Shown here: positions 1-64,000 of the stretch, piece by piece
Layout: the number at the start of each line of letters is the position of its first letter
Position numbering within the stretch: the first letter of the stretch is position 1
Source of the DNA: Comamonas sp.
GTDB lineage: Bacteria; Pseudomonadota; Gammaproteobacteria; Burkholderiales; Burkholderiaceae_C
DNA: 64,000 nucleotides
Reading direction: 5' to 3'
NCBI GenBank assembly: GCA_031277805.1
Contig: JAITLR010000011.1
Location: 1 to 64,000 of the forward strand
Notes under the pieces: generated by a model
Databases searched by the model: none
The model's input: only the letters and a program-made list of their open reading frames with translations
Told to the model about the DNA's origin: nothing
Made by a program: the position numbers and the translations under genes

Positions 1-159
1 CCGCCCGCAAAGTCACTGTCCCAAAGGGTTGGAGTGCAATCGGGCGATTTCTGCGCGCTGTCTCTTGCTTGCACCCCGGTGCAAGCGGCGAGCCATCGCT
101 TCGAACTCATCCCGATTGCACTCCAACGCGGCGGCGTAGAGATCGTAAACACGTTCTAA

Positions 160-197
160 CGCTTACCCATCAAGCGCAAGCAGCTATCAAAAACAAA
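160..197. repeat. AGCTAT-type intergenic element, copy 1
   Basis: The segment runs from an AGCGCAAG block into GCAGCTATCAAAAACAAA. The last 18 bases recur exactly at 15733-15750, and the preceding AGCGCA-GG/AG bases match with a single change. It sits just outside the terminator of the lipoprotein gene and supplies the T-run of that terminator on the minus strand. Looser relatives occur at several other gene boundaries in the window. Confidence 0.55.
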
Positions 198-221
198 GAG
201 CCAGCAAGGCTGGCTCTTTGT
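184..221 (-). terminator. Rho-independent terminator
   Basis: A perfect 13-bp stem (193-205 with 209-221) around a 3-base loop is followed, reading leftwards, by a run of T residues (complement of 188-193). It lies about 20 bases past the stop of the lipoprotein gene that ends at 244, so it most likely ends that transcript. Confidence 0.8.
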
Positions 222-243
222 CATGCAGGACTCACCAACAGGC

Positions 244-753
244 TCAAGGCTTGGGGCAGACCGTTTTGCTCGACAGCGTGACAAAGCGCTCCACGCGCAG
301 CGCCAGCACCTTGCGCCCCTGCTGGGCCAGCACCGGGTCGCTGGCGGGCTGCTCCACCACTCGGCCCATGACTTCGGCCAGCATCACGGCGGCGGCATTG
401 CTACGGGTATTCAGATAGGCCTGTTCCAGCAGCACACTGTCCTTCTCGGCCAGCACGGGCACGATCTGCCCCGTGCCGCACTCCTGAAAACGGCCGCGTT
501 CCCCTTCCAGGCTGTAGAGGCCCTGCCAGCGGTCGCTCTGGGCACCAGGTTTGAGCCCTGCAGGCTCCGCTACCAGCTCCGACTTGGCCGGTGCTTGAGC
601 AGACTTGGTTTCCCCGCCCTTGCCGCCGAAGCTGGACCAGGTCTTGTCCCAGGTCTGTGAAACCTTGTCTGTCATGGACGACATGGCCGAGCAGCCTGCC
701 AAGCCCATCACCACCACCGCGCCGACCGTCAACTGCCACCGCTTGTTCTGCAT
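244..753 (-). CDS. Predicted lipoprotein, function unknown
   Basis: This 169-residue protein begins with a short basic segment, a hydrophobic stretch and a lipobox (LAGC), so it is predicted to be lipidated and held in the cell envelope. I placed the start at 753 because an AGAGG ribosome site precedes that ATG; a longer frame to 909 adds residues with no signal features. The middle is rich in Lys, Ala, Gly and Ser and looks like a linker. The C-terminal part has two cysteines (in FQECGTG and in TVCPKP) that could form a disulfide in a small folded domain. It is a single-gene unit with its own terminator. I do not recognise the family; the lipoprotein call itself is firm. Confidence 0.75.
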   Translation of the reverse strand: MQNKRWQLTVGAVVVMGLAGCSAMSSMTDKVSQTWDKTWSSFGGKGGETKSAQAPAKSELVAEPAGLKPGAQSDRWQGLYSLEGERGRFQECGTGQIVPVLAEKDSVLLEQAYLNTRSNAAAVMLAEVMGRVVEQPASDPVLAQQGRKVLALRVERFVTLSSKTVCPKP

Positions 754-879
754 GAATACCTCTGCAATCTCGAAACCAGCGCGCACGTTACCAGACACGG
801 ACACAGTGTTCTTGCTGGCCTGGTTGAATGCAACAAAGTGTTGCATCCATAATCGGGCATCTGTTGAATCATCACAGCC

Positions 880-1575
880 ATGAGCCCACAAAACGCCTCC
901 ATCATTCACGGCACCGAAGATGTGCTGATTGCCCTGTGCAACTCCGTCTCAGGCGTGCTTCAGGTCGCCACCCAGTGCCCCATCCAGTATTCAGGCATGG
1001 TGCAGCGCATCACCAAAACCAGCCTCAAACCCGATATCGGCTGCTTTGTGCTGATCGACGGCGGTTTCTCCGCCCTGATCATCATCAACTTCTCGGCCGA
1101 AGCCGCCATGGAGCTGTACCGCAGCTACCTGCTCTCCATGGGCATCGCAGAGAGCGACCTGGCCAACGCCTATACCTCGGACGATGTCAGCAACGTCATG
1201 GGCGAGCTGATGAACCAGGTCGTGGGGGATTTCACCAGCAAGGTGCAGCGCGAGCTGCAAACCCATATCGCGCAAAGTCAGCCCAAGATGATCCGCCTGA
1301 ACAAGCAGGTCAACCTCAGCGTCGATGCCAACCTTGACGCACCCGAGGCGCGCCGCGTGACCTTCTACACAGGCAATAACAACATCTTCTATCTGGAGAT
1401 GGCCGTGGATCACATGGAGTTCATCAAGATCAAGGAATTCGAAGCCCAGGAAAAGCCGGACCCCGATCTTGTCATGGCCCAGACCCGTGAAGCCCAGGCC
1501 CAGCAAGCGCCAGCTGCTATCAGTACCGCTGCAAACAGCGATACCGACGATCTGCTCAAGTCTTTGGGTCTGTAA
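880..1575 (+). CDS. DUF3334 / CheX-like protein
   Basis: This 231-residue soluble protein fits the DUF3334 family, which resembles the chemotaxis phosphatase CheX. A block around residues 105-120 (NVMGELMNQVVGDF) has the N-x-x-G-E-L pattern that CheX-type proteins place on their active helix. The last 45 residues are Ala/Gln-rich and probably disordered, ending in a short conserved-looking tail. No signal peptide or membrane segment is present. It stands alone, facing away from the lipoprotein gene on its left, with no chemotaxis genes nearby, so a phosphatase or scaffold role in signalling is inference from the fold only. Confidence 0.7.
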   Translation: MSPQNASIIHGTEDVLIALCNSVSGVLQVATQCPIQYSGMVQRITKTSLKPDIGCFVLIDGGFSALIIINFSAEAAMELYRSYLLSMGIAESDLANAYTSDDVSNVMGELMNQVVGDFTSKVQRELQTHIAQSQPKMIRLNKQVNLSVDANLDAPEARRVTFYTGNNNIFYLEMAVDHMEFIKIKEFEAQEKPDPDLVMAQTREAQAQQAPAAISTAANSDTDDLLKSLGL

Positions 1576-1630
1576 TACAGCACGCCACCGGCGCAACTAG
1601 CATGGTGTCTCCGGTCCAAAGGAGCACACC

Positions 1631-1975
1631 ATGCGCATCGCCCTCCTGCCCCTGATCTGCTGCAGCAGCCTCGCGCTGCTTGGCAATGCGGCCTACGCAC
1701 AGAAAGCCCGCTGCATGAATGCCAATGGCGTGGGTTACGAGTGCAGCGGCAGTGCGGCTCGGGCCTCTGAGCAGTCGGCACTCTCCGGCCCAGGCCAGCA
1801 GCGAAGCCTGCATATCGACTTCAGCAAAGTGGGCCAGCACGAGAGCAACAACCTGTCTCAGTACAAGCCCGGTAGCAGCGCCGCACCTGCAGAACCTGTT
1901 CGCCGCAAGAGTGACCTCATGGATGCCTGGCCTTCCGCACTGCCTTCGGACCTCTCCCACAAGCCCAGGCCTTGA
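1631..1975 (+). CDS. Small exported protein, function unknown
   Basis: This 114-residue protein starts with a clear signal peptide (MRIALL..., hydrophobic core, AYA-Q cleavage site near residue 23). A strong AAAGGAG ribosome site seven bases upstream supports the start. The mature part opens with two cysteines (RCMNANG...YECSG), then becomes polar and low in complexity with many Ser, Pro and Ala. I see no recognisable domain. It is likely periplasmic or surface-exposed. The gap to DUF3334 upstream is 55 bases, so the two might be co-transcribed, but nothing links their functions. Confidence 0.65.
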   Translation: MRIALLPLICCSSLALLGNAAYAQKARCMNANGVGYECSGSAARASEQSALSGPGQQRSLHIDFSKVGQHESNNLSQYKPGSSAAPAEPVRRKSDLMDAWPSALPSDLSHKPRP

Positions 1976-2319
1976 ATCAACCTCCAGGTTCCAGGCCAGC
2001 CGCCAGTGCCCCCCAAACAGGCCTCGCGCCCGTGGCATGAAGGCCTCTCCGCCCAGCACATGGACACAGCCCGAGCCCGGGCTCTTGAAGTCCATCACGC
2101 AATTACCCATACCAAAATCACCGCCCCGGTCGAGAGCAACCGGCACATATTGTCAGCCTGACTGACGGACTCGGCCTGCTTGCTCACCAGCAGGCTTGCC
2201 TGCGCGGGCAAGCATGAGTTCACTCAATCTAGGCACGGTCAATATCCCCCTTTTCACAACGCATGAAAGAATGCTTTGCAATAATTTGAATACCAACTAT
2301 TTGAATTACATCATTCATC
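1976..2319. other. Intergenic region upstream of the marR-type gene
   Basis: No convincing gene is seen in these 344 bases; open frames on both strands here have atypical composition and no ribosome sites. The right-hand 60 bases are strongly AT-rich against a GC-rich background and hold the probable promoter and operator of the regulator gene. Confidence 0.6.
2276..2306 (+). promoter_or_regulatory. Probable promoter/operator of the MarR-Bcr operon
   Basis: An AT-rich tract contains a TTGCAA hexamer (2276-2281) and two direct ATTTGAAT octamers (2284-2291 and 2299-2306), whose starts are 15 bases apart. The tract ends 14 bases before the regulator's ATG. MarR proteins usually bind close to their own promoter, so self-regulation is likely, but I see no clean palindrome. 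Confidence 0.4.
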
Positions 2320-2793
2320 ATGTCCAGATCCACTGCCTTGCCGGAGCGCCAACGCCAGCTCATGTTCACCATGGCCCAGGTCAACAAGCAATGGCGACGC
2401 ACGCTGGACAAGGCTCTTGCTCCATTGGGGCTCACACAGGCCATGTGGTTGCCGCTATTGCATCTGGAGCATGACAGCGGGGCCATGCGACAAAAGGACC
2501 TGGCGCATTCGCTGGCGCTGGACAGTTCCACCGTCGTGCGCCTGATCGATGGACTGCAAGTCCAGGGTTGGGTAGAGCGCATTGATGATGCGGACCGCCG
2601 TGTCAAACGCATACAGCTGACCCCGGCCGGCCGCGCCCAGGTAGAAGCCGTCAAGAAAGTGGTGGCTCAAATGCGTACCGAGGTACTGCAGGAGGTCCCT
2701 GAAGAGTTGCTTGACTCCATGCAGGCCGCTTTGAACACCATGCTCGATCGCATGGCGGTGCTGGAGTCGGAAGAGCCCTCTGATGAAAACTGA
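2320..2793 (+). CDS. MarR family transcriptional regulator
   Basis: This 157-residue protein has the length and layout of MarR dimers: an N-terminal helix, a winged helix-turn-helix around residues 50-100 (DLAHSLALDSSTVVRLIDGLQ, with the wing at DDADRRVKRIQLTPAG), and a C-terminal dimerisation helix. MarR proteins commonly repress an adjacent efflux gene until a phenolic or other lipophilic ligand binds. Here the next gene, a Bcr/CflA-type exporter, overlaps it by 11 bases, so the two are translationally coupled. The start has no strong Shine-Dalgarno sequence, which may mean a leaderless or weakly translated message. Confidence 0.9.
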   Translation: MSRSTALPERQRQLMFTMAQVNKQWRRTLDKALAPLGLTQAMWLPLLHLEHDSGAMRQKDLAHSLALDSSTVVRLIDGLQVQGWVERIDDADRRVKRIQLTPAGRAQVEAVKKVVAQMRTEVLQEVPEELLDSMQAALNTMLDRMAVLESEEPSDEN

Positions 2794-3997
2794 AACCATT
2801 CGTCCCGCCATGCAATCGTCGACTTCCTCCGTACCCAAAGCGCCCCTGTGGCTGTTGGCCATCGTCACCATTGTCGGTACGCTGGCCATGCATATGTTCA
2901 TCCCGGCCCTGCCTGATGCAGCGCGGCATTTCGGTGCGAGCAGCGCCCAGATGCAACAGACCATCACGGTCTATATCGTGGGTCTTGCCGTCGGTCAGCT
3001 CATCTACGGCCCCATGTCGGACGCATTGGGCCGCCGCCCCATGCTGCTGACGGGTCTATGTCTCTACACTGTGGCCAGCCTCTGGGCCGCACTGGCACCC
3101 TCAGCCCCCATGCTGGTGGGGGCCCGCTTGTTTCAGGCACTGGGCGGCTGCGCCGGGCTGGCACTGGGCCGCGCCATCGCACGCGATACAGCAACACCCG
3201 AGACCGCCGTGGGCAGCTTGGCCTTGCTCAATCTCATGATGATGATCGGCCCCGGTGTGGCTCCATCCATGGGTGCGGGGCTGGATGCTGTCTTTGGCTG
3301 GCGTGCCATCTTTGCAGCCCTGGCGCTGATGGGCCTGCTCACGGCCCTGGGCGTATGGCGCTTGCTGCCGGAAACCGGCAAGCCCACGGGCCAGCTCGAC
3401 TGGCGCAAGGTGCGCGATGACTACCGCACCCTGCTGGGCTCCCCGCAGTTCCTGGGTTTCGCCATTGGCGGAGGCAGCGCCACCACCTCCATCTATGCCT
3501 TTATCGCAGCCGCGCCGTTCATCTTCATGGACCAGTTGCATGCCAGCAAATCGGAGGTCGGTATCTACCTGGGCCTGCTGATGGCGGGCATGGCCGTGGG
3601 CAATGCCCTGGCGCGCAAGCTGATTCAGCATTTGCCGGTAGAGCGACTGATGCTGAGCGGCAATCTGCTGAGCCTGGTCTGCGTTGCTCTGCTGCTGGCA
3701 CTGACACTCACCCACCATCTCAGCGTGCCAATACTGGTGGGCATCATGATAGTCTATACCCTGGGCTCTGGCGTAACCAGTCCTGCCGCGCTGACCAAGG
3801 CGTTGAGCGTGCATACCGACCTCACCGGATCGGCTGCAGGCGTCTATGGCTTTTCACAGATGGCTGTGGGTGGTCTGTGCACACTGGGGGCAAGTCTGGG
3901 CAACAATCCCGCCCTGTCCGCCTTCACCGTGCTGACGCTGGCCTGCATCGTGGGGCAACTCGGCTTTCGCAGCGCCCTGCGCGTGAAGACGGTCTAA
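2783..3997 (+). CDS. Bcr/CflA family multidrug efflux MFS transporter
   Basis: This 404-residue inner-membrane protein has the twelve hydrophobic segments of the DHA1 branch of the major facilitator superfamily. The loop between segments 2 and 3 carries the family signature (GPMSDALGRRP, about residue 75), and a QALGGCAGLALGRAIARD block follows segment 4, as in Bcr/CflA proteins that export bicyclomycin, sulfonamides or chloramphenicol in exchange for protons. Its start overlaps the MarR gene, so the regulator very probably controls it. The substrate cannot be read from sequence. Confidence 0.88.
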   Translation: MKTETIRPAMQSSTSSVPKAPLWLLAIVTIVGTLAMHMFIPALPDAARHFGASSAQMQQTITVYIVGLAVGQLIYGPMSDALGRRPMLLTGLCLYTVASLWAALAPSAPMLVGARLFQALGGCAGLALGRAIARDTATPETAVGSLALLNLMMMIGPGVAPSMGAGLDAVFGWRAIFAALALMGLLTALGVWRLLPETGKPTGQLDWRKVRDDYRTLLGSPQFLGFAIGGGSATTSIYAFIAAAPFIFMDQLHASKSEVGIYLGLLMAGMAVGNALARKLIQHLPVERLMLSGNLLSLVCVALLLALTLTHHLSVPILVGIMIVYTLGSGVTSPAALTKALSVHTDLTGSAAGVYGFSQMAVGGLCTLGASLGNNPALSAFTVLTLACIVGQLGFRSALRVKTV

Positions 3998-4014
3998 CCC
4001 CCTGAAAGAGACAT

Positions 4015-4608
4015 ATGGCCCCAGACCTCCGCCAAGACCTGCAGCACAACTGGAACCGCATCGCCCGCTGGTATGCGACAAACACGCCGCAAGGCACGCT
4101 GGTGCTGGCCAAGGGCGCGTCCGAAGACGAGATCGCAGAACTCGAAACCGCCCTGGGCCAGCGCCTGCCTGACGATCTGCGCCATTCATTGAGCCTGCAC
4201 AACGGCGCGGCCAACGAAGGCTATCTGCTCTACCACGGCGAGCTACTCTCCACCCGAGGAATTCTGAAAGTCTGGCAGATGTACCGCGCCATGCAGCACA
4301 ACGAAGGCTGGGGCCAGGGCGATGACTACGAAACCGAGGAGCTGCAAGGCCCCATCCGCCCCGTCTACTGGGACGGGCTTCGTATTCCGCTGACCGACAA
4401 TTCGGGCGATGCCGCCATGCTGGACCTGCTGCCCGCAGAAGGCGGACAGGCTGGGCAGATCATCGAATTCGACGGCGAAGTAGGTCCCAGGACGGTTCTT
4501 GCCTCCAGCTTCTCAGCCTGGATAGCGCAACTGGCCGATGAGCTGGAGCAAGGCAGGCATGTCTATATCGAAGACGCTGGCTGTGTCGCCCCTCCCGGCA
4601 CCTGGTGA
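4015..4608 (+). CDS. SMI1/KNR4 (SUKH) family protein
   Basis: This 197-residue soluble protein shows the SMI1/KNR4 pattern: an acidic helix followed by ELETALGQRLPDDLRHSLSLHNGA (residues 42-65), then a WDGLRIPLTDNSGDA block and a final ASSFSAWIAQLADELEQG helix. In bacteria this superfamily often supplies immunity proteins against contact-dependent or polymorphic toxins, though many members are orphans, and no toxin gene is adjacent. The stop lies 46 bases inside the convergent SulP gene, so the two coding ends overlap tail to tail. It starts 17 bases after the efflux gene and may be read from the same transcript. Confidence 0.85.
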   Translation: MAPDLRQDLQHNWNRIARWYATNTPQGTLVLAKGASEDEIAELETALGQRLPDDLRHSLSLHNGAANEGYLLYHGELLSTRGILKVWQMYRAMQHNEGWGQGDDYETEELQGPIRPVYWDGLRIPLTDNSGDAAMLDLLPAEGGQAGQIIEFDGEVGPRTVLASSFSAWIAQLADELEQGRHVYIEDAGCVAPPGTW

Positions 4609-6239
4609 ACCACTGACGGCAGAATCAGAGCGCTCACCGCATCATCCACACTCCAGGCCATGTAACTGTCCGGGCTCAATCCCGCAATCTGCACGCGCTG
4701 CAACAAGTCCCGCACACCATCCTTGACGCGTGCCAGACGCAGTTGCACACCGGTCTTGGCCAGCTGACTGGCCAGCTCCATCAGCGCCTCTATGCTGGTG
4801 CTGTCCAGGTCCGGGCATTCCTCTAGACTCAAGACCACGGCCTGCAGGCCCGGCCTGTCGTGTACGCGGGCACTGATCTCGGCCATGACCGCATCGGCAT
4901 TGCCAAAGAACATGCGCTCCTCGGGCCGCACGATCAGCAAACCGGCCACAGGCAGGGCCTCGGGGTGGGTCTGGCGATCCACAAAGTCATGACCGTCCGC
5001 CAGCCGCCCAAGCTCGCTGACCCGGGCCTGAGCCATGCGTTTGAGCAGCATGACAATGCTGACCACCATGGCCAGCAGCAGACCATCGAGCACGCCCAGC
5101 ACAATGACGGCAGCAAACGCGGTGAGCGCCACTGCGCGGTCTCTCTTCCAGGCAAAGTAGGGTTGCAGCACCTTCCAGTTGAGTGAATGCCCAACTGCAT
5201 GGATGACGATGGCCGCCAGCATGGGCTCGGGAATGCGCTCCATCCACGGCAGCAGTTGCCACACCAGCAAAGCCACCACAGCGCAGGCAATCAAGCCTGC
5301 TGCCTTGCTCTGTGCACCCGCCGTCTCGTTGGCAGAGCTGGCCGAGAACCCTGCTCCCACAGGCAGGCCCTGAAACAGCGCCGACGCAATATTGGCTCCA
5401 CCCAGCGCCAGCAGATCACGATTGGCCGAAACCTCATCACCATGGCGCATGGCCAATGAACGGATGGAACTATAGGATTCGGCATACAGAATCAATGCCA
5501 GCGCCACAGCCAACTGCCCTACGCGCAGCCAGTCCGCCCAATCCAGCTCGGGTACGGCCAGGTGGGCGCTGCCTAGCTCCAGCGACCCCACCGGCACTAT
5601 GCCCCAGGCCTTGCAGTAGCCCGCTGCATCCAGCGCAATGCCTGCTGCGATCACCAGCAATGCGCCAGGCACCGCCTTCCAGCGCCCCAGCAGCCGAAGA
5701 GCCAGCAGGGCCAACACCAGCATGGCCAGACCCCGCCAGTTCCATTGCGGCAGCAGTCCCAGCAAATCCCAGCCGAAATGCAGAAAGTCGCTATGGGCTG
5801 GGTGCACCCCCACGGCCAGAGGAAGCTGCTTGACCACAATGGTCAGCGCCAGACCGATGGCAAAACCACGCAGCACGGGCTTGGCGATGAACTGGGAGAT
5901 GGCGCCCAGTCGCAGCAGCCCGGCCAGGACAAACACAATACCCGCCACCAGTACCATGCCCACCCCCATGAGCGCTCGGTGATCGGCCGTGACGTGCTGC
6001 ACCGAGCTGGAAGCCGCGAGCAGCACCACAGCCGATGAAGAGGTGGAGGAAACAATCGCAAACCGGCTGCGCCCCAGCAAACCATAGACCAGCAGACCGG
6101 CAAACAGCGCAATCACCCCGGCCTGGGGTGGAGCTCCCGCGATGCCGGAATAAGCCACGGCCTCGGGCAGCAACAGGCCGGCAATGGACAGACCTGCAAT
6201 CCAGTCTGCCCCCGCAGGTGTCAGGCGCTTGCCCCTCAT
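4563..6239 (-). CDS. SulP family anion permease with STAS domain
   Basis: This 558-residue protein has the SulP design: about twelve to fourteen membrane segments over residues 1-400, starting with the typical GLSIAGLLLPEAVAYSGIAG motif, then a cytoplasmic STAS domain (about 430-540) with the SLEECPDLDSTSIEAL segment that corresponds to the anti-sigma-antagonist-like core. SulP proteins take up sulfate, bicarbonate or dicarboxylates; which one applies here is not evident. The start overlaps the stop of the upstream ParB-like gene by four bases (ATGA), so they form a two-gene operon. Its 3' end overlaps the SMI1/KNR4 gene on the other strand. Confidence 0.88.
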   Translation of the reverse strand: MRGKRLTPAGADWIAGLSIAGLLLPEAVAYSGIAGAPPQAGVIALFAGLLVYGLLGRSRFAIVSSTSSSAVVLLAASSSVQHVTADHRALMGVGMVLVAGIVFVLAGLLRLGAISQFIAKPVLRGFAIGLALTIVVKQLPLAVGVHPAHSDFLHFGWDLLGLLPQWNWRGLAMLVLALLALRLLGRWKAVPGALLVIAAGIALDAAGYCKAWGIVPVGSLELGSAHLAVPELDWADWLRVGQLAVALALILYAESYSSIRSLAMRHGDEVSANRDLLALGGANIASALFQGLPVGAGFSASSANETAGAQSKAAGLIACAVVALLVWQLLPWMERIPEPMLAAIVIHAVGHSLNWKVLQPYFAWKRDRAVALTAFAAVIVLGVLDGLLLAMVVSIVMLLKRMAQARVSELGRLADGHDFVDRQTHPEALPVAGLLIVRPEERMFFGNADAVMAEISARVHDRPGLQAVVLSLEECPDLDSTSIEALMELASQLAKTGVQLRLARVKDGVRDLLQRVQIAGLSPDSYMAWSVDDAVSALILPSVVHQVPGGATQPASSI

Positions 6240-6880
6240 GCCGGCTGGTGAAAGATGCCAGAGACGCCGGACCAGCCCGGCAGAAACTGGGCCTTGGGGC
6301 CGCGAGCCAGAGCCACGGCCTCCACCACGAGCGACTCTGGCAAGCCCTGCCCGCCCTTGCTGCTCAGATCCGACTTGCGAAACAGCGGCCTGAAGAAATC
6401 GGCCCAGAGAAACTCGGTATAAGGTGCAGAGTCCTTGGCATAGCCTCCTGCCTTGCGCACCTCCCCGGCCAGGCTGCGGTAGGGATCATCCTTGAGTTTG
6501 CTCAGAATCTTGGGAATGGCGGAGAACTCGCAGCGCAAGCCTTTTTCGTTGTACGGGTGAGCCCAATGGTGAAACTCCATCAAGCGCCAGAACATGCCCA
6601 GCTCCAGCGCGCTGTAATCGGCCAGCTGCATGACCCAGACGGTTTTGACCTCCTCATGCACCAGCGCCTGCCCCAGGTGATGATGGTCCACGATGAAGAA
6701 CTGGTTCCGGGGTCCCTTGACCGCCGGGAACCAGTGGCTGAGGAGCAACTTGTCCCGTGCCTTGGACTTGAGCTGCGCCCATTGCGAGCGCTTGAGCGCC
6801 ACCTCTGCCGCGCCCACCGTCATCTGCGTGGGGCGCAACTCCGTGACCGAAACCTGAACCAGATGCTGCTGTGCGGGCAT
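6236..6880 (-). CDS. ParB-like nuclease-superfamily protein (ParBc_2 type)
   Basis: This protein of about 214 residues matches stand-alone ParB-like proteins of the ParBc_2 type: an N-terminal strand region naming the motif (VSVTELRPTQMTVG), a VDHHHLGQAL block near residue 65 and a long helical C-terminus. It lacks the partner ParA, the helix-turn-helix of chromosome ParB proteins and any parS-like cluster, so a role in chromosome partition is unlikely. I chose the ATG at 6880 because a GGAG site sits five bases before it; the ATG at 6901 has none. It is followed directly by the SulP gene. Its function is unknown. Confidence 0.7.
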   Translation of the reverse strand: MPAQQHLVQVSVTELRPTQMTVGAAEVALKRSQWAQLKSKARDKLLLSHWFPAVKGPRNQFFIVDHHHLGQALVHEEVKTVWVMQLADYSALELGMFWRLMEFHHWAHPYNEKGLRCEFSAIPKILSKLKDDPYRSLAGEVRKAGGYAKDSAPYTEFLWADFFRPLFRKSDLSSKGGQGLPESLVVEAVALARGPKAQFLPGWSGVSGIFHQPA

Positions 6881-6920
6881 GAGAACTCCAGCAATGAACA
6901 TGGCAGCATTGTGAGAACGG

Positions 6921-6957
6921 CTTTTTAAAAAGAAAAGAGCCCGTCATGCGGGCTCTT
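6921..6957 (-). terminator. Rho-independent terminator of fumC
   Basis: A 9-bp stem (6935-6943 with 6949-6957) around a 5-base loop is followed, on the minus strand, by TTTTCTTTTT. It lies 30 bases after the fumC stop and separates fumC from the ParB-like/SulP operon on the same strand. Confidence 0.85.
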
Positions 6958-6986
6958 GAAGCGTTCCTATATCAGGCGAAGCTGGC

Positions 6987-8378
6987 TTACAGATTGCCCA
7001 CCATATGTTCCGGCACCACCCACTGGTCGAACTGCTCGGCCGTCACATGGCCGCTGGCAATGGCGGCTTCGCGCAGGCTCGTTCCTTCCTTGTGTGCCTT
7101 TTTGGCAATGAAAGCCGCTTTGTCGTAGCCGATATGGGTGTTGAGAGCCGTCACCAGCATCAGCGAACGATCCAGCAGCTCGGTGATGCGGGCGCGATTG
7201 GGCTCTATGCCCACGGCGCAGTGGTCGTTGAAGCTGACCATGCCATCGGCCAGCAAACGCACGCTTTGCAGAAAGTTATGTGCGACCAGCGGGCGGAATA
7301 CGTTGAGCTCGAAATTACCGCTGGCTCCGCCAAAATTGATGGCCACATCATTGCCGAAGACCTGGGCGCAGAGCATGGTCATGGCCTCGCACTGGGTCGG
7401 ATTGACCTTGCCCGGCATAATGGATGAGCCGGGTTCGTTCTCAGGGATCGACAGCTCGCCCAGGCCGCTGCGTGGGCCCGATGCCAGCCAGCGCACATCG
7501 TTGGCAATCTTCATGCAACTGGCGGCTACGGTTTTGAGAGCACCATGCGCATGCACCAGACCGTCGCAACTGGCCAAAGACTCGAATTTATTGGGTGAGG
7601 TGACAAACGGATAGCCGGTGATCTGCGCCAACTCCCTGGCTACCCCCTCGGCATAGCCCTTGGGTGCATTCAGACCCGTGCCCACGGCCGTGCCCCCCAG
7701 CGCCAGCTCGTACAAATGCGGCAATGCCGCGCGCACATGTGCTTCACCATGCGCGAGCTGAGCCACCCAACCAGAGATTTCCTGGCCCAGCGTCAGCGGC
7801 GTCGCATCCTGCAAATGGGTGCGGCCGATTTTGACGATGTCCTTGAAAGCCTCGCTCTTGGCCTGCAGCGTGGCACGCAGCCCGGCCACGGCCGGCAGCA
7901 GTTTCTGCTCAATCGCCGTGACGGCCGCCACATGCATGGCCGTGGGGTAGACATCGTTGCTGGACTGGCTTTTGTTCACATCGTCGTTGGGATGAACCAG
8001 ACGCGATTCGCCGCGCTCGCCGCCCAGTAGCTCGCTGGCACGGTTGGCCAGCACCTCGTTGACGTTCATATTGGTCTGCGTGCCCGACCCCGTCTGCCAG
8101 ACCACCAGCGGAAATTCATCGGGGTGCTTGCCAGCAACAACCTCCTCGGCCGCAGCGACGATGGCCCTGGCCTTCTTTGCATCCAGCAAACCCAGTTGCT
8201 GATTGACGGTGGCCGATGCCTGCTTGACCTGGGCCAGTGCCAGAATGATTTCGCGCGGCTGATGCTCACCACTGATATCGAAGTTCTGCAAGGAACGCTG
8301 CGTCTGCGCGCCCCACAGTCTGTCCGCTGGAACCTCTATCGGTCCGAAGGTATCTTTTTCCTGGCGCGTCACGGTCAT
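6987..8378 (-). CDS. fumC: Class II fumarate hydratase
   Basis: This 463-residue enzyme interconverts fumarate and L-malate in the TCA cycle without an iron-sulfur cluster. The fumarase/aspartase signature [16 protein letters not shown] is complete, as are the N-terminal TQRSLQNF region and the [14 protein letters not shown] substrate loop. The start at 8378 follows an AAGGAG site; upstream in-frame codons (to 8489) have no ribosome site. The gene stands alone with a terminator. A second, unrelated class I fumarase is encoded 2.7 kb to the right, so the cell has both an oxygen-stable and an Fe-S form. Confidence 0.96.
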
Positions 8379-8582
8379 GGTGGTACTCCTTGCAATACGA
8401 GTCGGTACAGCAGCGCTGAAGTCCGGCTGCTGCGATGTCAAGCTCGGCCCCATGCTAGCGCAGGCTCTGCTCATGAAGGCGAGGAGCACAACATCCCTGC
8501 TCGGGCAGAGGGCTGTAATAGGTAGTTACATTAGCTTCCGCTCAGCCCTGACAACGGACAGCCTTGCTGGACTGCCACATCA

Positions 8583-10769
8583 ATGCTTATCGATTTCCCC
8601 CTCGTTGCCACCACTTTCATGACACCGGACTACAACGCAGTCCTGGTCGCGGTGTCCGTAATCATTGCCGTGTTCTCCTCCTTCGTCACGCTGGGGCTGG
8701 CCCGGCGTGTGCGCATGGCATCGGGTAACTTGGGCCGTATCTGGTGGTCGATAGGATCCATGGTGATGGGCACCGGCATCTGGGCCATGCACTTCATCGG
8801 CATGCAGGCCTTCGAGCTGCCTATCCTGCTGGGCTACAACGGTCTTATCACGCTGCTGTCCTGGCTGGCAGTGGTTGTGGCCTCGGGCATTGCGCTGGCC
8901 GTAGCCGCGCGGCCTGACTATCGGTGGCCGCAGTTCTTGACCGCCTCGCTCTTCATGGGTGGCGGCATCTGCGCCATGCATTACCTAGGCATGCATGCAA
9001 TCGAGCTGACCATGCCCATTGTCTGGGACTGGGAACTGGTCATCGTCTCGGCCCTGATTGCCGTACTGGCCTCGGCCACGGCACTCAATCTGTTTCGAGT
9101 TCTGCACTCCCTGACCGGCAGGCAGCTATGGCTATACCAGACCCTGGCGGCCCTGGTCATGGGCGTTGCCATCTGCGGCATGCACTACACCGGCATGGCT
9201 GCCGCCCATTTCGCGGAAGGCAGCATCTGCCTGACCGCCAATGCACTGGGCGGTCCGGAACTGACGACCATCATCGTCATCACCACCGCCATGCTGCTGA
9301 TTGCGGCCCTGTTCAGCACCTTGCTCGATGCGCGGCTGCAGAGCACGGCATTCCGGCTCAACCAGTCGCTTCAGGACAGCAATACCCAACTCCAACAGGC
9401 CAATGCCGAACTGCAGCAGCGCGCTTTCACGGACCCGCTGACCAACCTGCCCAACCGCCTTCTGTTCGAAGACCGGCTGGCCCACGCGCTGCTGCGCATG
9501 GGGCGTACCAACCACCACAAGGTCAGGGAACGCGCCGGTGTGCTGTTTGTCGATCTCGACGGTTTCAAGCCCATCAACGACTCCTTCGGCCACGCCTCCG
9601 GCGATGAGATTCTCAAAAGTGCAGCCGAGCGTCTGGCCGCTCAGGCGCGAACCAGCGACACCGTGGCCCGCGTGGGCGGCGATGAATTCCTTGTGCTACT
9701 GGAAGATGTGCAGGACGTGGCCGCCTGCATGGCGGTAGCGAGACGCATTCTTCAAGCCCTGTCCGAGCCCTTTCACCTCGGCGGCAAGGAGCTGCAGATC
9801 ACCTGCTCCATCGGCATCGTGGTCTTTCCCGACCACGGCGTAGGCGACCATGTGATCGCCCATGCCGATGCGGCCATGTATGCAGCCAAACGCAACGGCG
9901 GCAACAGCATCGTGGTCTTCGAGCCGCATATGGGCAGCGATGCCAGCGCCCAGCTGGAATTGCAGAACGACCTGCGCCATGCCATCGCGCGTGGCCAGAT
10001 CACGCTGCACTACCAGCCCAAGGTCGATGGCTCCAGCGGCAGCATCATCGGTGTGGAGGCGCTGCTGCGCTGGGCGCACCCCGAGCGCGGCATGATCAGC
10101 CCGGACACCTTTATCGCTCTGGCCGAGCGCTTCGGCATCATCCTCGCGCTGGGCAACTGGGTCATCGAGGAAGCCTGCCGCCAGCTCGCACAGTGGCGTG
10201 CACTGGGCCTGCACATGCGCGTAGCCATCAATCTGTCCGTGCACCAGCTGCGTGAGACAGGCCTAGCACAGCGCATTGCCGCGGCCCTCCAAAGTCATGG
10301 CGTCGATGCCGACCAGCTGTTGTGCGAGATCACCGAATCCATCGCCATGGAAGACACCCTGGCCACACAGCGCACCTTTGAAGAGCTGCGCAGCATTGGC
10401 GTCTATCTGTCGATAGACGACTTTGGCACCGGCTACTCCAGCCTCAACTACCTGCGCCAGTTGCCAGCCCAGCAGCTCAAGATCGACCGCAGCTTCATCC
10501 GCGACCTCGAAACCGAGGAAGATGCCCGCGCCGTGGTTCAGGCCGTGGTCGGTCTGGCCCATGCGCTAGGCCTGCGCGTGGTGGCCGAAGGTGTGGAGAC
10601 CGTTGGCCAGCGCGATATCCTGCTGAACATGCATTGCGACGAGCTGCAAGGCTATTTCTACGCCAGACCCATGCCTGCCGACATACTGCTGGCCTGGGCC
10701 CGCGGCGACAAGCCCGCAGGGACTGCGGACTTTTCGGACTCCGTACTCGGTGGGTTGACACCAGCCTGA
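8583..10769 (+). CDS. MHYT-GGDEF-EAL membrane protein (cyclic-di-GMP turnover)
   Basis: This 728-residue protein begins with an MHYT sensor of about seven membrane segments, with MHFIGM, MHYLGM and MHYTGM motifs thought to bind a metal and sense a small gas or redox state. A short coiled linker leads to a GGDEF domain whose GGDEF motif (residues 365-369) is intact and preceded by an RxxD inhibitory site (RTSD, five residues before it). The EAL domain has its E-A-L at about 492 and the DDFGTGYSSL, KIDRSFI and AEGVE motifs. Both diguanylate cyclase and phosphodiesterase activities are therefore possible. Which dominates cannot be told. It lies between the two fumarase genes but seems to be its own unit. 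Confidence 0.93.
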   Translation: MLIDFPLVATTFMTPDYNAVLVAVSVIIAVFSSFVTLGLARRVRMASGNLGRIWWSIGSMVMGTGIWAMHFIGMQAFELPILLGYNGLITLLSWLAVVVASGIALAVAARPDYRWPQFLTASLFMGGGICAMHYLGMHAIELTMPIVWDWELVIVSALIAVLASATALNLFRVLHSLTGRQLWLYQTLAALVMGVAICGMHYTGMAAAHFAEGSICLTANALGGPELTTIIVITTAMLLIAALFSTLLDARLQSTAFRLNQSLQDSNTQLQQANAELQQRAFTDPLTNLPNRLLFEDRLAHALLRMGRTNHHKVRERAGVLFVDLDGFKPINDSFGHASGDEILKSAAERLAAQARTSDTVARVGGDEFLVLLEDVQDVAACMAVARRILQALSEPFHLGGKELQITCSIGIVVFPDHGVGDHVIAHADAAMYAAKRNGGNSIVVFEPHMGSDASAQLELQNDLRHAIARGQITLHYQPKVDGSSGSIIGVEALLRWAHPERGMISPDTFIALAERFGIILALGNWVIEEACRQLAQWRALGLHMRVAINLSVHQLRETGLAQRIAAALQSHGVDADQLLCEITESIAMEDTLATQRTFEELRSIGVYLSIDDFGTGYSSLNYLRQLPAQQLKIDRSFIRDLETEEDARAVVQAVVGLAHALGLRVVAEGVETVGQRDILLNMHCDELQGYFYARPMPADILLAWARGDKPAGTADFSDSVLGGLTPA

Positions 10770-11099
10770 TGCCCTGTGAGCCTCCGGCATGCATGCGAGT
10801 TGAGAGCAGCCCAGCCGGCAGGCATCGTCAAGTCTGTCGCAGCTCAACACCCGCCTGAATCATCTAAAAAACAGATTCAATCGCATATCTGCAAATCGCC
10901 TTCAGCTATAAAAATAAAAGCAATCACATTCCCCTGGAGCACATGCTTCGGGCAGATGCAGTAAGCTGGCACACAGCCAAGTCCTATATAAGACTAGTCG
11001 GCTTTGACCTGTGAAGGCCCATGCTTGGGCCGATAATCAACAGGTGAGCCGCGCGCACCCCACACGCGCGCACATTGCAACCCCCGAGAAGCTTTCACG
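10770..11099. other. Intergenic region before the class I fumarase
   Basis: No gene is seen. An AT-rich block with an AGCTATAAAAATAAAAG segment (about 10900-10920) resembles the window's AGCTAT elements. Closer to the fumarase are TATATAAGACTAG (about 10985-10997), a TTGACC hexamer (11004-11009) and a 6-bp stem-loop (11016-11031, GGCCCA/TGGGCC). These may be parts of the fumarase promoter and leader, but I cannot fix a -10/-35 pair. Confidence 0.4.
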
Positions 11100-12653
11100 A
11101 TGACCACCTCCATCCGCCAGCAGGACCTGATCGACTCGATCGCAGGCGCCCTCCAGTACATCAGCTACTACCACACACCGGATTTCATTCAGCACCTGGC
11201 CCGTGCCTATGAGCGCGAGCAAAGCCCTGCGGCCAAGGATGCGATGGCGCAGATCCTGACCAACTCCAAGATGTCGGCCACCGGCCAGCGGCCCATCTGC
11301 CAGGACACAGGCATCGTCAACGTGTTCCTCAAGGTCGGCATGGACGTCAAGTGGGACGGCTTCACCATGGGCCTGGAAGACGCCATCAACGAAGGCGTGC
11401 GCCGTGGCTACAACCACCCCGACAACACGCTGCGCGCCTCCGTCGTGGCCGACCCCCACTTCAAGCGCAAGAACACCAAGGACAACACGCCCGCCGTCAT
11501 CAACGTGCAGATCGTGCCCGGCAATACCGTGGAAGTGACCGTGGCGGCCAAGGGCGGCGGCTCCGAGAACAAGTCCAAGATGATCATGATGAACCCCAGC
11601 GACGACCTGGTCGAATGGGTACTCAAGACCATCCCCACCATGGGCGCGGGCTGGTGCCCGCCCGGCATGATCGGCATCGGCATCGGCGGCACGGCCGAGA
11701 AGGCCGTCCTGCTGGCCAAGGAAAGCCTGATGGAAGACCTGAACATGTACGAGCTGCAGCAAAAGGCTGCCAGCGGTGCAGAGCTCGATGACGTGGAAAA
11801 GCTGCGTCTGGAGCTGTTCGAGAAGATCAATGCCCTGGGCATTGGCGCCCAAGGCCTGGGCGGCCTGACCACGGTGCTGGACGTCAAGATCAATATGTAC
11901 CCCACGCACGCGGCCTCCAAGCCCGTGGCCATGATCCCCAACTGCGCAGCCACCCGCCACGCTCACTTCGTGATGGACGGCAGCGGCCCCGTGTACCTGG
12001 ATGCACCGTCGCTCGACACCTGGCCCAAGATCGACTGGGCACCGGACTACAACAAGTCCAAGAAGGTGGACCTGAACACCCTGACCAAGGAAGAAGTGGC
12101 TTCCTGGAAGCCTGGTGACACCCTGCTCCTGAACGGCAAGATGCTGACCGGCCGCGACGCCGCCCACAAGCGCATCCAGGACATGCTGGCCAAGGGCGAA
12201 CAGCTGCCCGTGGACTTCACCAACCGCATCATCTACTACGTGGGCCCGGTCGATGCCGTGCGTGACGAAGCCGTAGGCCCCGCAGGCCCCACCACCGCCA
12301 CCCGCATGGACAAGTTCACCGACATGATGCTGGAGCAGACCGGCCTGATCGCCATGGTGGGCAAGGCCGAGCGCGGCCCCGTCGCCATCGAGAGCATCAA
12401 GAACCACAAGTCGGCCTATCTGATGGCCGTGGGCGGCGCCGCCTACCTGGTTTCCAAGGCCATCAAGCATGCCAAGGTCGTGGGCTTTGAAGACCTGGGC
12501 ATGGAAGCCATCTACGAATTCGACGTGGTGGACATGCCCGTCACGGTGGCCGTGGACGCAGGCGGCACCAGTGCCCACATCACCGGCCCTGCAATCTGGA
12601 AGGAAAAGATTGCCACGGGCGAGTTCAAGGGCATCTCGGTCGCCGGCGCATAA
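11100..12653 (+). CDS. Class I fumarate hydratase (Fe-S dependent)
   Basis: This 517-residue protein is a class I fumarase of the FumA/FumB type, which carries a [4Fe-4S] cluster and converts fumarate to malate. The N-terminal alpha part has the CQDTG motif near residue 62 and the TMGAGWCPPGMIGIGIGG region; a PNCAATRH motif near residue 283 supplies further cluster and substrate residues; the C-terminal beta part carries VGPAGPTTATRMD. The three conserved cysteines of the family appear to be present. The enzyme is usually oxygen- and superoxide-sensitive, in contrast to the FumC encoded nearby. It is a single-gene unit ended by a terminator. Confidence 0.94.
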   Translation: MTTSIRQQDLIDSIAGALQYISYYHTPDFIQHLARAYEREQSPAAKDAMAQILTNSKMSATGQRPICQDTGIVNVFLKVGMDVKWDGFTMGLEDAINEGVRRGYNHPDNTLRASVVADPHFKRKNTKDNTPAVINVQIVPGNTVEVTVAAKGGGSENKSKMIMMNPSDDLVEWVLKTIPTMGAGWCPPGMIGIGIGGTAEKAVLLAKESLMEDLNMYELQQKAASGAELDDVEKLRLELFEKINALGIGAQGLGGLTTVLDVKINMYPTHAASKPVAMIPNCAATRHAHFVMDGSGPVYLDAPSLDTWPKIDWAPDYNKSKKVDLNTLTKEEVASWKPGDTLLLNGKMLTGRDAAHKRIQDMLAKGEQLPVDFTNRIIYYVGPVDAVRDEAVGPAGPTTATRMDKFTDMMLEQTGLIAMVGKAERGPVAIESIKNHKSAYLMAVGGAAYLVSKAIKHAKVVGFEDLGMEAIYEFDVVDMPVTVAVDAGGTSAHITGPAIWKEKIATGEFKGISVAGA

Positions 12654-12683
12654 GCCTGGTTGCGGATACCGCTTGAATCCATG

Positions 12684-12706
12684 AAACCGCCTTCGGGCGG
12701 TTTTTT
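12684..12706 (+). terminator. Rho-independent terminator of the class I fumarase gene
   Basis: A CCGCC-TTCG-GGCGG stem-loop (12687-12700), extended by flanking A/T pairs and followed by six T residues, lies 30 bases after the fumarase stop. Confidence 0.9.
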
Positions 12707-12932
12707 CATTGCCGGGCCGCCCCAAGATGAAAAGCGCCCCTCGTGGAGGGGCAGCGGCCACACGCAGTGGGCAAGCGTGGGGTGCCATTTTTCATGGGCG
12801 TCTTCGTTATATTGATGCCAGTACAAAGCATCTTCAGGCCCTGCCCATATCGGCCGGAAATTCAGACCCATACCGCCTGAGGATTTCCAGCCGGGGTTTC
12901 CATCCAACTCGCATGCACCTGCTGCTTACTGC

Positions 12933-13514
12933 ATGAAAAAACCTTCTTCCCTTGTCAAGGCCGTCTATCACGAGCATATCGCCCGGTTTGGCGAGCCAGC
13001 GCAATCCATACGCTATGAAGATGCACCCATAGGCAGCTCGACAGCCGTACCTGCATTTGTCGATGTGATGGTCTGGCCCACCGATGAGGAGCTGGACATC
13101 ACCAGCTTTGCCACCATAGGCATGTCGGACCGGGAAATGGCCAAACATGGCGAACGCGCGGAACTGCACTTTTCGCTGGAAGGCGATGTGGATCCACAGA
13201 CCACGGGCAAGATCACGCTATTTCTTGCCAATCTTTCGCTCTACCCCTTTATCAATCACAGCCACCTGGACTGGTGGCATGTGATTCCCGAAGCCGGCCA
13301 TATTCCACATTTCACGGATATGTGCAGTGTGCTGATACATCCTGCATTCGTGGAAGATGGCTGGAGCCATATCAGTCATGAGGCGCAGTCCGTGAAAATT
13401 CTCAACATCGTGCCCATCACCCGGCAGGAGCTGGAGGTGTACCGCGCAAGCGGCATAGAAGGCCTGCAGCGATACTTTGAGCAGCACGACATCAATCTCT
13501 TCGCGCCACGCTGA
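12933..13514 (+). CDS. Suppressor-of-fused (SUFU) domain protein
   Basis: This 193-residue protein fits bacterial SUFU-domain proteins: a TSFATIGMSDREMAKHGERAELHFSL-like core (residues 50-75; key elements T-x-G-M-S and R-x-E-L-x-F), a PHFTDMCSVL segment and a KILNIVPITRQELEVYRASG stretch typical of the C-terminal half. Bacterial SUFU proteins are often immunity factors in polymorphic toxin loci; here it is an orphan with no toxin gene next to it. It opens a run of twelve same-strand small genes. There is no signal peptide. The start is the first ATG after a poor ribosome site. Confidence 0.82.
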   Translation: MKKPSSLVKAVYHEHIARFGEPAQSIRYEDAPIGSSTAVPAFVDVMVWPTDEELDITSFATIGMSDREMAKHGERAELHFSLEGDVDPQTTGKITLFLANLSLYPFINHSHLDWWHVIPEAGHIPHFTDMCSVLIHPAFVEDGWSHISHEAQSVKILNIVPITRQELEVYRASGIEGLQRYFEQHDINLFAPR

Positions 13515-13635
13515 GCGGCAAGACTCATGTATACACGCAAGCAATGCCAACGCTGGCTGACTCTATCTCTGGTGCGCCTGAACGGCAGTGCACGCCGGGT
13601 GCCGGACTCTCTGTAAACCACTCCAACACATCTTC

Positions 13636-14406
13636 ATGCAGCCCCACTCATCCGGCAGCACCGTCTCAACCAGCCGCTGGCGCCAATTTTCACCAGGCCT
13701 GCAGGCCATGTGGATGCTATGGATGCTGCTATTGGTTTTGCTGCTGGTGACAACCGGCCTGTTCCAGCTCAGCGTGCGGACCGTGCAGTTACCCATCACG
13801 CTGACAACGGGGCAAAGTGCAGAGATCACGGTATGGCGACCTTGGGCCCATCCCTGCAGCTTTGCACTGCGCTTTGCGCGCCTGCCCGGTCAAAGCCGGC
13901 CCGAGCTGGGCGAATGGGTCACTCCTGCTGTACCAGCGCAAGGGGTCGCAGTCCCTTCCCTGGTTTTTTCCAGACCCGGTGAGCCCGTCAAAATCCTGGT
14001 GGAAACCAGTGACCAACAGGCTCCCTATGCCGCCATGCCGGCCAGCAGCAGCGATGGCAGCGCGATCGACAGGCCCATGGTGCCATGGGCCGAGAGCGTC
14101 GCTCCTGGAGAGTTCACCTGGCCAGCTGTCACCCAAACACATATTGCTCAAGCCACGGGCCCGTCACACTATCGCTTTACCGTGCAGGAGGTTGGCCCAC
14201 ATCTGCAGGGCGAACAGGTGCAGTTACTGCTTCTTGCGCCGCTGAGCTTCAAAACGGCCCAGCCCGGCTATGGCTGGCTATGGGCCTTGTTTTTCTGGCC
14301 CAGTTTTGCAGCTGTTCTGGCCGTTGCGGGCGTAGTTTTGCTGTGGCTCAGCCATCGCCATATCCAGCGCAGCCAGCCTCCCGAAGACTTGCAGCAAAGT
14401 GTTTAA
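13636..14406 (+). CDS. Membrane protein with two transmembrane segments, unknown
   Basis: This protein of about 256 residues has a strong hydrophobic segment near residues 18-40 (LWMLLLVLLLVTTGLF) and another near 222-245 (FFWPSFAAVLAVAGVVLLWL). They enclose a domain of about 180 residues that is probably periplasmic and contains several short beta-rich stretches. The C-terminus is short, basic and cytoplasmic. I chose the ATG at 13636; a GTG at 13588 would add 16 unlikely residues. I do not recognise the family. The gap of 121 bases after the SUFU gene leaves co-transcription open. Confidence 0.6.
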   Translation: MQPHSSGSTVSTSRWRQFSPGLQAMWMLWMLLLVLLLVTTGLFQLSVRTVQLPITLTTGQSAEITVWRPWAHPCSFALRFARLPGQSRPELGEWVTPAVPAQGVAVPSLVFSRPGEPVKILVETSDQQAPYAAMPASSSDGSAIDRPMVPWAESVAPGEFTWPAVTQTHIAQATGPSHYRFTVQEVGPHLQGEQVQLLLLAPLSFKTAQPGYGWLWALFFWPSFAAVLAVAGVVLLWLSHRHIQRSQPPEDLQQSV

Positions 14407-14438
14407 GCAAAAAGGCCTATTGCCCCACTCACAGGACA

Positions 14439-14960
14439 ATGATGAACAACTCCGGATTCGGCATTTTTCAGGGGACATGGGAACTGGTTTCCAGCCACGC
14501 CACCAACAGCGAAATTGAAATCCAGAACGAAGATGATGAAGCATCGGACGATGCCATCTCCAACTGGCTCAATGATGACGGCCACTCACTTCTCCCCCTG
14601 GTACAGCCTGCCCAAGGGCTGCGCATGGAAATCCATGCCAATGGCTTCAACGAGCAATGCACAGGCGAATCTCGGGTGGTGTGGTTTGATGCCGAAGGAT
14701 GCCTGAGCGACACCGTGCAACCATTTTCCGGCCGCTGCACCCTGGTTGGCAGCACGGCCTATCTGCGTCCCGAGACCATACCCTCCTGGGCCATCCCACA
14801 AGACAATCAGTACGGCAACGCCTTGCTACGGTATGACGATGGCGATACCCAGATCTGCGATCAGTTGACGCAGGATGGCGACCGCCTGCTGCGCAGCGTC
14901 AATGTGGTGACGGACGGGCTTTATCTGAACCGGGTACTCATGGTCTATGCACGGATCTGA
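14439..14960 (+). CDS. Hypothetical protein, unknown family
   Basis: This 173-residue acidic, soluble protein starts at the first of two adjacent ATG codons after the preceding membrane-protein gene. It begins FGIFQGTWELVSSHATNSE, a layout like small beta-barrel domains in which a GTWEL strand opens the fold, and it has many Asp and Asn residues. No known motif is recognised. The spacing (32 bases after the gene before and 18 bases before the next) suggests one transcript for this cluster. Its size and acidic nature are compatible with an immunity protein, but that is only an impression. Confidence 0.6.
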   Translation: MMNNSGFGIFQGTWELVSSHATNSEIEIQNEDDEASDDAISNWLNDDGHSLLPLVQPAQGLRMEIHANGFNEQCTGESRVVWFDAEGCLSDTVQPFSGRCTLVGSTAYLRPETIPSWAIPQDNQYGNALLRYDDGDTQICDQLTQDGDRLLRSVNVVTDGLYLNRVLMVYARI

Positions 14961-14978
14961 AATTTTCACTCTTCAAAC

Positions 14979-15587
14979 ATGACCTGGTACGCCCACGAAA
15001 TCCTGTTGCGCGCAACGCCCGCTGCACTGCAAGCCATTCGCGACTCTGCCCTGCTTGCGCCTTTTGCCTATCACCTGCACAGCCTGCAAGACGTTGACTG
15101 GTATCTTCCAGGGCATCGCCATGGCCTGCCCCAGGGAGGCCTGCTGGTCATCCGCCCCGTCTGCTCTGCCGCAGCCCAGGGCGCACAGTGGCATGAAGAA
15201 GCCATTCTGGACACAACATCCCTGCCCCTGAACCCCGACACATTGCACTGCCTGCAAGCCGATATTGCAACGCTACTGGCCGATCAGGTGCCAGAAACCT
15301 CCCTGCCCGCGCCGCACCTGCGCAGCATGTTGGCGGCTTTGGCAGAGCAGCTTCATGAGACCGTCGTCTACTACGCCTGCGGCATGTGGGGCGGCGACCT
15401 TGATTTTGAATATTGCCTGAGCTATGAACCACAGGAGACGCTGTGGGTCACCGATGTGGCCGAGCGTGGCCCTCATGAAAAGCGGGCCTTGTATCAGGCG
15501 TTAATGAACATTGGACTGATGCTGCCCAGCGCATTTTTCGCCCCCCATACCCGCAGCTTTGACTGGGCGGCACATCGCCTGACTTGA
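14979..15587 (+). CDS. Hypothetical protein, unknown family
   Basis: This 202-residue soluble protein has no signal peptide and no recognised domain. The second half contains a VVYYACGMWGGDLDFEYCLSY block (about residues 128-148), the most distinctive part, with two cysteines and many aromatics; the rest is Leu/Ala-rich and probably helical. It lies 18 bases after the preceding unknown gene, same strand, so the pair is likely co-expressed. The composition is as expected for the surrounding genome, so nothing points to recent transfer. Confidence 0.6.
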   Translation: MTWYAHEILLRATPAALQAIRDSALLAPFAYHLHSLQDVDWYLPGHRHGLPQGGLLVIRPVCSAAAQGAQWHEEAILDTTSLPLNPDTLHCLQADIATLLADQVPETSLPAPHLRSMLAALAEQLHETVVYYACGMWGGDLDFEYCLSYEPQETLWVTDVAERGPHEKRALYQALMNIGLMLPSAFFAPHTRSFDWAAHRLT

Positions 15588-15725
15588 TGCGGAAACACCA
15601 TGATCGGGAAGCCGCCCGGCTTTTCTGCCTGGGCCATGAGCGTATACCGCGAACCCTTGCATCGAGCAAGCCCGGTCCGGCTTGCGTTCAATCTAATTTT
15701 TTCTGCCTGAATCCCTTGTCCAGAA

Positions 15726-15750
15726 AGCGCAGGCAGCTATCAAAAACAAA
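15726..15750. repeat. AGCTAT-type intergenic element, copy 2
   Basis: AGCGCAGGCAGCTATC followed by AAAAACAAA matches the element at 173-197 in 24 of 25 positions, with the same orientation. Here it lies in the 182-base gap between two unknown genes and is not part of a terminator hairpin. Confidence 0.6.
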
Positions 15751-15769
15751 CCACAGAGTCATCCACGAC

Positions 15770-16141
15770 ATGAGCAGACCCAGCATTTCAAGTCCAAGAT
15801 TCCAGACCGCTCTGGAGTCTCTGCTCCAGCAGCGCAGTCTGCTGCTTGAGCAACTGAAACAAGGTGACAAAAGCATGCTGCCCGCCAAGCTGCAGCTCGA
15901 TGATGCGATTGCCTGTCTGCAGTTTTGCGAGCGCCACCGCATCACCGCCAGCGCCAAGGTGCTGGAACTGCCCGAGACCCGCACCCGTACGCCCTCCTCC
16001 GACTACTGGATCATGGAAGACCATGAGTCCGCAGACCGCAGCAACTGGACAGAGCTGAGCATCTCGGGGCAGGCAGTGCATCCACTCCCAGGCAACCTGC
16101 TGCTCGATATCGGCCTCTGGCCCCTGAATAGCGAAAGCTGA
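15770..16141 (+). CDS. Small hypothetical protein
   Basis: This 123-residue protein has a helical N-terminal half (ALESLLQQRSLLLEQLKQGD, heptad-like, possibly a short coiled coil) and a polar C-terminal half ending in a Leu/Pro-rich segment (HPLPGNLLLDIGLWPL). I placed the start at 15770 because upstream in-frame sequence runs through the intergenic repeat and looks non-coding. There is no clear ribosome site. No family is recognised. It lies 21 bases upstream of the DUF2459 gene. Confidence 0.5.
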   Translation: MSRPSISSPRFQTALESLLQQRSLLLEQLKQGDKSMLPAKLQLDDAIACLQFCERHRITASAKVLELPETRTRTPSSDYWIMEDHESADRSNWTELSISGQAVHPLPGNLLLDIGLWPLNSES

Positions 16142-16162
16142 AGACATTTTTGCCCTCTCACC

Positions 16163-16828
16163 ATGTTCTCCGGTCTCAAGCGCATTCTTTTGCTGCTGCT
16201 CACGGCAGCGGTACTGGCCTGGCTGATTGGCAGCCAGTTCTTCAAACCTGAACCACCGGCATCCGCTCCAGGTCCGTTCACCATCCATGTCGTTGGTAAT
16301 GGCTGGCATGCCGGCCTGCTGTTACCCGCCCAGGCCATCAATGCCCGGCTACCGCTGCTGCGCCAGCGCTTTCCTGGAGCAAGCCACTACGAGATTGGCT
16401 GGGGCGATGTGGGCTTTTACCGTGCCAGCAAGGTAACTGCGGGCCTGGCGCTGGAAGCCATGTTTGCCTCCAGAGGTTCGGTCATGCATGTGGTGGCCGT
16501 GACCGATGTGCCGCACTTTCTGAAGGGCAGCGATAGCGCCGCTCTTTGCATCGATGACGCCGCCTATCAGCGCATGGCATCGCTGGTAGCAGACAGCTTT
16601 GCACGCAGCGCCAGCGGCGAGCCTGTGGACGCAGGCCCGGGCATCTATGGCAATAGTCAGTTCTATATTGCCACTGGCAGCTACAACGCCCTCAACACCT
16701 GCAACCGCTGGACGGCGTCGATACTGGAGGCTGCGGGCCTCGCCATCTCGCCGCGCATCAGCCTGACGGCCAGCAGCGTTCTGGGTGCAGCACAGCGCAG
16801 TGCCATGCGCTGCGAAGTCGCGCGCTGA
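16163..16828 (+). CDS. DUF2459 (TIGR02117-type) membrane-anchored protein
   Basis: This 221-residue protein has one N-terminal membrane anchor (residues 8-26) followed by an extracytoplasmic domain. Conserved features of the DUF2459 family are present: an HVVGNGWHAGLLLP opening with a likely catalytic or metal-binding His, a HYEIGWGDVGFYRA block, and the late NTCNRWTASIL motif with Asn and Cys. The order of His and Cys motifs resembles NlpC/P60-like papain-fold proteins, so a hydrolase or transpeptidase acting in the periplasm is possible, though no activity is established for the family as far as I know. It is sometimes annotated as urease-associated; there is no urease here. Confidence 0.8.
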   Translation: MFSGLKRILLLLLTAAVLAWLIGSQFFKPEPPASAPGPFTIHVVGNGWHAGLLLPAQAINARLPLLRQRFPGASHYEIGWGDVGFYRASKVTAGLALEAMFASRGSVMHVVAVTDVPHFLKGSDSAALCIDDAAYQRMASLVADSFARSASGEPVDAGPGIYGNSQFYIATGSYNALNTCNRWTASILEAAGLAISPRISLTASSVLGAAQRSAMRCEVAR

Positions 16829-16893
16829 GCCGGGTTTGCACCAGCACGCTCAACAGCTACCATGGCCTGCCCATATAAATACAGGAGACCTTG

Positions 16894-17319
16894 ATGACCG
16901 ACAGAACCGGCCAATGCCTTTGTGGCAGGGTGCAATTCACACTGAGCGCCGAGCCGCAAATGGCTCGCGTGTGCTGGTGCAGAGACTGCCAGCATCTGGC
17001 CTCCAACGGCACGGTCAATGCCCTGGTACCCGCCGATGCCCTGAGCTTCAGCGGTGAAGTCGCCGAGTTCCGCAAGCTTGCCGCCAGCGGCAATGAACTC
17101 ACACGCCAGTTCTGCCCGAACTGCGGCTCACAGCTCTTTGCCTACTCGTCAGCACGACCGCAGCTGCGTGTAGTCCGTATCGGCAATCTCGACGATCCTT
17201 CCTCTGTGACCCCCATCATGAATATCTGGGCCTCCAGCGCCCCGAGCTGGGCCTGCATGGATGTATCGCTGCAACGCTTGGAGCAGCAGCCTCTTCCTCC
17301 TGCAAGCAGCCATCCATGA
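16894..17319 (+). CDS. GFA family protein (glutathione-dependent formaldehyde-activating fold)
   Basis: This 141-residue protein has the Zn-binding layout of the GFA family: CLCGRVQF near the start, CWCRDCQHLAS around residues 27-37 and FCPNCGSQLF near residue 75. GFA-fold proteins bind zinc through these cysteines; the founding member was described as joining glutathione and formaldehyde, but most homologues have no proven substrate. I chose the ATG at 16894 rather than the in-frame TTG just before it; an AGGAG site fits either. The stop overlaps the next start by four bases. Confidence 0.85.
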   Translation: MTDRTGQCLCGRVQFTLSAEPQMARVCWCRDCQHLASNGTVNALVPADALSFSGEVAEFRKLAASGNELTRQFCPNCGSQLFAYSSARPQLRVVRIGNLDDPSSVTPIMNIWASSAPSWACMDVSLQRLEQQPLPPASSHP

Positions 17320-17783
17320 AGCACCTGTATACCGCCCTGAGTGCCACATTGATCTCGCTGTCCCTGCACGGCGCAGCGCATGCAGGCCCCGATGCCTGCA
17401 CACAGACCGAACGCCAGGTCTGGTATTGCGAAGCCAATGGCAAGTTCTACACCCTTTGCGCATCGCAAGACCTGGGGCCCAATAAAGGCTATCTGCAGTA
17501 CCGTGCCTACAAGGGAGCGACGCAGGAGTTTGCTTACCCCTCCACTCCCCGCCATCCTTTTGGCCTGTTCAAGCTGGATCTCTTGCCCCGTGGTGCCGCG
17601 TTGCGCTTCAAGAACGGCGCTTATGACTACGAAATTCATGAGCCACTGGCTGGCAGCACCGAGATCCTGGTCAGCAAAAACCACAAGACCCTGGCTCGTC
17701 TCAGTTGCAGCGACTACATGGACTCGCTGACACTGACCAGCACTCAGGACTTTTTCTCCCGTGTCGGCATCTACGACAAATGA
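17316..17783 (+). CDS. Exported hypothetical protein
   Basis: This 155-residue protein has a typical signal peptide (MKHLYTALSATLISLSLHGAAHA) and a mature domain with four cysteines (DACTQTER, VWYCEANG, YTLCAS and LSCSDY), which suggests two disulfides in the periplasm or outside. The mature part is beta-rich and resembles small structured exported domains; no family is recognised. It is coupled to the GFA gene by an ATGA overlap and is followed eight bases later by the DUF2185 gene, so the three are probably one transcript. Confidence 0.65.
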   Translation: MKHLYTALSATLISLSLHGAAHAGPDACTQTERQVWYCEANGKFYTLCASQDLGPNKGYLQYRAYKGATQEFAYPSTPRHPFGLFKLDLLPRGAALRFKNGAYDYEIHEPLAGSTEILVSKNHKTLARLSCSDYMDSLTLTSTQDFFSRVGIYDK

Positions 17784-17790
17784 GGTGAGG

Positions 17791-18135
17791 ATGAGCAAGA
17801 ACTTTGCATTGAGCGCACAAGACATACGGCCGCTGGCCGAAGGCCATGGCGGCTGCATTGCCACGGACATGATCACCGTCCAAGCCAAAGCCGTGGGTTA
17901 TATGGTCCGTGAAACACCGGTGCAAGCCGAAGACAGCGGGTGGTGCTTCATGGCAGGTGACGAAACGCAGGAGTACATGGACGATGCCAGCCACCACGGC
18001 ATCTACGACGTGAACACCATTGCCAACTATTGCCCCGACATCATTGCCCTGCTCGACACCGCTGCGCCCTGTGCGTTCGAGCGCAATGCCAGCGGCCAAC
18101 TGGTGCCCGCGCCTTACCAGCCGCCGCCGGACTGA
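17791..18135 (+). CDS. DUF2185 family protein (immunity-type)
   Basis: This 114-residue protein carries the DUF2185 pattern: VGYMVRETP, then DSGWCFMAGDETQEYMDD, then YDVNTIANYCPDIIALLD and a final CAFERN. The family has been grouped with immunity proteins of bacterial toxin systems, but is also frequent as an orphan. The start at 17791 follows a GAGG-containing site; an upstream in-frame start at 17761 lies inside the previous gene. No partner toxin is seen near it. Confidence 0.85.
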   Translation: MSKNFALSAQDIRPLAEGHGGCIATDMITVQAKAVGYMVRETPVQAEDSGWCFMAGDETQEYMDDASHHGIYDVNTIANYCPDIIALLDTAAPCAFERNASGQLVPAPYQPPPD

Positions 18136-18362
18136 CAGCAAAGGTTCGGCTCGCCAACTCCGCGCGCCCTGGTCTGTGTACCCATTCACGCTCAGTGCAT
18201 AGGTGTCATCGGTATTGCCAAGACAGCATTTGTGGGCACCAATCAATGGTCACCGAGTGCACGGGCAAGCGCCGGGTCTGCGGCCTTTCCTCTCTACCAA
18301 GGCATTGCGAGACCTTCCAACGCAAAGCCCATGCGTCGGCTGGTGTGAGAAAGGAACAAACC

Positions 18363-18950
18363 ATGCATCTGCGACCGCTTCTGATGATGACCGCTCTGGC
18401 AAGCGCAGCCTTGCTGACAGGCTGCCTGATTCCCGAGCGTTTTTCGGCAAAGATAGATATTCAATCCGATGCCAGCCTTGACTATGCCTACGAAGGAACA
18501 GCCATCGACCCCATGGCCGTGCTGAAGATGCAGCAGCAAGGAATACTCAGCGACAAGGAACAGCAAAGCCTGGCGGCAGAAGCACAGAAACTGCGTCAGA
18601 ACCCTGACGTCAAAAAAGCGGTCTACATGGGCAAGGCTCGCTATCAGCTGGAGATTGAAGGCCACCGCAAGGCGGGCGAGCCCCTGAAGCTATTGGACAT
18701 GTTGTCCGTCCAGAGCAGCCACGACGGGGTCATGACGATTTCCGTTCAGCCCGTCAAGCGCAAGGAGAAAGCAGACCTCGCCCAGATGGGTGTCCTGATC
18801 AACGGCAGCCTGCGCGTCAATGTTCCCGAGGGCGCCGAGGTCATCTCTCACAATGCGAACTCCGCCCCCGCCTCTGGTAGCGGCAGCTATATGTGGCGCA
18901 TTGGCGAAGTAGGTGTGCGCCCCGAGATCAAACTACGCTTCAATCCCTGA
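18363..18950 (+). CDS. Predicted lipoprotein, function unknown
   Basis: This 195-residue protein begins with a lipoprotein signal peptide and lipobox (LLTGC), so it should be anchored in a membrane facing the periplasm. The mature part holds a helical, Gln/Lys-rich stretch (about residues 50-90) that may form a coiled coil, followed by a beta-rich end. An AAAGGAA ribosome site supports the start at 18363; the frame upstream is non-coding in character. The preceding 227 bases carry no gene. No family is recognised. Confidence 0.7.
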   Translation: MHLRPLLMMTALASAALLTGCLIPERFSAKIDIQSDASLDYAYEGTAIDPMAVLKMQQQGILSDKEQQSLAAEAQKLRQNPDVKKAVYMGKARYQLEIEGHRKAGEPLKLLDMLSVQSSHDGVMTISVQPVKRKEKADLAQMGVLINGSLRVNVPEGAEVISHNANSAPASGSGSYMWRIGEVGVRPEIKLRFNP

Positions 18951-19018
18951 GCGCGAGCCCGCTGCGGCCTCCATGTCACGGCGACAATGCAACGCAACCG
19001 ATTGCAGACCATCTTTCC

Positions 19019-19636
19019 ATGAACGCCCCCTCACCATTGCCTTTTTCCCAAGCCTGCGAAAACAATCAAGGCCCGATTTCCGAAGTGCTGAGCACCGCCT
19101 TTGCGCACAGCCGACATGTGCTGGAGATTGGCTCCGGCACTGGTCAGCACAGCGTTTTTCTTGCCCCCCGCCTACCCCATCTGATCTGGCAGACCAGCGA
19201 TCTCGATGGCAATCACGCAGGCATCAAGGCCTGGCATGAAGCCCATGGCGCCAACAATCTGCGTGCGCCGCTGAGCTTTGATCTGTCGGCCAGTGCATGG
19301 CCTGTGAATGGCGAGTCCCAGCCTTTTGACGCCGTGTTCACCAGCAATACCTGCCATATCGTGGCCTGGCCCCTGGTGCAGCGCATGTTTGCGCTGGTAG
19401 GCCAGCATCTGCCGGCGGGCGGCCTGTTTGCCATCTATGGACCGTTCAACTATGACGGTCAATTCACCAGTCAGAGCAACCAGGCTTTCGACGCCTGGCT
19501 GCGCCAACGCGATGCAGCCAGCGGCATTCGCGACTTTGAAGTCATCAAGGCTCTGGCGCAGGAGCATGGCATGCAGTTGCAACTCGATCAGGCCATGCCC
19601 GCCAACAACCGCACACTGGTCTTTCACAAACTTTGA
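19019..19636 (+). CDS. DUF938 class I SAM-dependent methyltransferase
   Basis: This 205-residue protein matches DUF938: an N-terminal PFSQACENNQGPI segment, the SAM-binding motif I VLEIGSGTGQHS (about residues 33-44), an acidic end of strand 2 (TSDLDGN), the motif IV region with FTSNTCHIVAW, and YGPFNYDGQFTSQSNQAFD, which is characteristic of the family. It should transfer a methyl group from S-adenosylmethionine to an unknown acceptor. It lies 68 bases after the lipoprotein gene and 11 bases before the DUF2199 gene. Confidence 0.88.
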   Translation: MNAPSPLPFSQACENNQGPISEVLSTAFAHSRHVLEIGSGTGQHSVFLAPRLPHLIWQTSDLDGNHAGIKAWHEAHGANNLRAPLSFDLSASAWPVNGESQPFDAVFTSNTCHIVAWPLVQRMFALVGQHLPAGGLFAIYGPFNYDGQFTSQSNQAFDAWLRQRDAASGIRDFEVIKALAQEHGMQLQLDQAMPANNRTLVFHKL

Positions 19637-19647
19637 GACGGAGCACC

Positions 19648-20169
19648 ATGGCTGCCATCTTTGCCTACAAATGCCGCAAATGCGATGAACTTCATGAAGG
19701 CTCCCCAAGCTTTGCTTTCGATGCTCCAGCTCCCTACCGATACCTGAGCGAGCAAGAGCGCGAGGAATGGGCCGAGCTGACAGAGGATCTCTGCGTCATC
19801 TCTCACCCCGAAGGCACGCAATACTATGTGCGTGCGCTACTGGAGGTACCGATTCATGGTGTGGAGGAGCCCTTCCTCTGGGGCATCTGGGTCTCGGCCA
19901 GCGAGACCAGCTTTCACCGCTATCTGGACTCCTATGACGAGCCGCCCGAAGACCCGATCTTCTTCGGCTGGCTGTCCAATCTGATTGCCGTCTACCCCAC
20001 GCAGAAGTCACGCCCAGCAGATGTCCATATCCAGACCGACGGCACACGCCCACGCGTGGTGTTGCATCACACCGGTGACGAAAGCGATGCACTGGTCATC
20101 GACCAGCATGAAGGCATTTCGGTTGCACGCGCCCAGCAACTGGCCGAGCAATCCATGCATGGCATCTAA
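19648..20169 (+). CDS. DUF2199 domain protein
   Basis: This 173-residue protein fits DUF2199: an N-terminal CRKCDELH zinc-knuckle-like pair, PSFAFDAPAPYRYL, a central LTEDLCVISHPEGTQYYVRALLEVPI block and the WGIWVSASETSFHRYLD segment, followed by FFGWLSNLIAVYP. The function is unknown. The start at 19648 follows an ACGGAG site; an in-frame TTG upstream overlaps the previous stop and is less likely. It is the last gene of the same-strand run, and a strong hairpin follows that probably ends the run and the convergent LOG gene. Confidence 0.82.
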   Translation: MAAIFAYKCRKCDELHEGSPSFAFDAPAPYRYLSEQEREEWAELTEDLCVISHPEGTQYYVRALLEVPIHGVEEPFLWGIWVSASETSFHRYLDSYDEPPEDPIFFGWLSNLIAVYPTQKSRPADVHIQTDGTRPRVVLHHTGDESDALVIDQHEGISVARAQQLAEQSMHGI

Positions 20170-20230
20170 GCCGAACAAGGCTATGGCTCATACTCAGAAA
20201 GCGCCATAAGCTATGAATTCATGAGCAAAA

Positions 20231-20268
20231 GAAAAAGCTGCCAGAGGAATGTCCTCTGGCAGCTTTCA
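20231..20268 (-). terminator. Strong hairpin terminator between convergent genes
   Basis: A perfect 15-bp stem (20234-20248 with 20252-20266) and 3-base loop separate the DUF2199 and LOG genes. Reading leftwards it is followed by TTCTTTTGCTC, so it is best placed as the LOG terminator, but it may act in both directions. Confidence 0.75.
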
Positions 20269-20287
20269 TACTTGTGCAATGCACAGA

Positions 20288-21163
20288 TCAGCTATTCCAG
20301 CCTGTCTGGTAGAACTGCTGAATCAGCTGCCAGGCCTCGGCTGGATCATCGGTGTAGCGGAACAGATTGAGGTCCTTGGCCGAGATCGTGCCTTCCTCAA
20401 TCAGCACGTCGAAGTTCAACACTTTCTTCCAGAACTCCTTGCCGAACAGAATCACGGGCACGGGCTTGCTCTTGTGCGTCTGCACCAGCGTCAACACCTC
20501 GAACAGCTCGTCCATGGTGCCAAAGCCGCCGGGGAAGGCCACCAGAGCCTTGGCACGCATCATGAAATGCATCTTGCGCAGCGCAAAGTAGTGGAACTTG
20601 AAGCTCAGCTCCGGCGTGATGTAGGGATTCCCATGCTGCTCGTGCGGCAGATAGATGTTCAGGCCGATATTGGGCGCCCCCGCATCGTGCGCACCACGGT
20701 TGGCCGCTTCCATGATGCCTGGGCCGCCACCGGTGCAGATATAGAAACGCTCGCTGGGCGGCTGCTTCATGCCTTCGGTGGCCACGATGCGCGCAAAGGC
20801 ACGTGCAGCCTCGTAACGCTCGGCATTGCGCAGCGTGCGCTCGGCCAGGGCCATGCGCTGAGTATCGCCGCTGGCACGGGCTTCTGTCAGTTGCTGGCGA
20901 GCCTGATCCATATCCACAAAACGGGCGCTGCCGTAGACGACCACGGTGTGCTCGATATTGCGCTCGATCTGCCCCAGATCAGGCTTGAGCAGTTCCAGCT
21001 GCATGCGAATGCCACGCGTTTCCCGGCGGAACATGAACTCCGGGTCGGCGAAGGCAAGACGGTTGGAATGAGGTTCCAGTTCTTTGCCGTTATGCGCCTG
21101 GTTGTGAAGTTCAGCCCAGGCATTGGCCAGATCGGTATCGGACAGAGGAGAAGAAATTTGCAT
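20288..21163 (-). CDS. LOG-family (TIGR00730-type) Rossmann-fold protein
   Basis: This 291-residue protein has the two motifs of the lysine-decarboxylase-like/LOG family: a GGGPGIMEAANRGA nucleotide-binding segment and PGGFGTMDELFEVLT. Members with this pair cleave nucleoside monophosphates to free base and ribose 5-phosphate, including cytokinin nucleotides in LOG enzymes. This is a longer version, with about 120 extra N-terminal residues before the Rossmann core, as found in many proteobacterial homologues. It stands alone on the minus strand. The older name lysine decarboxylase is misleading. Confidence 0.85.
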   Translation of the reverse strand: MQISSPLSDTDLANAWAELHNQAHNGKELEPHSNRLAFADPEFMFRRETRGIRMQLELLKPDLGQIERNIEHTVVVYGSARFVDMDQARQQLTEARASGDTQRMALAERTLRNAERYEAARAFARIVATEGMKQPPSERFYICTGGGPGIMEAANRGAHDAGAPNIGLNIYLPHEQHGNPYITPELSFKFHYFALRKMHFMMRAKALVAFPGGFGTMDELFEVLTLVQTHKSKPVPVILFGKEFWKKVLNFDVLIEEGTISAKDLNLFRYTDDPAEAWQLIQQFYQTGWNS

Positions 21164-21384
21164 GGAGCCTCGGATCTAAGAATGCTGGACAGCACTGGCC
21201 AGTGAAACCGTTGAAAGTTCGCTGGCACGGACCGCCCATCCGTCAAACACTTCAATATCAAATGCGCTTGAAGCGCATGTGATGCTTGCACTATACGCTC
21301 ACAAAGCTATAGCTTCCGCCAGTATTTAGCCTCTGCAGGCATAAGAGGTTTGCCGTCATAGTGCGCAATGGTGGGCAGCCCGGC

Positions 21385-21759
21385 TCAACGACCGAACCAC
21401 GTCCAGCTGTGAATCCCCAGATAGGTCATGCACAGCGAGCCCAGCAGATGCAGGCCTGCCCAGCCTCCTGCAGCGATCAGGCGCTGCTGCTGCAGCAGAC
21501 CGATGACCTCGGCAGAGAAGCTGGAAAATGTGGTCAATGCCCCCAGAAAGCCGGTGATCAGAGCCAGCTTCCAGGCAGGATCAAGCTGCGGCATGGACTG
21601 AAACAGCGCCACAAACAGACCAATCAGATAGCCGCCGATCAGATTGGCAGCCAAGGTACCCCAGGGCATGGTGGCGCCACTGCTCAACCACAGACCCAGC
21701 CCCCAGCGAGATAGCGCCCCGACACAGGCGCCGATGCAAATGGCAAAGATATTCAGCAT
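21385..21759 (-). CDS. crcB: Fluoride ion channel/exporter CrcB (FluC)
   Basis: This 124-residue protein has four membrane helices and the Fluc signatures: GALSRWGLG near residue 15, the polar GTLAANLIGGYLIG helix with the conserved Asn, and the ITGFLGALTTFSSFSAE segment that lines the pore and breaks a helix to bind a central Na+. CrcB dimers let fluoride leave the cytoplasm. I took the ATG at 21759; an in-frame TTG three codons earlier is possible. The mrp/pha operon ends only 39 bases upstream on the same strand and no fluoride riboswitch fits the gap, so expression may depend on readthrough from pha. Confidence 0.92.
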   Translation of the reverse strand: MLNIFAICIGACVGALSRWGLGLWLSSGATMPWGTLAANLIGGYLIGLFVALFQSMPQLDPAWKLALITGFLGALTTFSSFSAEVIGLLQQQRLIAAGGWAGLHLLGSLCMTYLGIHSWTWFGR

Positions 21760-21798
21760 GAGCAGCAATTTAGAGCAAAACGCAAGCCATCTGCCGCA

Positions 21799-22272
21799 TC
21801 AGTGCGTGTCTGCCTGCTTTCCGGATTGAAATGCCTGGTCGTCCTGATCGTTTTTGTCGCTCGTGTCTCCTGCGGCTTCGTCGCTCTCCTCTTCATTCAG
21901 AGGTTCGTTGAGTACCAGATTGCTCAGAGTGGGCGGCACAGACTCTCCGGCGCGGCGCGAGCGAAACAGCGCTGCGCGCATCAGAAAAATGGTGGTGATG
22001 GGCACCGTCACCGCAATGAAGATAGCAATCAGCACCGAGTGCATGACAAAGCCCTGGCCACTGACGGAAAAGTAAATCCAGGTGGCATGCATGATGAACC
22101 AGCAGCCCATGGTGGCAATGATGGAGGGCGAGTGCACACGCTCGAAATAGCTCTTGAGCCGCCACAACCCCATGGAGCCCAGCAGCGCAATCAACGCCCC
22201 GCAAAACACCAGCGCAGCCACCAGAATCTGAGCCCACAGCGGCAGGTCCACACCAATGGTTTCGGTGCTCAT
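21799..22272 (-). CDS. phaG: Pha/Mrp antiporter subunit G
   Basis: This 157-residue protein carries the MnhG/PhaG domain in residues 1-110: three membrane segments and the GSMGLWRLKSYFERVHSPS motif conserved in the small G subunit of Mrp-type monovalent cation/proton antiporters. The final 45 residues are highly acidic (Asp and Glu rich) and form an unusual cytoplasmic or disordered tail absent from most MrpG proteins. It is the last gene of a six-gene operon with four-base overlaps throughout. The upstream frame to 22326 is not needed; the ATG at 22272 overlaps the phaF stop. Confidence 0.9.
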   Translation of the reverse strand: MSTETIGVDLPLWAQILVAALVFCGALIALLGSMGLWRLKSYFERVHSPSIIATMGCWFIMHATWIYFSVSGQGFVMHSVLIAIFIAVTVPITTIFLMRAALFRSRRAGESVPPTLSNLVLNEPLNEEESDEAAGDTSDKNDQDDQAFQSGKQADTH

Positions 22273-22547
22273 TCGATCACCTCGCCACGCAGCAGGAACT
22301 TGGCCATGGCTGTCGAGCCCACACAACCGAACAAGGCCACCAGCAAGGCCGCCTCGAAGTAATTGGTGCTGTCATACAGAATGCCCATGACCAGCATGGC
22401 CAGCATGCCGTTCAGATACATGCAATCCAGCGCCAGCACCCTGTCTTGCGCGTGCGGGCCTTTGAGCAGACGCAGCACCGCGCACCCCATGGCCGCCAGC
22501 AGCATGACCAGAGAAGCCATCAACACCCAATAAAACCAGGGGCTCAT
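22269..22547 (-). CDS. phaF: Pha/Mrp antiporter subunit F
   Basis: This 92-residue hydrophobic protein has three membrane helices and the MrpF/PhaF pattern: RLLKGPHAQDRVLALDCMYLN at the centre and an ALLVALFGCVGSTAMAKFL final helix. In Mrp complexes the F subunit helps to form the membrane arm near E and G and contributes charged residues that sit in the ion path. It overlaps phaE and phaG by four bases each, so its expression is tightly coupled to theirs. Confidence 0.93.
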   Translation of the reverse strand: MSPWFYWVLMASLVMLLAAMGCAVLRLLKGPHAQDRVLALDCMYLNGMLAMLVMGILYDSTNYFEAALLVALFGCVGSTAMAKFLLRGEVIE

Positions 22548-23044
22548 TCGAAAATCTCCATCAGCGGGCGCTCGTAGTATTGCTTGATATGCGCGATGGT
22601 CTGCTCGGCGCTTTCCACCTCCAGAGCATGAATCAGCAGCATGGAGCGATCCCGCGAAATCTCGGCCCAGGCCGTGCCTGGCGTGATGCAGACGATCATG
22701 GCCAACACCGCCAGTCCGTTAGGGTCACGCAGCTCCAGTGGAATATGCACAAAGGCAGCCGGATGCCTGCGCTGCTTGGGCAGCAGTAAAAAACGCAGCA
22801 CATTGAAGTTGGATACCGAGGTATCCCAGACCACGCGCAGCGCCAGCTTCACAATGGTCAGCGGATGGCTGACCTGTACCGGCAGCGGACGCAGGCCACG
22901 CAACAGCAAGGGAATCAGCAGCCCCAGAATCAGGCCCAGCAGAATCTGCCCGGAACTGACCGAGCGGTTGAGCAGCAGCCACAGCAGCAGCAAAGCGGCG
23001 GACAACAGCGGCGCAGGAAAGATGCTCTTGAACATTTTCTTCAT
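22544..23044 (-). CDS. phaE: Pha/Mrp antiporter subunit E
   Basis: This 166-residue protein matches MrpE/PhaE: two or three N-terminal membrane segments (residues 10-50), a basic linker (RGLRPLPVQVSHP), then a cytoplasmic part with DPNGLAVLAMIVCITPGTAWAEISRDRSMLLIHALEV, the most conserved region of this subunit. MrpE is required for assembly or full activity of the antiporter. Start and stop overlap the neighbouring pha genes by four bases. Confidence 0.92.
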   Translation of the reverse strand: MKKMFKSIFPAPLLSAALLLLWLLLNRSVSSGQILLGLILGLLIPLLLRGLRPLPVQVSHPLTIVKLALRVVWDTSVSNFNVLRFLLLPKQRRHPAAFVHIPLELRDPNGLAVLAMIVCITPGTAWAEISRDRSMLLIHALEVESAEQTIAHIKQYYERPLMEIFE

Positions 23045-24864
23045 GATTGACCGTCCTCTTTGCGCGCAACCGTTGGCAGTGACTCGGCGTTCGCACTCTC
23101 TGGCTCGGTGATGCCAGGTGCCGGCTCATCTTCCATTTCACGGGCGGCAGCGCGGGCTGCAGCTTCGGGGCTTTCTGCATCCAGGGCTTTTTTTTCCTTG
23201 GGCGCCGGCACCGGAGTCTGTCCCATCACGGTGCTTACATAGACATCGGGCGAATGCAGAGCGTTGGCCGCACGCTGGGTGTAGCGCATCACATCATCGG
23301 CTTTGACCGTCAAGGCAACGCAGCACAGCAACAACGCAGCAATCGGCAGCCCTTCGGCCACCTTGAGCGATGGCGCACTTTGCTCGGGATTGGCCCAGAA
23401 ATGGCGAATACCCGCTCGCGTCAATGCAATCAAGGCCATCAGGCCTGTGATGATGAGCAGAGCCACCATGGCCCAGCCCTGCCAGCCAGCCTGTATGCCG
23501 TTGCTGGTTCCCAGGCCCAGGGGGTTGAGCAAGGTGGTCAGCATGGCAAACTTGCCCACAAAGCCTGAAAGCGGTGGCAGACCAGAGATCAGCAAGGTGC
23601 AGACCATGAAGCTCACACCGATGAAGGCGGCCGCAGCAGGCACGGCCCGGCCGATCAGCAGCTCTTCATCCTCATCAAGGTTGAAGCCTTCGGTGGGCAG
23701 CAACTCCGCGTTGAGGAATGGGGCCTCTTCATCTTCATAGGGCTCGCCAGCTTCCTCATCCACGCGCCAGCGGTCCACCACGTCGGCGATCAGGAACAGT
23801 GCCGCCACGGCCAGGGTCGACCCTGGCAGGTAATAGAGCAGACCCGCTGTCAGCAGGTTCTGGCCAAAGCCCGTAGCGGCCAGCAAAGTGCCTGAGGACA
23901 GGATGGCCGCGAAGCCCGCCAGATGGGTCAGCCGCTGCGATCCCAGCATGCCGATGGCTCCATAAACCATGGTCACCATGCCGCCCACAATCAGCCAGCT
24001 ACCGCCAAACAGAGCCGACTCACCTGCCTCGGAGCTGAACAGCAGGGTCCACAGGCGCAAGATGACATAGACGCCAACCTTGGTCATCACGGCGAACAAT
24101 GCCGCGGATGGAGCAATGGCTGCGCTGTAAGCGGGTACCAGCCAGAAATTCAGCGGCCACATCGCCGCCTTGATCAAAAAGGCTGTGCCCAGCACACCCA
24201 CAGCTGCATGCAGCAGCCCGCGATCCGCTTCATGCACGAGAGGAATTGCGCGCGCCAGATCGGCCATATTGAGCGTGCCCGTAATACCGTAGAGCATGGA
24301 CACGCCAATCAGGAACAGCGAGGAAGCCACCAGATTGATAGCAATGTAATGCAGCCCCGCCTGGATGCGGGTGCGTCCCGAGCCGTGCAGCAGCAAACCG
24401 TAGGAGGCCGCCAGCATGATCTCGAAGAACACGAACAGATTGAACAGGTCCGCAGTCAGGAATGCGCCACTCAGGCCCATGAGCTGTAACTGGAACAGCG
24501 GATGGAAGTGCACACCTGCCTTGTGCCCCCGCGCCGCAGAGAACACCAGAGCAGCCAGCGCCACCACATAGACCACCAGCAGCATCAGCGCACTGAGTCT
24601 GTCCAGAGCCAGTGCAATGCCGAATGGTGCAGGCCAGTTGCCCGGCATGTACACCGCCATGGTGGCCGTCGCGCCTGACTGATTGGTCCAGCCCAGCAGC
24701 ATGATGACAAGGAGCAGGCCCAGCGTCGTGGACAGAATATTCATGCCCAGCTTCAGACGCTGGCGTTCCTCGCCCATGAACAGCATCAGCGCTGCCGTCA
24801 ACATGGGCAGCATGATGGGTGCCAGCATCAGGTGCGGCATCAAGAACTCGGTCCATCCGGTCAT
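23041..24864 (-). CDS. phaD: Pha/Mrp antiporter subunit D (proton-pumping type)
   Basis: This 607-residue protein belongs to the NuoL/M/N-related MrpD family: about fourteen membrane helices with the conserved Glu-bearing helix 5 region and a Lys in KAAMWPLNFWLVPAYSAAIAPSAALFAV. It is longer than most MrpD proteins because of an acidic insert (about residues 365-400, VDEEAGEPYEDEEAPFL) between two helices and an acidic, Ala/Glu/Pro-rich tail of about 60 residues after the last helix. MrpD is one of the two antiporter-like subunits that move protons. The gene overlaps phaC and phaE by four bases. Confidence 0.93.
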   Translation of the reverse strand: MTGWTEFLMPHLMLAPIMLPMLTAALMLFMGEERQRLKLGMNILSTTLGLLLVIMLLGWTNQSGATATMAVYMPGNWPAPFGIALALDRLSALMLLVVYVVALAALVFSAARGHKAGVHFHPLFQLQLMGLSGAFLTADLFNLFVFFEIMLAASYGLLLHGSGRTRIQAGLHYIAINLVASSLFLIGVSMLYGITGTLNMADLARAIPLVHEADRGLLHAAVGVLGTAFLIKAAMWPLNFWLVPAYSAAIAPSAALFAVMTKVGVYVILRLWTLLFSSEAGESALFGGSWLIVGGMVTMVYGAIGMLGSQRLTHLAGFAAILSSGTLLAATGFGQNLLTAGLLYYLPGSTLAVAALFLIADVVDRWRVDEEAGEPYEDEEAPFLNAELLPTEGFNLDEDEELLIGRAVPAAAAFIGVSFMVCTLLISGLPPLSGFVGKFAMLTTLLNPLGLGTSNGIQAGWQGWAMVALLIITGLMALIALTRAGIRHFWANPEQSAPSLKVAEGLPIAALLLCCVALTVKADDVMRYTQRAANALHSPDVYVSTVMGQTPVPAPKEKKALDAESPEAAARAAAREMEDEPAPGITEPESANAESLPTVARKEDGQS

Positions 24865-25229
24865 AGCATTTCCTGCTCAGTCCGCGAATGAACGCCATCC
24901 ACATGGTCGGTGCCAGAGCTGCCGCGCGATGCCAGCAGTACCACCAGAAACAGCGCCGTCATGGCAAAACCGATCACGATGGCCGTCAACACCAGCGCCT
25001 GAGGCATGGGATCGGCATAGTGGGACAGATCGGTGGGCACGCCGTTTTGCAACACAGGGACTTTGTTGATGGCCAGGCCCTGGCGGCCCATGCTGAAGAT
25101 GAAGAGATTGACCGCATAGGACAGCAGCGACAGCCCCATGATGACCTGGAAGGTACGGGGCCGCAGCAGCAGCCAGACGCCAGAGCCGGTCAGCACTCCA
25201 ATGGCAACAGCCAGAACGATTTCCATCAC
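24861..25229 (-). CDS. phaC: Pha/Mrp antiporter subunit C
   Basis: This 122-residue, three-helix protein is the MrpC/PhaC subunit, related to NuoK. The central segment GLSLLSYAVNLFIFSMGRQG and the following loop with DPMPQALVLTAIVIGFAMTA are the family's conserved blocks, with the second holding the buried polar residues. It bridges the A and D subunits in the complex. It overlaps both neighbours by four bases. Confidence 0.93.
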   Translation of the reverse strand: MMEIVLAVAIGVLTGSGVWLLLRPRTFQVIMGLSLLSYAVNLFIFSMGRQGLAINKVPVLQNGVPTDLSHYADPMPQALVLTAIVIGFAMTALFLVVLLASRGSSGTDHVDGVHSRTEQEML

Positions 25230-28201
25230 ATACCTCCTCGGGCCAGCGCATCGGCAGTAGCGGCCTGCACTGCGGCCTCGGCCTTTTTGGCCTCTTGTTC
25301 CTGTTCTTCCAGCATGCGCGCGTGGAATCTGTGACCGCGCACCGATTGGTGAGCAATCGCTGTCAGGATCAGCATCACCGATCCAACCACCAGGGCAAAC
25401 ACGCCAATATCAAAGAAAGTGGCGCTGGCAAAGTGCACATGGCCAATCAAGGGCAGCGAGAAGTCAAAGCCGTGACTGGTCAGGAAGGGGTAACCCACGG
25501 CAATCGATCCCAGGCCCGTGCCCAGCGCGAACAGCAGACCCGCGCCTATCCAGCGACGTGGATACAGCGGCAAATGGGCCTCAACCCAATGCGTTCCGGA
25601 AATGATGTACTGCATGAGCAAGGCCACGGAAAACACCAGGCCCGCGACAAAGCCACCGCCGGGCTGGTTGTGGCCACGCACAAAGATGTAGGCCGCCACC
25701 AGCGTGGCAAACGGCAGCAGCAACCGCACCAGCACGGCGGGAACCATCAGATAACCCACGGCTGTATCGCTGGCATTGCGAGGGTTCAGCAGGTCGGTCT
25801 GCAAGTCGCCCGGCACATAACGCTGCTGCTCGGGAATATCCATGGCTTCGCGCGCCGGACGGAAGCGTCGCAGCAACGCATAGATGACGATGCCCACAAT
25901 ACCCAGCACCACGATTTCGCCAAAGGTATCGAAGCCGCGGAAGTCCACCAGCGTCACATTGACCACATTGGTGCCGCCACCGCCTCCAAGCGCATGTTCG
26001 AGGAAGAAGGTGGATGTGCTTTCGTAGAACGGGCGGCTCATCATCGCAAAAGCCAGCCATGCAACGCCACCGCCAACGATCAGGGACAGCACCAGGTCAC
26101 GCAGACGCCTGGCCTTGGCCCTGGCATCAAAGCTGTCATCGGCACGCATGTTCTTGTCCCGCTTGGGCAGCCAGCGCAGGCCCAGCAGAATCAGCACCGT
26201 GGTCACCACTTCCACCACCAGTTGCGTAAGCGCAAGATCAGGTGCGGAGAACCACAGGAAGGTCAGCACCATGCACAGGCCCGATCCGCCCAACATGATC
26301 AGCGCAGTCATACGGTGGTACTTGGCCTTCCAGGCGGTACCCAATGCACACAGGCAGCCAATCGCCCACAGAAGCACAAAAGCCGACGATACCGGCAGCA
26401 CACCGCGATTGCCCAGTTGCATGCCACGAATCCACAGCGGCAACGCTGCGGCAATCAATGTCACGCAGGTCATCCACAGCATCTGCCATTGCCAGCGACG
26501 GGTGGACAAGGCGCGGCGACCAGCGCGGCCCATCAGGGTCAGGCGGGCCATCAGATTTTCAAAAACTCTGCGGCCACTGACCTTGCCCAGCACGGGTGTG
26601 GTGTCAAAGTTGCCTGAGCTGCGCTGCCAGCGCAGCAGCACATAAAGCATCACACCACCCGCCAGCGCCACCAGACTCATCACCAGCGGCATGTTCCAGC
26701 CATGCCAGATGGCCAGGCTGTATTCGGGCAGATCTCCACCCACCACTGGCGTCGCAGCTGCAGCCAGAAAGCCTCCAACGGCCCATGCGGGAAAAATGCC
26801 CACGATCAAACAGGCCAGAACCAGCAACTCGACCGGCACACGCATCCAGTGAGGAGGCTCATGGGGCTCATGAGGCAGATCCGTGGCCTTGGGGCCAAAG
26901 AACACGTCCACCGTGAAGCGCAGCGAATAAGCCACGCTGAACATGCCGGCCACCGTCGCCAGCACAGGCAGGATCGTCTTCACCCAGGGAGCCGCATCCA
27001 GATAGACAGTCTCGGCAAAGAACATCTCCTTGGAGATGAAACCGTTGAGCAATGGAACACCGGCCATGGCCGCGCTGGCCACACAGGCCAGGGTCGCCGT
27101 AATAGGCATCATCAATCTCAAGCCGGACAGACGCCGAATGTCGCGCGTGCCACTTTCATGGTCCACGATACCGGCGGCCATGAACAGCGATGCCTTGAAC
27201 GTGGCGTGATTCATGATGTGAAACACCGCCGCCACGGCTGCCAGCTTGCTGTTGAGCCCCAGCAGCAAGGTGATCAGACCCAGGTGGGAAATCGTGGAAT
27301 ACGCCAGCAAGCCCTTGAGATCATGCTGAAACATCGCGCAATAGCCGCCAATCAGCAGCGTCAACGCGCCAGCACCGCCCACCATCCAGAACCAGGCATC
27401 GGTATCGCCAAGCACAGGCCACAGGCGGGCCAACAAGAACACGCCCGCCTTGACCATGGTCGCGGAGTGCAGGTAGGCCGACACCGGCGTAGGTGCCGCC
27501 ATGGCATTGGGCAGCCAGAACTGGAAGGGGAACTGCGCACTCTTGGTCAGCGCTCCCAGCAAAATCAATACCAGCGCCACCATATACAGGCTGCTGTCAC
27601 GCACCTGCTGCCCAGCGGCCAGCACATTGTCCAGGTCGTAGCTGCCCACGATATGACCCAGCACCAGCATGCCCGCCAACATGGCCAGACCACCGGTTCC
27701 CGTCACCGTCAGTGCCATGCGCGCCCCCCGGCGGGCGTCCTTGCGGTGATACCAGTAACCGATCAGCAGGAAAGAAAAGAGGCTGGTCAGCTCCCAGAAG
27801 AAAACCAGCTGCACGATGTTGCCCGAGAGCACCACACCCGCCATGGCCCCCATGAAGGCCAGAAAGAACGAGAAAAAGCGTGGGACCGGGTCAGCGGGCG
27901 ACATGTAGTAGCGTGCATACAGCACCACCAGCGCACCAATGCCGAAGACCAGCATGGAGAACATCCAGGCAAATCCGTCCATGCGGATCACCAGGTTCAA
28001 GCCCAGGGCCGGCAGCCACTCGATTTCCTGCCTGAGTACGGACCCGTCCGCCACTTCAGGGAAAAGCATTCCTACCTGTATGGCGCAGGCCAGGGCAATG
28101 ATGCCGGCCAAAGTTGACTCTGTATTGCGCGCGTTCGCGGGCAGAAAGGCAGCCAAAAGGCTGCCTATAAAGGGTAGGAGGACAAGGGTAATGAGGGGCA
28201 T
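25226..28201 (-). CDS. phaAB: Pha/Mrp antiporter fused subunit A/B
   Basis: This 991-residue protein is the fused A+B subunit that defines the Pha-type Mrp antiporter of Rhizobium and many Burkholderiales. The first 500 residues are NuoL-like, with the LTSLFSFLLIGYWYH glutamate helix and the lysine in TKSAQFPFQFWLPNAMAAPTPVSAYLHSATMVKAG; the middle holds the MrpA-specific NuoJ-like part (near GLCMVLTFLWFSAPDLALTQLVVE), and the last 140 residues are MrpB. The complex exchanges K+ or Na+ for protons and supports pH and salt tolerance. It is the first gene of the operon; its ribosome site is weak and the promoter should lie within 28202-28426. Confidence 0.95.
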   Translation of the reverse strand: MPLITLVLLPFIGSLLAAFLPANARNTESTLAGIIALACAIQVGMLFPEVADGSVLRQEIEWLPALGLNLVIRMDGFAWMFSMLVFGIGALVVLYARYYMSPADPVPRFFSFFLAFMGAMAGVVLSGNIVQLVFFWELTSLFSFLLIGYWYHRKDARRGARMALTVTGTGGLAMLAGMLVLGHIVGSYDLDNVLAAGQQVRDSSLYMVALVLILLGALTKSAQFPFQFWLPNAMAAPTPVSAYLHSATMVKAGVFLLARLWPVLGDTDAWFWMVGGAGALTLLIGGYCAMFQHDLKGLLAYSTISHLGLITLLLGLNSKLAAVAAVFHIMNHATFKASLFMAAGIVDHESGTRDIRRLSGLRLMMPITATLACVASAAMAGVPLLNGFISKEMFFAETVYLDAAPWVKTILPVLATVAGMFSVAYSLRFTVDVFFGPKATDLPHEPHEPPHWMRVPVELLVLACLIVGIFPAWAVGGFLAAAATPVVGGDLPEYSLAIWHGWNMPLVMSLVALAGGVMLYVLLRWQRSSGNFDTTPVLGKVSGRRVFENLMARLTLMGRAGRRALSTRRWQWQMLWMTCVTLIAAALPLWIRGMQLGNRGVLPVSSAFVLLWAIGCLCALGTAWKAKYHRMTALIMLGGSGLCMVLTFLWFSAPDLALTQLVVEVVTTVLILLGLRWLPKRDKNMRADDSFDARAKARRLRDLVLSLIVGGGVAWLAFAMMSRPFYESTSTFFLEHALGGGGGTNVVNVTLVDFRGFDTFGEIVVLGIVGIVIYALLRRFRPAREAMDIPEQQRYVPGDLQTDLLNPRNASDTAVGYLMVPAVLVRLLLPFATLVAAYIFVRGHNQPGGGFVAGLVFSVALLMQYIISGTHWVEAHLPLYPRRWIGAGLLFALGTGLGSIAVGYPFLTSHGFDFSLPLIGHVHFASATFFDIGVFALVVGSVMLILTAIAHQSVRGHRFHARMLEEQEQEAKKAEAAVQAATADALARGGM

Positions 28202-28426
28202 GGGCGAATTATTTTAGAGGCAGCTCCGCTTTCGCCGCTACAAAAACCTGAGCACCTCAATGACTTTAGACTGATGGTTATTGATTTTTGTTGACAGAAA
28301 AATCATCAAACCCGCTGATTGCATGCAGATATAAAACAGCGTTCAACCGCCCAGCAACCACCCCGAAGCACTCTCTCGGCATGCCGTCAAAAACATTCTG
28401 GCGACTATCTGCAGTTTTGCCTATCC
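28202..28426. promoter_or_regulatory. Promoter region of the pha operon
   Basis: No gene is seen in these 225 bases. They are AT-rich near 28250-28320 and should hold the leftward pha promoter and any rightward promoter for the decayed acetyltransferase. I cannot assign -35/-10 boxes with confidence. Confidence 0.35.
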
Positions 28427-28816
28427 ATGCATCTACGAAGTTTTCAAGCGACCGATGCCACCCGCCTGTGGCAGGTGCTTCACAGTACCGTACATGGCCA
28501 CATCACCGCTGGCCACAACGAGCATTGGCACAAAACCTGGGCTAGGCCGGTCTACAGGCTTCCGGCTATACAGGTCACTTTTTCGTAGCAGCCTGCACAA
28601 GAGTGCAAAGGCGCAGCAAGGCTTTTAATCGAATATATTGAGTCACAAGCCCGGCAGCAGGATCACTCGCGGCTTGGCACCGATGTCATTCTCAGAGCTC
28701 AAGCATTCTTTGAGCATTTCGGCTTTGTGAGCCAACGCCAGCAAATGCCTGTTGTCCAGGACCCTCTCCTGTCCAATGCCTATATGGCACAAAATTGCGC
28801 TAAACCTCATGCATAG
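28427..28816 (+). pseudogene. Decayed GNAT acetyltransferase gene
   Basis: The first 35 codons read like the start of a GNAT acetyltransferase (MHLRSFQATDATRLWQVLHS, then VHGHITAGHNEHWHKTW). About 40-45 residues of the usual fold are then missing, and a neighbouring frame gives GYTGHFFVAAC, which resembles the strand-4 GY-x-x-HFFVA signature. The original frame, after a stop at 28586-28588, resumes with LLIEYIESQARQQ, RLGTDVILRAQAFFEHFGFV and PVVQDPLLSNAYM, the standard C-terminal half. The gene therefore has an internal deletion plus frame disruption and is inactive. Its stop overlaps the start of the following SUKH-like gene. Confidence 0.75.
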
Positions 28817-29411
28817 CACCGAAGAAATCCGTCACCTGCTCTCCAATTGGGGAGAGCTGCGCCCTCAGGACTCTTGCCTCTGGACTGGTGAAGCAAATGC
28901 CTTACCTCAGGAAATAGCGGACTTTTACGCGCAGATAGGCCCATGGGGAGCCGTGATCTACGAATCTGTAGGTCCTGTAGGCATCACTTTGTCCGTGGGC
29001 GGCAATCCCGTATGCATCCCGCCTCTTGGCCGCTTGTTCAGCCTGCAAGCAGGCTACGCCTGGCAATCGGATCCCGGCCAGCCGTTTGACAACTGGCCCT
29101 GTCATTGGCTGGTGATTGCGGAGCAAGGCGGAGATCCTTTTATCTACGACAGGCAATCCGGCCAGGTGCTGTTTGCATTTCATGGTGCAGGGCACTGGGC
29201 CCCCAAAATTTTCGCCCCCGACCTATACACCGCCATCGGGGCACTGGTCACGGTCGCCAATGTGCATGAGAGACTGGATGAGCAGGAACTGAATCTCGAC
29301 GATGGCCTGACTGCCGAGGGAAAAGCCCAGGTGCTTGCAGAACTATCCCGTTTTACGGGCAGTGCAGAGCAGGCTGCAGCCATGCTTTCTGCCTGGGAAT
29401 ACTATGAATAA
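28809..29411 (+). CDS. SUKH / SMI1-KNR4-like protein
   Basis: This protein of about 200 residues looks like a divergent SMI1/KNR4 (SUKH) member: ALPQEIADFYAQIGPWGAVIY near residue 30, then WLVIAEQGGDPFIYDRQSG and VLFAFHGAGHWAPKIFAPDL, which match the family's conserved strands with the GGDP-x-x-YD pattern. Such proteins often act as toxin immunity factors, but there is no toxin gene here. I placed the start at 28809, inside the last codons of the acetyltransferase remnant; a start at 28752 would merely translate that remnant. It is followed after 12 bases by another unknown gene. Confidence 0.65.
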   Translation: MHSTEEIRHLLSNWGELRPQDSCLWTGEANALPQEIADFYAQIGPWGAVIYESVGPVGITLSVGGNPVCIPPLGRLFSLQAGYAWQSDPGQPFDNWPCHWLVIAEQGGDPFIYDRQSGQVLFAFHGAGHWAPKIFAPDLYTAIGALVTVANVHERLDEQELNLDDGLTAEGKAQVLAELSRFTGSAEQAAAMLSAWEYYE

Positions 29412-29423
29412 AGCCATTGCTCC

Positions 29424-30230
29424 ATGAATCTTCAACACCTGATCGGGGTACTGCAAGCACTTCCTGCAGATCTGCAGGGCAAAGCCAGCGAGGGCGAGCG
29501 CCTGCTGGACCTGCGCCGCAATACCGAAGGGCTGAGCCTGCGCCTGGCTATCAATCTGCGCGACAACAACGGCAGTGAACTGATTTTCGACGCCCTGCTG
29601 CAATTACCTGCACGGCCCAGCCCCGAGCCTGTACGGCTTCAGTCACTGAGCCTCGGCAACAGCTTCAACAAACGTGCCCAACGATATGTAGATCCCATGG
29701 TGGCCTGGGCCATCAAGCTGCTGACTGAAACACCCGGGAAAATCCAGCGCGGCACGAGACGCAAACCCCAATGGCAGGCAACGCTGCAAAGCCTGGTGAC
29801 CGCTCTGAGCAGGGATGCTGACTGGACCCTGCAATGGCTGCTGCGCAATGAGATGCGGCTGGAAGATCTGCGCAAAAAGCAGCGCCTGGCCTGGGTATTG
29901 CGTCAATTGGCAGATGAGGGGCATGTTGCCAGAGTCGATTGGAAGGACGATGAGTCCGTCATTGACGGCGCGACCGACCTGCTGGAAAAGCACTACCCAA
30001 AACTCGCCACCCAGGCGCCATTGGATGAATTGGAAGACATGGAGTTCGGTGATGCCGAAGAGGCCATCGCCGCAGTGAACACGGCACTTGCGCCGCTGGA
30101 ACTCAGGCTCCACATCATAGAAAGCGATGACGACAGCTATCTGCTGAGTTTGCAAGACGCGTCCTCCACCGAGCATCTTCGCCAGGCCTTGCAGGATGCG
30201 GGCCTGAACCTTCAGGAGCGGGATGCATGA
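29424..30230 (+). CDS. Hypothetical protein, unknown family
   Basis: This 268-residue soluble protein is acidic overall, with no signal peptide or membrane segment. A central basic stretch (GKIQRGTRRKPQWQATLQSL, about 104-123) precedes a helical region; the C-terminal third is very acidic (LDELEDMEFGDAEEAI) and ends in a ferredoxin-like alternation of strands and helices. I recognise no motif. It overlaps the next gene by four bases, and the SUKH-like gene ends 12 bases before it, so the three are probably one operon. Confidence 0.65.
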   Translation: MNLQHLIGVLQALPADLQGKASEGERLLDLRRNTEGLSLRLAINLRDNNGSELIFDALLQLPARPSPEPVRLQSLSLGNSFNKRAQRYVDPMVAWAIKLLTETPGKIQRGTRRKPQWQATLQSLVTALSRDADWTLQWLLRNEMRLEDLRKKQRLAWVLRQLADEGHVARVDWKDDESVIDGATDLLEKHYPKLATQAPLDELEDMEFGDAEEAIAAVNTALAPLELRLHIIESDDDSYLLSLQDASSTEHLRQALQDAGLNLQERDA

Positions 30231-30814
30231 AGGGGCTATGGAACCCAGACGCCTCAGTTGCTCAAAAATGGCTGATCGGCATTTTCTTGAGCGTCATGCT
30301 GGGTGCGATGGTGCCCATCTTCTCGCGCGGTTTCATACCCAGCGATGTCTGGCAATTGCAGGCGCTTTACATCTCTCTGGCATTGACTGCTCTGGGCCTG
30401 ATCTGGCTGCGTGTTCTGTACAAACGCGGTCAATGGAAACCCGCCGGCCCGTGGCAGGACTACGGCCCTCTCAAACGACTGCTGATGATTCCTCTGTGCC
30501 TGGGCTTTTGGCTGCTGGTGCTCTGGCTCAATCTGGCAGCCACACTGCCCAAGGCTTACAACCAGGTCTTCGCCACAGAAGTCCAGACCGTGAGCAGCGC
30601 TACCAAAAAGCGCAGCTCGGGACGCTATAGCTGCCACTACCAGCTCAAGCTGCCCGAGGTGCGATATATGTTTTTCGAGTTTTGCATAGACGAGCAAGCC
30701 TTCGACCAGCTCCCCGACGGCCCCATGCCCGCACGCCTGACGGCTCGGCAAAGCTATTTTGGCCGCTCCATTGACAGCATTGCACTGGTCGTACGCAGCA
30801 CAGAATCCGAATAA
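30227..30814 (+). CDS. Three-helix membrane protein, unknown
   Basis: This 195-residue protein has three hydrophobic segments (about residues 14-32, 43-62 and 84-108) followed by a soluble C-terminal domain of about 85 residues. That domain is likely extracytoplasmic and includes a pair of cysteines (YSCHYQ and FEFCIDE) that could form a disulfide. The family is not recognised. It is translationally coupled to the preceding unknown gene by an ATGA overlap, which suggests the two products work together. Confidence 0.65.
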   Translation: MKGLWNPDASVAQKWLIGIFLSVMLGAMVPIFSRGFIPSDVWQLQALYISLALTALGLIWLRVLYKRGQWKPAGPWQDYGPLKRLLMIPLCLGFWLLVLWLNLAATLPKAYNQVFATEVQTVSSATKKRSSGRYSCHYQLKLPEVRYMFFEFCIDEQAFDQLPDGPMPARLTARQSYFGRSIDSIALVVRSTESE

Positions 30815-30821
30815 AAACCGA

Positions 30822-30866
30822 CGTTTGCGCTTACGTATCAAGCGATTTCAGCTATATCTTTGATAC
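30822..30866. repeat. Diverged AGCTAT-type intergenic element
   Basis: GCGCTTACGTATCAAGCG followed by ATTTCAGCTATATC resembles the element at 145-197 (GCTTACCCATCAAGCGC followed by AAGCAGCTATC), with the same order of a small inverted GCGCTT/AAGCG pair and an AGCTAT hexamer. It fills the gap between two membrane-protein genes. Confidence 0.45.
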
Positions 30867-30882
30867 TACCCCCCGAAGAAAT

Positions 30883-31425
30883 ATGAGAATCCTGCTGCTC
30901 CCTCTGATTTTGATTGCGGGCCTTGGCCTGCTGCTGTGTACTTGTGTGAACCTGCTCGCATTGACGAATCAACTGGAACTGCTCACAAGCTTGCTCAACG
31001 AGGATCAGCAGACAAATTTGTCGGTTGCACTCGGCGGAGGCATCTTTGCGGTCTGGATTCCCGCAGTGCTGATTGCGCAACGCATCAACAACGGCAACCG
31101 TCTGAAGTTTTCCTGGAAAAAAGTGCTGGCGGGTTGCCCCGATTGGATGCGCTATGCCGCCTTCGCCATCTTCGGCTACGCCATCGTGAACTTCCTCATG
31201 GTCATCTCCAACTCCAGCGTGGACGACGAACAGGGCATCAGGGCCTTCACAGGTCACGGCATGGCCTTCTATGCCATGGCTTTCAGCATTTTCTTTTCCA
31301 GCTGGAACCTTCCCGGCATGCTCAGTGCCCGCTACTGCCCGGCCGGCCATGACGTGTCTCATGACGATCGGTTCTGCTCCCTTTGCGGTCTGCCTGCCGC
31401 ACAAACCGGTCAGGACGATAATTGA
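30883..31425 (+). CDS. Membrane protein with C-terminal zinc ribbon
   Basis: This 180-residue protein has about four hydrophobic helices (residues 2-27, 44-66, 90-110 and 130-150) and ends in a small cysteine cluster: CPAGHDVSHDDRFCSLCG. That is a C-x4-H ... C-x2-C arrangement, as in zinc ribbons. The N-terminal segment (LLLPLILIAGLGLLLCTC) could be read as a lipoprotein signal but has no proper lipobox context, so I regard it as a membrane helix. The family is unknown. It is separated from the upstream operon by a 68-base gap with an AGCTAT-type element. Confidence 0.65.
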   Translation: MRILLLPLILIAGLGLLLCTCVNLLALTNQLELLTSLLNEDQQTNLSVALGGGIFAVWIPAVLIAQRINNGNRLKFSWKKVLAGCPDWMRYAAFAIFGYAIVNFLMVISNSSVDDEQGIRAFTGHGMAFYAMAFSIFFSSWNLPGMLSARYCPAGHDVSHDDRFCSLCGLPAAQTGQDDN

Positions 31426-31510
31426 GCCGCCATAGCCCTGTTGGCACTGCCAATTTCAAAGCGGCAGATACTGCGGGGTTCACTTCACTACCAACTCCAT
31501 CGCCCAGGCC

Positions 31511-32416
31511 ATGTCTCATTCACAGTCTCCCATAGGCATCTTTGACAGCGGCGTGGGCGGCCTCAGTGTGCTGCAGGCCCTGCGCCACGAGCTGCCCCAT
31601 GAGCAGTTTGTCTATCTGGCCGACAGCGGCAATGCACCCTATGGCGATGCGCGCGGGGATGCCTTTGTACAAGAAAGAACCCTAGCCATCGCTCAGTATC
31701 TGCGCGAGCACCATGACATCAAGATTCTGGTCATTGCCTGCAACACGGCGACGGCCGCTGCCGTGGAGTTGCTCCGCGCGCAGATGCCGGACCTGCCGGT
31801 GATCGGGGTGGAGCCGGCGATCAAGCCCGCATCCTTTTCCAGTCAGACCCATCATGTGGGCGTGATCGCCACACGCGGCACCATCGGCAGCGGGCGTGTG
31901 GCACGGCTGGTGGACGAGCATGGTCAACGCGCCCACTTCCATCTGATGGCCTGCGATGGTCTGGCCAAGGCCATCGAGCGCAGCACCGAACAGCCCTTGC
32001 CAGAAAACGCTGAAACTACCGAAACCAGAGCACTCTGCACAAGATACATCAGTGCTTTAGGCCAGTTCGGCCAGAAAACTGGGCAGATGGACACGCTGGT
32101 GCTGGGCTGCACGCACTATGTATTCGTCAAGGATGATCTGCGTGCCCTGCTAGGCCCCGACATCCAGTTCCTGGACACCGGCGCCCCTGTGGCCCGCCAG
32201 ACCCGGCGCATGCTGGAGCAGCGCAGCCTGCTGGTCCCGGAAGCCGAGGCCAGTGCGGCTGGCCATCACCTGGCCCTGCCCACGCAGATTCGACTCATGA
32301 CCACAGGCTCTCTTCACGCACTGCAGGCTGCGGCTCAACGCTGGCTGGAGCTGCCAGACAACTGCTGCAGCCAAGTGGCTGTTACCTCACCCAGCGCCGA
32401 GGTCATGGCAGCCTGA
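31511..32416 (+). CDS. murI: Glutamate racemase
   Basis: This 301-residue enzyme supplies D-glutamate for peptidoglycan. It has the family's N-terminal GIFDSGVGGLSVL motif with the catalytic-site Asp-Ser, the first catalytic cysteine in VIACNTATAA (about residue 77) and the second in VLGCTHYVF (about residue 198). Two conserved substrate-binding blocks (DSGNAPYGD and GVEPAIKPA) are intact. It is cofactor-independent and cytoplasmic. The gene appears to be a single unit, convergent with the metalloprotease gene to its right. Confidence 0.96.
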   Translation: MSHSQSPIGIFDSGVGGLSVLQALRHELPHEQFVYLADSGNAPYGDARGDAFVQERTLAIAQYLREHHDIKILVIACNTATAAAVELLRAQMPDLPVIGVEPAIKPASFSSQTHHVGVIATRGTIGSGRVARLVDEHGQRAHFHLMACDGLAKAIERSTEQPLPENAETTETRALCTRYISALGQFGQKTGQMDTLVLGCTHYVFVKDDLRALLGPDIQFLDTGAPVARQTRRMLEQRSLLVPEAEASAAGHHLALPTQIRLMTTGSLHALQAAAQRWLELPDNCCSQVAVTSPSAEVMAA

Positions 32417-32435
32417 GCCTTCAACGGGCCAGGTC

Positions 32436-33023
32436 TCAAACCCAGAGAGGCTCTGCGCCCGTATCCAGATAGCTGAGGTAGAAGCGCACATCAAACTCCA
32501 GCTGGTGGTAGTCCGGCTCCATATGCATGCACAGCTGATAGAAAGCCTTGTCATGGTCCATGACACGGATGTGCGCCAACTCATGCACGCAGATCATGCG
32601 TAAAAAAGCATCGGGGGCCTGTTTGAACATGCCGGCCACGTGAATTTCATGGCGTGCATTGAGCTTGCCGCCATGCGCAATTGCGCGGCGCGTATGCAGG
32701 CCCAGGGCATTGCGCACCACATGGATCTTGCTGTCGTAGGCGACTCGATGCAGCTGGCCTGCGTTGCGCAGATATTGCGCCTTGAGGGCATCCACATAAT
32801 CGTACAAAGCCTTGTCCGTACGCACCGCATGCGCCTGCGGATACTTGCGCAACAGCCATTCAGCGGCCTTGCCGGCCTGCAGCCAGTCGCGCACTTTCTG
32901 CTGCAGCGACGGTGCATAGCCGGCCAGATAAGGCAGGGCCAGCGGCGATGCCGCCGCGGCCTTATCCTTGCGCAACTGCGCGCTGATGGAGCCCGAATAC
33001 TTGGGCGTGGGAATAGGCTTCAT
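32436..33023 (-). CDS. YgjP/WLM-type zinc metalloprotease
   Basis: This 195-residue protein carries VHELAHIRVMDHDKAF near residue 146, a HExxH zinc motif with a further His, as in the YgjP (DUF45) group of M48-like proteins. The family's usual pairing of an ARHEIHVA-type strand before the HExxH helix is also seen. Members act in the cytoplasm or in repair-related contexts, with substrates mostly unknown. I chose the ATG at 33023; an in-frame TTG at 33035 is possible, and the GGAGG site upstream fits neither spacing perfectly. The gene is convergent with murI. Confidence 0.82.
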   Translation of the reverse strand: MKPIPTPKYSGSISAQLRKDKAAAASPLALPYLAGYAPSLQQKVRDWLQAGKAAEWLLRKYPQAHAVRTDKALYDYVDALKAQYLRNAGQLHRVAYDSKIHVVRNALGLHTRRAIAHGGKLNARHEIHVAGMFKQAPDAFLRMICVHELAHIRVMDHDKAFYQLCMHMEPDYHQLEFDVRFYLSYLDTGAEPLWV

Positions 33024-33101
33024 ATCAAATGACAAACCCTCCGGTGCCGCAATTGCTGCAGCCGGGAGGGCTTGAGGTCAGGCAAAAGGCTGGAGGCCGA
33101 A

Positions 33102-33731
33102 TCAATGCAGATGGCGCGGGCGGCGATTGCCGCCATGACCAGAGCCGGAGCCACCGGAGCCGCCGCGCGGAGGCTTGCCCAGCTCCAACGAGCTGACCAG
33201 AGCCTCGAAACGCTGCGAGAACAGCTTGTCGATTTCCTGCACCACGCCGCCCAGCTCGGCGCCGTCGAAATGGCGCTCCATGAGGTTGACGACATCCTGC
33301 ACCAGCAGATCGCGCTGCACCTGCATGATGGCCGCCGGATTGGGACCGACGAACAGCATCACAAAATCGTCACGGCTTTGTGCTTCGGCAGGCGCTTCGT
33401 CCTCGTCGAACTCGGTGTCATAGAACGTCACCTCGATGGGCGAGCCCTGCTCTGCCAGCTCATTGAGGCCCATGCACATATCGTCCAGAGCCTGGCGGAA
33501 ATCGTCATCGCCGCGCACCGTCCAGCACATCTGCAGCGCGTGCTCTTCCGCGTTGAACTGGATACCAGGCTCTTCATCGTAGAAGCTGGATTCTCCCTCC
33601 TTCAGCGAGCGAGCACCTGCATAGGCCCACAAAGGGCGCAGCGCGTCCTGGAGCTGCTCGTACGTAACATCAGCACGGAGCAGAACCTGACCGTGGACAT
33701 GAATTTCAAAAGCAGCGTTGTAACTAGACAT
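33102..33731 (-). CDS. Hypothetical protein with Gly/His tail
   Basis: This 209-residue soluble protein begins with a regular alpha/beta region (EIHVHGQVLLRADVTYEQLQDAL) and has a strongly acidic middle (FDEDEAPAEAQSRDD). A helical segment around residues 140-185 ends in ALVSSLELGKPP. The last 20 residues are Gly/Ser/Arg/His-rich and probably disordered or metal-binding. No family function is known to me; similar proteins are, I believe, common in Comamonadaceae. It is 78 bases upstream of the metalloprotease gene on the same strand. Confidence 0.65.
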   Translation of the reverse strand: MSSYNAAFEIHVHGQVLLRADVTYEQLQDALRPLWAYAGARSLKEGESSFYDEEPGIQFNAEEHALQMCWTVRGDDDFRQALDDMCMGLNELAEQGSPIEVTFYDTEFDEDEAPAEAQSRDDFVMLFVGPNPAAIMQVQRDLLVQDVVNLMERHFDGAELGGVVQEIDKLFSQRFEALVSSLELGKPPRGGSGGSGSGHGGNRRPRHLH

Positions 33732-33913
33732 TTATTGATCTCTTGGAGTGCAGGCCCTGTCAGCATGACAGAACTTCAGCCCCATATTGCATCGAAGCCT
33801 GAGCTTTTCCAAGCTCCTTAACCAATGCCTGGCACCCCTGTGCTCCATAGCATTACAGAGGGAGATTTTCTCACCGAAGTCATAACCGCGCAGACTCGTG
33901 GATTCAGCAGCGC

Positions 33914-34513
33914 TCAGAAGAAAATGCCGTTGGCCAGCAACCAGATCGAGAATCCCCACAGCGTCAATGCCGCCAGGCGCTGAAACACCTGAGGCTGCAG
34001 CCAGCGGACACGACCGGCCATAAGCACGGAGCCAAAGACAATCCACAGACCGCCAATCGATGCCACCAGCAGCACAAAGCTGCCCATGACTCCCGCATAG
34101 TTGGAGACGCTGAGCCAGGTCTGTACCGGAAACAGCGCCATCGCAAAGATCACGGCCTTGGGGTTGAGAAGCGTGGCAATGAACAGCTCAAGAGGCTTGA
34201 CCGAAACCAGCAGCTCCTGCAGCGGATCCCGTCTGGATTGATACCAGAGCCTCAGGCCCAGCTTGGCGATATACAGGCCGCTGACCACCTTGATGATGTT
34301 GATGACAAACGGATAGTCATGCATCGTGGTGTTGAGCACCAGCCCCCAGAGGCTGGTCGCGCAGACATAGCCCAGACACTCAAAGGACAGCAAGGGTGCC
34401 GAACGACGCAGCCCCTGACTGATGCCAGAAGAAGCCAACAAAGTATTGGTGGGCCCGGGCGTGAGGAGAATGGTCGCAATGACCAGAAGAAAAGACCAAT
34501 CGTTAACGTTCAT
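33914..34513 (-). CDS. LysE/RhtB family exporter
   Basis: This 199-residue protein has six predicted membrane helices and the LysE-family N-terminus (LLTPGPTNTLLASSGISQGLRR), with the TPGP motif that marks these amino-acid and metabolite exporters. A second conserved block is ATLLNPKAVIFAMALFP near residue 115. Substrates of close relatives include lysine, threonine and homoserine lactones; this one cannot be assigned. It stands alone between an unknown gene and the tRNA genes. Confidence 0.85.
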   Translation of the reverse strand: MNVNDWSFLLVIATILLTPGPTNTLLASSGISQGLRRSAPLLSFECLGYVCATSLWGLVLNTTMHDYPFVINIIKVVSGLYIAKLGLRLWYQSRRDPLQELLVSVKPLELFIATLLNPKAVIFAMALFPVQTWLSVSNYAGVMGSFVLLVASIGGLWIVFGSVLMAGRVRWLQPQVFQRLAALTLWGFSIWLLANGIFF

Positions 34514-34673
34514 CCCTGAACAAGCCCCGCGATAACAGCAGTACAGGGCATGTTTTGTTGCAATGCAGCAAGAATAACGACATCAAGCGAATTTTTCGAC
34601 GCAGGACGCTGGAGCCGACAGGTTTCTGTCATCCATGTTCCACGTACCGAAAACGCTATTTTTCAGCGGGAGC

Positions 34674-34713
34674 AAAAACAAAAAGGACTTCAAGGCCAAA
34701 GGCCTGAAGTCCT
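34674..34713 (-). terminator. Terminator after tRNA-Leu
   Basis: A 13-bp stem with one bulged base (34684-34697 with 34701-34713; loop AAA) is followed on the minus strand by TTTTTGTTTTTG. It lies 20 bases past the CCA end of tRNA-Leu. Confidence 0.85.
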
Positions 34714-34732
34714 CGTCAACACCTTCAAACAC

Positions 34733-34821
34733 TGGTGCCCCGAACCGGAATCGAACCGGTACGCTTCGTTAAAAGCGGCAGATTTTAAGTCTGCAGTGTC
34801 TACCAATTTCACCATCGGGGC
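34733..34821 (-). tRNA. tRNA-Leu (anticodon UAA)
   Basis: The minus strand gives an 89-base gene including an encoded CCA end. The acceptor stem pairs GCCCCGA with TCGGGGC, the anticodon loop CTTAAAA between GCAGA and TCTGC gives anticodon UAA, a long variable arm is present as in class II tRNAs, and the T loop reads TTCGAAT. It decodes UUA/UUG leucine codons. Confidence 0.96.
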
Positions 34822-34887
34822 CCACTTGCCGCATGGCGCAAGCACCATCCGGCAAGTATTGCATCAGCCGACAGACCAATGCAATAA

Positions 34888-34913
34888 AAAAGGGAAGCTT
34901 TTGCTTCCCTTTT
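34888..34913 (-). terminator. Terminator after tRNA-Gly
   Basis: An 11-bp stem (34888-34898 with 34903-34913, loop TTTT) is followed on the minus strand by TTTTTTATTG. It lies just after the CCA end of tRNA-Gly and before tRNA-Leu, so the two tRNA genes are unlikely to be one simple transcript. Confidence 0.85.
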
Positions 34914-34920
34914 CAAAATC

Positions 34921-34996
34921 TGGAGCGGGAAAACGGGTTCGAACCGTCGACCTATACCTTGGCAAGGTATCGCTCTACCAACTGAGCTATTCCCGC
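34921..34996 (-). tRNA. tRNA-Gly (anticodon GCC)
   Basis: The minus strand gives a 76-base gene with encoded CCA. The acceptor stem pairs GCGGGAA with TTCCCGC, the D arm has AGCTCAGTTGGTAGAGC, the anticodon loop TTGCCAA gives GCC, and the T arm has GGTTCGAACC. It decodes GGC/GGU. Confidence 0.97.
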
Positions 34997-35033
34997 ATCT
35001 CTGAAAGCATCATGCTTTACAGAACAGACTTGA

Positions 35034-35064
35034 ATTATAGCCAGAAAAATTTACCGTTTTTCAA
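35034..35064 (-). promoter_or_regulatory. Promoter of tRNA-Gly
   Basis: On the minus strand a perfect TATAAT (35039 to 35034) lies 38 bases before the tRNA, with TTGAAA (35064 to 35059) upstream. The spacing of 19 bases is slightly long. The perfect -10 in this GC-rich genome makes a strong constitutive tRNA promoter likely. Confidence 0.6.
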
Positions 35065-35092
35065 ATTCGGCAAATTTCTCACTCGATCAGTA

Positions 35093-36715
35093 TCAAGCAA
35101 GCTGGGCTGCTCGCTCCAGGCGAGCTTTGACGATCTGCAGCAAATCCCGCTTTTGCACCTTGTTGGAGGCGTTGACGGGCAGGCTGTCGAGCTGCAGCAC
35201 AAAACGCGGCACCTTGTAGTTGGCCATATTGGCACGGCACCAGGCAATGAAGTCATCCTTGTCCAGCGTCATGCCATTGCGCGCCACCACGCAGGCACAG
35301 CCGACCTCGCCCATGCGCTCGTCGGCCACGCCGATCACGGCAACCTGTGCCACTTCGGGATGGTTGGAAAGCAGGCGCTCGATTTCGGCCGGGTAGCAAT
35401 TGAAACCGCCAACGATGAACATGTCCTTGAGTCGATCGGTAATACGCAGATAACCACGCTCGTCCAGCACGCCAACATCGCCGGTATGCAGCCAGCCATC
35501 GGCGTCGATGGTCTCTGCCGTGGCTTCCTCGTCCTCGAAGTAGCCCTGCATGATGTGATAGCCACGCAGCAATACCTCACCGGCCTCGCCAACCGCCACT
35601 TGCCTACCCTGCCCGTCCACGCAACGCACCTCGGTGCCGGGCAAAGCCTTGCCGCAGGTATTGGTCACGGTCTCCACCGAATCCGTCGGCTCGCATAAGG
35701 TGGCACAGCCACCGCACTCCGTCAGACCATAGGCCGTGCTCACGTTTCTGATGCCCAGTTCCTCGCGCATGCGCCGGATCAGAATCGGTGGCACGGTTGA
35801 CGCTCCCGTGACCGAGGACTGCAGCGAACTCAGATCAAAGCTCTTGAGCTGGGGGTGTGCCAGCATGGACAGGAATAGCGTTGGAGGACCTGGCATGAAG
35901 GTGATGCGGTCACCTTCAATGCGGCGCAGGATCGCCTCGGCATCGAATACCTGTTCGGGGTATACCGTCGCTCCCTGCAACAAAGCCGCTACCCAACCCG
36001 CCTTGTAGCCAAAGGTATGGAAAAAAGGGTTGACGATCAGATAGCGACTGCCTTCGGTCAACCCCACCACCTCGGACCAGGCCTTGAAAGCCAGAATCGT
36101 CGGGCGGTGCGCGCACATCACCCCCTTTGGACGGCCCGTGGTGCCCGAGGTGAACATCAGGTCGGCTGTATCGTCTGGCTTGATACGGGCTTCACGCTGC
36201 AGCTGCGCTTGCGCCTCCGTGGCATCGGCCTTGGCCATGAACTGTGTCCAACTCAGGTCCGCACTGGGCAGGACCTTGTCGCCCAGCACCACCAGATGCT
36301 CCAGCGTTGCGGGGCGCTGTCCGCCCAGCAGGTCGGGATAGTAGTTGTTGAGGAAGTCGCCCACACTGATCAGCACCTTGGCGCGGCTGCGCTCCAGAAT
36401 GTCGGCAGCCTCGGCCCCCTTCATGCGGGTGTTCAGGGGCACCAGCACTCCGCCAGCCGCATGCACACCACAAGCTGCCACAATCCATTCGCTGAGATTG
36501 GGCGCCCACAAAGCCACACGATCACCCGCTTGCAGACCCAACGCCATCAGGGCCCTCGCCACCTGGCGGCTGAGTCGCTGCAGTTGCGGATAGCTGATGG
36601 AACTGCCATTTTCGACAATGGCCGCACGTTCGGCAAAGCGACTGGCTACATCGGCCAGCATGCCAGGCAAGGTCAATACTGCCTCTGGCATCGCGTTCTG
36701 TTGGATATTCGACAT
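35093..36715 (-). CDS. scdA: Acyl-CoA ligase for the steroid C/D-ring acid (ORF18/ScdA, FadD3-like)
   Basis: This 540-residue AMP-forming ligase has the P-loop [11 protein letters not shown], the YGLTECGG segment, the GWLHTGD hinge and the C-terminal lysine in NKVQKRDL, all intact. From its position at the end of the tesA2-H-I-ORF17 operon it corresponds to ORF18 of C. testosteroni TA441, whose loss causes build-up of the hexahydroindane propionate (HIP) acid, and to FadD3 of actinobacteria, which joins CoA to HIP. It would thus start degradation of rings C and D. The start follows a GGAG site, three bases after the previous stop. The symbol is from memory of TA441 naming. Confidence 0.88.
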
Positions 36716-36718
36716 GGT

Positions 36719-37792
36719 TTACTCCGGGAATTTGACGCGCAGCTTCTCGCTGGTGGGAACCGACTGGCAGGCCAGGGTCCACTTCTTGGAAAGATCCTTG
36801 GTATCCAGCACTTCGTTGTGACGCAGATGCACGCTGCCGTCCTGCACCAGGCACATGCAGGAAGCGCACATGCCGGCCTGGCAGGAGAAGGGCACGTTGA
36901 TCCCGGCGCGCAGGCCGGCTTCAAGAATGGTTTCCGTGCCACTGCAGGTAAATTCGTACTCTTCGCCATCCAGACACAGCTGCACCACGGCCTCGTCGAC
37001 GGTAGCATCCATGGGAGATACGGCATCTTGCTGCTGCATCTGCTGCAGGGTTTCCTCATCCGGCAGAGAAACAAAGCGTTCCACATGCACCTGCTCGGCG
37101 GGCATTCCGGCGGCAATCATTGCGGCTTGCGCTGCGTCCATGAAAGGACCGGGCCCGCAGATAAAAGCCTGTCCGGCATTGGGAATCCAGGGCGTAGCCC
37201 AGGCCGCCAACTGCTGCTGTGAGGGAGCCCCTTGCACCGAGTCCAGCCAGTGCATGACCTGCAGGCGATCCGGATACTCGGCCGCCAGTTGCTGCAGATC
37301 CTTCTTGAAGATGACAGAGCGCTCATCACGATTGGCATAGAACAGCACCACATTGCCCCGATGCTGCTTGAGCACGGTGCGCAAAATGGAGAACACCGGC
37401 GTGATGCCGCTGCCCCCGGCCAGCAGCAGAAAATTCTGCCCCAGATTTCTGGGGGAGAACAAGCCGGAAGGCGGCATGAGTTCGATCATGTCACCCGCAC
37501 GAATTTTGTCGCAGACCCAGTTGGAGCCACGCCCCTGATGCACGCGCTTGACGGTCACGCGCAGTGCATCATCCAGTGCCGGAGCACTGGACATGGAATA
37601 GCAACGAGGCACATAGCGCCCCTCGATTGGCAATCGCAGCGTCAGAAACTGGCCGGGCTTGTAGCTGAACCGCTCCGCCAATGCCTCAGGCACATCAAAC
37701 ACAATGGATTTGGTGTCGTGTGTTTCATCGATCACTGCGCGCACCCTCAACGGGTGATAGCGCGATGCGGTTGTTGTGGCTTCACTGCTCAT
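36719..37792 (-). CDS. kshB: Ferredoxin reductase of 3-ketosteroid 9-alpha-hydroxylase (KshB-like, ORF17)
   Basis: This 357-residue electron-transfer protein has an FAD domain (RCYSMSS, about residues 60-66), an NAD domain (GGSGITPVFSIL) and a C-terminal plant-type [2Fe-2S] domain with C-x4-C-x2-C (CQAGMCASC) and a last Cys in TLACQ. This order is that of KshB, which passes electrons from NADH to the Rieske oxygenase KshA for 9-alpha-hydroxylation and opening of ring B. The KshA gene is not in the window. I chose the ATG at 37792 because an AAGGGG site lies six bases before it. It is followed directly by the acyl-CoA ligase gene. Confidence 0.87.
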   Translation of the reverse strand: MSSEATTTASRYHPLRVRAVIDETHDTKSIVFDVPEALAERFSYKPGQFLTLRLPIEGRYVPRCYSMSSAPALDDALRVTVKRVHQGRGSNWVCDKIRAGDMIELMPPSGLFSPRNLGQNFLLLAGGSGITPVFSILRTVLKQHRGNVVLFYANRDERSVIFKKDLQQLAAEYPDRLQVMHWLDSVQGAPSQQQLAAWATPWIPNAGQAFICGPGPFMDAAQAAMIAAGMPAEQVHVERFVSLPDEETLQQMQQQDAVSPMDATVDEAVVQLCLDGEEYEFTCSGTETILEAGLRAGINVPFSCQAGMCASCMCLVQDGSVHLRHNEVLDTKDLSKKWTLACQSVPTSEKLRVKFPE

Positions 37793-37888
37793 TTCCATCC
37801 CCTTGCTCACTCACACCTATCTGTGCAGCCATGGCCGCCGCTCCGGCAGCCAGCACTTCGGTCCATAGCTGCCCCTAAAACTCTGGGG

Positions 37889-39622
37889 TTAGACAATCAG
37901 GCTGCCCTCTGTCTGCCCGGCAACTGCAACTGCGCTACATGGCAACCGATCCTCCAAAGCAGCAGCCTTGCCCGCACGACGCCCGGAAAACACGCAGTCG
38001 GCCAAGGAAAGCCCGCTGACATAGCGCGAAGACGCCACGCCAATAGCCGTACGCCCTGCGGCATAGAGGCCTGGAATATCACGGCCAGCGCCATCAATGA
38101 CAGCACCGTTTTCCTCATTGACCTTGAGCCCTCCCAGACTCAATACGGCCAACGGGAACATCTTCTGGCTGATGGAGATATCGATGGCAAACAGCGAGCC
38201 GCCCTTGAACTCATGACGCATGTCCAGAGATTTGCCCATGGGGTCGTCGCGCTCACCGCGCGCTGCGGCATTGGCCGCATCGAACTGGCGCTGCAGCAAA
38301 GCCGCGTCGGCCCCGATCTTGCTGGCGAGATCGAATACGGACCGGCCCTTGACCGCCACCTTGTACATCAGCACCAGCGCGGGCATGGACTGAAACGCCC
38401 AAAGCCCGCCGAACAGGCACTGCCAGATCGCCTGGCGGCGCAGGCGGCTGTCGATGATGAGCCAAGCCTTGCCGCCCTGGTTCTCCATCATCTCGTAGCC
38501 AAGCTTGGCGCCATAGACCTGCTCGTTGCAAAAGCGCTCACCCCTGTTGTTGACCACCAGTCCCTTTGGCCAGACCGAGGGCGGCGTGATGAAGCGCCAG
38601 GCCGAGATATTGTTCAGATCCTGTCCTATGCCGCCCGCCGACTGGCCCAGGCGCAGGCCCGAGCCGTCGCAACCTGCGGCACCCGTAAGCCACCCCGGTG
38701 TATAGGCCGGAGCATGCTGACTCATGAGTTCGGAGTTGAAGACATAGCCGCCAGTGGAGAGCACCACGGCCTGCCTGGCGCGGATGAAGCGCTTCTCGCC
38801 GATCTCGCTTTCGATCTGCGCGGCCTCGCGCCGACCCGCCTGAGCACGCGGCGCCTGGTACAGACGCCACTTGGCCACCAGCTCGTCGAGCTTCTTGTGG
38901 CGCTCGGTCAGCGCGTCGCCGGCCGGCAGCACCATGACCTCCACGCCCAGCACCCGGCCCGTATCCCGCTCGCGCACCAGGCGCTGCACGCGGGCCTGAG
39001 TCAGAGTGCGTGCGCCATGGGCCAACGTGGACTGCTTGAGCGCCGCATAGAACATAGCGCCCGACTGTCCCTTGGCCACCGCACGGTGGCCGCGCGGCAC
39101 GGGCTTCTTGGCCAGCTTGGGATTGCCGTAGGCCGGCACCACCTCGTTGCCCGAGTAGTACAGGTAAATGCCATCGGACGGATACGAGGTCTTGTAAGCC
39201 GGCATGGTGGAGCCGAAGCTCACGCCCTGCTTTTCCAGCCACTGCAGATTCGCGACGCTGTCGCGGCTGAAGCGTGCAAGAGTCGCATCGCTGACCACGC
39301 CGTTGACTTCATGCTTGAGGTAGTCCTCCATGGCCTCGGGCGTGTCCTCGAAGCCCGCCTGCTTCTGGTAGACCGTGCCGCCACCCGCATAGACCACGCC
39401 GCCCGAAAGCACACTGGCGCCGCCGCCACCGAAGCGGTCTATCACCAGCACCTCGGCGCCCTGCTCGCGCGCCTCGATGGCTGCGCTGGCACCCGCGGCG
39501 CCCCAGCCGACCACGATCACGTCCGTGGCATCCGACCACAGGACTTCATCGGCAGAGCCCACGTCCAGCGCCGCATCCACGGGATTGATGGTGCTGATGT
39601 GTTTTGGGGAACTGTTTGTCAT
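37889..39622 (-). CDS. tesI: 3-Ketosteroid Delta4(5-alpha)-dehydrogenase, TesI-like flavoprotein
   Basis: This 577-residue flavoprotein has an N-terminal FAD-binding motif (VIVVGWGAAGASAAIEA, about residues 34-50), the GGGGASVLSGGVVYAGGG loop and a C-terminal GLYAAGRTAIGVASSRYVSGLSLADCV FAD-contact segment, as in the succinate dehydrogenase/fumarate reductase-like 3-oxosteroid dehydrogenases. Beside tesH it corresponds to TesI, which adds the 4,5 double bond to 5-alpha-3-ketosteroids. The start at 39622 follows a GGGGAG site; a longer frame to 40126 lies inside tesH in another frame and is not real. It is 14 bases after tesH. Confidence 0.87.
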   Translation of the reverse strand: MTNSSPKHISTINPVDAALDVGSADEVLWSDATDVIVVGWGAAGASAAIEAREQGAEVLVIDRFGGGGASVLSGGVVYAGGGTVYQKQAGFEDTPEAMEDYLKHEVNGVVSDATLARFSRDSVANLQWLEKQGVSFGSTMPAYKTSYPSDGIYLYYSGNEVVPAYGNPKLAKKPVPRGHRAVAKGQSGAMFYAALKQSTLAHGARTLTQARVQRLVRERDTGRVLGVEVMVLPAGDALTERHKKLDELVAKWRLYQAPRAQAGRREAAQIESEIGEKRFIRARQAVVLSTGGYVFNSELMSQHAPAYTPGWLTGAAGCDGSGLRLGQSAGGIGQDLNNISAWRFITPPSVWPKGLVVNNRGERFCNEQVYGAKLGYEMMENQGGKAWLIIDSRLRRQAIWQCLFGGLWAFQSMPALVLMYKVAVKGRSVFDLASKIGADAALLQRQFDAANAAARGERDDPMGKSLDMRHEFKGGSLFAIDISISQKMFPLAVLSLGGLKVNEENGAVIDGAGRDIPGLYAAGRTAIGVASSRYVSGLSLADCVFSGRRAGKAAALEDRLPCSAVAVAGQTEGSLIV

Positions 39623-39636
39623 CGATCTCCCCGTGC

Positions 39637-41367
39637 TCAAACGGCCTTGCCCAGCAGTTGGGGGTTTTCCAGCGGCAACGGCTGACCCAGCATGTCCGCC
39701 ACCGCGCGGAAGGCAAAAGTCATGGCCGGCCCCAGCGTGGAGCCCGCACCCGGATAGGTGGGCCCCATCGCGGAAGCGGAGTTGTTGCCCACACAGTACA
39801 GGCCCCCGATGGTCTGGCCTTCGGTGTTGAGCACACGAGCTTCGCGGTCGGTCAGCAGACCGCCCTTGGTACCGATTTCGCCGGGCCACAGGCGCATCGC
39901 ATAGAACGGGCCTTTCTCGATGGGGCCGAGATTGGGGTTCTTCAGCCGCGGGTCGCCGTAATAGCGGTCGAACACATTGCCGCCACGGTCGAAATCCAGA
40001 TCCTTGCCGCTGGCTGCATATTCGGTCATGCGACGGGCGCTGTCCTGCAAACCGGCGGCATCCACACCAATCTGGGCGGCCAGTGCCTCCAGCGTATCGG
40101 CCTTCCAGTAGACCTTGCCCAGCCATTCGAGCTTGAGCTTGCTGTCGGGCACGGCGGACGCCGGCATCAGCGGGCCCATGGGGTTCTTCGCGCGGAAGTC
40201 GGCATCGAACACGATCCAGGCCGGCACACCGCCGTTGCCCTTGGCCTGCTCGGCCAGCATGGCCTGCTGGAACTCGGGGTAAGGCCCGGATTCGTCAAGA
40301 AAGCGCTGCCCCCTGGCATTGACCACCATGCAGCCGGGCAGTGAACGCTCGACGAAGATGCCGCGGAACGACGGCTCGCCCGGCACGTCCATCGTGGGCA
40401 CGCCCCAGGACCAGTCCATCAGATGCATTTGCGCACCCACGGCCTGGCCCGCGCGGTGGGCATCGCCGGTATTGCATTCGACGGGCGTCGCCGTCCATTC
40501 AGCGCGGCTAGGTTGAACCAGATACTGCTCGCGCATCTGCTGGTTGCGCTCGAAACCGCCGGCGCCCAGCAGCACACCGCGTCTGGCGCCGAGCTGCAGG
40601 CGCTGACCGTTCTTCTCGATGATGACACCCGTCACGCGGCCCGCGCCATCCTGCACCAGCTCCTTGAGCGGGGCATTGCGCCACATCTCGACACCGGCCT
40701 TGCGCGCGGCCGTCAGCAGGCCGGCGATCAGGGCCTGGCCACCGGTCAGACGGCGGTCACGCCTGGTCTTGCTGCGCCAGGGGTAGTCGAGGAAGTACCT
40801 GAGCATGGTGCCCACCAGCGCAAAGCGGGACTTGAGTTCGCGCGAGAGCATGGAATGCGCCTCGAAGGCGTTCATGCTCATGCGGCCGAAGATCTGATTG
40901 CCGGGCAGCCCCGGGCGCATGGTCTCCAGCGCTTCCAGACCGAGCTTGGCGGCATTGAAATCCATCGGGTCCATGGTGCGGCCGCCGGTCTTGGAACCTG
41001 CGATATGCGGGTAATAGTCCGCGTACTTGGCCATGGCGCGGTAGGGAATGCCGATCTGGCGCAGATACTCGGCCATCTTGCTCGCGGTTTCCACATAGGC
41101 CAGCACCCTGTCGTCCGTGGCCATGCCGCGCACGCAGCGTTTCATGTAGCTGAAGGCGGTTTCCAGATCGTCCCTGACGCCCGCACGCTGCTGGTCATAG
41201 TTGAGCGGAATCCAGATGCCGCCACCCGACAGGGCCGAAGTGCCACCAAACAGATCGGCCTTCTCGACCACCAGGGTCTTGAGTCCTTGCTCCTGAGCGC
41301 GAATGGCGCCCAGCATGGCACCCGCACCTGAACCCACGACGATCAGGTCATATTCTTGTTCTGCCAT
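39637..41367 (-). CDS. tesH: 3-Ketosteroid Delta1-dehydrogenase
   Basis: This 576-residue flavoprotein matches KstD/TesH: an FAD motif at residues 11-18 (VGSGAGAM), the GGTSALSGGGIWIP block, GAGGFERN in the middle, and a C-terminal YCVGNNSASAMGPTYPGAGSTLGP segment that provides FAD contacts and catalytic-site residues (the YPG Tyr/Gly region). It introduces the 1,2 double bond in ring A of 3-ketosteroids, which with 9-alpha-hydroxylation leads to aromatisation and opening of ring B. It lies between tesA2 and tesI in the leftward operon. Confidence 0.93.
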   Translation of the reverse strand: MAEQEYDLIVVGSGAGAMLGAIRAQEQGLKTLVVEKADLFGGTSALSGGGIWIPLNYDQQRAGVRDDLETAFSYMKRCVRGMATDDRVLAYVETASKMAEYLRQIGIPYRAMAKYADYYPHIAGSKTGGRTMDPMDFNAAKLGLEALETMRPGLPGNQIFGRMSMNAFEAHSMLSRELKSRFALVGTMLRYFLDYPWRSKTRRDRRLTGGQALIAGLLTAARKAGVEMWRNAPLKELVQDGAGRVTGVIIEKNGQRLQLGARRGVLLGAGGFERNQQMREQYLVQPSRAEWTATPVECNTGDAHRAGQAVGAQMHLMDWSWGVPTMDVPGEPSFRGIFVERSLPGCMVVNARGQRFLDESGPYPEFQQAMLAEQAKGNGGVPAWIVFDADFRAKNPMGPLMPASAVPDSKLKLEWLGKVYWKADTLEALAAQIGVDAAGLQDSARRMTEYAASGKDLDFDRGGNVFDRYYGDPRLKNPNLGPIEKGPFYAMRLWPGEIGTKGGLLTDREARVLNTEGQTIGGLYCVGNNSASAMGPTYPGAGSTLGPAMTFAFRAVADMLGQPLPLENPQLLGKAV

Positions 41368-41467
41368 ACCTTGTCTCCCGGAATACTTGCTTTATGGATG
41401 GACGGCTGAAAACGGATAGTGGCGGCGGCCACCGCCAGGTTGCCACCGCCATCTCAGCCTGCAGAGA

Positions 41468-42664
41468 TCAGACGAAGGGTTCCTGATTGGGCAGGCCCAG
41501 CACATGCGAGCCGTAGGCGCGCACATAGGCGTCGGTGTTGTTCGCGATATGGGCGCGGCCCTGGTGGATGTCGCGGAAAACGCGCTCGATGGAATTCGTC
41601 TTGTAGGTTCCACTACCTGCGCAGGCACGCAGCAGCTCGTTGGCGTGCTGACCCGCCAGCTTTGGCACATAGGAGGCCTGAGCACGCTGCAGCAGACGTT
41701 CTTGCAGCGGCAGCTGTACGCCTGTCTTGGCGGCGTCCACGATGCGCGCGTAGTTGCGGTACAGCACCAGCTTGAGCTGGTCCACGGCGATCGTGGCCTC
41801 GGCCACTGCGGTCTGCGCGTTCACGTCCTCGGCCGTCTTGTTGCCATGCTTGCCCACATGGGCCGTGGCGCGCTGGGTGAAAGCCTCGATCGCACCTTCC
41901 AACGCACCCAGAGCGGCAGTGGACACTGCGCGCTGGAACACATGGGTAAAGGGAATGCGGAACAGCCAGCCGGGGTTTTCCTTGCGGCCGGGGCAGCCCT
42001 CATCGCTGTGATCGTTGGTGTACTGGATGCGGTGAGAAGGCACGAAGACACCCTCGACCACGATGTCATGGCTGCCGGTGGCGCGCAGACCCAGTACGTC
42101 CCAGTTGTCCTCGATGCGGTAATCGGCCTTGGGCAGCAGAAAGGTCACATGCTCCAGTCCCGGCGTGCCGTCGCGCTTGGGCAGGAGGCCGCCCAGGAAC
42201 AGCCAGTCACAGTGCTTGGAGCCGCTCGAGAAGCCCCAGCGGCCGCTGAACTTGAAGCCACCTTCCACAGGCTCGGCCTTGCCCGTGGGCATATAGGTGG
42301 AGGCAATGCGCACGCTGCTGTCCTTGCCCCAGACATCCTGCTGAGCCTGATCGGGGAACAGCGCCAGCTGCCAGGGGTGCACGCCGACTACGCCGTAGAC
42401 CCAGGCCGTGGACATGCAGCCCTTGGCCAGTTCCATCTGCACGCTGTAGAACACGCGCGGATCCATCTCATAGCCGCCCCAGCGCTTGGGTTGCAGCACG
42501 CGGAACAGACCTGCCTCGGCCATCTCGGCAATGGTCTCGTCGCTGATCCTGCCTTCACGGTCGGCCTGCTGGGCGCGTTCGGCCAGCTTGACGGCCAGGG
42601 CCTTAGCGCGCTCAATCACGCCGAGAGCGTCCGGGGTGAGGTAGTTATCTGTCATTGCGTTCAT
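41468..42664 (-). CDS. tesA2: 3-HSA hydroxylase, oxygenase component (HsaA/TesA2-like)
   Basis: This 398-residue protein has the acyl-CoA-dehydrogenase-like fold of flavin-dependent two-component monooxygenases (HsaA, HpaB-type group D): an N-terminal helical domain, a central beta domain with WGFSSGSKHCDW and GLRATGSHDIVVEGVFVP, and a C-terminal helix bundle. In steroid degradation it hydroxylates 3-HSA at C4 to a catechol, using reduced flavin from the reductase encoded divergently. The ATG at 42664 follows a GGAG site. It is first in the leftward operon and a candidate regulator box lies 98 bases upstream. TA441 numbering (A2 for oxygenase) is inferred from gene order. Confidence 0.9.
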   Translation of the reverse strand: MNAMTDNYLTPDALGVIERAKALAVKLAERAQQADREGRISDETIAEMAEAGLFRVLQPKRWGGYEMDPRVFYSVQMELAKGCMSTAWVYGVVGVHPWQLALFPDQAQQDVWGKDSSVRIASTYMPTGKAEPVEGGFKFSGRWGFSSGSKHCDWLFLGGLLPKRDGTPGLEHVTFLLPKADYRIEDNWDVLGLRATGSHDIVVEGVFVPSHRIQYTNDHSDEGCPGRKENPGWLFRIPFTHVFQRAVSTAALGALEGAIEAFTQRATAHVGKHGNKTAEDVNAQTAVAEATIAVDQLKLVLYRNYARIVDAAKTGVQLPLQERLLQRAQASYVPKLAGQHANELLRACAGSGTYKTNSIERVFRDIHQGRAHIANNTDAYVRAYGSHVLGLPNQEPFV

Positions 42665-42762
42665 ACAAGTCTCCAGTTGCCGCTCCACCGGGCGGCTTGT
42701 GGTGTGGTGGGCAAGGCATTGCGCCTATGGCAAAGAATGCTCTCACCATGCAAAAACGCATT

Positions 42763-42780
42763 CATCGTCCGATCAGACTA
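42763..42780 (-). promoter_or_regulatory. Candidate steroid-regulon box, tesA2 side
   Basis: On the minus strand TAGTCT-GATC-GGACGATG is an interrupted inverted repeat with its stronger half-site towards tesA2. The same pattern precedes the DUF1329, YCF48-RND and enoyl-CoA hydratase genes. A LuxR-type regulator such as TesR/TeiR could bind it. Confidence 0.5.
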
Positions 42781-42877
42781 ACGGGATCCCTAGCGGACCC
42801 AGGCACCCTGAGGCACATGCCGCAGACCCCGGAAAACACCTGCCTAGGACAAACACCGAGCCCGTTCCCCCCCCTGC

Positions 42878-42895
42878 TAGTCCATGTGAAGGATT
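42878..42895 (+). promoter_or_regulatory. Weak candidate steroid-regulon box, tesA1 side
   Basis: TAGTCC-ATGT-GAAGGATT matches the left half of the shared motif and five of eight positions of the right half. It lies 48 bases before the tesA1 start. It is a possible low-affinity copy only. Confidence 0.25.
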
Positions 42896-42943
42896 CAAAA
42901 AAAAGCCACGGGCAGCACTCTTGCAGCAAGGAGACCTTCAGCC

Positions 42944-43921
42944 ATGCAAAGTACTGCCGCCACTTACGATCCCAAAGACTTCCGCCGTGCCCTGGGTATG
43001 TTCGGCACCGGAGTCACCATCGTCACCACCCGTGCCGAAAGCGGCGAGCCTGTGGGGATCACGGCCAACAGCTTCAACTCGGTCTCGCTGGAGCCACCCA
43101 TGGTGCTGTGGAGCCTGGCCAAGAATGCACGCAGCCTGCCCGTGTTCCAGAGCGCCGACACCTGGAATGTGCACATCCTCTCCAATGAGCAGGAAGCCCT
43201 GTCCAACCGCTTTGCCCGTGCAGGCGAGGACAAGTTCTCGGGTCTGCCGCTGGACTCGGAAGAAGCCCATGCCCCGCTGTTGCAGGACTGCAGCGCGCGC
43301 TTCAAATGCAAGACCGCTTTCCAGTACGACGGCGGCGACCACATCATCTTTGTGGGCGAGGTGACCAGCTACGACGCCAATCCGCACCCGCCGCTGCTGT
43401 ATGTGACCGGTGGCTACGCTCTGGCTTCACGCAAGGCCAACGCCGTGGCCAGCGAGCCGGCAGCCGACACCAACACCGCCTATTCCGAAAATCTCATCGG
43501 TTACCTGATGGGACGTTCTCACTTCCAATTTCTGAGCGGTCTTCGCAAGCCCATGGCGGCCTACGGCATGACAGATGCAGATTTCTATGTGCTGTCGCTG
43601 CTGAGCATCCAGCAACCTCAGTCGCCTGCCGAGATTGCCTCGCACATGGCCTACACCGGCACCGATATCGGTGCGGTCGCCCTGCAGTCGCTGATTGCCA
43701 AGGGCTGGGTGGAGGAAAGCCGTGATCGCGCTCAATCCTTGCAGCTCACGCCTCAGGGCAACGAAGCCATCCTTCATGTACTGGCCGCCGCCAAGGCCGT
43801 TGAGACCGATCTCATCGAAAGCCTGGGCGAGATGGAGGCCGCCACGTTGCGCAACCTGCTCAAGAAAGCCATTGCCGCCACCGACCCCGGCCTGCCCAAG
43901 CTCTGGCAGGCCAAGAGCTGA
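42944..43921 (+). CDS. tesA1: 3-HSA hydroxylase, flavin reductase component fused to a MarR-like domain
   Basis: Residues 1-165 form a flavin reductase domain (FGTGVTIVTTR, GITANSFNSVSLEPPMV, FVGEVTSY) that would reduce FMN or FAD with NADH for the oxygenase TesA2. Residues from about 182 to 318 look like a MarR winged-helix domain (FYVLSLLSIQQPQSPAEIASHM, ALQSLIAKGWVEESRDRAQSLQLTPQG). The best-known example of this fusion is reductase C1 of 4-hydroxyphenylacetate hydroxylase from Acinetobacter baumannii, where the MarR-like part makes flavin reduction respond to substrate. A GGAG site precedes the start. It heads the rightward operon. Numbering follows TA441 order by inference. Confidence 0.88.
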   Translation: MQSTAATYDPKDFRRALGMFGTGVTIVTTRAESGEPVGITANSFNSVSLEPPMVLWSLAKNARSLPVFQSADTWNVHILSNEQEALSNRFARAGEDKFSGLPLDSEEAHAPLLQDCSARFKCKTAFQYDGGDHIIFVGEVTSYDANPHPPLLYVTGGYALASRKANAVASEPAADTNTAYSENLIGYLMGRSHFQFLSGLRKPMAAYGMTDADFYVLSLLSIQQPQSPAEIASHMAYTGTDIGAVALQSLIAKGWVEESRDRAQSLQLTPQGNEAILHVLAAAKAVETDLIESLGEMEAATLRNLLKKAIAATDPGLPKLWQAKS

Positions 43922-43998
43922 AGCCAGGCCAGCATCGAATCCTCACCCGAAGGCCGGAAGCAGCCTTCGCCTATCCACTCCAAGCATCAAAAACAGAG

Positions 43999-44838
43999 AT
44001 GAGCACTTTTTCCATCCCAGAAGGCAAGTATGTGGACATCGGCAACGTGGCCGGCCACCCCCAGCGCGTGCACTATCACGAGCAAGGCTCGGGAGAGCCC
44101 GTGATCTTCCTGCACGGCGCCGGCACCGGCGCCAGCGGCTACAGCAACTTCAAGGGCAACTACCCCGAGTTCGCGCAGGCGGGCTTCCGTACCCTGGTGC
44201 CCGACCTGCTGGGCTTCGGCCTGTCGTCCAAGACCGAGGAGCCCAAGCAGTACGACCTCGACTTCTTCATCGCCGGCGTCAAGGGCCTGGTGGACCAGCT
44301 CGGCCTGAAGAACATCACGCTGCTGGGCAACTCGCTGGGCGGCGCGGTGGCGCTGGGCTATGCGCTCAAGCACCCTGAGGATGTCAAAAATCTGATCCTC
44401 ATGGCCCCCGGTGGCGTGGAAGAGTTTGAAGCCTATATGGCCATGCCCGGCATTGCCAATATGTTCAAGGTCTACCAATCGGGCAAGACCGGCCCCGAAG
44501 CCATGCGCGCCGTCATGAGCATGCAGGTGGTGGATCAGGCCCTGCTGACCGACGAGATCATCAACGAGCGCGCGCCGATTGCACTGACCCAGACCGAGGC
44601 CTCGCGCCAGCGTCTGTACATCCCGAACATGACTGAGCAGCTACCAGAGCTCAAGTGCAAGGTGCTGGCCTTCTGGGGCATGCAGGACGCCTTCAACCCC
44701 GTGGGCGGCGCCGACAAGCTGGCCAAGGGCATCCAGCACTGCCGCGTCGTGCTGGTCAACCAGTGCGGCCACTGGGTGCAGGTCGAGCACCGCGGCATGT
44801 TCAACCGCACCTGCATCGACTTCCTGAAGAACGGCTGA
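43999..44838 (+). CDS. tesD: 4,9-DSHA hydrolase (meta-cleavage product hydrolase)
   Basis: This 279-residue alpha/beta hydrolase splits the product of catechol ring cleavage (4,9-DSHA) into 2-hydroxyhexa-2,4-dienoate and the C/D-ring acid HIP. The nucleophile is Ser112 in LLGNSLGG; the acid is probably the Asp in FWGMQDAFNP and the base the His in NQCGHWVQVE. An oxyanion HGAGTGASG motif lies near residue 39. Length and motifs match HsaD/TesD. The stop is three bases before tesE. The middle of the gene uses less GC-rich codons than either end. Confidence 0.94.
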   Translation: MSTFSIPEGKYVDIGNVAGHPQRVHYHEQGSGEPVIFLHGAGTGASGYSNFKGNYPEFAQAGFRTLVPDLLGFGLSSKTEEPKQYDLDFFIAGVKGLVDQLGLKNITLLGNSLGGAVALGYALKHPEDVKNLILMAPGGVEEFEAYMAMPGIANMFKVYQSGKTGPEAMRAVMSMQVVDQALLTDEIINERAPIALTQTEASRQRLYIPNMTEQLPELKCKVLAFWGMQDAFNPVGGADKLAKGIQHCRVVLVNQCGHWVQVEHRGMFNRTCIDFLKNG

Positions 44839-44841
44839 TCC

Positions 44842-45636
44842 ATGAGCGACACCAGTTTCATCCCCACCCAGGGCCAGCGCCTGTACGACGCGCTGCGCAG
44901 CGCCAAGACCCTGGCGCCGCTGACCGACAGCCACCCCGAGATGACGGTGGAGCAGGCCTACCACATCTCGCTGCACATGCTGCGCCTGCGCGAAGCCGCG
45001 GGCGAGCGCGTGATCGGCAAGAAGATCGGCGTGACCTCCAAGCCCGTGCAGGACATGCTGAACGTGCACCAGCCCGACTTCGGCTTCCTGACCGACAGCA
45101 TGCAGTACGAGGACGGCGCCACCGTCTCGCTGAAAAAGGCCGGCCTGATCCAGCCCAAGGCCGAGGGCGAGATCGCCTTCATGCTCAAAAAAGATCTGCA
45201 AGGCCCGGGCGTGACCCGCGAGGACGTGCTGGCCGCCACCGAGTGGGTGGCGCCCTGCTTCGAGATCGTCGATTCGCGCATCGACGACTGGAAGATCCGC
45301 ATCCAGGACACGGTGGCCGACAACGCCTCCTGCGGCGTCTTCGTCATCGGCCGCCAGCACACCGATCCGCGCAGCCTCGACCTGGCCGCCGCCGCCATGC
45401 AGATGAGCAAGAACGGCCAGCCCGCCGGCACGGGCCTGGGCAGCGCCGTGCAGGGCCACCCGGCCGAGGCCGTGGCCTGGCTGGCCAACACCCTGGGCGC
45501 CTTCGGCATTCCCTTCAAGGCCGGCGAGGTCATCCTGTCCGGCTCCCTTGCCCCGCTGGTGCCCGCCGTGGCCGGCGACCGTTTCGAGATGGCCATCACC
45601 GGCCTGGGCAGCTGTTCCATTCAATTCACGGAGTAA
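44842..45636 (+). CDS. tesE: 2-Hydroxyhexa-2,4-dienoate hydratase
   Basis: This 264-residue protein belongs to the fumarylacetoacetate-hydrolase-related MhpD/HsaE hydratases. Conserved elements are GKKIGVTSKPVQDML (about residues 58-72), the metal-binding EGEIAFML acid pair and FEIVDSRI. It adds water to the dienoate released by TesD to give 4-hydroxy-2-oxohexanoate. It is cytoplasmic and needs a divalent metal. It lies three bases after tesD and six before tesF. Codon use is extremely GC-biased at third positions compared with flanking genes. Confidence 0.93.
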   Translation: MSDTSFIPTQGQRLYDALRSAKTLAPLTDSHPEMTVEQAYHISLHMLRLREAAGERVIGKKIGVTSKPVQDMLNVHQPDFGFLTDSMQYEDGATVSLKKAGLIQPKAEGEIAFMLKKDLQGPGVTREDVLAATEWVAPCFEIVDSRIDDWKIRIQDTVADNASCGVFVIGRQHTDPRSLDLAAAAMQMSKNGQPAGTGLGSAVQGHPAEAVAWLANTLGAFGIPFKAGEVILSGSLAPLVPAVAGDRFEMAITGLGSCSIQFTE

Positions 45637-45642
45637 GACCCC

Positions 45643-46563
45643 ATGACAAGCAAGAAGATCAAGTGCGCACTGATCGGCCCGGGCAACATCGGCACCGACC
45701 TGCTGATGAAGCTGCAGCGCAGCCCGCTGCTGGAGCCGGTCTGGATGGTGGGCATCGACCCCGAGTCCGACGGCCTCAAGCGCGCCCGCGAGATGGGCAT
45801 CAAGACCACGGCCGACGGCGTGGACGGCCTGCTGCCCTTCGTCAAGGAAGACGGCATCCAGATCGCCTTCGACGCCACCAGCGCCTACGTCCATGCCGAG
45901 AACAGCCGCAAGCTCAACGAGCTGGGCGTGCTGATGATCGACCTCACGCCCGCGGCCATCGGCCCCTACTGCGTGCCCAGCGTGAACCTGGCCGAGAAAG
46001 TGGCCGAGAAGGCCATGAACGTGAACATGGTCACCTGCGGCGGCCAGGCCACCATCCCCATGGTGGCGGCGGTCTCGCGCGTGCAGGCCGTGAGCTACGG
46101 CGAGATCGTGGCCACCGTGTCCTCCAGGTCGGTGGGCCCGGGCACGCGCAAGAACATCGACGAGTTCACCCGCACCACCTCGGGCGCGGTCGAGAAAATC
46201 GGCGGCGCGCAGAAGGGCAAGGCCATCATCGTCATCAACCCGGCCGAGCCGCCGCTGATCATGCGCGACACCATCCACTGCCTGACGGTGGACACGCCCA
46301 AGCCCGCCGAGATCGAGGCCTCGGTGCACGCGATGATCAAGGAAGTGCAGAAGTACGTGCCCGGCTACCAGCTGGTCAACGGCCCGGTGATCGACGGCAA
46401 CCGCGTCTCCATCTTCATGGAGGTCGAGGGCCTGGGCGACTACCTGCCCAAGTACGCCGGCAACCTGGACATCATGACCGCCGCCGCCGCGCGCACGGCC
46501 GAGATGTTCGCCGAAGAAATCCTGGCCGGCCGCTTCGAGCCCGCCGTTGCAGAAACCGCCTGA
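45643..46563 (+). CDS. tesF: Acylating aldehyde dehydrogenase (propanal/acetaldehyde)
   Basis: This 306-residue enzyme converts the aldehyde released by TesG, with NAD+ and CoA, to the acyl-CoA. The Rossmann motif is [12 protein letters not shown] near the start and the catalytic cysteine is Cys132 in [12 protein letters not shown]. The size equals that of BphJ/DmpF/HsaG proteins, which form a channelling complex with the aldolase encoded next. The gap to tesG is 16 bases with a GGGAG site. Confidence 0.95.
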
Positions 46564-46579
46564 AGACAGGGAGCAGAAC

Positions 46580-47620
46580 ATGAACCTCCAAGGCAAGAAG
46601 ATCACCGTCCACGACATGACGCTGCGTGACGGCATGCACCCCAAGCGCCACCTGATGACGCTGGAGCAGATGAAGTCCGTGGCCTGCGGCCTGGACGCCG
46701 CCGGCGTGCCGCTGATCGAGGTCACCCACGGCGACGGCCTGGGCGGCAGCTCGGTCAACTACGGCTTTCCCGCGCACAGCGACGAGGAGTACCTGGGCAC
46801 TGTGATCCCGCTGATGAAGCAGGCCAAGGTCTCGGCGCTGCTGCTGCCCGGCATCGGCACCGTCGACCACCTGAAGATGGCGCACGGCCTGGGCGTGTCC
46901 ACCATCCGCGTGGCCACGCACTGCACCGAGGCCGACGTCTCCGAGCAGCACATCGCCATGGCGCGCAAGATGGGCATGGACACTGTGGGCTTTCTGATGA
47001 TGGCCCATATGAACAGTGCCGAAGGCCTGGTCAAGCAAGCCAAGCTGATGGAAAGCTATGGCGCCAACTGCATCTACATCACCGACTCGGCCGGCTACCT
47101 GCTGCCCGACGGCGTGAAGGAGCGCCTCGCCGCCGTGCGCCAGGCGCTGAAGCCCGAGACCGAACTGGGCTTTCACGGCCACCACAACCTGGCCATGGGC
47201 ATCGCCAATTCGCTGGCCGCCGTCGAGGTGGGTGCCAACCGCATCGACGCCGCCGCCGCGGGCCTGGGCGCCGGCGCGGGCAACACGCCGATGGAAGTCT
47301 TCATCGCCGTGTGCGCGCGCATGGGCATAGAGACCGGCGTGGACGTGTTCAAGATCCAGGACGTGGCCGAGGACCTGGTCGTGCCGCTGATGGACTTCCC
47401 GATCCGCATCGACCGCGACGCGCTCACGCTGGGCTACGCCGGCGTGTACGGCAGCTTCCTGCTGTTCGCCAAGCGCGCCGAGGCCAAGTACGGCATCCCG
47501 GCGCGCGAGCTGCTGCTGGAGCTGGGCCGCCGCGGCATGGTGGGCGGCCAGGAGGACATGATCGAGGACACGGCGCTGACCATGGTGCGAGAGCGCCAGA
47601 AGCAGGCCGTCGCAGCCTAG
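46580..47620 (+). CDS. tesG: 4-Hydroxy-2-oxovalerate/hexanoate aldolase
   Basis: This 346-residue DRE-TIM aldolase cleaves 4-hydroxy-2-oxohexanoate to pyruvate and propanal. It has the catalytic [11 protein letters not shown] segment near the N-terminus, the metal-binding His pair in [10 protein letters not shown] and a C-terminal communication domain that binds TesF. The start at 46580 has a GGGAG site; the longer frame from 46547 lies inside tesF. A stretch around 46980-47060 has visibly lower GC than the rest of the gene, as if patched by recombination. A terminator-like hairpin follows. Confidence 0.95.
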
Positions 47621-47653
47621 TCTTTACCGGTTTCTCATTTCCACTTTGTATTG

Positions 47654-47691
47654 GGTTCAGTGGCTGCCTGGGCGGGTTCTGAACCTTTTTT
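47654..47691 (+). terminator. Probable terminator of the tesA1DEFG operon
   Basis: GGTTCAG (47654-47660) pairs with CTGAACC (47679-47685) across an 18-base loop and is followed directly by six T residues. It lies 34 bases past the tesG stop. The 7-bp stem with a long loop is weaker than others in the window. Confidence 0.55.
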
Positions 47692-47889
47692 CATGGGCAG
47701 CGGAGCACGGCGCACCAGGTCTGAACAAGAGCAACCGGCAGGCAGAGAAAGGCCGAGCAACGATGCCAGGCCTTGCGCCAGGACGGAGGGCCACAGAAAG
47801 AGCGAGCGAAATCCGGCCATATCCGGACCTGCCGCGGATCGTCTTCAGTGCGGCGCCGCACCTGCCCCAGGCCGGAAGATCAATAGGCG

Positions 47890-48093
47890 TCAATAGGCGA
47901 GAGCCGAGACCGCTTGCCAGGATGTGCGGGCGCTGGCCAGACGAATGCCCTCCGGCAGCTCGATCTGGGTAGTCACCTGTGCAGCCACTGCCGTCTGCTG
48001 GGACATGTTCGTGGCAGGCAGATACAGCGCCAGCGCTGCGGCGACAAGCATGATGATTCTGAATCCGTTCAGCAGGTGGAAATGCTTTTTCAT
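47890..48093 (-). CDS. Small exported or membrane-anchored peptide (67 residues)
   Basis: This 67-residue protein starts MKKHFHLLNGFR and has one hydrophobic segment (IIMLVAAALALYLPA), which may be a signal peptide or an anchor. A Gln/Ala-rich linker follows, then TTQIELPEGIRLASARTSW. An AGGAGACAACG ribosome site before the ATG is among the best in the window. It is convergent with the tes operon. A good half-site of the candidate steroid-regulon box lies 63 bases upstream. No family is recognised. A longer frame to 48186 lacks a ribosome site. Confidence 0.6.
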   Translation of the reverse strand: MKKHFHLLNGFRIIMLVAAALALYLPATNMSQQTAVAAQVTTQIELPEGIRLASARTSWQAVSALAY

Positions 48094-48146
48094 CGTTGTC
48101 TCCTGTGCAGCCTCGATGGCTCTTTGACTGCAGTATCGCCAGCGCA

Positions 48147-48164
48147 AAAACTCCGGCATCGTCC
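48147..48164 (-). promoter_or_regulatory. Half-site of the candidate steroid-regulon box
   Basis: The complementary strand reads GGACGATG (48164 to 48157), facing the small exported-peptide gene at a distance of 63 bases, identical to the strong half of the motif seen before the ECH and YCF48-RND genes. The other half is not conserved. It may be chance. Confidence 0.25.
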
Positions 48165-48353
48165 ATCTTGATGAGCAGGTATTCACTTAGGTGGCAACCC
48201 GTGGACTCTGGCTTTCAACGCATTGAAAGCTATCGAAAAAAGGAGCATCTACCGCCTATATTCAATAGACTTCATGTGCTTTTCATCTTCAAACACAATT
48301 GAATCAATCGCTATCCGCTATCAATTTCAATAGTCCCGCATCCAGGCGGCCAC

Positions 48354-48381
48354 AAAAAAGGGCTTTGCCAACGCAAAGCCC
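48354..48381 (-). terminator. Terminator without an intact upstream gene
   Basis: GGGCTTTGC (48360-48368) pairs with GCAAAGCCC (48373-48381), loop CAAC, followed on the minus strand by six T residues. The only thing upstream of it on that strand is the thiolase-like remnant at 48400-48764, so it is probably the leftover terminator of that lost operon. Confidence 0.75.
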
Positions 48382-48399
48382 CAAACCTTGAAGAAATTG

Positions 48400-48764
48400 A
48401 ACCTGCCCGGACGGCCACCACCATCCGGGCCCAGGCGATCACATACAGAGAATCACCAGATCGCTAATGACGGCCGGATGGTCCTGGCCGCCACATGGAT
48501 GTTGAACTCCGTGGTCATCTGCATGCTGCGCCTGAGCTGCTCCATGACCTTGGTGCGCGAGCGCTCGGGTCTTGCAGCCGGACGGCACGATCACCCTGCA
48601 CCGGACGCACGGCCATGCCGATCTTCAGATCCATGCGTGTTGTCCAGTGCCTGTAGCGTCAGATCGGCCACCGGCTCCGGATGGAGCATGCGCGGCGCGG
48701 TCGCGTGCTTCTCAGGCTTGTACTGCGCAACACCGACCGGCGCTGCCGTTCCTTGCCATCCCAT
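48400..48764 (-). pseudogene. Remnant of a thiolase-like and DUF35-like gene pair
   Basis: On the minus strand an AAGGAG site and ATG at 48764 open a frame reading GTAAPVGVAQYKPEKHATAP and then PEPVADLTLQALDN. This resembles the first 45 residues of SCP-x/lipid-transfer-type thiolases (GVAQ...ADLT-x-x-AL). The frame then leaves the thiolase pattern and stops at 48591. A shifted frame over the same bases reads MDLKIGMAVRPVQGD, which resembles the end of DUF35 OB-fold proteins that partner such thiolases. I infer a deletion joining the start of a thiolase gene to the end of its DUF35 partner. An orphan terminator lies at the left. The assignment rests on short matches. Confidence 0.5.
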
Positions 48765-48877
48765 AGGTCTCCTTCCTCTAGAAAATGTTGCCTCATTGTG
48801 GGAGCAAGGAGCACCCGAGCCATCGTCAATGCAGACTAAGAATTCTGCCCCGTGGATACCCTCAATTCCCAGAGCTA

Positions 48878-48896
48878 ACGTCCATTCGGACGATGT
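48878..48896 (+). promoter_or_regulatory. Candidate steroid-regulon box, YCF48-RND operon
   Basis: ACGTCC-ATTC-GGACGATGT is an interrupted inverted repeat 80 bases before the YCF48-like gene. It is almost identical outside the spacer to the box at 62467-62485 (ACGTCC-N4-GGACGATGT, both followed by a GCC two bases later). Confidence 0.55.
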
Positions 48897-48976
48897 TGCC
48901 AAAGGCTCAAATCCTGAATCTGCATAGGTGTTCGCGACTCACGCATGAGCGTGTGTCAGGCCCATAAGGAGACAAA

Positions 48977-49978
48977 GTGAAAACAGCCGTCGGTATAGGC
49001 GCAGCAGCATTGGTGGCATTTGCCTCTGCGCTAGCCTTTGCACCCCGCACCCCGCCACCTCTCGCGCCCACGACCATCGGCGTGGAGCGCACTCATTTCA
49101 ATGCCATTACCCAGGTTGGCAACCGCATCCTCACGGTCGGTGCCATGGGCGAAATCCTCTACTCGGACGACAAGGGTGCCCACTGGACTGCCGCCAAACT
49201 GAACCAGGATCGTCAGGCCCTGATCGTCAGCGTCGCTTTTGCCCCCGACAAAAAGACCGGCTTTGCCGTGGGCCACGAAGGCTGGATTCTGCGCACCAGG
49301 GATGGCGGCGGCACCTGGGAGGAGATGGCCTTCTCCAAGGAGAACGGCGAGCCCCTGATGTCGATTGCACGCCTGCCATCGGGTGACTGGATCACCGTGG
49401 GCGCATTTGGCCGTGCATTGGAGTCCAAGGATGGTGGCCAGACCTGGCAGCCCCTGGCCTTGCCTGCAGAAGTCGAAGACAAGCATATGAACCGCATTGC
49501 CAGCTCTGCCGACCAGCAGCACTGGCTGATCGTGGGCGAGCGCGGCCTGGTGCTCAAGTCTGACGACGCCGGCGCCACCTGGCAGACCGAGCCCGCCTTC
49601 TACAACGGATCGTTCTACAACGCCATGGCCACCAAGGGTGACGGCTGGCTGATCTACGGCATGCGCGGCAATGCCTTTCTGCAGTCTGCACCAGGCGCGC
49701 AATGGGTCAAGTCTCAAGTTCCCGCACCCATCTCCTTCTTCGGCCACGCCCTGGAAAGCGACGGAACCATTGTTCTGGTCGGCCAGGGCAGCATGCTGGG
49801 CCTGAGCAAGGATGGAGGCAAGACTTTCTCCCTGGAACGTGCCAAGGGTCGTGCCACGCTGACCGACATCGTGCTGACCAGTGCCAACAACGGCTGGATG
49901 TCCAGCGACGCCGGGCTGCAGCCCTTTCCCCCGCAGGCGGAGGCCGCCCCCCAGGCTGACCAAGGAGACAAGCCATGA
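48977..49978 (+). CDS. YCF48-like exported beta-propeller protein
   Basis: This 333-residue protein starts at a GTG after an AAGGAG site. An N-terminal hydrophobic segment (VGIGAAALVAFASALAFAP) should export or anchor it. The rest is a repeated propeller of the YCF48/BNR type, with blade motifs such as YSDDKGAHW, RTRDGGGTW, ESKDGGQTW, KSDDAGATW and LSKDGGKTF (S/T-x-D-G-G-x-T-W pattern). Such proteins often sit beside RND permeases of the MMPL class and may serve as periplasmic partners. It overlaps the RND gene by four bases. Its place beside the tes operons suggests a steroid-transport accessory; this is inference. Confidence 0.85.
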   Translation: MKTAVGIGAAALVAFASALAFAPRTPPPLAPTTIGVERTHFNAITQVGNRILTVGAMGEILYSDDKGAHWTAAKLNQDRQALIVSVAFAPDKKTGFAVGHEGWILRTRDGGGTWEEMAFSKENGEPLMSIARLPSGDWITVGAFGRALESKDGGQTWQPLALPAEVEDKHMNRIASSADQQHWLIVGERGLVLKSDDAGATWQTEPAFYNGSFYNAMATKGDGWLIYGMRGNAFLQSAPGAQWVKSQVPAPISFFGHALESDGTIVLVGQGSMLGLSKDGGKTFSLERAKGRATLTDIVLTSANNGWMSSDAGLQPFPPQAEAAPQADQGDKP

Positions 49979-52467
49979 CCTTAAGCGAACCCGTAAGCAG
50001 CCTGGACCGGCTCATCGCCGCCACCGCCCGCTGGCTGATCTCCTGGAGCAAGACCATCGTCGTGCTCACCTTGCTTGCCACCGCCTTGCTGGGCGTCTCT
50101 GCCATGCGCACGCATCTGGACCCGGGCTTCAACAAGCTCATCCCCATGCGCCATGCCTATATGGAGGCATTTCTCAAACACTCTGCCACCTTCTCGGGCG
50201 CCAACCGCATTCTGGTCAGCGTGGAATGGAAGGGCCAGGGCGATATCTACAACCAGGAATTCCTCGAAGCCCTGCGTGGCGTCACCGACGAAATATTCTT
50301 CACGCCCGGCGTCAACCGGGGCCAGGTGTACTCGCTCTACACCCCCAACGTGAAGTACATCGAAATCACCGAAGACGGCTACGTGGGCGAGGTGCTGATC
50401 CCCTCACGCTTCGAAGCCGACGCCGAAGGGCTGGCCCAGGTGCGCTCGAATGTGGCCAAGTCCGGCCAGATCGGCTCTCTGGTCAGCAACGACCTCAAAT
50501 CCGCCATGGTGCGCGCCGACCTGCTGGAAGTGGACCCCAAGACCGGCGAAAAGCTCGACTATCACAAGGTGGCACAGCGCCTGGAGGAGATCCGCAGCAA
50601 ATTCGAAGGCAAGAACATCTCCATCCACATCATTGGTTTTTCCAAGGTGCTGGGCGACGTGATGGATGGTCTGACCACCGTGATGACCTTCTTCGCCATT
50701 GCCTTTGTCATCACGGCCATCATGCTGCGCCTCTATACCAGGTCCACCAACATCACGGTAGTGGGGCTGGCCGTGGCGCTGCTGCCCGTGATCTGGCTGC
50801 TGGGCATTTTGCCGCTGATCGGATACGGCATTGACCCTATGTCGATTCTGGTGCCCTTTCTGATTTTCTCCATTGGCGTATCCCATGCCGTGCAGATGAC
50901 GGGCGCCTGGAAACACGACGTGCGCGCGGGCCTGAGTTCCAGGCTGGCTGCAGAGAATGCGATTCGCAAGCTGGCCATCCCCGGTGCACTGGCTCTGCTG
51001 ACCAACGCCCTGGGCTTCATGGTCATCATGCTGATCGACATTCCCATCGTGCACGAGCTGGGTCTGACCGCCTGCATGGGCGTGCTGCTGATGATCATCA
51101 CCAACAAGATCTTCCTGCCTGCCGTGCTGGCAAATCTGCGCCTGGAAAAAAAGGCCATGCAGGCTCCTTCGTCGACGGCCAGCGGCCGCAACCCGCTGTG
51201 GTGGAAGCTCTCGGCCCTGGCCGAAGGCCGCCCCGCCCTGCTGACGCTGTTCGTATCGCTGACGCTGCTGGCAGCAGGCACCTACGAGTCGCGCCACTTG
51301 CTGACGGGTGATGTGGGCACCGGAGCGCCCGAGCTGCGTGCCGACTCGCGCTACAACCGCGACAACGACAACATCATCAACAACTACTCCATCGGCATGG
51401 ACGTGCTGTCCGTCTTTGTCGAGACGTCGAACCTCGAGGAGAGCTGCCTGAACTGGCAGGTGATGAATGCCGTGGAGCGCTTTGAAGCCCGCATGAGCCG
51501 TGTCGATGGCGTGCAATCGGTGTCCACCGTCGCCGGCCTGGCCAAGATTGCGGCATCGAGCAACAACGAGGGCAATCCCCGCTGGTCTGCCCTGCAGCGC
51601 ACCGAAGCCGCCCTGCGCTCGGGCACCAGGGCGCTCTCACCCGATCTGGGCCTGAACACCGAAGGCTGCAAGGTCATCAATCTGCAGGTCTTCCTCAAGG
51701 ACCACGAAGGCGCAACGCTGACCCATGTGGTAAGCGAAGTGCGCAGCTTCATCGCCGAAGACAAGACCCCCAACATCACGTTCAAGCTGGCTGGCGGCAA
51801 CGCCGGCGTGGCAGCGGCCACCAACGAGGCCGTGGAACACGCCGAAGCGCAGATGCTGGGCTCCATCTTTGGTGCCATCGCCTTGCTGTGCTGGCTGACC
51901 TTCCGCAGCTGGCGCGCCGTGCTGTGCATCGTCGTGCCCCTGGCCATCGTCTCCATCCTCTGCAATGCCTTGATGGCCATACTGGGCATAGGCCTGAAAG
52001 TGCCCACGCTGCCTGTGGTGGCGCTGGGTGTAGGCGTGGGTGTGGACTACGGCATCTACCTGTTCGAGAGCATGCAGCATGAGCTGCGCGAACGCGACAT
52101 CACGTTGCGCGAGGCCTTCTATGAAGCCATGCGCCAGCGTGGCAACGCGGCCATCTTCACGGCGCTGACCATGTCCATCGGTGTGGGCACCTGGGCCTTC
52201 TCGGCGCTGAAATTCCAGGCCGACATGGGCATCCTGCTGGCCTTCATGTTCCTGGTGAACATGCTGGGTGCCATCTTCCTGCTGCCCGCCATGGCCTACT
52301 GGCTCAATGTCGGCGTGACCGAGGTCAAGGCTCGCATCAACTCTCTGCCAAAGCAGCCCAAGGCCAGCAGCCACATCGGCAGCGCCGGCAAGACCGATGC
52401 CGCAGGTGTCACGGGTGGCGGCATGCTCAAGCCCGAACCTCAGTCCTCCGTGAACGGGAAGGTCTGA
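49975..52467 (+). CDS. RND superfamily permease of the MMPL type
   Basis: This 830-residue inner-membrane protein has the RND two-fold layout: one helix (about 24-43), a large periplasmic loop, a block of five to six helices (about 235-390), then a second helix (about 418-435), loop and block (about 625-785). The conserved VGVDYGIYLFE motif in the second block (near residue 690) has the Asp expected of proton-driven MMPL/HpnN-type lipid and hydrophobe exporters. It lacks periplasmic adaptor and TolC genes, so it is not a drug-efflux triad. It forms an operon with the YCF48-like gene. A role moving steroids or sterol-like lipids is suggested by context only. Confidence 0.9.
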   Translation: MTLSEPVSSLDRLIAATARWLISWSKTIVVLTLLATALLGVSAMRTHLDPGFNKLIPMRHAYMEAFLKHSATFSGANRILVSVEWKGQGDIYNQEFLEALRGVTDEIFFTPGVNRGQVYSLYTPNVKYIEITEDGYVGEVLIPSRFEADAEGLAQVRSNVAKSGQIGSLVSNDLKSAMVRADLLEVDPKTGEKLDYHKVAQRLEEIRSKFEGKNISIHIIGFSKVLGDVMDGLTTVMTFFAIAFVITAIMLRLYTRSTNITVVGLAVALLPVIWLLGILPLIGYGIDPMSILVPFLIFSIGVSHAVQMTGAWKHDVRAGLSSRLAAENAIRKLAIPGALALLTNALGFMVIMLIDIPIVHELGLTACMGVLLMIITNKIFLPAVLANLRLEKKAMQAPSSTASGRNPLWWKLSALAEGRPALLTLFVSLTLLAAGTYESRHLLTGDVGTGAPELRADSRYNRDNDNIINNYSIGMDVLSVFVETSNLEESCLNWQVMNAVERFEARMSRVDGVQSVSTVAGLAKIAASSNNEGNPRWSALQRTEAALRSGTRALSPDLGLNTEGCKVINLQVFLKDHEGATLTHVVSEVRSFIAEDKTPNITFKLAGGNAGVAAATNEAVEHAEAQMLGSIFGAIALLCWLTFRSWRAVLCIVVPLAIVSILCNALMAILGIGLKVPTLPVVALGVGVGVDYGIYLFESMQHELRERDITLREAFYEAMRQRGNAAIFTALTMSIGVGTWAFSALKFQADMGILLAFMFLVNMLGAIFLLPAMAYWLNVGVTEVKARINSLPKQPKASSHIGSAGKTDAAGVTGGGMLKPEPQSSVNGKV

Positions 52468-52777
52468 TGCACGCTGCTGCAGCGACACTGGAGCAACTCC
52501 TGCTGGAACCTGCTCTGTGCCACGACCCTGGTGCTCCACGTCAGGGCCTGCAGCGCATGACCCTACTGACGGAGACAGGTGAGCGCACAGTCCTGCAGCC
52601 TGAATGCCTTTTACCCAACCGAGCAAGCCGCGCCGCATCCGCTACGCGGCTTGTTCTATTGGGCTCTCAAATACATAGCTGCCAACGCCTGACTGTATTG
52701 CACGCGAGCGCATTTTTCATTAGAAAGGCCAGCAATTGCTGGCCTTGTGGATGGCTGGCGCGCAAAGCGCCATCCAG
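52468..52777. other. Intergenic region between convergent envelope genes
   Basis: No gene is seen in these 310 bases. A CAAATACATAGCTGCC block near 52670 and an AGCGCATTTTTCATTAG segment near 52707-52723 resemble the AGCTAT elements in inverted orientation. A 9-bp hairpin (52725-52733 with 52738-52746) lies 32 bases past the hydrolase stop and may terminate that transcript, though its T-run is poor. Confidence 0.5.
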
Positions 52778-53872
52778 TCATAGATCGAACTTGGCCTTGA
52801 GAAACTGCAGCAATTGCTTGCGCGCCAAACTGCGGGCCGTCTCGTCGCGGCCGCTGATATAGCCGACCTTCACGCAGTCACCCAGCGCCTTGCCACTTTG
52901 CACGCGTATCTGATAGCGGCTCTGGCGGTCTGGCTCGGCTCCTGCTGGAATCAGCGGCCTGCCGTTGAGCACCGGGAAGTCCTTGTCATTGAACTCGATG
53001 GTGCAGCCCGCCAGATAGGGACGCTCCGTCATCTCGCGCGGACTGTTGCTTTCCCAGTCATGGCCGGCCTTGGCGTAGACCACGGTACTCACGTCCGAGC
53101 CCGCCTCTCGCAGCCGCTTCTCCTGCTGGGCGCAGGCCACCAGATCATTGGAGGCATCTTCGCCAGCCCGAAAGCTCAGCAACGGGGCTCCCGTGGTCTG
53201 GCGCGTTGGCATCAGCGCATAACAAGGGCCGTAGAAATCGACATGCAAGGCAAACGCAGGCACATTGGGTGCCAATTTACTGCGAATGCGCTCGTCCATG
53301 CTCATCCTTGCAGCGATGCCGCCCTTGGAAAACCCCATGAGACCAATGCGCCGTGCATCGATCGCCGGGTGCCTGTTCAAGGCTTTGAGCGCAGCGTAGG
53401 CATCTGCCACCGCATCGAACTCTGAAGTACCCATGATCTTGAGCGTGTAGGGCATCTCTTCACTGATGCCCCGCGGCTTGAAGTTGTCCAGCACCAGTGC
53501 AGCAATGCCCTGGTCCACCAATGCCTGTGCAGCTTCGTTCTCGCGCCCCGGAATGGCCCCAGCGCCACCGGGCAATATGACCATGACCGGCACCGGATTC
53601 CTCTCACTCGCATTGGCCGGCAAAAGCAGCTTTCCCATGCCCATGGTGGCTTCGGCCTTGGTCGGCTGATTGAGCAACACATCGAGGTCATAAGGGCTGC
53701 TGGATTTGAAGCGGATCTCACCTTGCGTGTCGCTGTGCAGCACCGTGGGCGGCATCATGGGAATGACCTTGGGTAGGGGCGGCAAGGCATCGAACATGGG
53801 CTGAGCTCCGACCGAAGCACTGCACAAACACAGCGCCGCAGCGCTCAGGCCAGACCATTTCTTGGAGTTCAT
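52778..53872 (-). CDS. Exported dienelactone-hydrolase-like alpha/beta hydrolase
   Basis: This 364-residue protein has a signal peptide (KKWSGLSAAALCLCSASVGA) and an alpha/beta hydrolase domain. Its nucleophile elbow is GFSKGG (about residue 194), and it has an ILPGGAGAIPG loop near residue 99 likely forming the oxyanion hole and a late KAGHDWE segment supplying the His. The start at 53872 follows an AAGGAA site; the frame upstream to 53905 lacks one. It should act in the periplasm or outside on an ester or lactone. It is last in an operon with DUF1302 and DUF1329, so cleavage of a steroid ester or related lipid before uptake is a fair guess. Confidence 0.78.
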   Translation of the reverse strand: MNSKKWSGLSAAALCLCSASVGAQPMFDALPPLPKVIPMMPPTVLHSDTQGEIRFKSSSPYDLDVLLNQPTKAEATMGMGKLLLPANASERNPVPVMVILPGGAGAIPGRENEAAQALVDQGIAALVLDNFKPRGISEEMPYTLKIMGTSEFDAVADAYAALKALNRHPAIDARRIGLMGFSKGGIAARMSMDERIRSKLAPNVPAFALHVDFYGPCYALMPTRQTTGAPLLSFRAGEDASNDLVACAQQEKRLREAGSDVSTVVYAKAGHDWESNSPREMTERPYLAGCTIEFNDKDFPVLNGRPLIPAGAEPDRQSRYQIRVQSGKALGDCVKVGYISGRDETARSLARKQLLQFLKAKFDL

Positions 53873-53905
53873 GAATTGCATTTCCTTGACTTCCACCTCA
53901 GACAC

Positions 53906-53926
53906 AAAAGCCCGGAATGACCGGGC
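53906..53926 (-). terminator. Hairpin between the DUF1302 and hydrolase genes
   Basis: GCCCGG (53910-53915) pairs with CCGGGC (53921-53926), loop AATGA, followed on the minus strand by TTTTGTG. It may end or attenuate the DUF1329-DUF1302 transcript before the hydrolase. Confidence 0.55.
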
Positions 53927-53953
53927 CTTTGGGGTTGGATTTGTGCGCGAGAC

Positions 53954-55459
53954 CTAGAACGAATACTTTGCAGTCACAGACAGCTGGTCGCGGTCTGTCA
54001 GCATCCGGTTCTTCAGCGGATCGGCGGAAGGATTGCCCATGTAGTTGGCGTAAGTGACATTGATCGAGAGGTTGTTTTTACGAACAAAGGTCACGCCCAG
54101 GCTGAGACGGCTGTCGCCCTGGCCACCGCCAAAGGTACCCACCATCGAGCGACCAACGATCTGCGACTGGTAGCTGATGGGAACACTCATGTCCCAGCCT
54201 TCGAAGATACCGGGGTAGCCCAGCGTCAGGGTCGCCGCGCCCACCAGCGAGTTGCGGGTCTTGAAGTTGAGATCGTTGAGGCTACCCTCCTCCACACTCA
54301 TCACACGTGAGCCGGAGATTTCAGTCGCCAGGGACACATCATCGGCAAACGAGGTACGGCCGATATTGAAGATGCCGCCTACGTTGCCCTGCACCACATT
54401 GCCGCGCACCGGCGTGGCCAGATCGCCCATCAGCACGGGCGTGCCCTTGCGGTAGCTGGCTTCGCCGAAGGCCGAGAACATGCCGAAGGTCGTGCTGACC
54501 GTGGCGCCCAGCATCTTGATGCCGTCAAAGTACTTGATGTTGTAGCCCCCCAGAGCGTTCATCGCGACAGTGGGCGTGCGATCCTTGTAGTCTAGGTAGT
54601 ACAGGCCCAGTTCGGTTTCGCTCGTCAGACGGTAACGCGTACCGATACCCCACTGGCCGGACTTGCCGGGACGGATGTCGTCGCCCCGCGGCAGATAGCA
54701 GGCCGGGCCAGCCCTGTAACCACAGTTCGCGCCGGGGCCGATCAGGTTGCTGGTGCTGGTATACATGCCCACGGCCGGTAGCAGCGTCTCATGGAAGCCG
54801 AACTGATAGTGGGCCAGCAACGACAGCTTGGGGTTGACCTCCAGCGATGCCGATATCTGGTCTTCGGGCAGCAGGATTTCCTTGATTTCTGCACCGGGCG
54901 ATGCCGCCTTGGCCGCATCGCTGGGGCCCTGCGCACCGGCGATATTGGCGAAGAACATGGACTCGCCCCAGTTCATCACCTGCTTGCCCACGCGCACCGT
55001 GGCACGGGCATCTCCCATGTTGAAGCTCGTGTAGGCATAGGTGTCCAGCAGACGCGAGTAGCCGCCGCCATAGCGCTTGGCCGCCGAAGTGAACCGGTCG
55101 GCAGGGCCGCCCGTGCTGATCGGTCCCTGGTTGTCATTCCTCTGGTGGTACACATCGTCATAGAAGGTGCTGGCGTTCAGCACGAAGCCGCTATCGCCTT
55201 TGGACAACTTGCTCTCCCAGAGCGCGCCCAAACGGTTTGCCGTAAGAGAACCCTTTTTGAAGTTGTTATCGCCGTCAGATGCAATCACCGGGGAAGGATT
55301 GTTCAGACGAACACCCAGGCCATAGTTCAAGTTCAGACGCCAGTCGAACTTCAAGCCATCGCCAAGGTCAACCGTCTCCCCCGCGTGAACAGCACCCATG
55401 CCCAGGGACAGCAGCGCGGCCACTGCGATGGGGGTGAGTTTCTTCATATTGTTTTTCAT
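53954..55459 (-). CDS. DUF1302 family outer-membrane protein
   Basis: This 501-residue protein has a signal peptide (KKLTPIAVAALLSLGMGAVHAG) and a mature part rich in alternating beta strands with aromatic girdles. It ends in a C-terminal Phe (SVTAKYSF), the usual signal for outer-membrane barrel insertion. A KFDWRLNLNYGLGVR start and repeated glycine-aromatic strands fit DUF1302. Homologues commonly pair with DUF1329 genes and occur with RND permeases in strains that degrade steroids or other hydrophobic compounds. It probably forms a barrel through which such compounds pass, but its substrate is unknown. It lies 23 bases after DUF1329. Confidence 0.87.
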   Translation of the reverse strand: MKNNMKKLTPIAVAALLSLGMGAVHAGETVDLGDGLKFDWRLNLNYGLGVRLNNPSPVIASDGDNNFKKGSLTANRLGALWESKLSKGDSGFVLNASTFYDDVYHQRNDNQGPISTGGPADRFTSAAKRYGGGYSRLLDTYAYTSFNMGDARATVRVGKQVMNWGESMFFANIAGAQGPSDAAKAASPGAEIKEILLPEDQISASLEVNPKLSLLAHYQFGFHETLLPAVGMYTSTSNLIGPGANCGYRAGPACYLPRGDDIRPGKSGQWGIGTRYRLTSETELGLYYLDYKDRTPTVAMNALGGYNIKYFDGIKMLGATVSTTFGMFSAFGEASYRKGTPVLMGDLATPVRGNVVQGNVGGIFNIGRTSFADDVSLATEISGSRVMSVEEGSLNDLNFKTRNSLVGAATLTLGYPGIFEGWDMSVPISYQSQIVGRSMVGTFGGGQGDSRLSLGVTFVRKNNLSINVTYANYMGNPSADPLKNRMLTDRDQLSVTAKYSF

Positions 55460-55482
55460 GATGAGTCGCTCGTTGATAAAAC

Positions 55483-56859
55483 TTAGTTGCCGGCGTTGCG
55501 AGCGGCTTCAGGCGTGAACATGGCGGGCGTCAACCCACCGCGGTTCAGGACCGGGCCCTTTGGGCGCTCCTGGAACAAGGTGTAGGCCAGGTAAGAGCCA
55601 GCATTGAGGTCGTGGTAGAACGAAGTACCGGCGTGCCAGGCATTGAGGTCATACGAGTAGTACATATTGACTGCGGCGTGCTGCCACAGTTGGCCGCGCG
55701 CGTCGTACATGTCGCTGAGCACGGCCTGGCCGGTGTCCTCATCGGCATACATCACCCGCTTGCCGTAGACATGGCGATAGCCCTCCTTGAGCGTGCCCTC
55801 GATCACCCACACCCGGCGCAGCTCATAGCGCAGGAACTCGGGATTCGGGTGCTGGGGCGTGAGCAGGTCTTTGTACTTGATCGTCGGCTGAGCCAGGCGC
55901 AGGGCATTGGCGGGGATGTACACCTCCTTCTTGCCCAGCAGCTTCCAGTTGTAGCGCTCGGGCGAGCCGTTGAACAGGCGATCGGAATCGATGGTGAGCT
56001 TGCCGCCGGTACCGGGCAGGGGCTGGTCGAAGCCGAACTCGGGTAGCTGGCGCACACGGCGCGTGCCGGGGTCGTAGTTCCAGGCCAGGCGCTTGTTGCT
56101 GTAATCAATAGGGTCCGACGAGATGGTCACGCCACCCTTTTCGCGCTCCGGCAACTGGACCTTGGTGATGGTGTAGACCGACACGCCTTCCAGCGGCTTG
56201 CCGACCTCGGCAGGGTTGTTTGGCGGCACGAGGTAGCGCAGCTCGTTGCGCCCGAAGGTGATGGAGCCATCGGACAGCACATTGGCCGAGTCAGCAATGT
56301 TCTCCTCGGTATAGGCCCGCGTCGGCAGGATAGTGTTCCACAGCGCCTCGATGCCGTTCTTGGGCAACGGGAAGCTGATGGCGCCCCCCAGGCTCTTGAC
56401 GCCCATGCCGTCGCTGATCACCTCGGCCGTGGTCGCATTCTTCTTGATGGTTGCGCACACTTCATCGCTGTAGCGGAAGTCGCGGTGCCCCGGATAGACG
56501 GGCATCTGCATCGTTTTGGGGTACTTCTGGAACAGGGCCTTCTGACCCGGTGTGAGCTTGTCGGCGTACTGATCGATATTGGCCGCCGTGATGACGAACA
56601 GCGGCTTCTCGTTGGCATAGATATCCACCGGGTGCTTGCCGCTGTGCGGCGTATGGGCCACGCCCGGAGGCGCGCCCAGCCACTTGCCGGTGAATTCGGG
56701 GATGGTTCCCTCCTTGTTGCCGGCCTTGATCGCGCCAACACAAGTCAAATCCTTGCCCAACCGCTCTGCCTCGCTTGCGGGCACTTTGGCCCATACCGAC
56801 GTTGCGAGCATCAAACCCACTGCCACCGCAAGTGGAGTCTTGGCCGTCACAAACTTCAT
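55483..56859 (-). CDS. DUF1329 family exported protein (LolA-like)
   Basis: This 458-residue protein has a signal peptide (TAKTPLAVAVGLMLATSVWA) and matches DUF1329 throughout: the GKDLTCVGAIKAGNKEGTIP opening, a YDPGTRRVRQLPEFGFD block, an RVWVIEGTLKEGYRHVYGKR block and an EDTGQAVLSDMYDARGQLW block. The family is classed with the LolA/LolB-like folds, which bind lipid in an open half-barrel. A periplasmic carrier that hands hydrophobic molecules between membranes is therefore plausible. AGGAG precedes the start. It heads an operon with DUF1302 and the hydrolase, and a candidate regulon box lies 125 bases upstream. Confidence 0.88.
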   Translation of the reverse strand: MKFVTAKTPLAVAVGLMLATSVWAKVPASEAERLGKDLTCVGAIKAGNKEGTIPEFTGKWLGAPPGVAHTPHSGKHPVDIYANEKPLFVITAANIDQYADKLTPGQKALFQKYPKTMQMPVYPGHRDFRYSDEVCATIKKNATTAEVISDGMGVKSLGGAISFPLPKNGIEALWNTILPTRAYTEENIADSANVLSDGSITFGRNELRYLVPPNNPAEVGKPLEGVSVYTITKVQLPEREKGGVTISSDPIDYSNKRLAWNYDPGTRRVRQLPEFGFDQPLPGTGGKLTIDSDRLFNGSPERYNWKLLGKKEVYIPANALRLAQPTIKYKDLLTPQHPNPEFLRYELRRVWVIEGTLKEGYRHVYGKRVMYADEDTGQAVLSDMYDARGQLWQHAAVNMYYSYDLNAWHAGTSFYHDLNAGSYLAYTLFQERPKGPVLNRGGLTPAMFTPEAARNAGN

Positions 56860-56984
56860 CTCTGTCTCCTAGGTTCTAGAACTTATTTGTGGAACTGATA
56901 CAAACGAGGCGACACCTCGCATTACCTGCATTTAGTTGCGCCATAAGTTGGCAATCGCATGGTGCGACCAGACAAGTTTTTCCC

Positions 56985-57002
56985 CATCGTCTGAGAAGAC
57001 TA
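56985..57002 (-). promoter_or_regulatory. Candidate steroid-regulon box, DUF1329 operon
   Basis: On the minus strand TAGTCT-TCTC-AGACGATG matches the tesA2 box (TAGTCT-GATC-GGACGATG) at 13 of the 14 non-spacer positions, with the stronger half facing the DUF1329 gene 125 bases away. Confidence 0.5.
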
Positions 57003-57040
57003 CTGACAGACCCTAGCCTCTCCACCCCACCATCCGTTCC

Positions 57041-57079
57041 CAATGAAAAACCCGCCGGTGCTTTCACACTGACGGGTTT
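57041..57079 (-). terminator. Terminator of the small gene at 57080-57316
   Basis: AAACCCGCCGGTG (57048 on) pairs with CACTGACGGGTTT across a 6-base loop with two weak pairs, followed on the minus strand by TTTTTCATTG. It starts directly at the stop codon of the small open frame on its right, which supports that this frame was or is a gene. Confidence 0.75.
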
Positions 57080-57316
57080 TCACAGGTCAAAAGAGACGTG
57101 GATTTTTCGCAGCGATCTCCTGCCTGATCCGGGTATCCAACGACAGCCGGCAAGATGCTCGCACTCCTCGCGCACGGAAGCCCGGAGCATCTTTTCGGCA
57201 GGGTTGCGGAGCAACGGCACGTCACGCACCACGACCTTGTTAGTGCCCTGGGTTGGATGTTCGTTGAAGAACGAATCGCTCGGGATCGCAGCCGGAACGG
57301 TAGCGCCTGCGACCAT
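57080..57316 (-). CDS. Small hypothetical or remnant gene (78 residues)
   Basis: A GGAGGTGATG site lies upstream of the ATG, and a terminator begins at the stop codon. The product reads VPAAIPSDSFFNEHPTQGTN, then KVVVRDVPLLRNPAEKMLRA, and ends with a basic stretch. The middle has good protein character, the ends less so. No family is recognised. It may be the left-over 3' part of a larger gene or a genuine small protein. The 250 bases upstream are AT-rich repeat-like sequence with no further coding signal. Confidence 0.4.
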   Translation of the reverse strand: MVAGATVPAAIPSDSFFNEHPTQGTNKVVVRDVPLLRNPAEKMLRASVREECEHLAGCRWIPGSGRRSLRKIHVSFDL

Positions 57317-57424
57317 GCCTGCATCACCTCCATTGAGGTTTCAGCCATCGCAGCAGATACATCCAAAGGAACTACCGCCGCACCGATGACAGCGTCTTGC
57401 GCAAGGAGGCGGCGATATGGGATA

Positions 57425-57550
57425 TCGCTTCAAATAAGATAGCTTTCAGCGCCTTCAATACAGCAATTTCAAAGATATTCCCATTTGAATTGCTTCCGCA
57501 CAAAGCGCTGACAGCTCTTAAAACGATAGCTTTATTTTCTATAAGCAGCA
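57425..57550. repeat. Cluster of AGCTAT-type elements
   Basis: AAGATAGCTTTCAGCGCC (57437 on), AAAGCGCTGACAGCTC (57502 on) and ACGATAGCTTTATTT (57523 on) are related blocks with GATAGCTTT and GCGC-type cores in both orientations. The stretch is AT-rich between GC-rich genes. It is the densest cluster of these elements in the window. Confidence 0.45.
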
Positions 57551-57581
57551 CCGAGGGTCCAGGTGCTGCGAGCAGCTCGGA

Positions 57582-58562
57582 TCAATCGTCTCCGGCCACC
57601 TGCAGCACCAGCTTTCTTTTCGCGCGGCCGCTTTGCAGCAGGTCGTGCGCGGCTGCCACCTGCGCCAGCGGCATGGTCTCGGTGCGGGGCGGCCGTACCT
57701 TTCCGTCCGCCAGCAGCGCAGCGATCTTGCCGAGATTACCGCCACTGGGCATCTTGCTATAGGTCACCGCGGTGCGCAGCCCACGGCTGGCGGCAGCCGC
57801 ATGGTCGGGGCCTGCATCGCCTTCCACCAGCGTCAGGATCGCCACCAGCATGCCACCGGGGCTCAGCAGGTCCAGCGCGCCGGGCAGGCTGCTGCTGCCT
57901 ACGCAGTCGAGCACCAGGTCCACGCCCCCGGGCGACCAGGCCTGCACGGCCTGGCCTATATCCTGTGCGCGATAGTCAATGGCCTGGGCGCAGCCCAGCA
58001 ACTTCAGGTAGTCGAGGTTGTCTGCCCCGCAGGTCGCGATGACCTCGGCGCCGGCCGCCTTCGCAAACTGGATCGCGAACATGCCCACGGCACCGGCGCC
58101 GCCATGGACCAGCACCTTCTGGCCTTTTTTCAGGGCGCCGTCGTCGAACAACCCGGCCCAGGCAGCCAGTGCCGGCGTGGGCACGGCTGCCGCCTCGGTA
58201 AAGCCCAGGCCCGCAGGCATGGGCACCACCGAGTCGTGCCGCACGCAGGCATATTCGGCATAGCTGCCCCACTTGCCCGCGCCCACATCGCTTTGCGCGA
58301 ACACCTTCATGCCCACGGCAAAGCCCTCCACGCCCTCGCCCACCGCCTCCACCACACCCGCCAGGTCAAAGCCCAGCACGAAGGGAAAGCGATAGCTGAG
58401 GAACTGCGCCAGGTTGCCCTGGCGGCACTTCCAGTCCGCCGGGTTCACCCCGGCGCTGTGAACCTTCACCAGCACCTCGCCGGGACCCGGCAGCGGCTTC
58501 TCTAGCGTGGATAGCTGCAACACTTCCGATCCGCCTACGCGGTCTATCACCACAGCACGCAT
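57582..58562 (-). CDS. MDR-type NADP-dependent (quinone oxidoreductase-like) reductase
   Basis: This 326-residue protein is a zinc-free medium-chain reductase: GroES-like N-terminus (HSAGVNPADWKCRQG, GFDLAGVVEAVG), the AGAVGMFAIQFAKAAGAEVI nucleotide loop (about residues 152-171) and a C-terminal GKVRPPRTETMPLAQVAAAHDLLQSG block. It should reduce an activated double bond or quinone with NADPH. The start follows AAGGAG. It is the last gene of a four-gene operon (two Dabb-like proteins, SDR, MDR), 41 bases after the SDR. Substrate unknown. Confidence 0.88.
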   Translation of the reverse strand: MRAVVIDRVGGSEVLQLSTLEKPLPGPGEVLVKVHSAGVNPADWKCRQGNLAQFLSYRFPFVLGFDLAGVVEAVGEGVEGFAVGMKVFAQSDVGAGKWGSYAEYACVRHDSVVPMPAGLGFTEAAAVPTPALAAWAGLFDDGALKKGQKVLVHGGAGAVGMFAIQFAKAAGAEVIATCGADNLDYLKLLGCAQAIDYRAQDIGQAVQAWSPGGVDLVLDCVGSSSLPGALDLLSPGGMLVAILTLVEGDAGPDHAAAASRGLRTAVTYSKMPSGGNLGKIAALLADGKVRPPRTETMPLAQVAAAHDLLQSGRAKRKLVLQVAGDD

Positions 58563-58603
58563 CAGTAATCTCCTTGGGATCTCTCGTTGGAAAAAATCAC
58601 GAC

Positions 58604-59473
58604 TCACCAGCCCTCGGCATCGATCTCGGGATGTGCCCAGGCCGGAATCTGCGGCGCGGGCAGCCGCTCGCGGCCGTCCAGTGTGTAGACCGGCAACTGG
58701 TGCACCATCGGGAAATGCAGGCTGTGCGTGACCAGGCCGGTGCGCTCGCGCGCCGGCAGGCGGCACAGCGCCAGCGCCGTCTCGACCAGGTACTCCACGG
58801 GCTCCGTCGGGTAGTCCTCAGGGATGTAGCGTCCGCCGCCCGGCGTGCGGATCGCGGTGCTCGGGCCCACCGAATTGACGGCGATGTTGTCGGCCTCCAG
58901 CTCGGCGGCCAGGCCCTGGGTGAAGCGGTTGATCGCCGCCTTGGCGGCCGCATACACGGTGACGCCGCCCAGGCGGTCGAAATCGTTGGCCGGGCGCGGC
59001 GGCAGGGCCGTGACCGAACCCAGGTTCAGGATCCAGCCCGCGCCACGCGCACGCATCAGCGCAATGGCCGCCTGGCTGAGCACGAAGGGCACGCGCAGGT
59101 AATGCTCCAGCGTGCGCTCGTACATGGCCAGCGGCATGTGCTCGACGGTGCTGTACTCGGCATAGCCGGCATTGTTGACCAGGATGTCCAGACCACCGGC
59201 CGCAGCGGCGGCGCGCGCGACCAGGCTGTCGCGCTCGGCGGGCACCTCCAGGTCGGCCGCCAGCGCGATCGCCCTGCCACCGGCCTGGGTGATCAGTTCT
59301 ACCGTTTCCTGCAGCGAGCCCTGCAGGCCCGTTGCCGGCTGCAGCGTGCGGGCACTCACGACCACGGTGGCGCCTTCCGCGGCAAAGCGCTGAGCAATGG
59401 CGCGGCCTATGCCGCGACTGGCCCCGGTGACCAGGGCAATCTTGCCGTTCAGGGAAGAAGGTTTCGGGCTCAT
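58604..59473 (-). CDS. Short-chain dehydrogenase/reductase
   Basis: This 289-residue SDR has the TGASRGIG cofactor motif (about residues 17-24), the NNAG motif, a catalytic Ser in LGSVTAL, and the Y-x-x-x-K pair in VYAAAKAAINR. It has a long C-terminal extension (about residues 235-289) with PVEYLVETALALCRLPARERTG, seen in SDRs of fatty-acid and hydrophobe catabolism. An in-frame 5' extension to 59977 lies over the next gene in another frame and is not real. The start has a GAGGAG site and overlaps the Dabb gene's stop by four bases. Confidence 0.88.
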   Translation of the reverse strand: MSPKPSSLNGKIALVTGASRGIGRAIAQRFAAEGATVVVSARTLQPATGLQGSLQETVELITQAGGRAIALAADLEVPAERDSLVARAAAAAGGLDILVNNAGYAEYSTVEHMPLAMYERTLEHYLRVPFVLSQAAIALMRARGAGWILNLGSVTALPPRPANDFDRLGGVTVYAAAKAAINRFTQGLAAELEADNIAVNSVGPSTAIRTPGGGRYIPEDYPTEPVEYLVETALALCRLPARERTGLVTHSLHFPMVHQLPVYTLDGRERLPAPQIPAWAHPEIDAEGW

Positions 59474-60141
59474 GCAAGCTCCTCGGTTTGGTGGGTCAAC
59501 AGGCTGGTCTCGAAGGGACAGAAGGCATGCGAGATCGCATCCACCGTCCACTCTGGAAACTCGGGGTCGAACCAGCGGTCCACCCAGCCCCAGTGATAGG
59601 GATGCGCCAGGTACTCGCCCTGGAGATCCTCGACGCTGGCGAACTCCTGCTGCCAGACGTGGGTCCAGCCACCTCCAGCACCATTTCCGGCAACATTTCC
59701 AGCGCCATCCGGGCAGACCCGGCTCAGCTGCCAGTTGCGGATGCCGAGGATGTAGGCCGGCATGCGCAGCAGATCCTGCTCCAGCGCGGCCACCTGGGCC
59801 GGGTCGCGGCCTTCGCGCACGCGCAGCATCAGCGTGCGCCAGGTGCCATCCCGCAACCCGGGTGCACGCTGGCCACCGCCCACGCGCCGGTAGGCCACAC
59901 GGTCCACACGAGCCACGCCGGGCAGCTGCGCCAGACAAGCCTCGGCCCGCCCCCTGGCATCGGCGCTGCCAAAGCACAGGTCCACGGTCAGATCGCCGCA
60001 GCCCCAGCTGCCGGCCAGGTTGCGGCCCACGTTGGAGAAGACGAGATCGGGCAGGTCCTGGAGGCGGTGCTGCAACGCAGCTTCCACGGCCTCCGGCGCG
60101 GCTCCGGCTTCGAGATAGATCTGAGCGGTCTCATTCCACAT
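59470..60141 (-). CDS. Dabb-type (stress-responsive A/B barrel) protein, tandem form
   Basis: This 223-residue protein contains a C-terminal dimeric alpha/beta barrel segment (GWTHVWQQEFASVEDLQGEY, then HPYHWGWVDRWFDPEFPEW), the pattern of Dabb-domain proteins. The first half (LPDLVFSNVGRNLAGSWG, AQLPGVARVDRVAYR) may be a second, divergent barrel. Such barrels carry out isomerisation, cyclisation or bind hydrophobic substrates. It overlaps the SDR gene by four bases and the preceding gene by eleven. Confidence 0.75.
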   Translation of the reverse strand: MWNETAQIYLEAGAAPEAVEAALQHRLQDLPDLVFSNVGRNLAGSWGCGDLTVDLCFGSADARGRAEACLAQLPGVARVDRVAYRRVGGGQRAPGLRDGTWRTLMLRVREGRDPAQVAALEQDLLRMPAYILGIRNWQLSRVCPDGAGNVAGNGAGGGWTHVWQQEFASVEDLQGEYLAHPYHWGWVDRWFDPEFPEWTVDAISHAFCPFETSLLTHQTEELA

Positions 60142-60475
60142 GGTGTGCGGCCTCCGGTGTCAGCAAGGGTTGATCGGCCTGGCCCAGCACGTGGCGGGCA
60201 CGGCGCTCGCACCAGCCATCGACGGTGTTCCAGAACTCCACCACTTCGGCGCCGGCTCCCAGGCGCATGCCGAAGTAGCCCCACACGTCGGGCACCTGCC
60301 ACAGCAGCCAGAGCCGGTTGGGCTGGCCTTCAATCGCCACCGGCGGCGACACCCAGCGCTGCTGCAGCGTCAGGCCGCGCGCGCCGGCCTTGGGTAGATA
60401 GCGCTCGTCGAGCAAGGCCAGCACGTCGGGAATGCGTTCCGGCGCTATCAGTATTTCGTCCAGAATCTGGATCAT
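60131..60475 (-). CDS. Small alpha/beta-barrel-like protein (NIPSNAP/EthD-type)
   Basis: This 114-residue protein starts IQILDEILIAPERIPDVLALLDERYLP and has LTLQQRWVSPP, WLLWQVPDVWGYFGMR and EVVEFWNTVD blocks. The alternation of strands and helices fits a single ferredoxin-like barrel unit as in NIPSNAP or EthD proteins, but I see no exact signature. It is the first gene of the operon; its stop overlaps the start of the Dabb gene. The divergent AraC regulator lies 143 bases away. Confidence 0.65.
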   Translation of the reverse strand: MIQILDEILIAPERIPDVLALLDERYLPKAGARGLTLQQRWVSPPVAIEGQPNRLWLLWQVPDVWGYFGMRLGAGAEVVEFWNTVDGWCERRARHVLGQADQPLLTPEAAHHVE

Positions 60476-60618
60476 GGTTTGTTTGTGCTCCTCATATCAA
60501 TTCTTGGTTCCGCCGCGACTGCAAGCCCGGCGTGCCATGATTGAGCCATGGCGATGGCGACGGCACCGTCACCCCGCCGATCACACAGCACTACCGAAAC
60601 GATCACCCGGCGAAATTG

Positions 60619-61623
60619 ATGACGGCTTCGCGCACCAAGACTCCCGCACGCCCGCTGCAGGGCCTGGAAACCCGGCTGCTGGCCGAACTGCAGCGCCACC
60701 AATTGCGGATTCCGGGGCAGGAGCGGGACAGCGCCGCGCTGTCGGCGGACCGCTTCGTGACGCTGTACCGCCAGGCCATAGAGCAGCTTGAGGCCAAGGT
60801 CGCTCAGGGCCAGGGCCAGGCGCCCATGCGCAAGAACGAGGTGGACCTGATGTGCCGCTGCCTGCTGAGCTGCGCCCAGCTCGGCGAGGCCATGCAGTGC
60901 GCGGCCGAGTTCTGCGCCATGCTGCATCCGCGCGCGGGCCGGCTGAGCCTGGAGATGCGCGGCGACACCGCCGTCTTCCACATGGATTCGCTGCGCCTCA
61001 AGCGCAGCACGGCGGCCTGCCTGGTCGACCTGACCGGCGTGTTCTGCTACCTGCAGCTGTTCGGCTGGCTGATCGGGCAGCCGCTGCGCCCGCACGAGGT
61101 GTTCCTGGCCCACCCCGAGCGCCAGGATGCGGCGCCCTTTCTGGGCCTGTTCGATGCGCCGGTGGCCGTGGGTCGCAAGACCTATGGCTTCAGCTTCGAC
61201 ACCGCGCTGCTGGAGCATCAGGTGGTGCGCAGGCCGGCCGAGCTGGCAGCCTTCCTGGAGGATTTCCCGTTCCGGCTGGTCGGCGCGCCAGCGGGCACGG
61301 TGACGCTCGCGCAGCAGGTACGTGGCTTGCTGGAGGCGGCGCTCAGCCACGGGTTGGAACTGCCCGCACTGGGCAGCATTGCCGCTTCGCTGCACACCAC
61401 CGAGCCCACGCTGCGCCGGCGCCTGGCCGCCGAGGGAGCCAGCTATCAGGGACTGCGCAAGCTGTGCCTGCGCGAGGCCGCCCAACACTGCCTGCAGGGC
61501 ACCGACTGGAGCATAGGCCGCATCTCCACCCACCTGGGCTTTGCCAGCGAGGCCGCTTTCCGGCGAGCCTTCCAGAGCTGGACCGGCCAGGCGCCCAGCC
61601 GCTACCGCGCCCAGAGCCGCTGA
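60619..61623 (+). CDS. AraC family transcriptional regulator (OruR/arabinose-binding-like N-domain)
   Basis: This 334-residue protein has a C-terminal AraC DNA-binding domain (about residues 235-334) with LGSIAASLHTTEPTLRRRLAAEGASYQ as the first helix-turn-helix and ISTHLGFASEAAFRRAFQSWTGQAPSRYR as the second. The N-terminal 200 residues match the arabinose-operon-regulator-like domain found in OruR and related proteins that sense amino or fatty acids (LCRCLLSCAQLGEAMQCAAEFCAML). It is divergent from the Dabb-SDR-MDR operon and probably activates it. I chose the ATG at 60619 over a TTG at 60541. Confidence 0.85.
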   Translation: MTASRTKTPARPLQGLETRLLAELQRHQLRIPGQERDSAALSADRFVTLYRQAIEQLEAKVAQGQGQAPMRKNEVDLMCRCLLSCAQLGEAMQCAAEFCAMLHPRAGRLSLEMRGDTAVFHMDSLRLKRSTAACLVDLTGVFCYLQLFGWLIGQPLRPHEVFLAHPERQDAAPFLGLFDAPVAVGRKTYGFSFDTALLEHQVVRRPAELAAFLEDFPFRLVGAPAGTVTLAQQVRGLLEAALSHGLELPALGSIAASLHTTEPTLRRRLAAEGASYQGLRKLCLREAAQHCLQGTDWSIGRISTHLGFASEAAFRRAFQSWTGQAPSRYRAQSR

Positions 61624-61639
61624 ACTTCGGAATGCGCCT

Positions 61640-62431
61640 TCAGTGGCCGCCTGCCATATGCTCTGCGTTGGAGGCTCCCAGGAACGCGGGCTTCTCACCG
61701 CCGCCGTGCAGCAGCAAATTGGTTCCGCTCATGTATGACGCGTTCCCGGACGCCACATACAGGCAGGCATTGGCAATGTCTTGCGGCTCGGCCAGACGGC
61801 CGGCGGGAATGGTCTGCGCAACCGATGCAATACCGGCCTCGTCGCCGAAATGCAGATGCGATTGCTCGGTACGCACCAGACCGGGACTCACGGCCACCAC
61901 GCGCACCTTGGGTGCCCACTCCACAGCCAGAGAGCTGACCAGACTCAGCACCGCGGCCTTGGCCGCGCCGTAGGCCGCTGTACCGGGCGAGGGGCGCAGC
62001 GCGCTGATGCTGCCGATGCAGACAATCACGCCACCGCTGTCCTGCTGCTGCATCACCGCGTTGGCGGCCTGCGAGGCATGCAGGGTCGAGAAAAGATTCA
62101 GGCGCAGCACGCTTTCGTGAAAGCGCGGTGATACCGTTGCCGCATCCACATGAGGGGCGCCACCCGCGTTGTTGATGAGGATATCCAGCCGGCCATGACG
62201 GCGCTGCACTTCATCGACCAGCTCCTTGACGGCCTGGGCTTCGCGCACATCGCAAGCCACGAAATCCGCGCTGCGGTTGCCCGCAACGGGCAGCTCTTCG
62301 GGCTGCTGACGCCCACAGACCACCACCGTGGCACCCGCAGCCAGAAATGCCTGCGCAATGCCCTTGCCTATGCCCTTGGTGCCGCCGGTCACCAGAACCA
62401 CTTGGTTGTGAAATCCGTTATTCGTATTCAT
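61640..62431 (-). CDS. Short-chain dehydrogenase/reductase (second copy)
   Basis: This 263-residue SDR has the TGGTKGIG cofactor motif (about residues 15-22), NNAGGAPH, a catalytic Ser in IGSISAL, and the Y-x-x-x-K pair in AAYGAAKAAVLSL, and ends in YMSGTNLLLHGGGEKPAF, the usual C-terminus of classical SDRs. It would oxidise or reduce a hydroxyl group, perhaps a hydroxysteroid or hydroxyacyl-CoA. It is convergent with the AraC gene and divergent from the enoyl-CoA hydratase. A candidate regulon box lies 36 bases upstream. Confidence 0.9.
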   Translation of the reverse strand: MNTNNGFHNQVVLVTGGTKGIGKGIAQAFLAAGATVVVCGRQQPEELPVAGNRSADFVACDVREAQAVKELVDEVQRRHGRLDILINNAGGAPHVDAATVSPRFHESVLRLNLFSTLHASQAANAVMQQQDSGGVIVCIGSISALRPSPGTAAYGAAKAAVLSLVSSLAVEWAPKVRVVAVSPGLVRTEQSHLHFGDEAGIASVAQTIPAGRLAEPQDIANACLYVASGNASYMSGTNLLLHGGGEKPAFLGASNAEHMAGGH

Positions 62432-62466
62432 GGATACCAATTTAGACGGTGGCAGCCATTGGAGAT

Positions 62467-62485
62467 ACGTCCAAAAGGACGATGT
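62467..62485 (+). promoter_or_regulatory. Candidate steroid-regulon box, SDR/enoyl-CoA hydratase
   Basis: ACGTCC-AAAA-GGACGATGT lies in the 108-base gap between the divergent SDR and enoyl-CoA hydratase genes. It equals the box at 48878-48896 outside the spacer. The stronger half faces the hydratase, 55 bases away. Confidence 0.55.
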
Positions 62486-62539
62486 AGCCCCGCCTTGGGC
62501 AAACGACCATAGCTCTCGCCAAAGCCCTTGAGAAACCTT

Positions 62540-63352
62540 ATGCCTGCACCGTCCACGGCCATTGAGAATACGAATACCGCGCAGCAGGAATTGCTGGTGC
62601 GGCACCAGGCCGACGGCGTGGCAGTCGTGCAGCTCAATCGTCCCCAGGCGACAAACGCACTCAGCCTTTCTCTGCAGGCCGCGCTATCCCAAACCTTCGC
62701 GGAGCTGAGCGCGGACGCCAGCGTGCGCTGCATCGTGCTGACCGGCGGCGACAAGGTGTTTGCGGCGGGCGGCGACATCAGGAGCATGGATGACTGCGGC
62801 CCCATAGAGATCATGAAGCGCCACACCGAGCGCGTATGGGCGCCTATCGAGAAATGCCCCAAGCCCATCATTGCCGCCGTCTGCGGCTATGCGTTTGGCG
62901 GAGGGTCGGAACTGGCCATGCACTGCGACATCATCATCGCGGGCAAGAGCGCGAGCTTTGCCCAGCCAGAGATTCGCATCGGCATCATGCCCGGCATCGG
63001 CGGCACCCAGCGCCTGGTACGCGCCGTTGGCAAGTTCCAGGCCATGCGCATTCTGCTGACCGGCAAACCCGTCAGCGCCGATGAGGCCTATGCCATGGGT
63101 CTGGTCAGCCTGGTCTGCGAGGACGACCAGGTCATCACCGAGGCGCTGACAATGGCCAGGCTCATTGCCGCCATGCCGCCACTGGCCGTGGAACAGATCA
63201 AGGAAGTCGTGATTGCCGGCATGGATGCATCGCTGGACGCCGCCCTGATGCTGGAGCGCAAGGCCAGTCAGATTCTGTTTGCGACCCAGGATCAAAAGGA
63301 AGGCATGAATGCCTTCATTGCAAAGCGGCAGGCGGTGTTCAAGGGGGAGTGA
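62540..63352 (+). CDS. Enoyl-CoA hydratase/isomerase
   Basis: This 270-residue crotonase has the oxyanion-hole segment VFAAGGDI (about residue 77) and both catalytic glutamates: in FGGGSELAMHCD and in FAQPEIRIGIMPGIGGTQRL, as in classical enoyl-CoA hydratases. It adds water to a trans-2-enoyl-CoA in beta-oxidation. The start at 62540 is the first ATG; a TTG at 62528 also lies in frame. Its candidate regulon box, shared with the tes and envelope genes, suggests a role in steroid side-chain or ring C/D breakdown. Confidence 0.92.
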   Translation: MPAPSTAIENTNTAQQELLVRHQADGVAVVQLNRPQATNALSLSLQAALSQTFAELSADASVRCIVLTGGDKVFAAGGDIRSMDDCGPIEIMKRHTERVWAPIEKCPKPIIAAVCGYAFGGGSELAMHCDIIIAGKSASFAQPEIRIGIMPGIGGTQRLVRAVGKFQAMRILLTGKPVSADEAYAMGLVSLVCEDDQVITEALTMARLIAAMPPLAVEQIKEVVIAGMDASLDAALMLERKASQILFATQDQKEGMNAFIAKRQAVFKGE

Positions 63353-63383
63353 ACCCATTCAAGCAGAGAGGGCTGAGCCTTCC

Positions 63384-64000
63384 CTATTTTGAGGAAGCCT
63401 GAGGCAGCAGCGACAGCGATCGGAGTTTCGGTTCTTCGTAGACAGAATCCTCGGCCGGATATCGCAGCGCGGAAATCCCCATGGCTTTTGCTTCAGCCCA
63501 GATAACACTTTCGCCAGCAGGCAAGGTATCGATCTGCAAAGAGTAGACAGGGTCGCCAAACGCGGTTCTTGGCGAAACGAAGCGCCAGCCAAGCGCCCTG
63601 AACGCCGCCACCATATCGGGCAAGGCGGCGGCATTGATTTCATTGGTGTGCAGCAGCATGACGTGCATGGGGCTTCGCCCCAGAACCTGCTTGGCCAATC
63701 CATCGTAATAGGACGCCCGATCCAGCAGATGCGCGATGTAAGCCTTTTTGACCTGAGCCGCCTTCGCTTGCTCGCCGCTTTTTGAGTGAGCGGCATATAT
63801 CTGGTTGTAGTACCAGTCGCTGGCATCAATGGACACAGGCGCCGCTCGATAACCATTGGCCGCCATCCACGCTCGCATGCCGTCGCGCTTCTCGGCCGTG
63901 TCTCCTTCTTTCAGATAAGGGAAGCGGAGCATGGGCACCCATGTCGGGAAGCGACGCAGGGCCGCATCGCCCTCTGCGACATCCTGGACAAATTCGCTCA
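63384..64000 (-). CDS. Polysaccharide-deacetylase-like protein, cut by the window edge
   Basis: This frame of at least 205 residues is open at the right edge, so the start is missing. The visible part contains LRFPYLKEGDT and YRAAPVSIDASDWYYNQIYA (NodB-like barrel with R-x-P-Y and the D-A-S-D-W strand), then HVMLLHTNEINAAALPDMV, where the H-T-N-E replaces the usual late catalytic motif of carbohydrate esterase family 4. The first catalytic Asp-Asp and His-x3-His motifs would lie beyond the edge. It is convergent with the enoyl-CoA hydratase and has no clear link to it. Confidence 0.75.
   Translation of the reverse strand, partial: SEFVQDVAEGDAALRRFPTWVPMLRFPYLKEGDTAEKRDGMRAWMAANGYRAAPVSIDASDWYYNQIYAAHSKSGEQAKAAQVKKAYIAHLLDRASYYDGLAKQVLGRSPMHVMLLHTNEINAAALPDMVAAFRALGWRFVSPRTAFGDPVYSLQIDTLPAGESVIWAEAKAMGISALRYPAEDSVYEEPKLRSLSLLPQASSK

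Follow-up and report, generated by a model that had tools for sequence, protein, structure and literature searches.

Why the same inverted repeat should stand before genes of steroid ring degradation and before genes of the cell envelope, and which regulator might read it, is the question raised by this locus of Comamonas sp. In the window, meaning the whole stretch of 64,000 nucleotides that was analysed, the pattern GTCYNNNNRGACGATG has four exact matches against 0.01 expected, and none of 100 shuffles reached four. The four sites of the original prediction were all re-read exactly as given, and at each of them the strong half does face a gene start, across gaps of 98 (tesA2), 81 (YCF48), 125 (DUF1329) and 55 bases (enoyl-CoA hydratase). 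The consensus, T[A/C]GTCY-N4-RGACGATG, is named here the TesR box. Gene starts and ORFs of the home genome were called with a simple purpose-made gene caller. The whole genome holds 11 exact matches, six of them on the 94-kb contig of the window (C30), where no called gene overlaps any of them; the other five lie within called coding ORFs and were rejected as operators. The genome scan proposed with the original prediction spoke for it, placing the motif at tesB, tesA2, tesA1, the operon ending in tesR and, weakly, kshA. The home genome gave 96 matches at three mismatches and the reversed control 78, so little can be read from that level; at up to two mismatches, C7:296492, C24:89739, C29:241534 and C29:243537 fell inside called ORFs. 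An iterated weight matrix drifted, since palindromes match in reverse too, and it served only to point at candidates (the kshA, SDR-74542 and reverse-62467 sites), which were then checked by conservation.

The ring-degradation genes carry the motif at several promoters. The predicted operator of tesA2 (TAGTCTGATCGGACGATG, 42763..42780, minus strand) is accompanied by a -10 element, GAGCAT, at 42742-42737, in the register common to the sites, and the gene itself (41468..42664, minus strand) encodes an HsaA-like monooxygenase oxygenase subunit, scoring 379 bits with the NCBIfam HsaA model, below the curated cut-off of 450. A weaker predicted operator precedes tesA1 (TAGTCCATGTGAAGGATT, 42878..42895, plus strand; -10 CACTCT at 42916-42921) and is conserved as TAGTCCNNGTGAAGGATT in 12 of the 12 relatives' loci listed, two of them identical. 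Of the two weaker copies originally proposed, this one was borne out by its conservation and by a -10 at the right spacing, whereas the one at 48164 (48157-48174, minus strand) is probably not an operator, because its 5' half is poor and no -10 lies in register. Behind the tesA1 site, Pfam assigns a flavin reductase (tesA1), an alpha/beta hydrolase, a FAA-hydrolase-fold protein, an acetaldehyde dehydrogenase and an HMGL/DmpG aldolase (42944..47620, plus strand), which we take to be the tesA1-D-E-F-G run (the names also follow PMC13101464). Elsewhere in the home genome, tesB has its site at C30:87847 and the operon ending in tesR is preceded by the motif, while no site was seen by eye in the immediate upstream region of tesR itself. 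The kshA site is degenerate and weak, though conserved in three of three sequences (its own and the 2 of 13 relative stretches where kshA was found), and the SDR-74542 site is exact in 12 of 13 relatives. TesR has been reported, in a 2019 paper citing work of 2004, to be necessary for the induction of the tesB-tesR, tesA1-tesG and tesA2-ORF18 clusters (PMC6895838), and a site lies upstream of each of them, at C30:87847, 42878 and 42780.

The envelope genes are preceded by sites of the same kind. The predicted operator ACGTCCATTCGGACGATG (48878..48895, plus strand; -10 GAATCT at 48916-48921), also present in three other Comamonas loci (L079, L120 and L125), stands before a YCF48-like protein and an MMPL/RND transporter (48977..52467, plus strand; Pfam PSII_BNR 3e-19, MMPL 1e-28), and TAGTCTTCTCAGACGATG (56985..57002, minus strand; -10 CACCAT at 56964-56959) stands before a DUF1329 gene (55483-56859) and a DUF1302 gene (53954-55459), together at 53954..56859 on the minus strand (Pfam 9.5e-114 and 4e-116). 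The motif is also found upstream of a second, distant DUF1329 gene on another contig, and together these three sites bear out the earlier proposal that the motif joins the envelope module to the steroid genes. Moreover, a site that had been overlooked, TAGTCTGCATTGACGATG (48821..48838, minus strand), has one mismatch and a -10, CACAAT, in register, and appears to front a two-gene operon that has since been deleted. Its remnants, at 48442..48764 on the minus strand, are two: 48764-48639 encodes the N-terminal 42 aa of a thiolase-like protein, and 48588-48442 a fragment from the C-terminus of a ChsH2/MaoC-like protein, with identities of 71% and 47%, respectively, in tblastn searches with the L079 proteins, whose Pfam domains were assigned; in L079, L120 and L125 a gene stands behind the corresponding site.

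The position of the motif relative to the promoter gives a first indication of its function. A sigma70-type -10 lies at a fixed distance 3' of the motif, which places the centre of the palindrome near -41.5, in place of the -35 element, in the geometry of a class II activator. The A and T of the -10 at site positions 40 and 44 (A40 and T44) are both present in 88 of 115 other-genera sites, in 45 of 48 distinct Comamonas flanks and in 0 of 20 controls, these being motif matches in genomes without strong TesR, and the next-best offset for the pair reaches 20 of the 115. Allowing one base either way, the register holds in 110/115, 48/48 and 1/20, respectively, and in the remaining 5 of the 115 other-genera sites no -10 lies within two bases of it. 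As to location, 107 of the 115 other-genera sites are clear of called ORFs and have a start on the same strand no more than 250 bases away (median 72 bases), four being within ORFs and four otherwise placed; the same holds for 38 of the 48 Comamonas sites (none within ORFs, ten otherwise placed) and for 1 of the 20 controls (14 within ORFs, five otherwise placed). C26:389762, a home-genome match at up to two mismatches, has no called gene over it and lies upstream of an AMP-binding-enzyme gene, with no T44. Relative to the start deduced from the -10, the sites span about -50 to -33, and the repressor-type overlap with the -10 or the start was not found at that span; their position over the -35, at about -41.5, is thus what a class II activator site would be expected to have.

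At one place this arrangement seems to be doubled. The predicted palindromic operator ACGTCCAAAAGGACGATG (62465..62484, read on the plus strand) separates two divergent genes, with -10 elements at 62505-62510 (GACCAT, plus strand) and 62444-62439 (TAAATT, minus strand). It is exact in 17 of 18 tesR-bearing Comamonas, the home genome included, and since the -10 bases are in register on both strands in all 18, it probably drives two divergent promoters. On one side lies an enoyl-CoA hydratase (62540..63352, plus strand), with close orthologs (78-91%) in the 17 other tesR-bearing Comamonas and only in those among the 53 Comamonas searched. On the other side lies an SDR oxidoreductase (61640..62431, minus strand), whose transcript may be leaderless, given that the predicted transcription start, at about 62432, falls at its ATG.

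The distribution of the motif among genomes points to the regulator. Among 53 Comamonas genomes, the strict motif occurs in 18 of the 18 with strong TesR and in none of the 35 without; in other genera, it occurs in 21 of 23 genomes with strong TesR and in 1 of 16 without, these 39 genomes having been reached through relatives of the RND protein and not at random. In a class sample of 369 genomes, both genomes with TesR carry it, as do 17 of the 367 without (19 sites), the reversed-pattern control giving 17 matches in the 369. When only HsaA-like-positive genomes are considered, the motif is present in 23 of 25 with TesR and in 0 of 9 without, a separation that rests on nine genomes some of which need not be steroid degraders, and on HsaA-like calls none of which exceeds the curated cut-off. 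The site therefore appears to track TesR beyond steroid genes alone, in a sample that is small and not phylogenetically independent, TesR and steroid genes travelling together. In addition, a TesR-family gene is no more than 20 kb away from 51 of the 115 other-genera sites, a measure by which paralogs cannot be distinguished. TesR homologs (36%) occur in two Solimonas genomes that lack the strict motif; the helix of these homologs differs (RTHLR, FCKTG).

TesR of the home genome has a C-terminal GerE/LuxR helix-turn-helix (Pfam GerE 4.6e-06, 26.6 bits against a cut-off of 23.5), whose nearest solved relative by sequence is ComA. The recognition-helix segment NTARAHLR(S/A)IFSKTG is found in 36 of 40 aligned TesR-family proteins, and that of the motif-bearing P. 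vancouverensis departs from this consensus (NTSRAHLRSTFSKTG). For one TesR homolog (L072) the structure prediction is of fair confidence only (mean pLDDT 69, pTM 0.45), and a search with its fold returned GAF, PAS and phytochrome proteins at TM-scores of 0.18 to 0.36, so the modelled sensor part looks GAF/PAS-like. TesR/TeiR was reported in 2004, according to citing papers, and TesR is described as a positive regulator; reviews depict TeiR as a membrane protein of polar location that has kinase activity, which is not the picture of a classic one-component activator. PMC6895838 repeats an earlier claim that C. testosteroni alone has tesR-like genes, which is contradicted by their presence here in other genera.

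The sites, their fixed -10 spacing, their conservation and their co-occurrence with TesR are all read from sequence, and on these grounds the motif is very probably the operator that LuxR-type activators of the TesR/TeiR family use for class II activation; the originally proposed shared TesR/TeiR regulator accordingly finds support, both in the tracking of TesR and in the sites at the clusters reported to be TesR-dependent. In the proposed mechanism, a TesR dimer would grip both half-sites through a ComA-like helix-turn-helix, and the conserved downstream half would occupy the -35 position, so that the dimer would contact RNA polymerase, transcription beginning from the -10 that carries A40 and T44. 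With steroid present, a signal that would act at each promoter, the ring-degradation operons and the DUF1329/DUF1302 and YCF48/RND envelope genes would be switched on, and activation of the operon ending in tesR would provide positive feedback.

Binding by TesR itself, rather than by a paralog with the same helix, is the step we infer. The operator could be a genuine class II site whose main binder is a paralog, or which several paralogs share, the regulon being split by substrate. In fact, the C17 paralog, 66% identical to TesR, has the same recognition-helix segment, a two-mismatch site with a -10 lies upstream of the SDR gene adjoining it, and many TesR-bearing Comamonas have two or three strong TesR-like copies; nevertheless, it is the cluster-borne TesR that is reported necessary for tesB, tesA1 and tesA2 induction (PMC6895838), and we regard this alternative as rather unlikely, if the most serious of those considered. 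It is far less probable that the motif belongs to another conserved regulator merely travelling with the steroid cluster, such as the AraC-type gene at 60619-61623, whose end is 0.8 kb away from the 62467 site. Because TesR and steroid genes occur together, any regulator linked to the cluster would show a correlation; however, TesR homologs keep appearing at the 25 loci with an exact site, where the matches listed include no best match to the AraC gene, and the motif is missing from the nine HsaA-like-positive genomes without TesR. A repressor relieved by steroid is, by a little, more improbable still: regulons of steroid degradation elsewhere do use KstR, or EdcR with its palindrome over the -10, but the present site is locked over the -35, not over the -10 or start, in the 110 of 115 sites given above, and the literature presents TesR, with which the motif co-occurs, as a positive regulator. 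A reading of the sites as random or repeat-derived matches that regulate nothing can be dismissed, since, although the motif is short and partly degenerate and random matches exist (the 17 TesR-less genomes), those matches are mostly intragenic and without a -10, unlike the present sites, and fixed -10 spacing and cross-genus conservation already refute this reading.

Taking TesR as the binder, the system can be compared with known ones. The lux box and the ComA box are class II activator sites of the LuxR family, the latter with a spacer of four bases. The TesR box resembles them in its inverted half-sites, its 4-base spacer (as in the ComA box), a centre close to -42 and the replacement of the -35, but differs in half-site sequence, and TesR has a sensor that looks GAF/PAS-like instead of an acyl-homoserine-lactone or receiver domain. 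KstR/KstR2 and EdcR likewise use palindromic operators in steroid catabolism; they are repressors, however, and the EdcR palindrome overlaps the -10, whereas the TesR box covers the -35 position. A further counterpart is the TesR/TeiR regulon of C. testosteroni, which shares both the regulator gene and the cluster in which it lies. A search of the open-access literature brought up no published TesR operator, though one could be described elsewhere; membership of the regulon is, so far as that search shows, new for the envelope genes, for the second DUF1329 gene and for the lost operon. The Comamonas envelope genes encode the same four protein kinds as the AmeABCD module of Castellaniella defragrans, where DUF1302, DUF1329, YCF48-like (COG4447) and RND proteins stand together and are linked to the use of monoterpenes, apolar substrates (PMC6394551). 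In the C. defragrans DSM 12141 genome neither a strong TesR nor the strict motif was found, so the envelope module has no fixed tie to the box.

A 2021 review (PMC8399759) still described the mechanisms that regulate bile-acid degradation in Proteobacteria as largely unknown. It is likely, though less firmly so than the identity of the operator, that one TesR-family activator and one operator of fixed class II geometry govern steroid breakdown across beta- and gammaproteobacteria, in Comamonas, Polaromonas, Thauera, Aromatoleum, Zoogloea, Cupriavidus, Shewanella, Endozoicomonas, Halomonas, Marinobacter, Halopseudomonas and Pseudomonas, with DUF1329, DUF1302, YCF48 and RND proteins as core members and at least one bidirectional operator. 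A site shared by steroid and membrane-transport genes would account for joint induction of the entire pathway, and would point to the uncharacterised DUF1329/DUF1302, YCF48 and RND proteins as part of steroid handling. Furthermore, a defined operator with fixed promoter geometry offers a testable target and makes the regulon readable from genomes, and the TesR box sites could supply promoters for steroid biosensors.

The four inverted-repeat sites of the original prediction, lying ahead of tesA2 (42780, minus strand), the YCF48-RND genes (48878, plus strand), the DUF1329-DUF1302 genes (57002, minus strand) and the enoyl-CoA hydratase gene (62467), were recovered letter for letter in the window. 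Exact GTCYNNNNRGACGATG occurs there 4 times against 0.01 expected, a number reached by 0 of 100 shuffles, while matches with up to two mismatches number 30 vs 14.7 +/- 4.3. The expectation that the motif would recur at other steroid genes was borne out by scanning the genome of the organism itself (31 contigs totalling 4.16 Mb, completeness about 86%), where further sites were found at tesB, tesA1 and, in degenerate form, kshA. Of 11 exact matches, the 6 on C30, the 94-kb contig holding the window as its first 64 kb, are overlapped by no called gene, and the 5 off C30 all lie inside called ORFs.

Further candidate operators stand at C30:87847 (tesB), C30:75398 (an SDR-MaoC-thiolase run, with tesR behind it in the same orientation at 71332-72513), 42878 (tesA1), C30:68421 (a degenerate site at kshA), C2:17708 (on a different contig, ahead of a second DUF1329 gene; counterparts were seen in the relatives G020 and G007), C17:39970 (an SDR gene adjoining a TesR paralog), 48838, and C30:90201, which precedes genes for SnoaL-like and old-yellow-enzyme-like proteins, likened to steABCD of PMC13101464. 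Behind this last site, at about 89.9-90.3 kb of C30 (L032:15883-16215), a shortened SDR-like frame takes the place of the SDR start of relatives (MRLAGKVAVVTGAGQGMGRAIAQRF). TesA1 (42944-43921, plus strand) matches the p-hydroxyphenylacetate hydroxylase reductase model across nearly its full length and carries a MarR-like stretch at its C-terminus, with a Pfam match under the cut-off (E 4e-05). A 67-aa ORF without Pfam match at E 0.001 (47890-48093, minus strand) lies downstream of 48164, a site rejected as an operator. In addition, a near-palindrome, TAGTCCGTCCGGACTATG, with its -10 out of register, lies upstream of an AMP-binding-enzyme gene at C26:389762 (L354:1501-1544); TTAGTCCGCCCGGACTATG is present in G007 and G028.

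The geometry of the sites was examined with 115 strict sites (TAGTCYNNNNRGACGATG) from the 21 genomes outside Comamonas bearing both motif and TesR, numbering from the first T and without using the -10 bases in site selection. Downstream, only two positions gave a strong signal, 40 (A in 84%) and 44 (T in 81%); positions 42-43 favour A, and together these make up a predicted sigma70-type -10 hexamer. A40 and T44 occurred jointly in 88/115 of these sites (next-best offset, 20/115), in 45 of 48 distinct Comamonas flanks, drawn from part of the 84 Comamonas sites, and in none of the 20 controls, of which 19 came from a class-wide sample and one from G080. With a tolerance of one base the figures were 110/115, 48/48 and 1/20, and two bases added one more control. 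A40 and T44 are also present at the four predicted sites and at every further candidate operator in the own genome, 42878 and 48838 included. A -10 is conventionally placed at -12 to -7, so that transcription would start near position 51 and the palindrome centre would fall near -41.5, over the -35; with the start taken from the -10, this is the putative position of a class II activator. Sites outside called ORFs and facing a same-strand start within 250 bases made up 107 of the 115 (4 intra-ORF, 4 other), 38 of the 48 Comamonas sites (0 and 10) and one of the 20 controls (14 and 5).

In three other Comamonas, C. testosteroni ATCC 11996 (L125), C. suwonensis (L120) and a MAG (L079), the counterpart of the 48838 site stands ahead of two consecutive genes, which in L079 encode a thiolase-like and a ChsH2/MaoC-like protein. 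In the window, 48442-48764 (minus strand) retains the first 42 aa of the former and a C-terminal piece of the latter: a two-gene operon has collapsed by deletion, outlived by its candidate operator.

The motif follows TesR across genomes. In Comamonas, the strict motif was found in 18 of 53 genomes, exactly those with a TesR match at E below 1e-170 (84 sites; 3 reversed-control matches across all 53). Among the 39 genomes of other genera searched, from 40 of 80 loci found via the RND protein (without L076), TesR was present in 23 (E below 1e-70), and the motif in 21 of these vs 1 of the remaining 16 (116 strict sites, 2 reversed-control matches). The Fisher tests on co-occurrence ignore the relatedness of the genomes. 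A TesR-family gene shares the contig of 88/115 sites and lies within 20 kb of 51/115. In a sample of 369 genomes drawn from across the class, with TesR scored on up to 5 candidates per genome, 17 of 367 genomes without TesR (E up to 1e-30) had at least one site, 19 sites in total against 17 reversed-pattern matches in the sample, while the two TesR-bearing genomes had 4 and 7. To tell TesR apart from the pathway itself, the HsaA model was searched; where it gave an HsaA-like protein (E up to 1e-60), the motif was found in 23/25 genomes with TesR vs 0/9 without it. No match, that of the own tesA2 included, passed the curated HsaA cut-off, and therefore some of the nine may not be steroid degraders.

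The own TesR (393 aa) carries a GerE/LuxR HTH, preceded, as a structural model of fair quality for a homolog suggests, by GAF/PAS-like sensor domains. Among solved structures, the HTH of ComA is closest in sequence, and the ComA box, like the TesR box, has a 4-base spacer. Forty TesR-family proteins were aligned: the own TesR, 17 from other Comamonas (the best-matching copy per genome, in several a non-cluster one), one from each of 20 of the 23 TesR-bearing genomes outside Comamonas, and two own paralogs. Of these, 36/40 share the recognition-helix segment NTARAHLR(S/A)IFSKTG; the exceptions are two motif-less Solimonas (NTARTHLRSIFCKTG), P. vancouverensis (NTSRAHLRSTFSKTG) despite its bearing the motif, and the own 38% identical paralog on C9 (L150:6929-8104; HTARAHLRAIFSKTG). 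The 66% identical paralog on C17 (L149:7430-8704), whose neighbouring SDR gene has a degenerate TesR box, does not differ from TesR in this segment, so paralogs may share the sites. A truncated extra TesR is also found at C26:205096-205563 (L151:5096-5563), keeping about 153 C-terminal residues (80% identical) and the HTH.

In other genera, the 107 start-facing sites front genes whose best matches among the own-contig proteins include TesB (18), the SDR at 74542 (14), TesA1 (11), TesA2 (11), DUF1329 (9) and KshA (3), 14 having no such match; these tallies make the envelope genes recurrent members of the putative regulon. PMC6394551 describes the same four protein types in the AmeABCD module of C. 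defragrans; in the genome of this species that was searched, unlike here, neither a strong TesR nor the strict motif was found. Immediately behind TesR boxes in L262, L269, L276 and L287 (G058, G082, G054 and G057, which are Aromatoleum, Thauera and a MAG) lie small proteins, 60-71 aa long, whose N-terminus is hydrophobic and whose C-terminal ends resemble one another.

The site at 62467 probably works both ways. Of the 18 TesR-bearing Comamonas, 17, the own among them, have the palindrome ACGTCCAAAAGGACGATG without mismatch, and all 18 show -10 bases in register on either strand, the hexamer towards the SDR being TAAATT throughout. The SDR ATG coincides with the predicted transcription start, so that this transcript may be leaderless.

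PMC6895838, citing work of 2004, gives TesR as necessary for inducing the tesB-tesR, tesA1-tesG and tesA2-ORF18 clusters, each of which carries a site here, and repeats a report that confines tesR-like genes to C. testosteroni. According to the review PMC8399759, regulatory mechanisms in bile-acid-degrading Proteobacteria are largely unknown, and deletion of a TeiR-like gene delays growth on cholate in P. stutzeri Chol1 (unpublished data therein). No published TesR operator was found in the openly available literature searched. The evidence from sequence, position, promoter register, conservation and co-occurrence converges on a TesR-family operator, with the binder within that family and the action of steroid at each promoter putative; it is an operator, not found in print, of a known regulator, whose host range and regulon are both broader than in the published accounts consulted. 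Confidence in the reading across genera was raised very slightly by the two-sided -10 in 18/18 genomes: quite probably, one TesR-family activator acting through one class II operator governs steroid breakdown in beta- and gammaproteobacteria, with the envelope module as a core member and at least one operator working in both directions.
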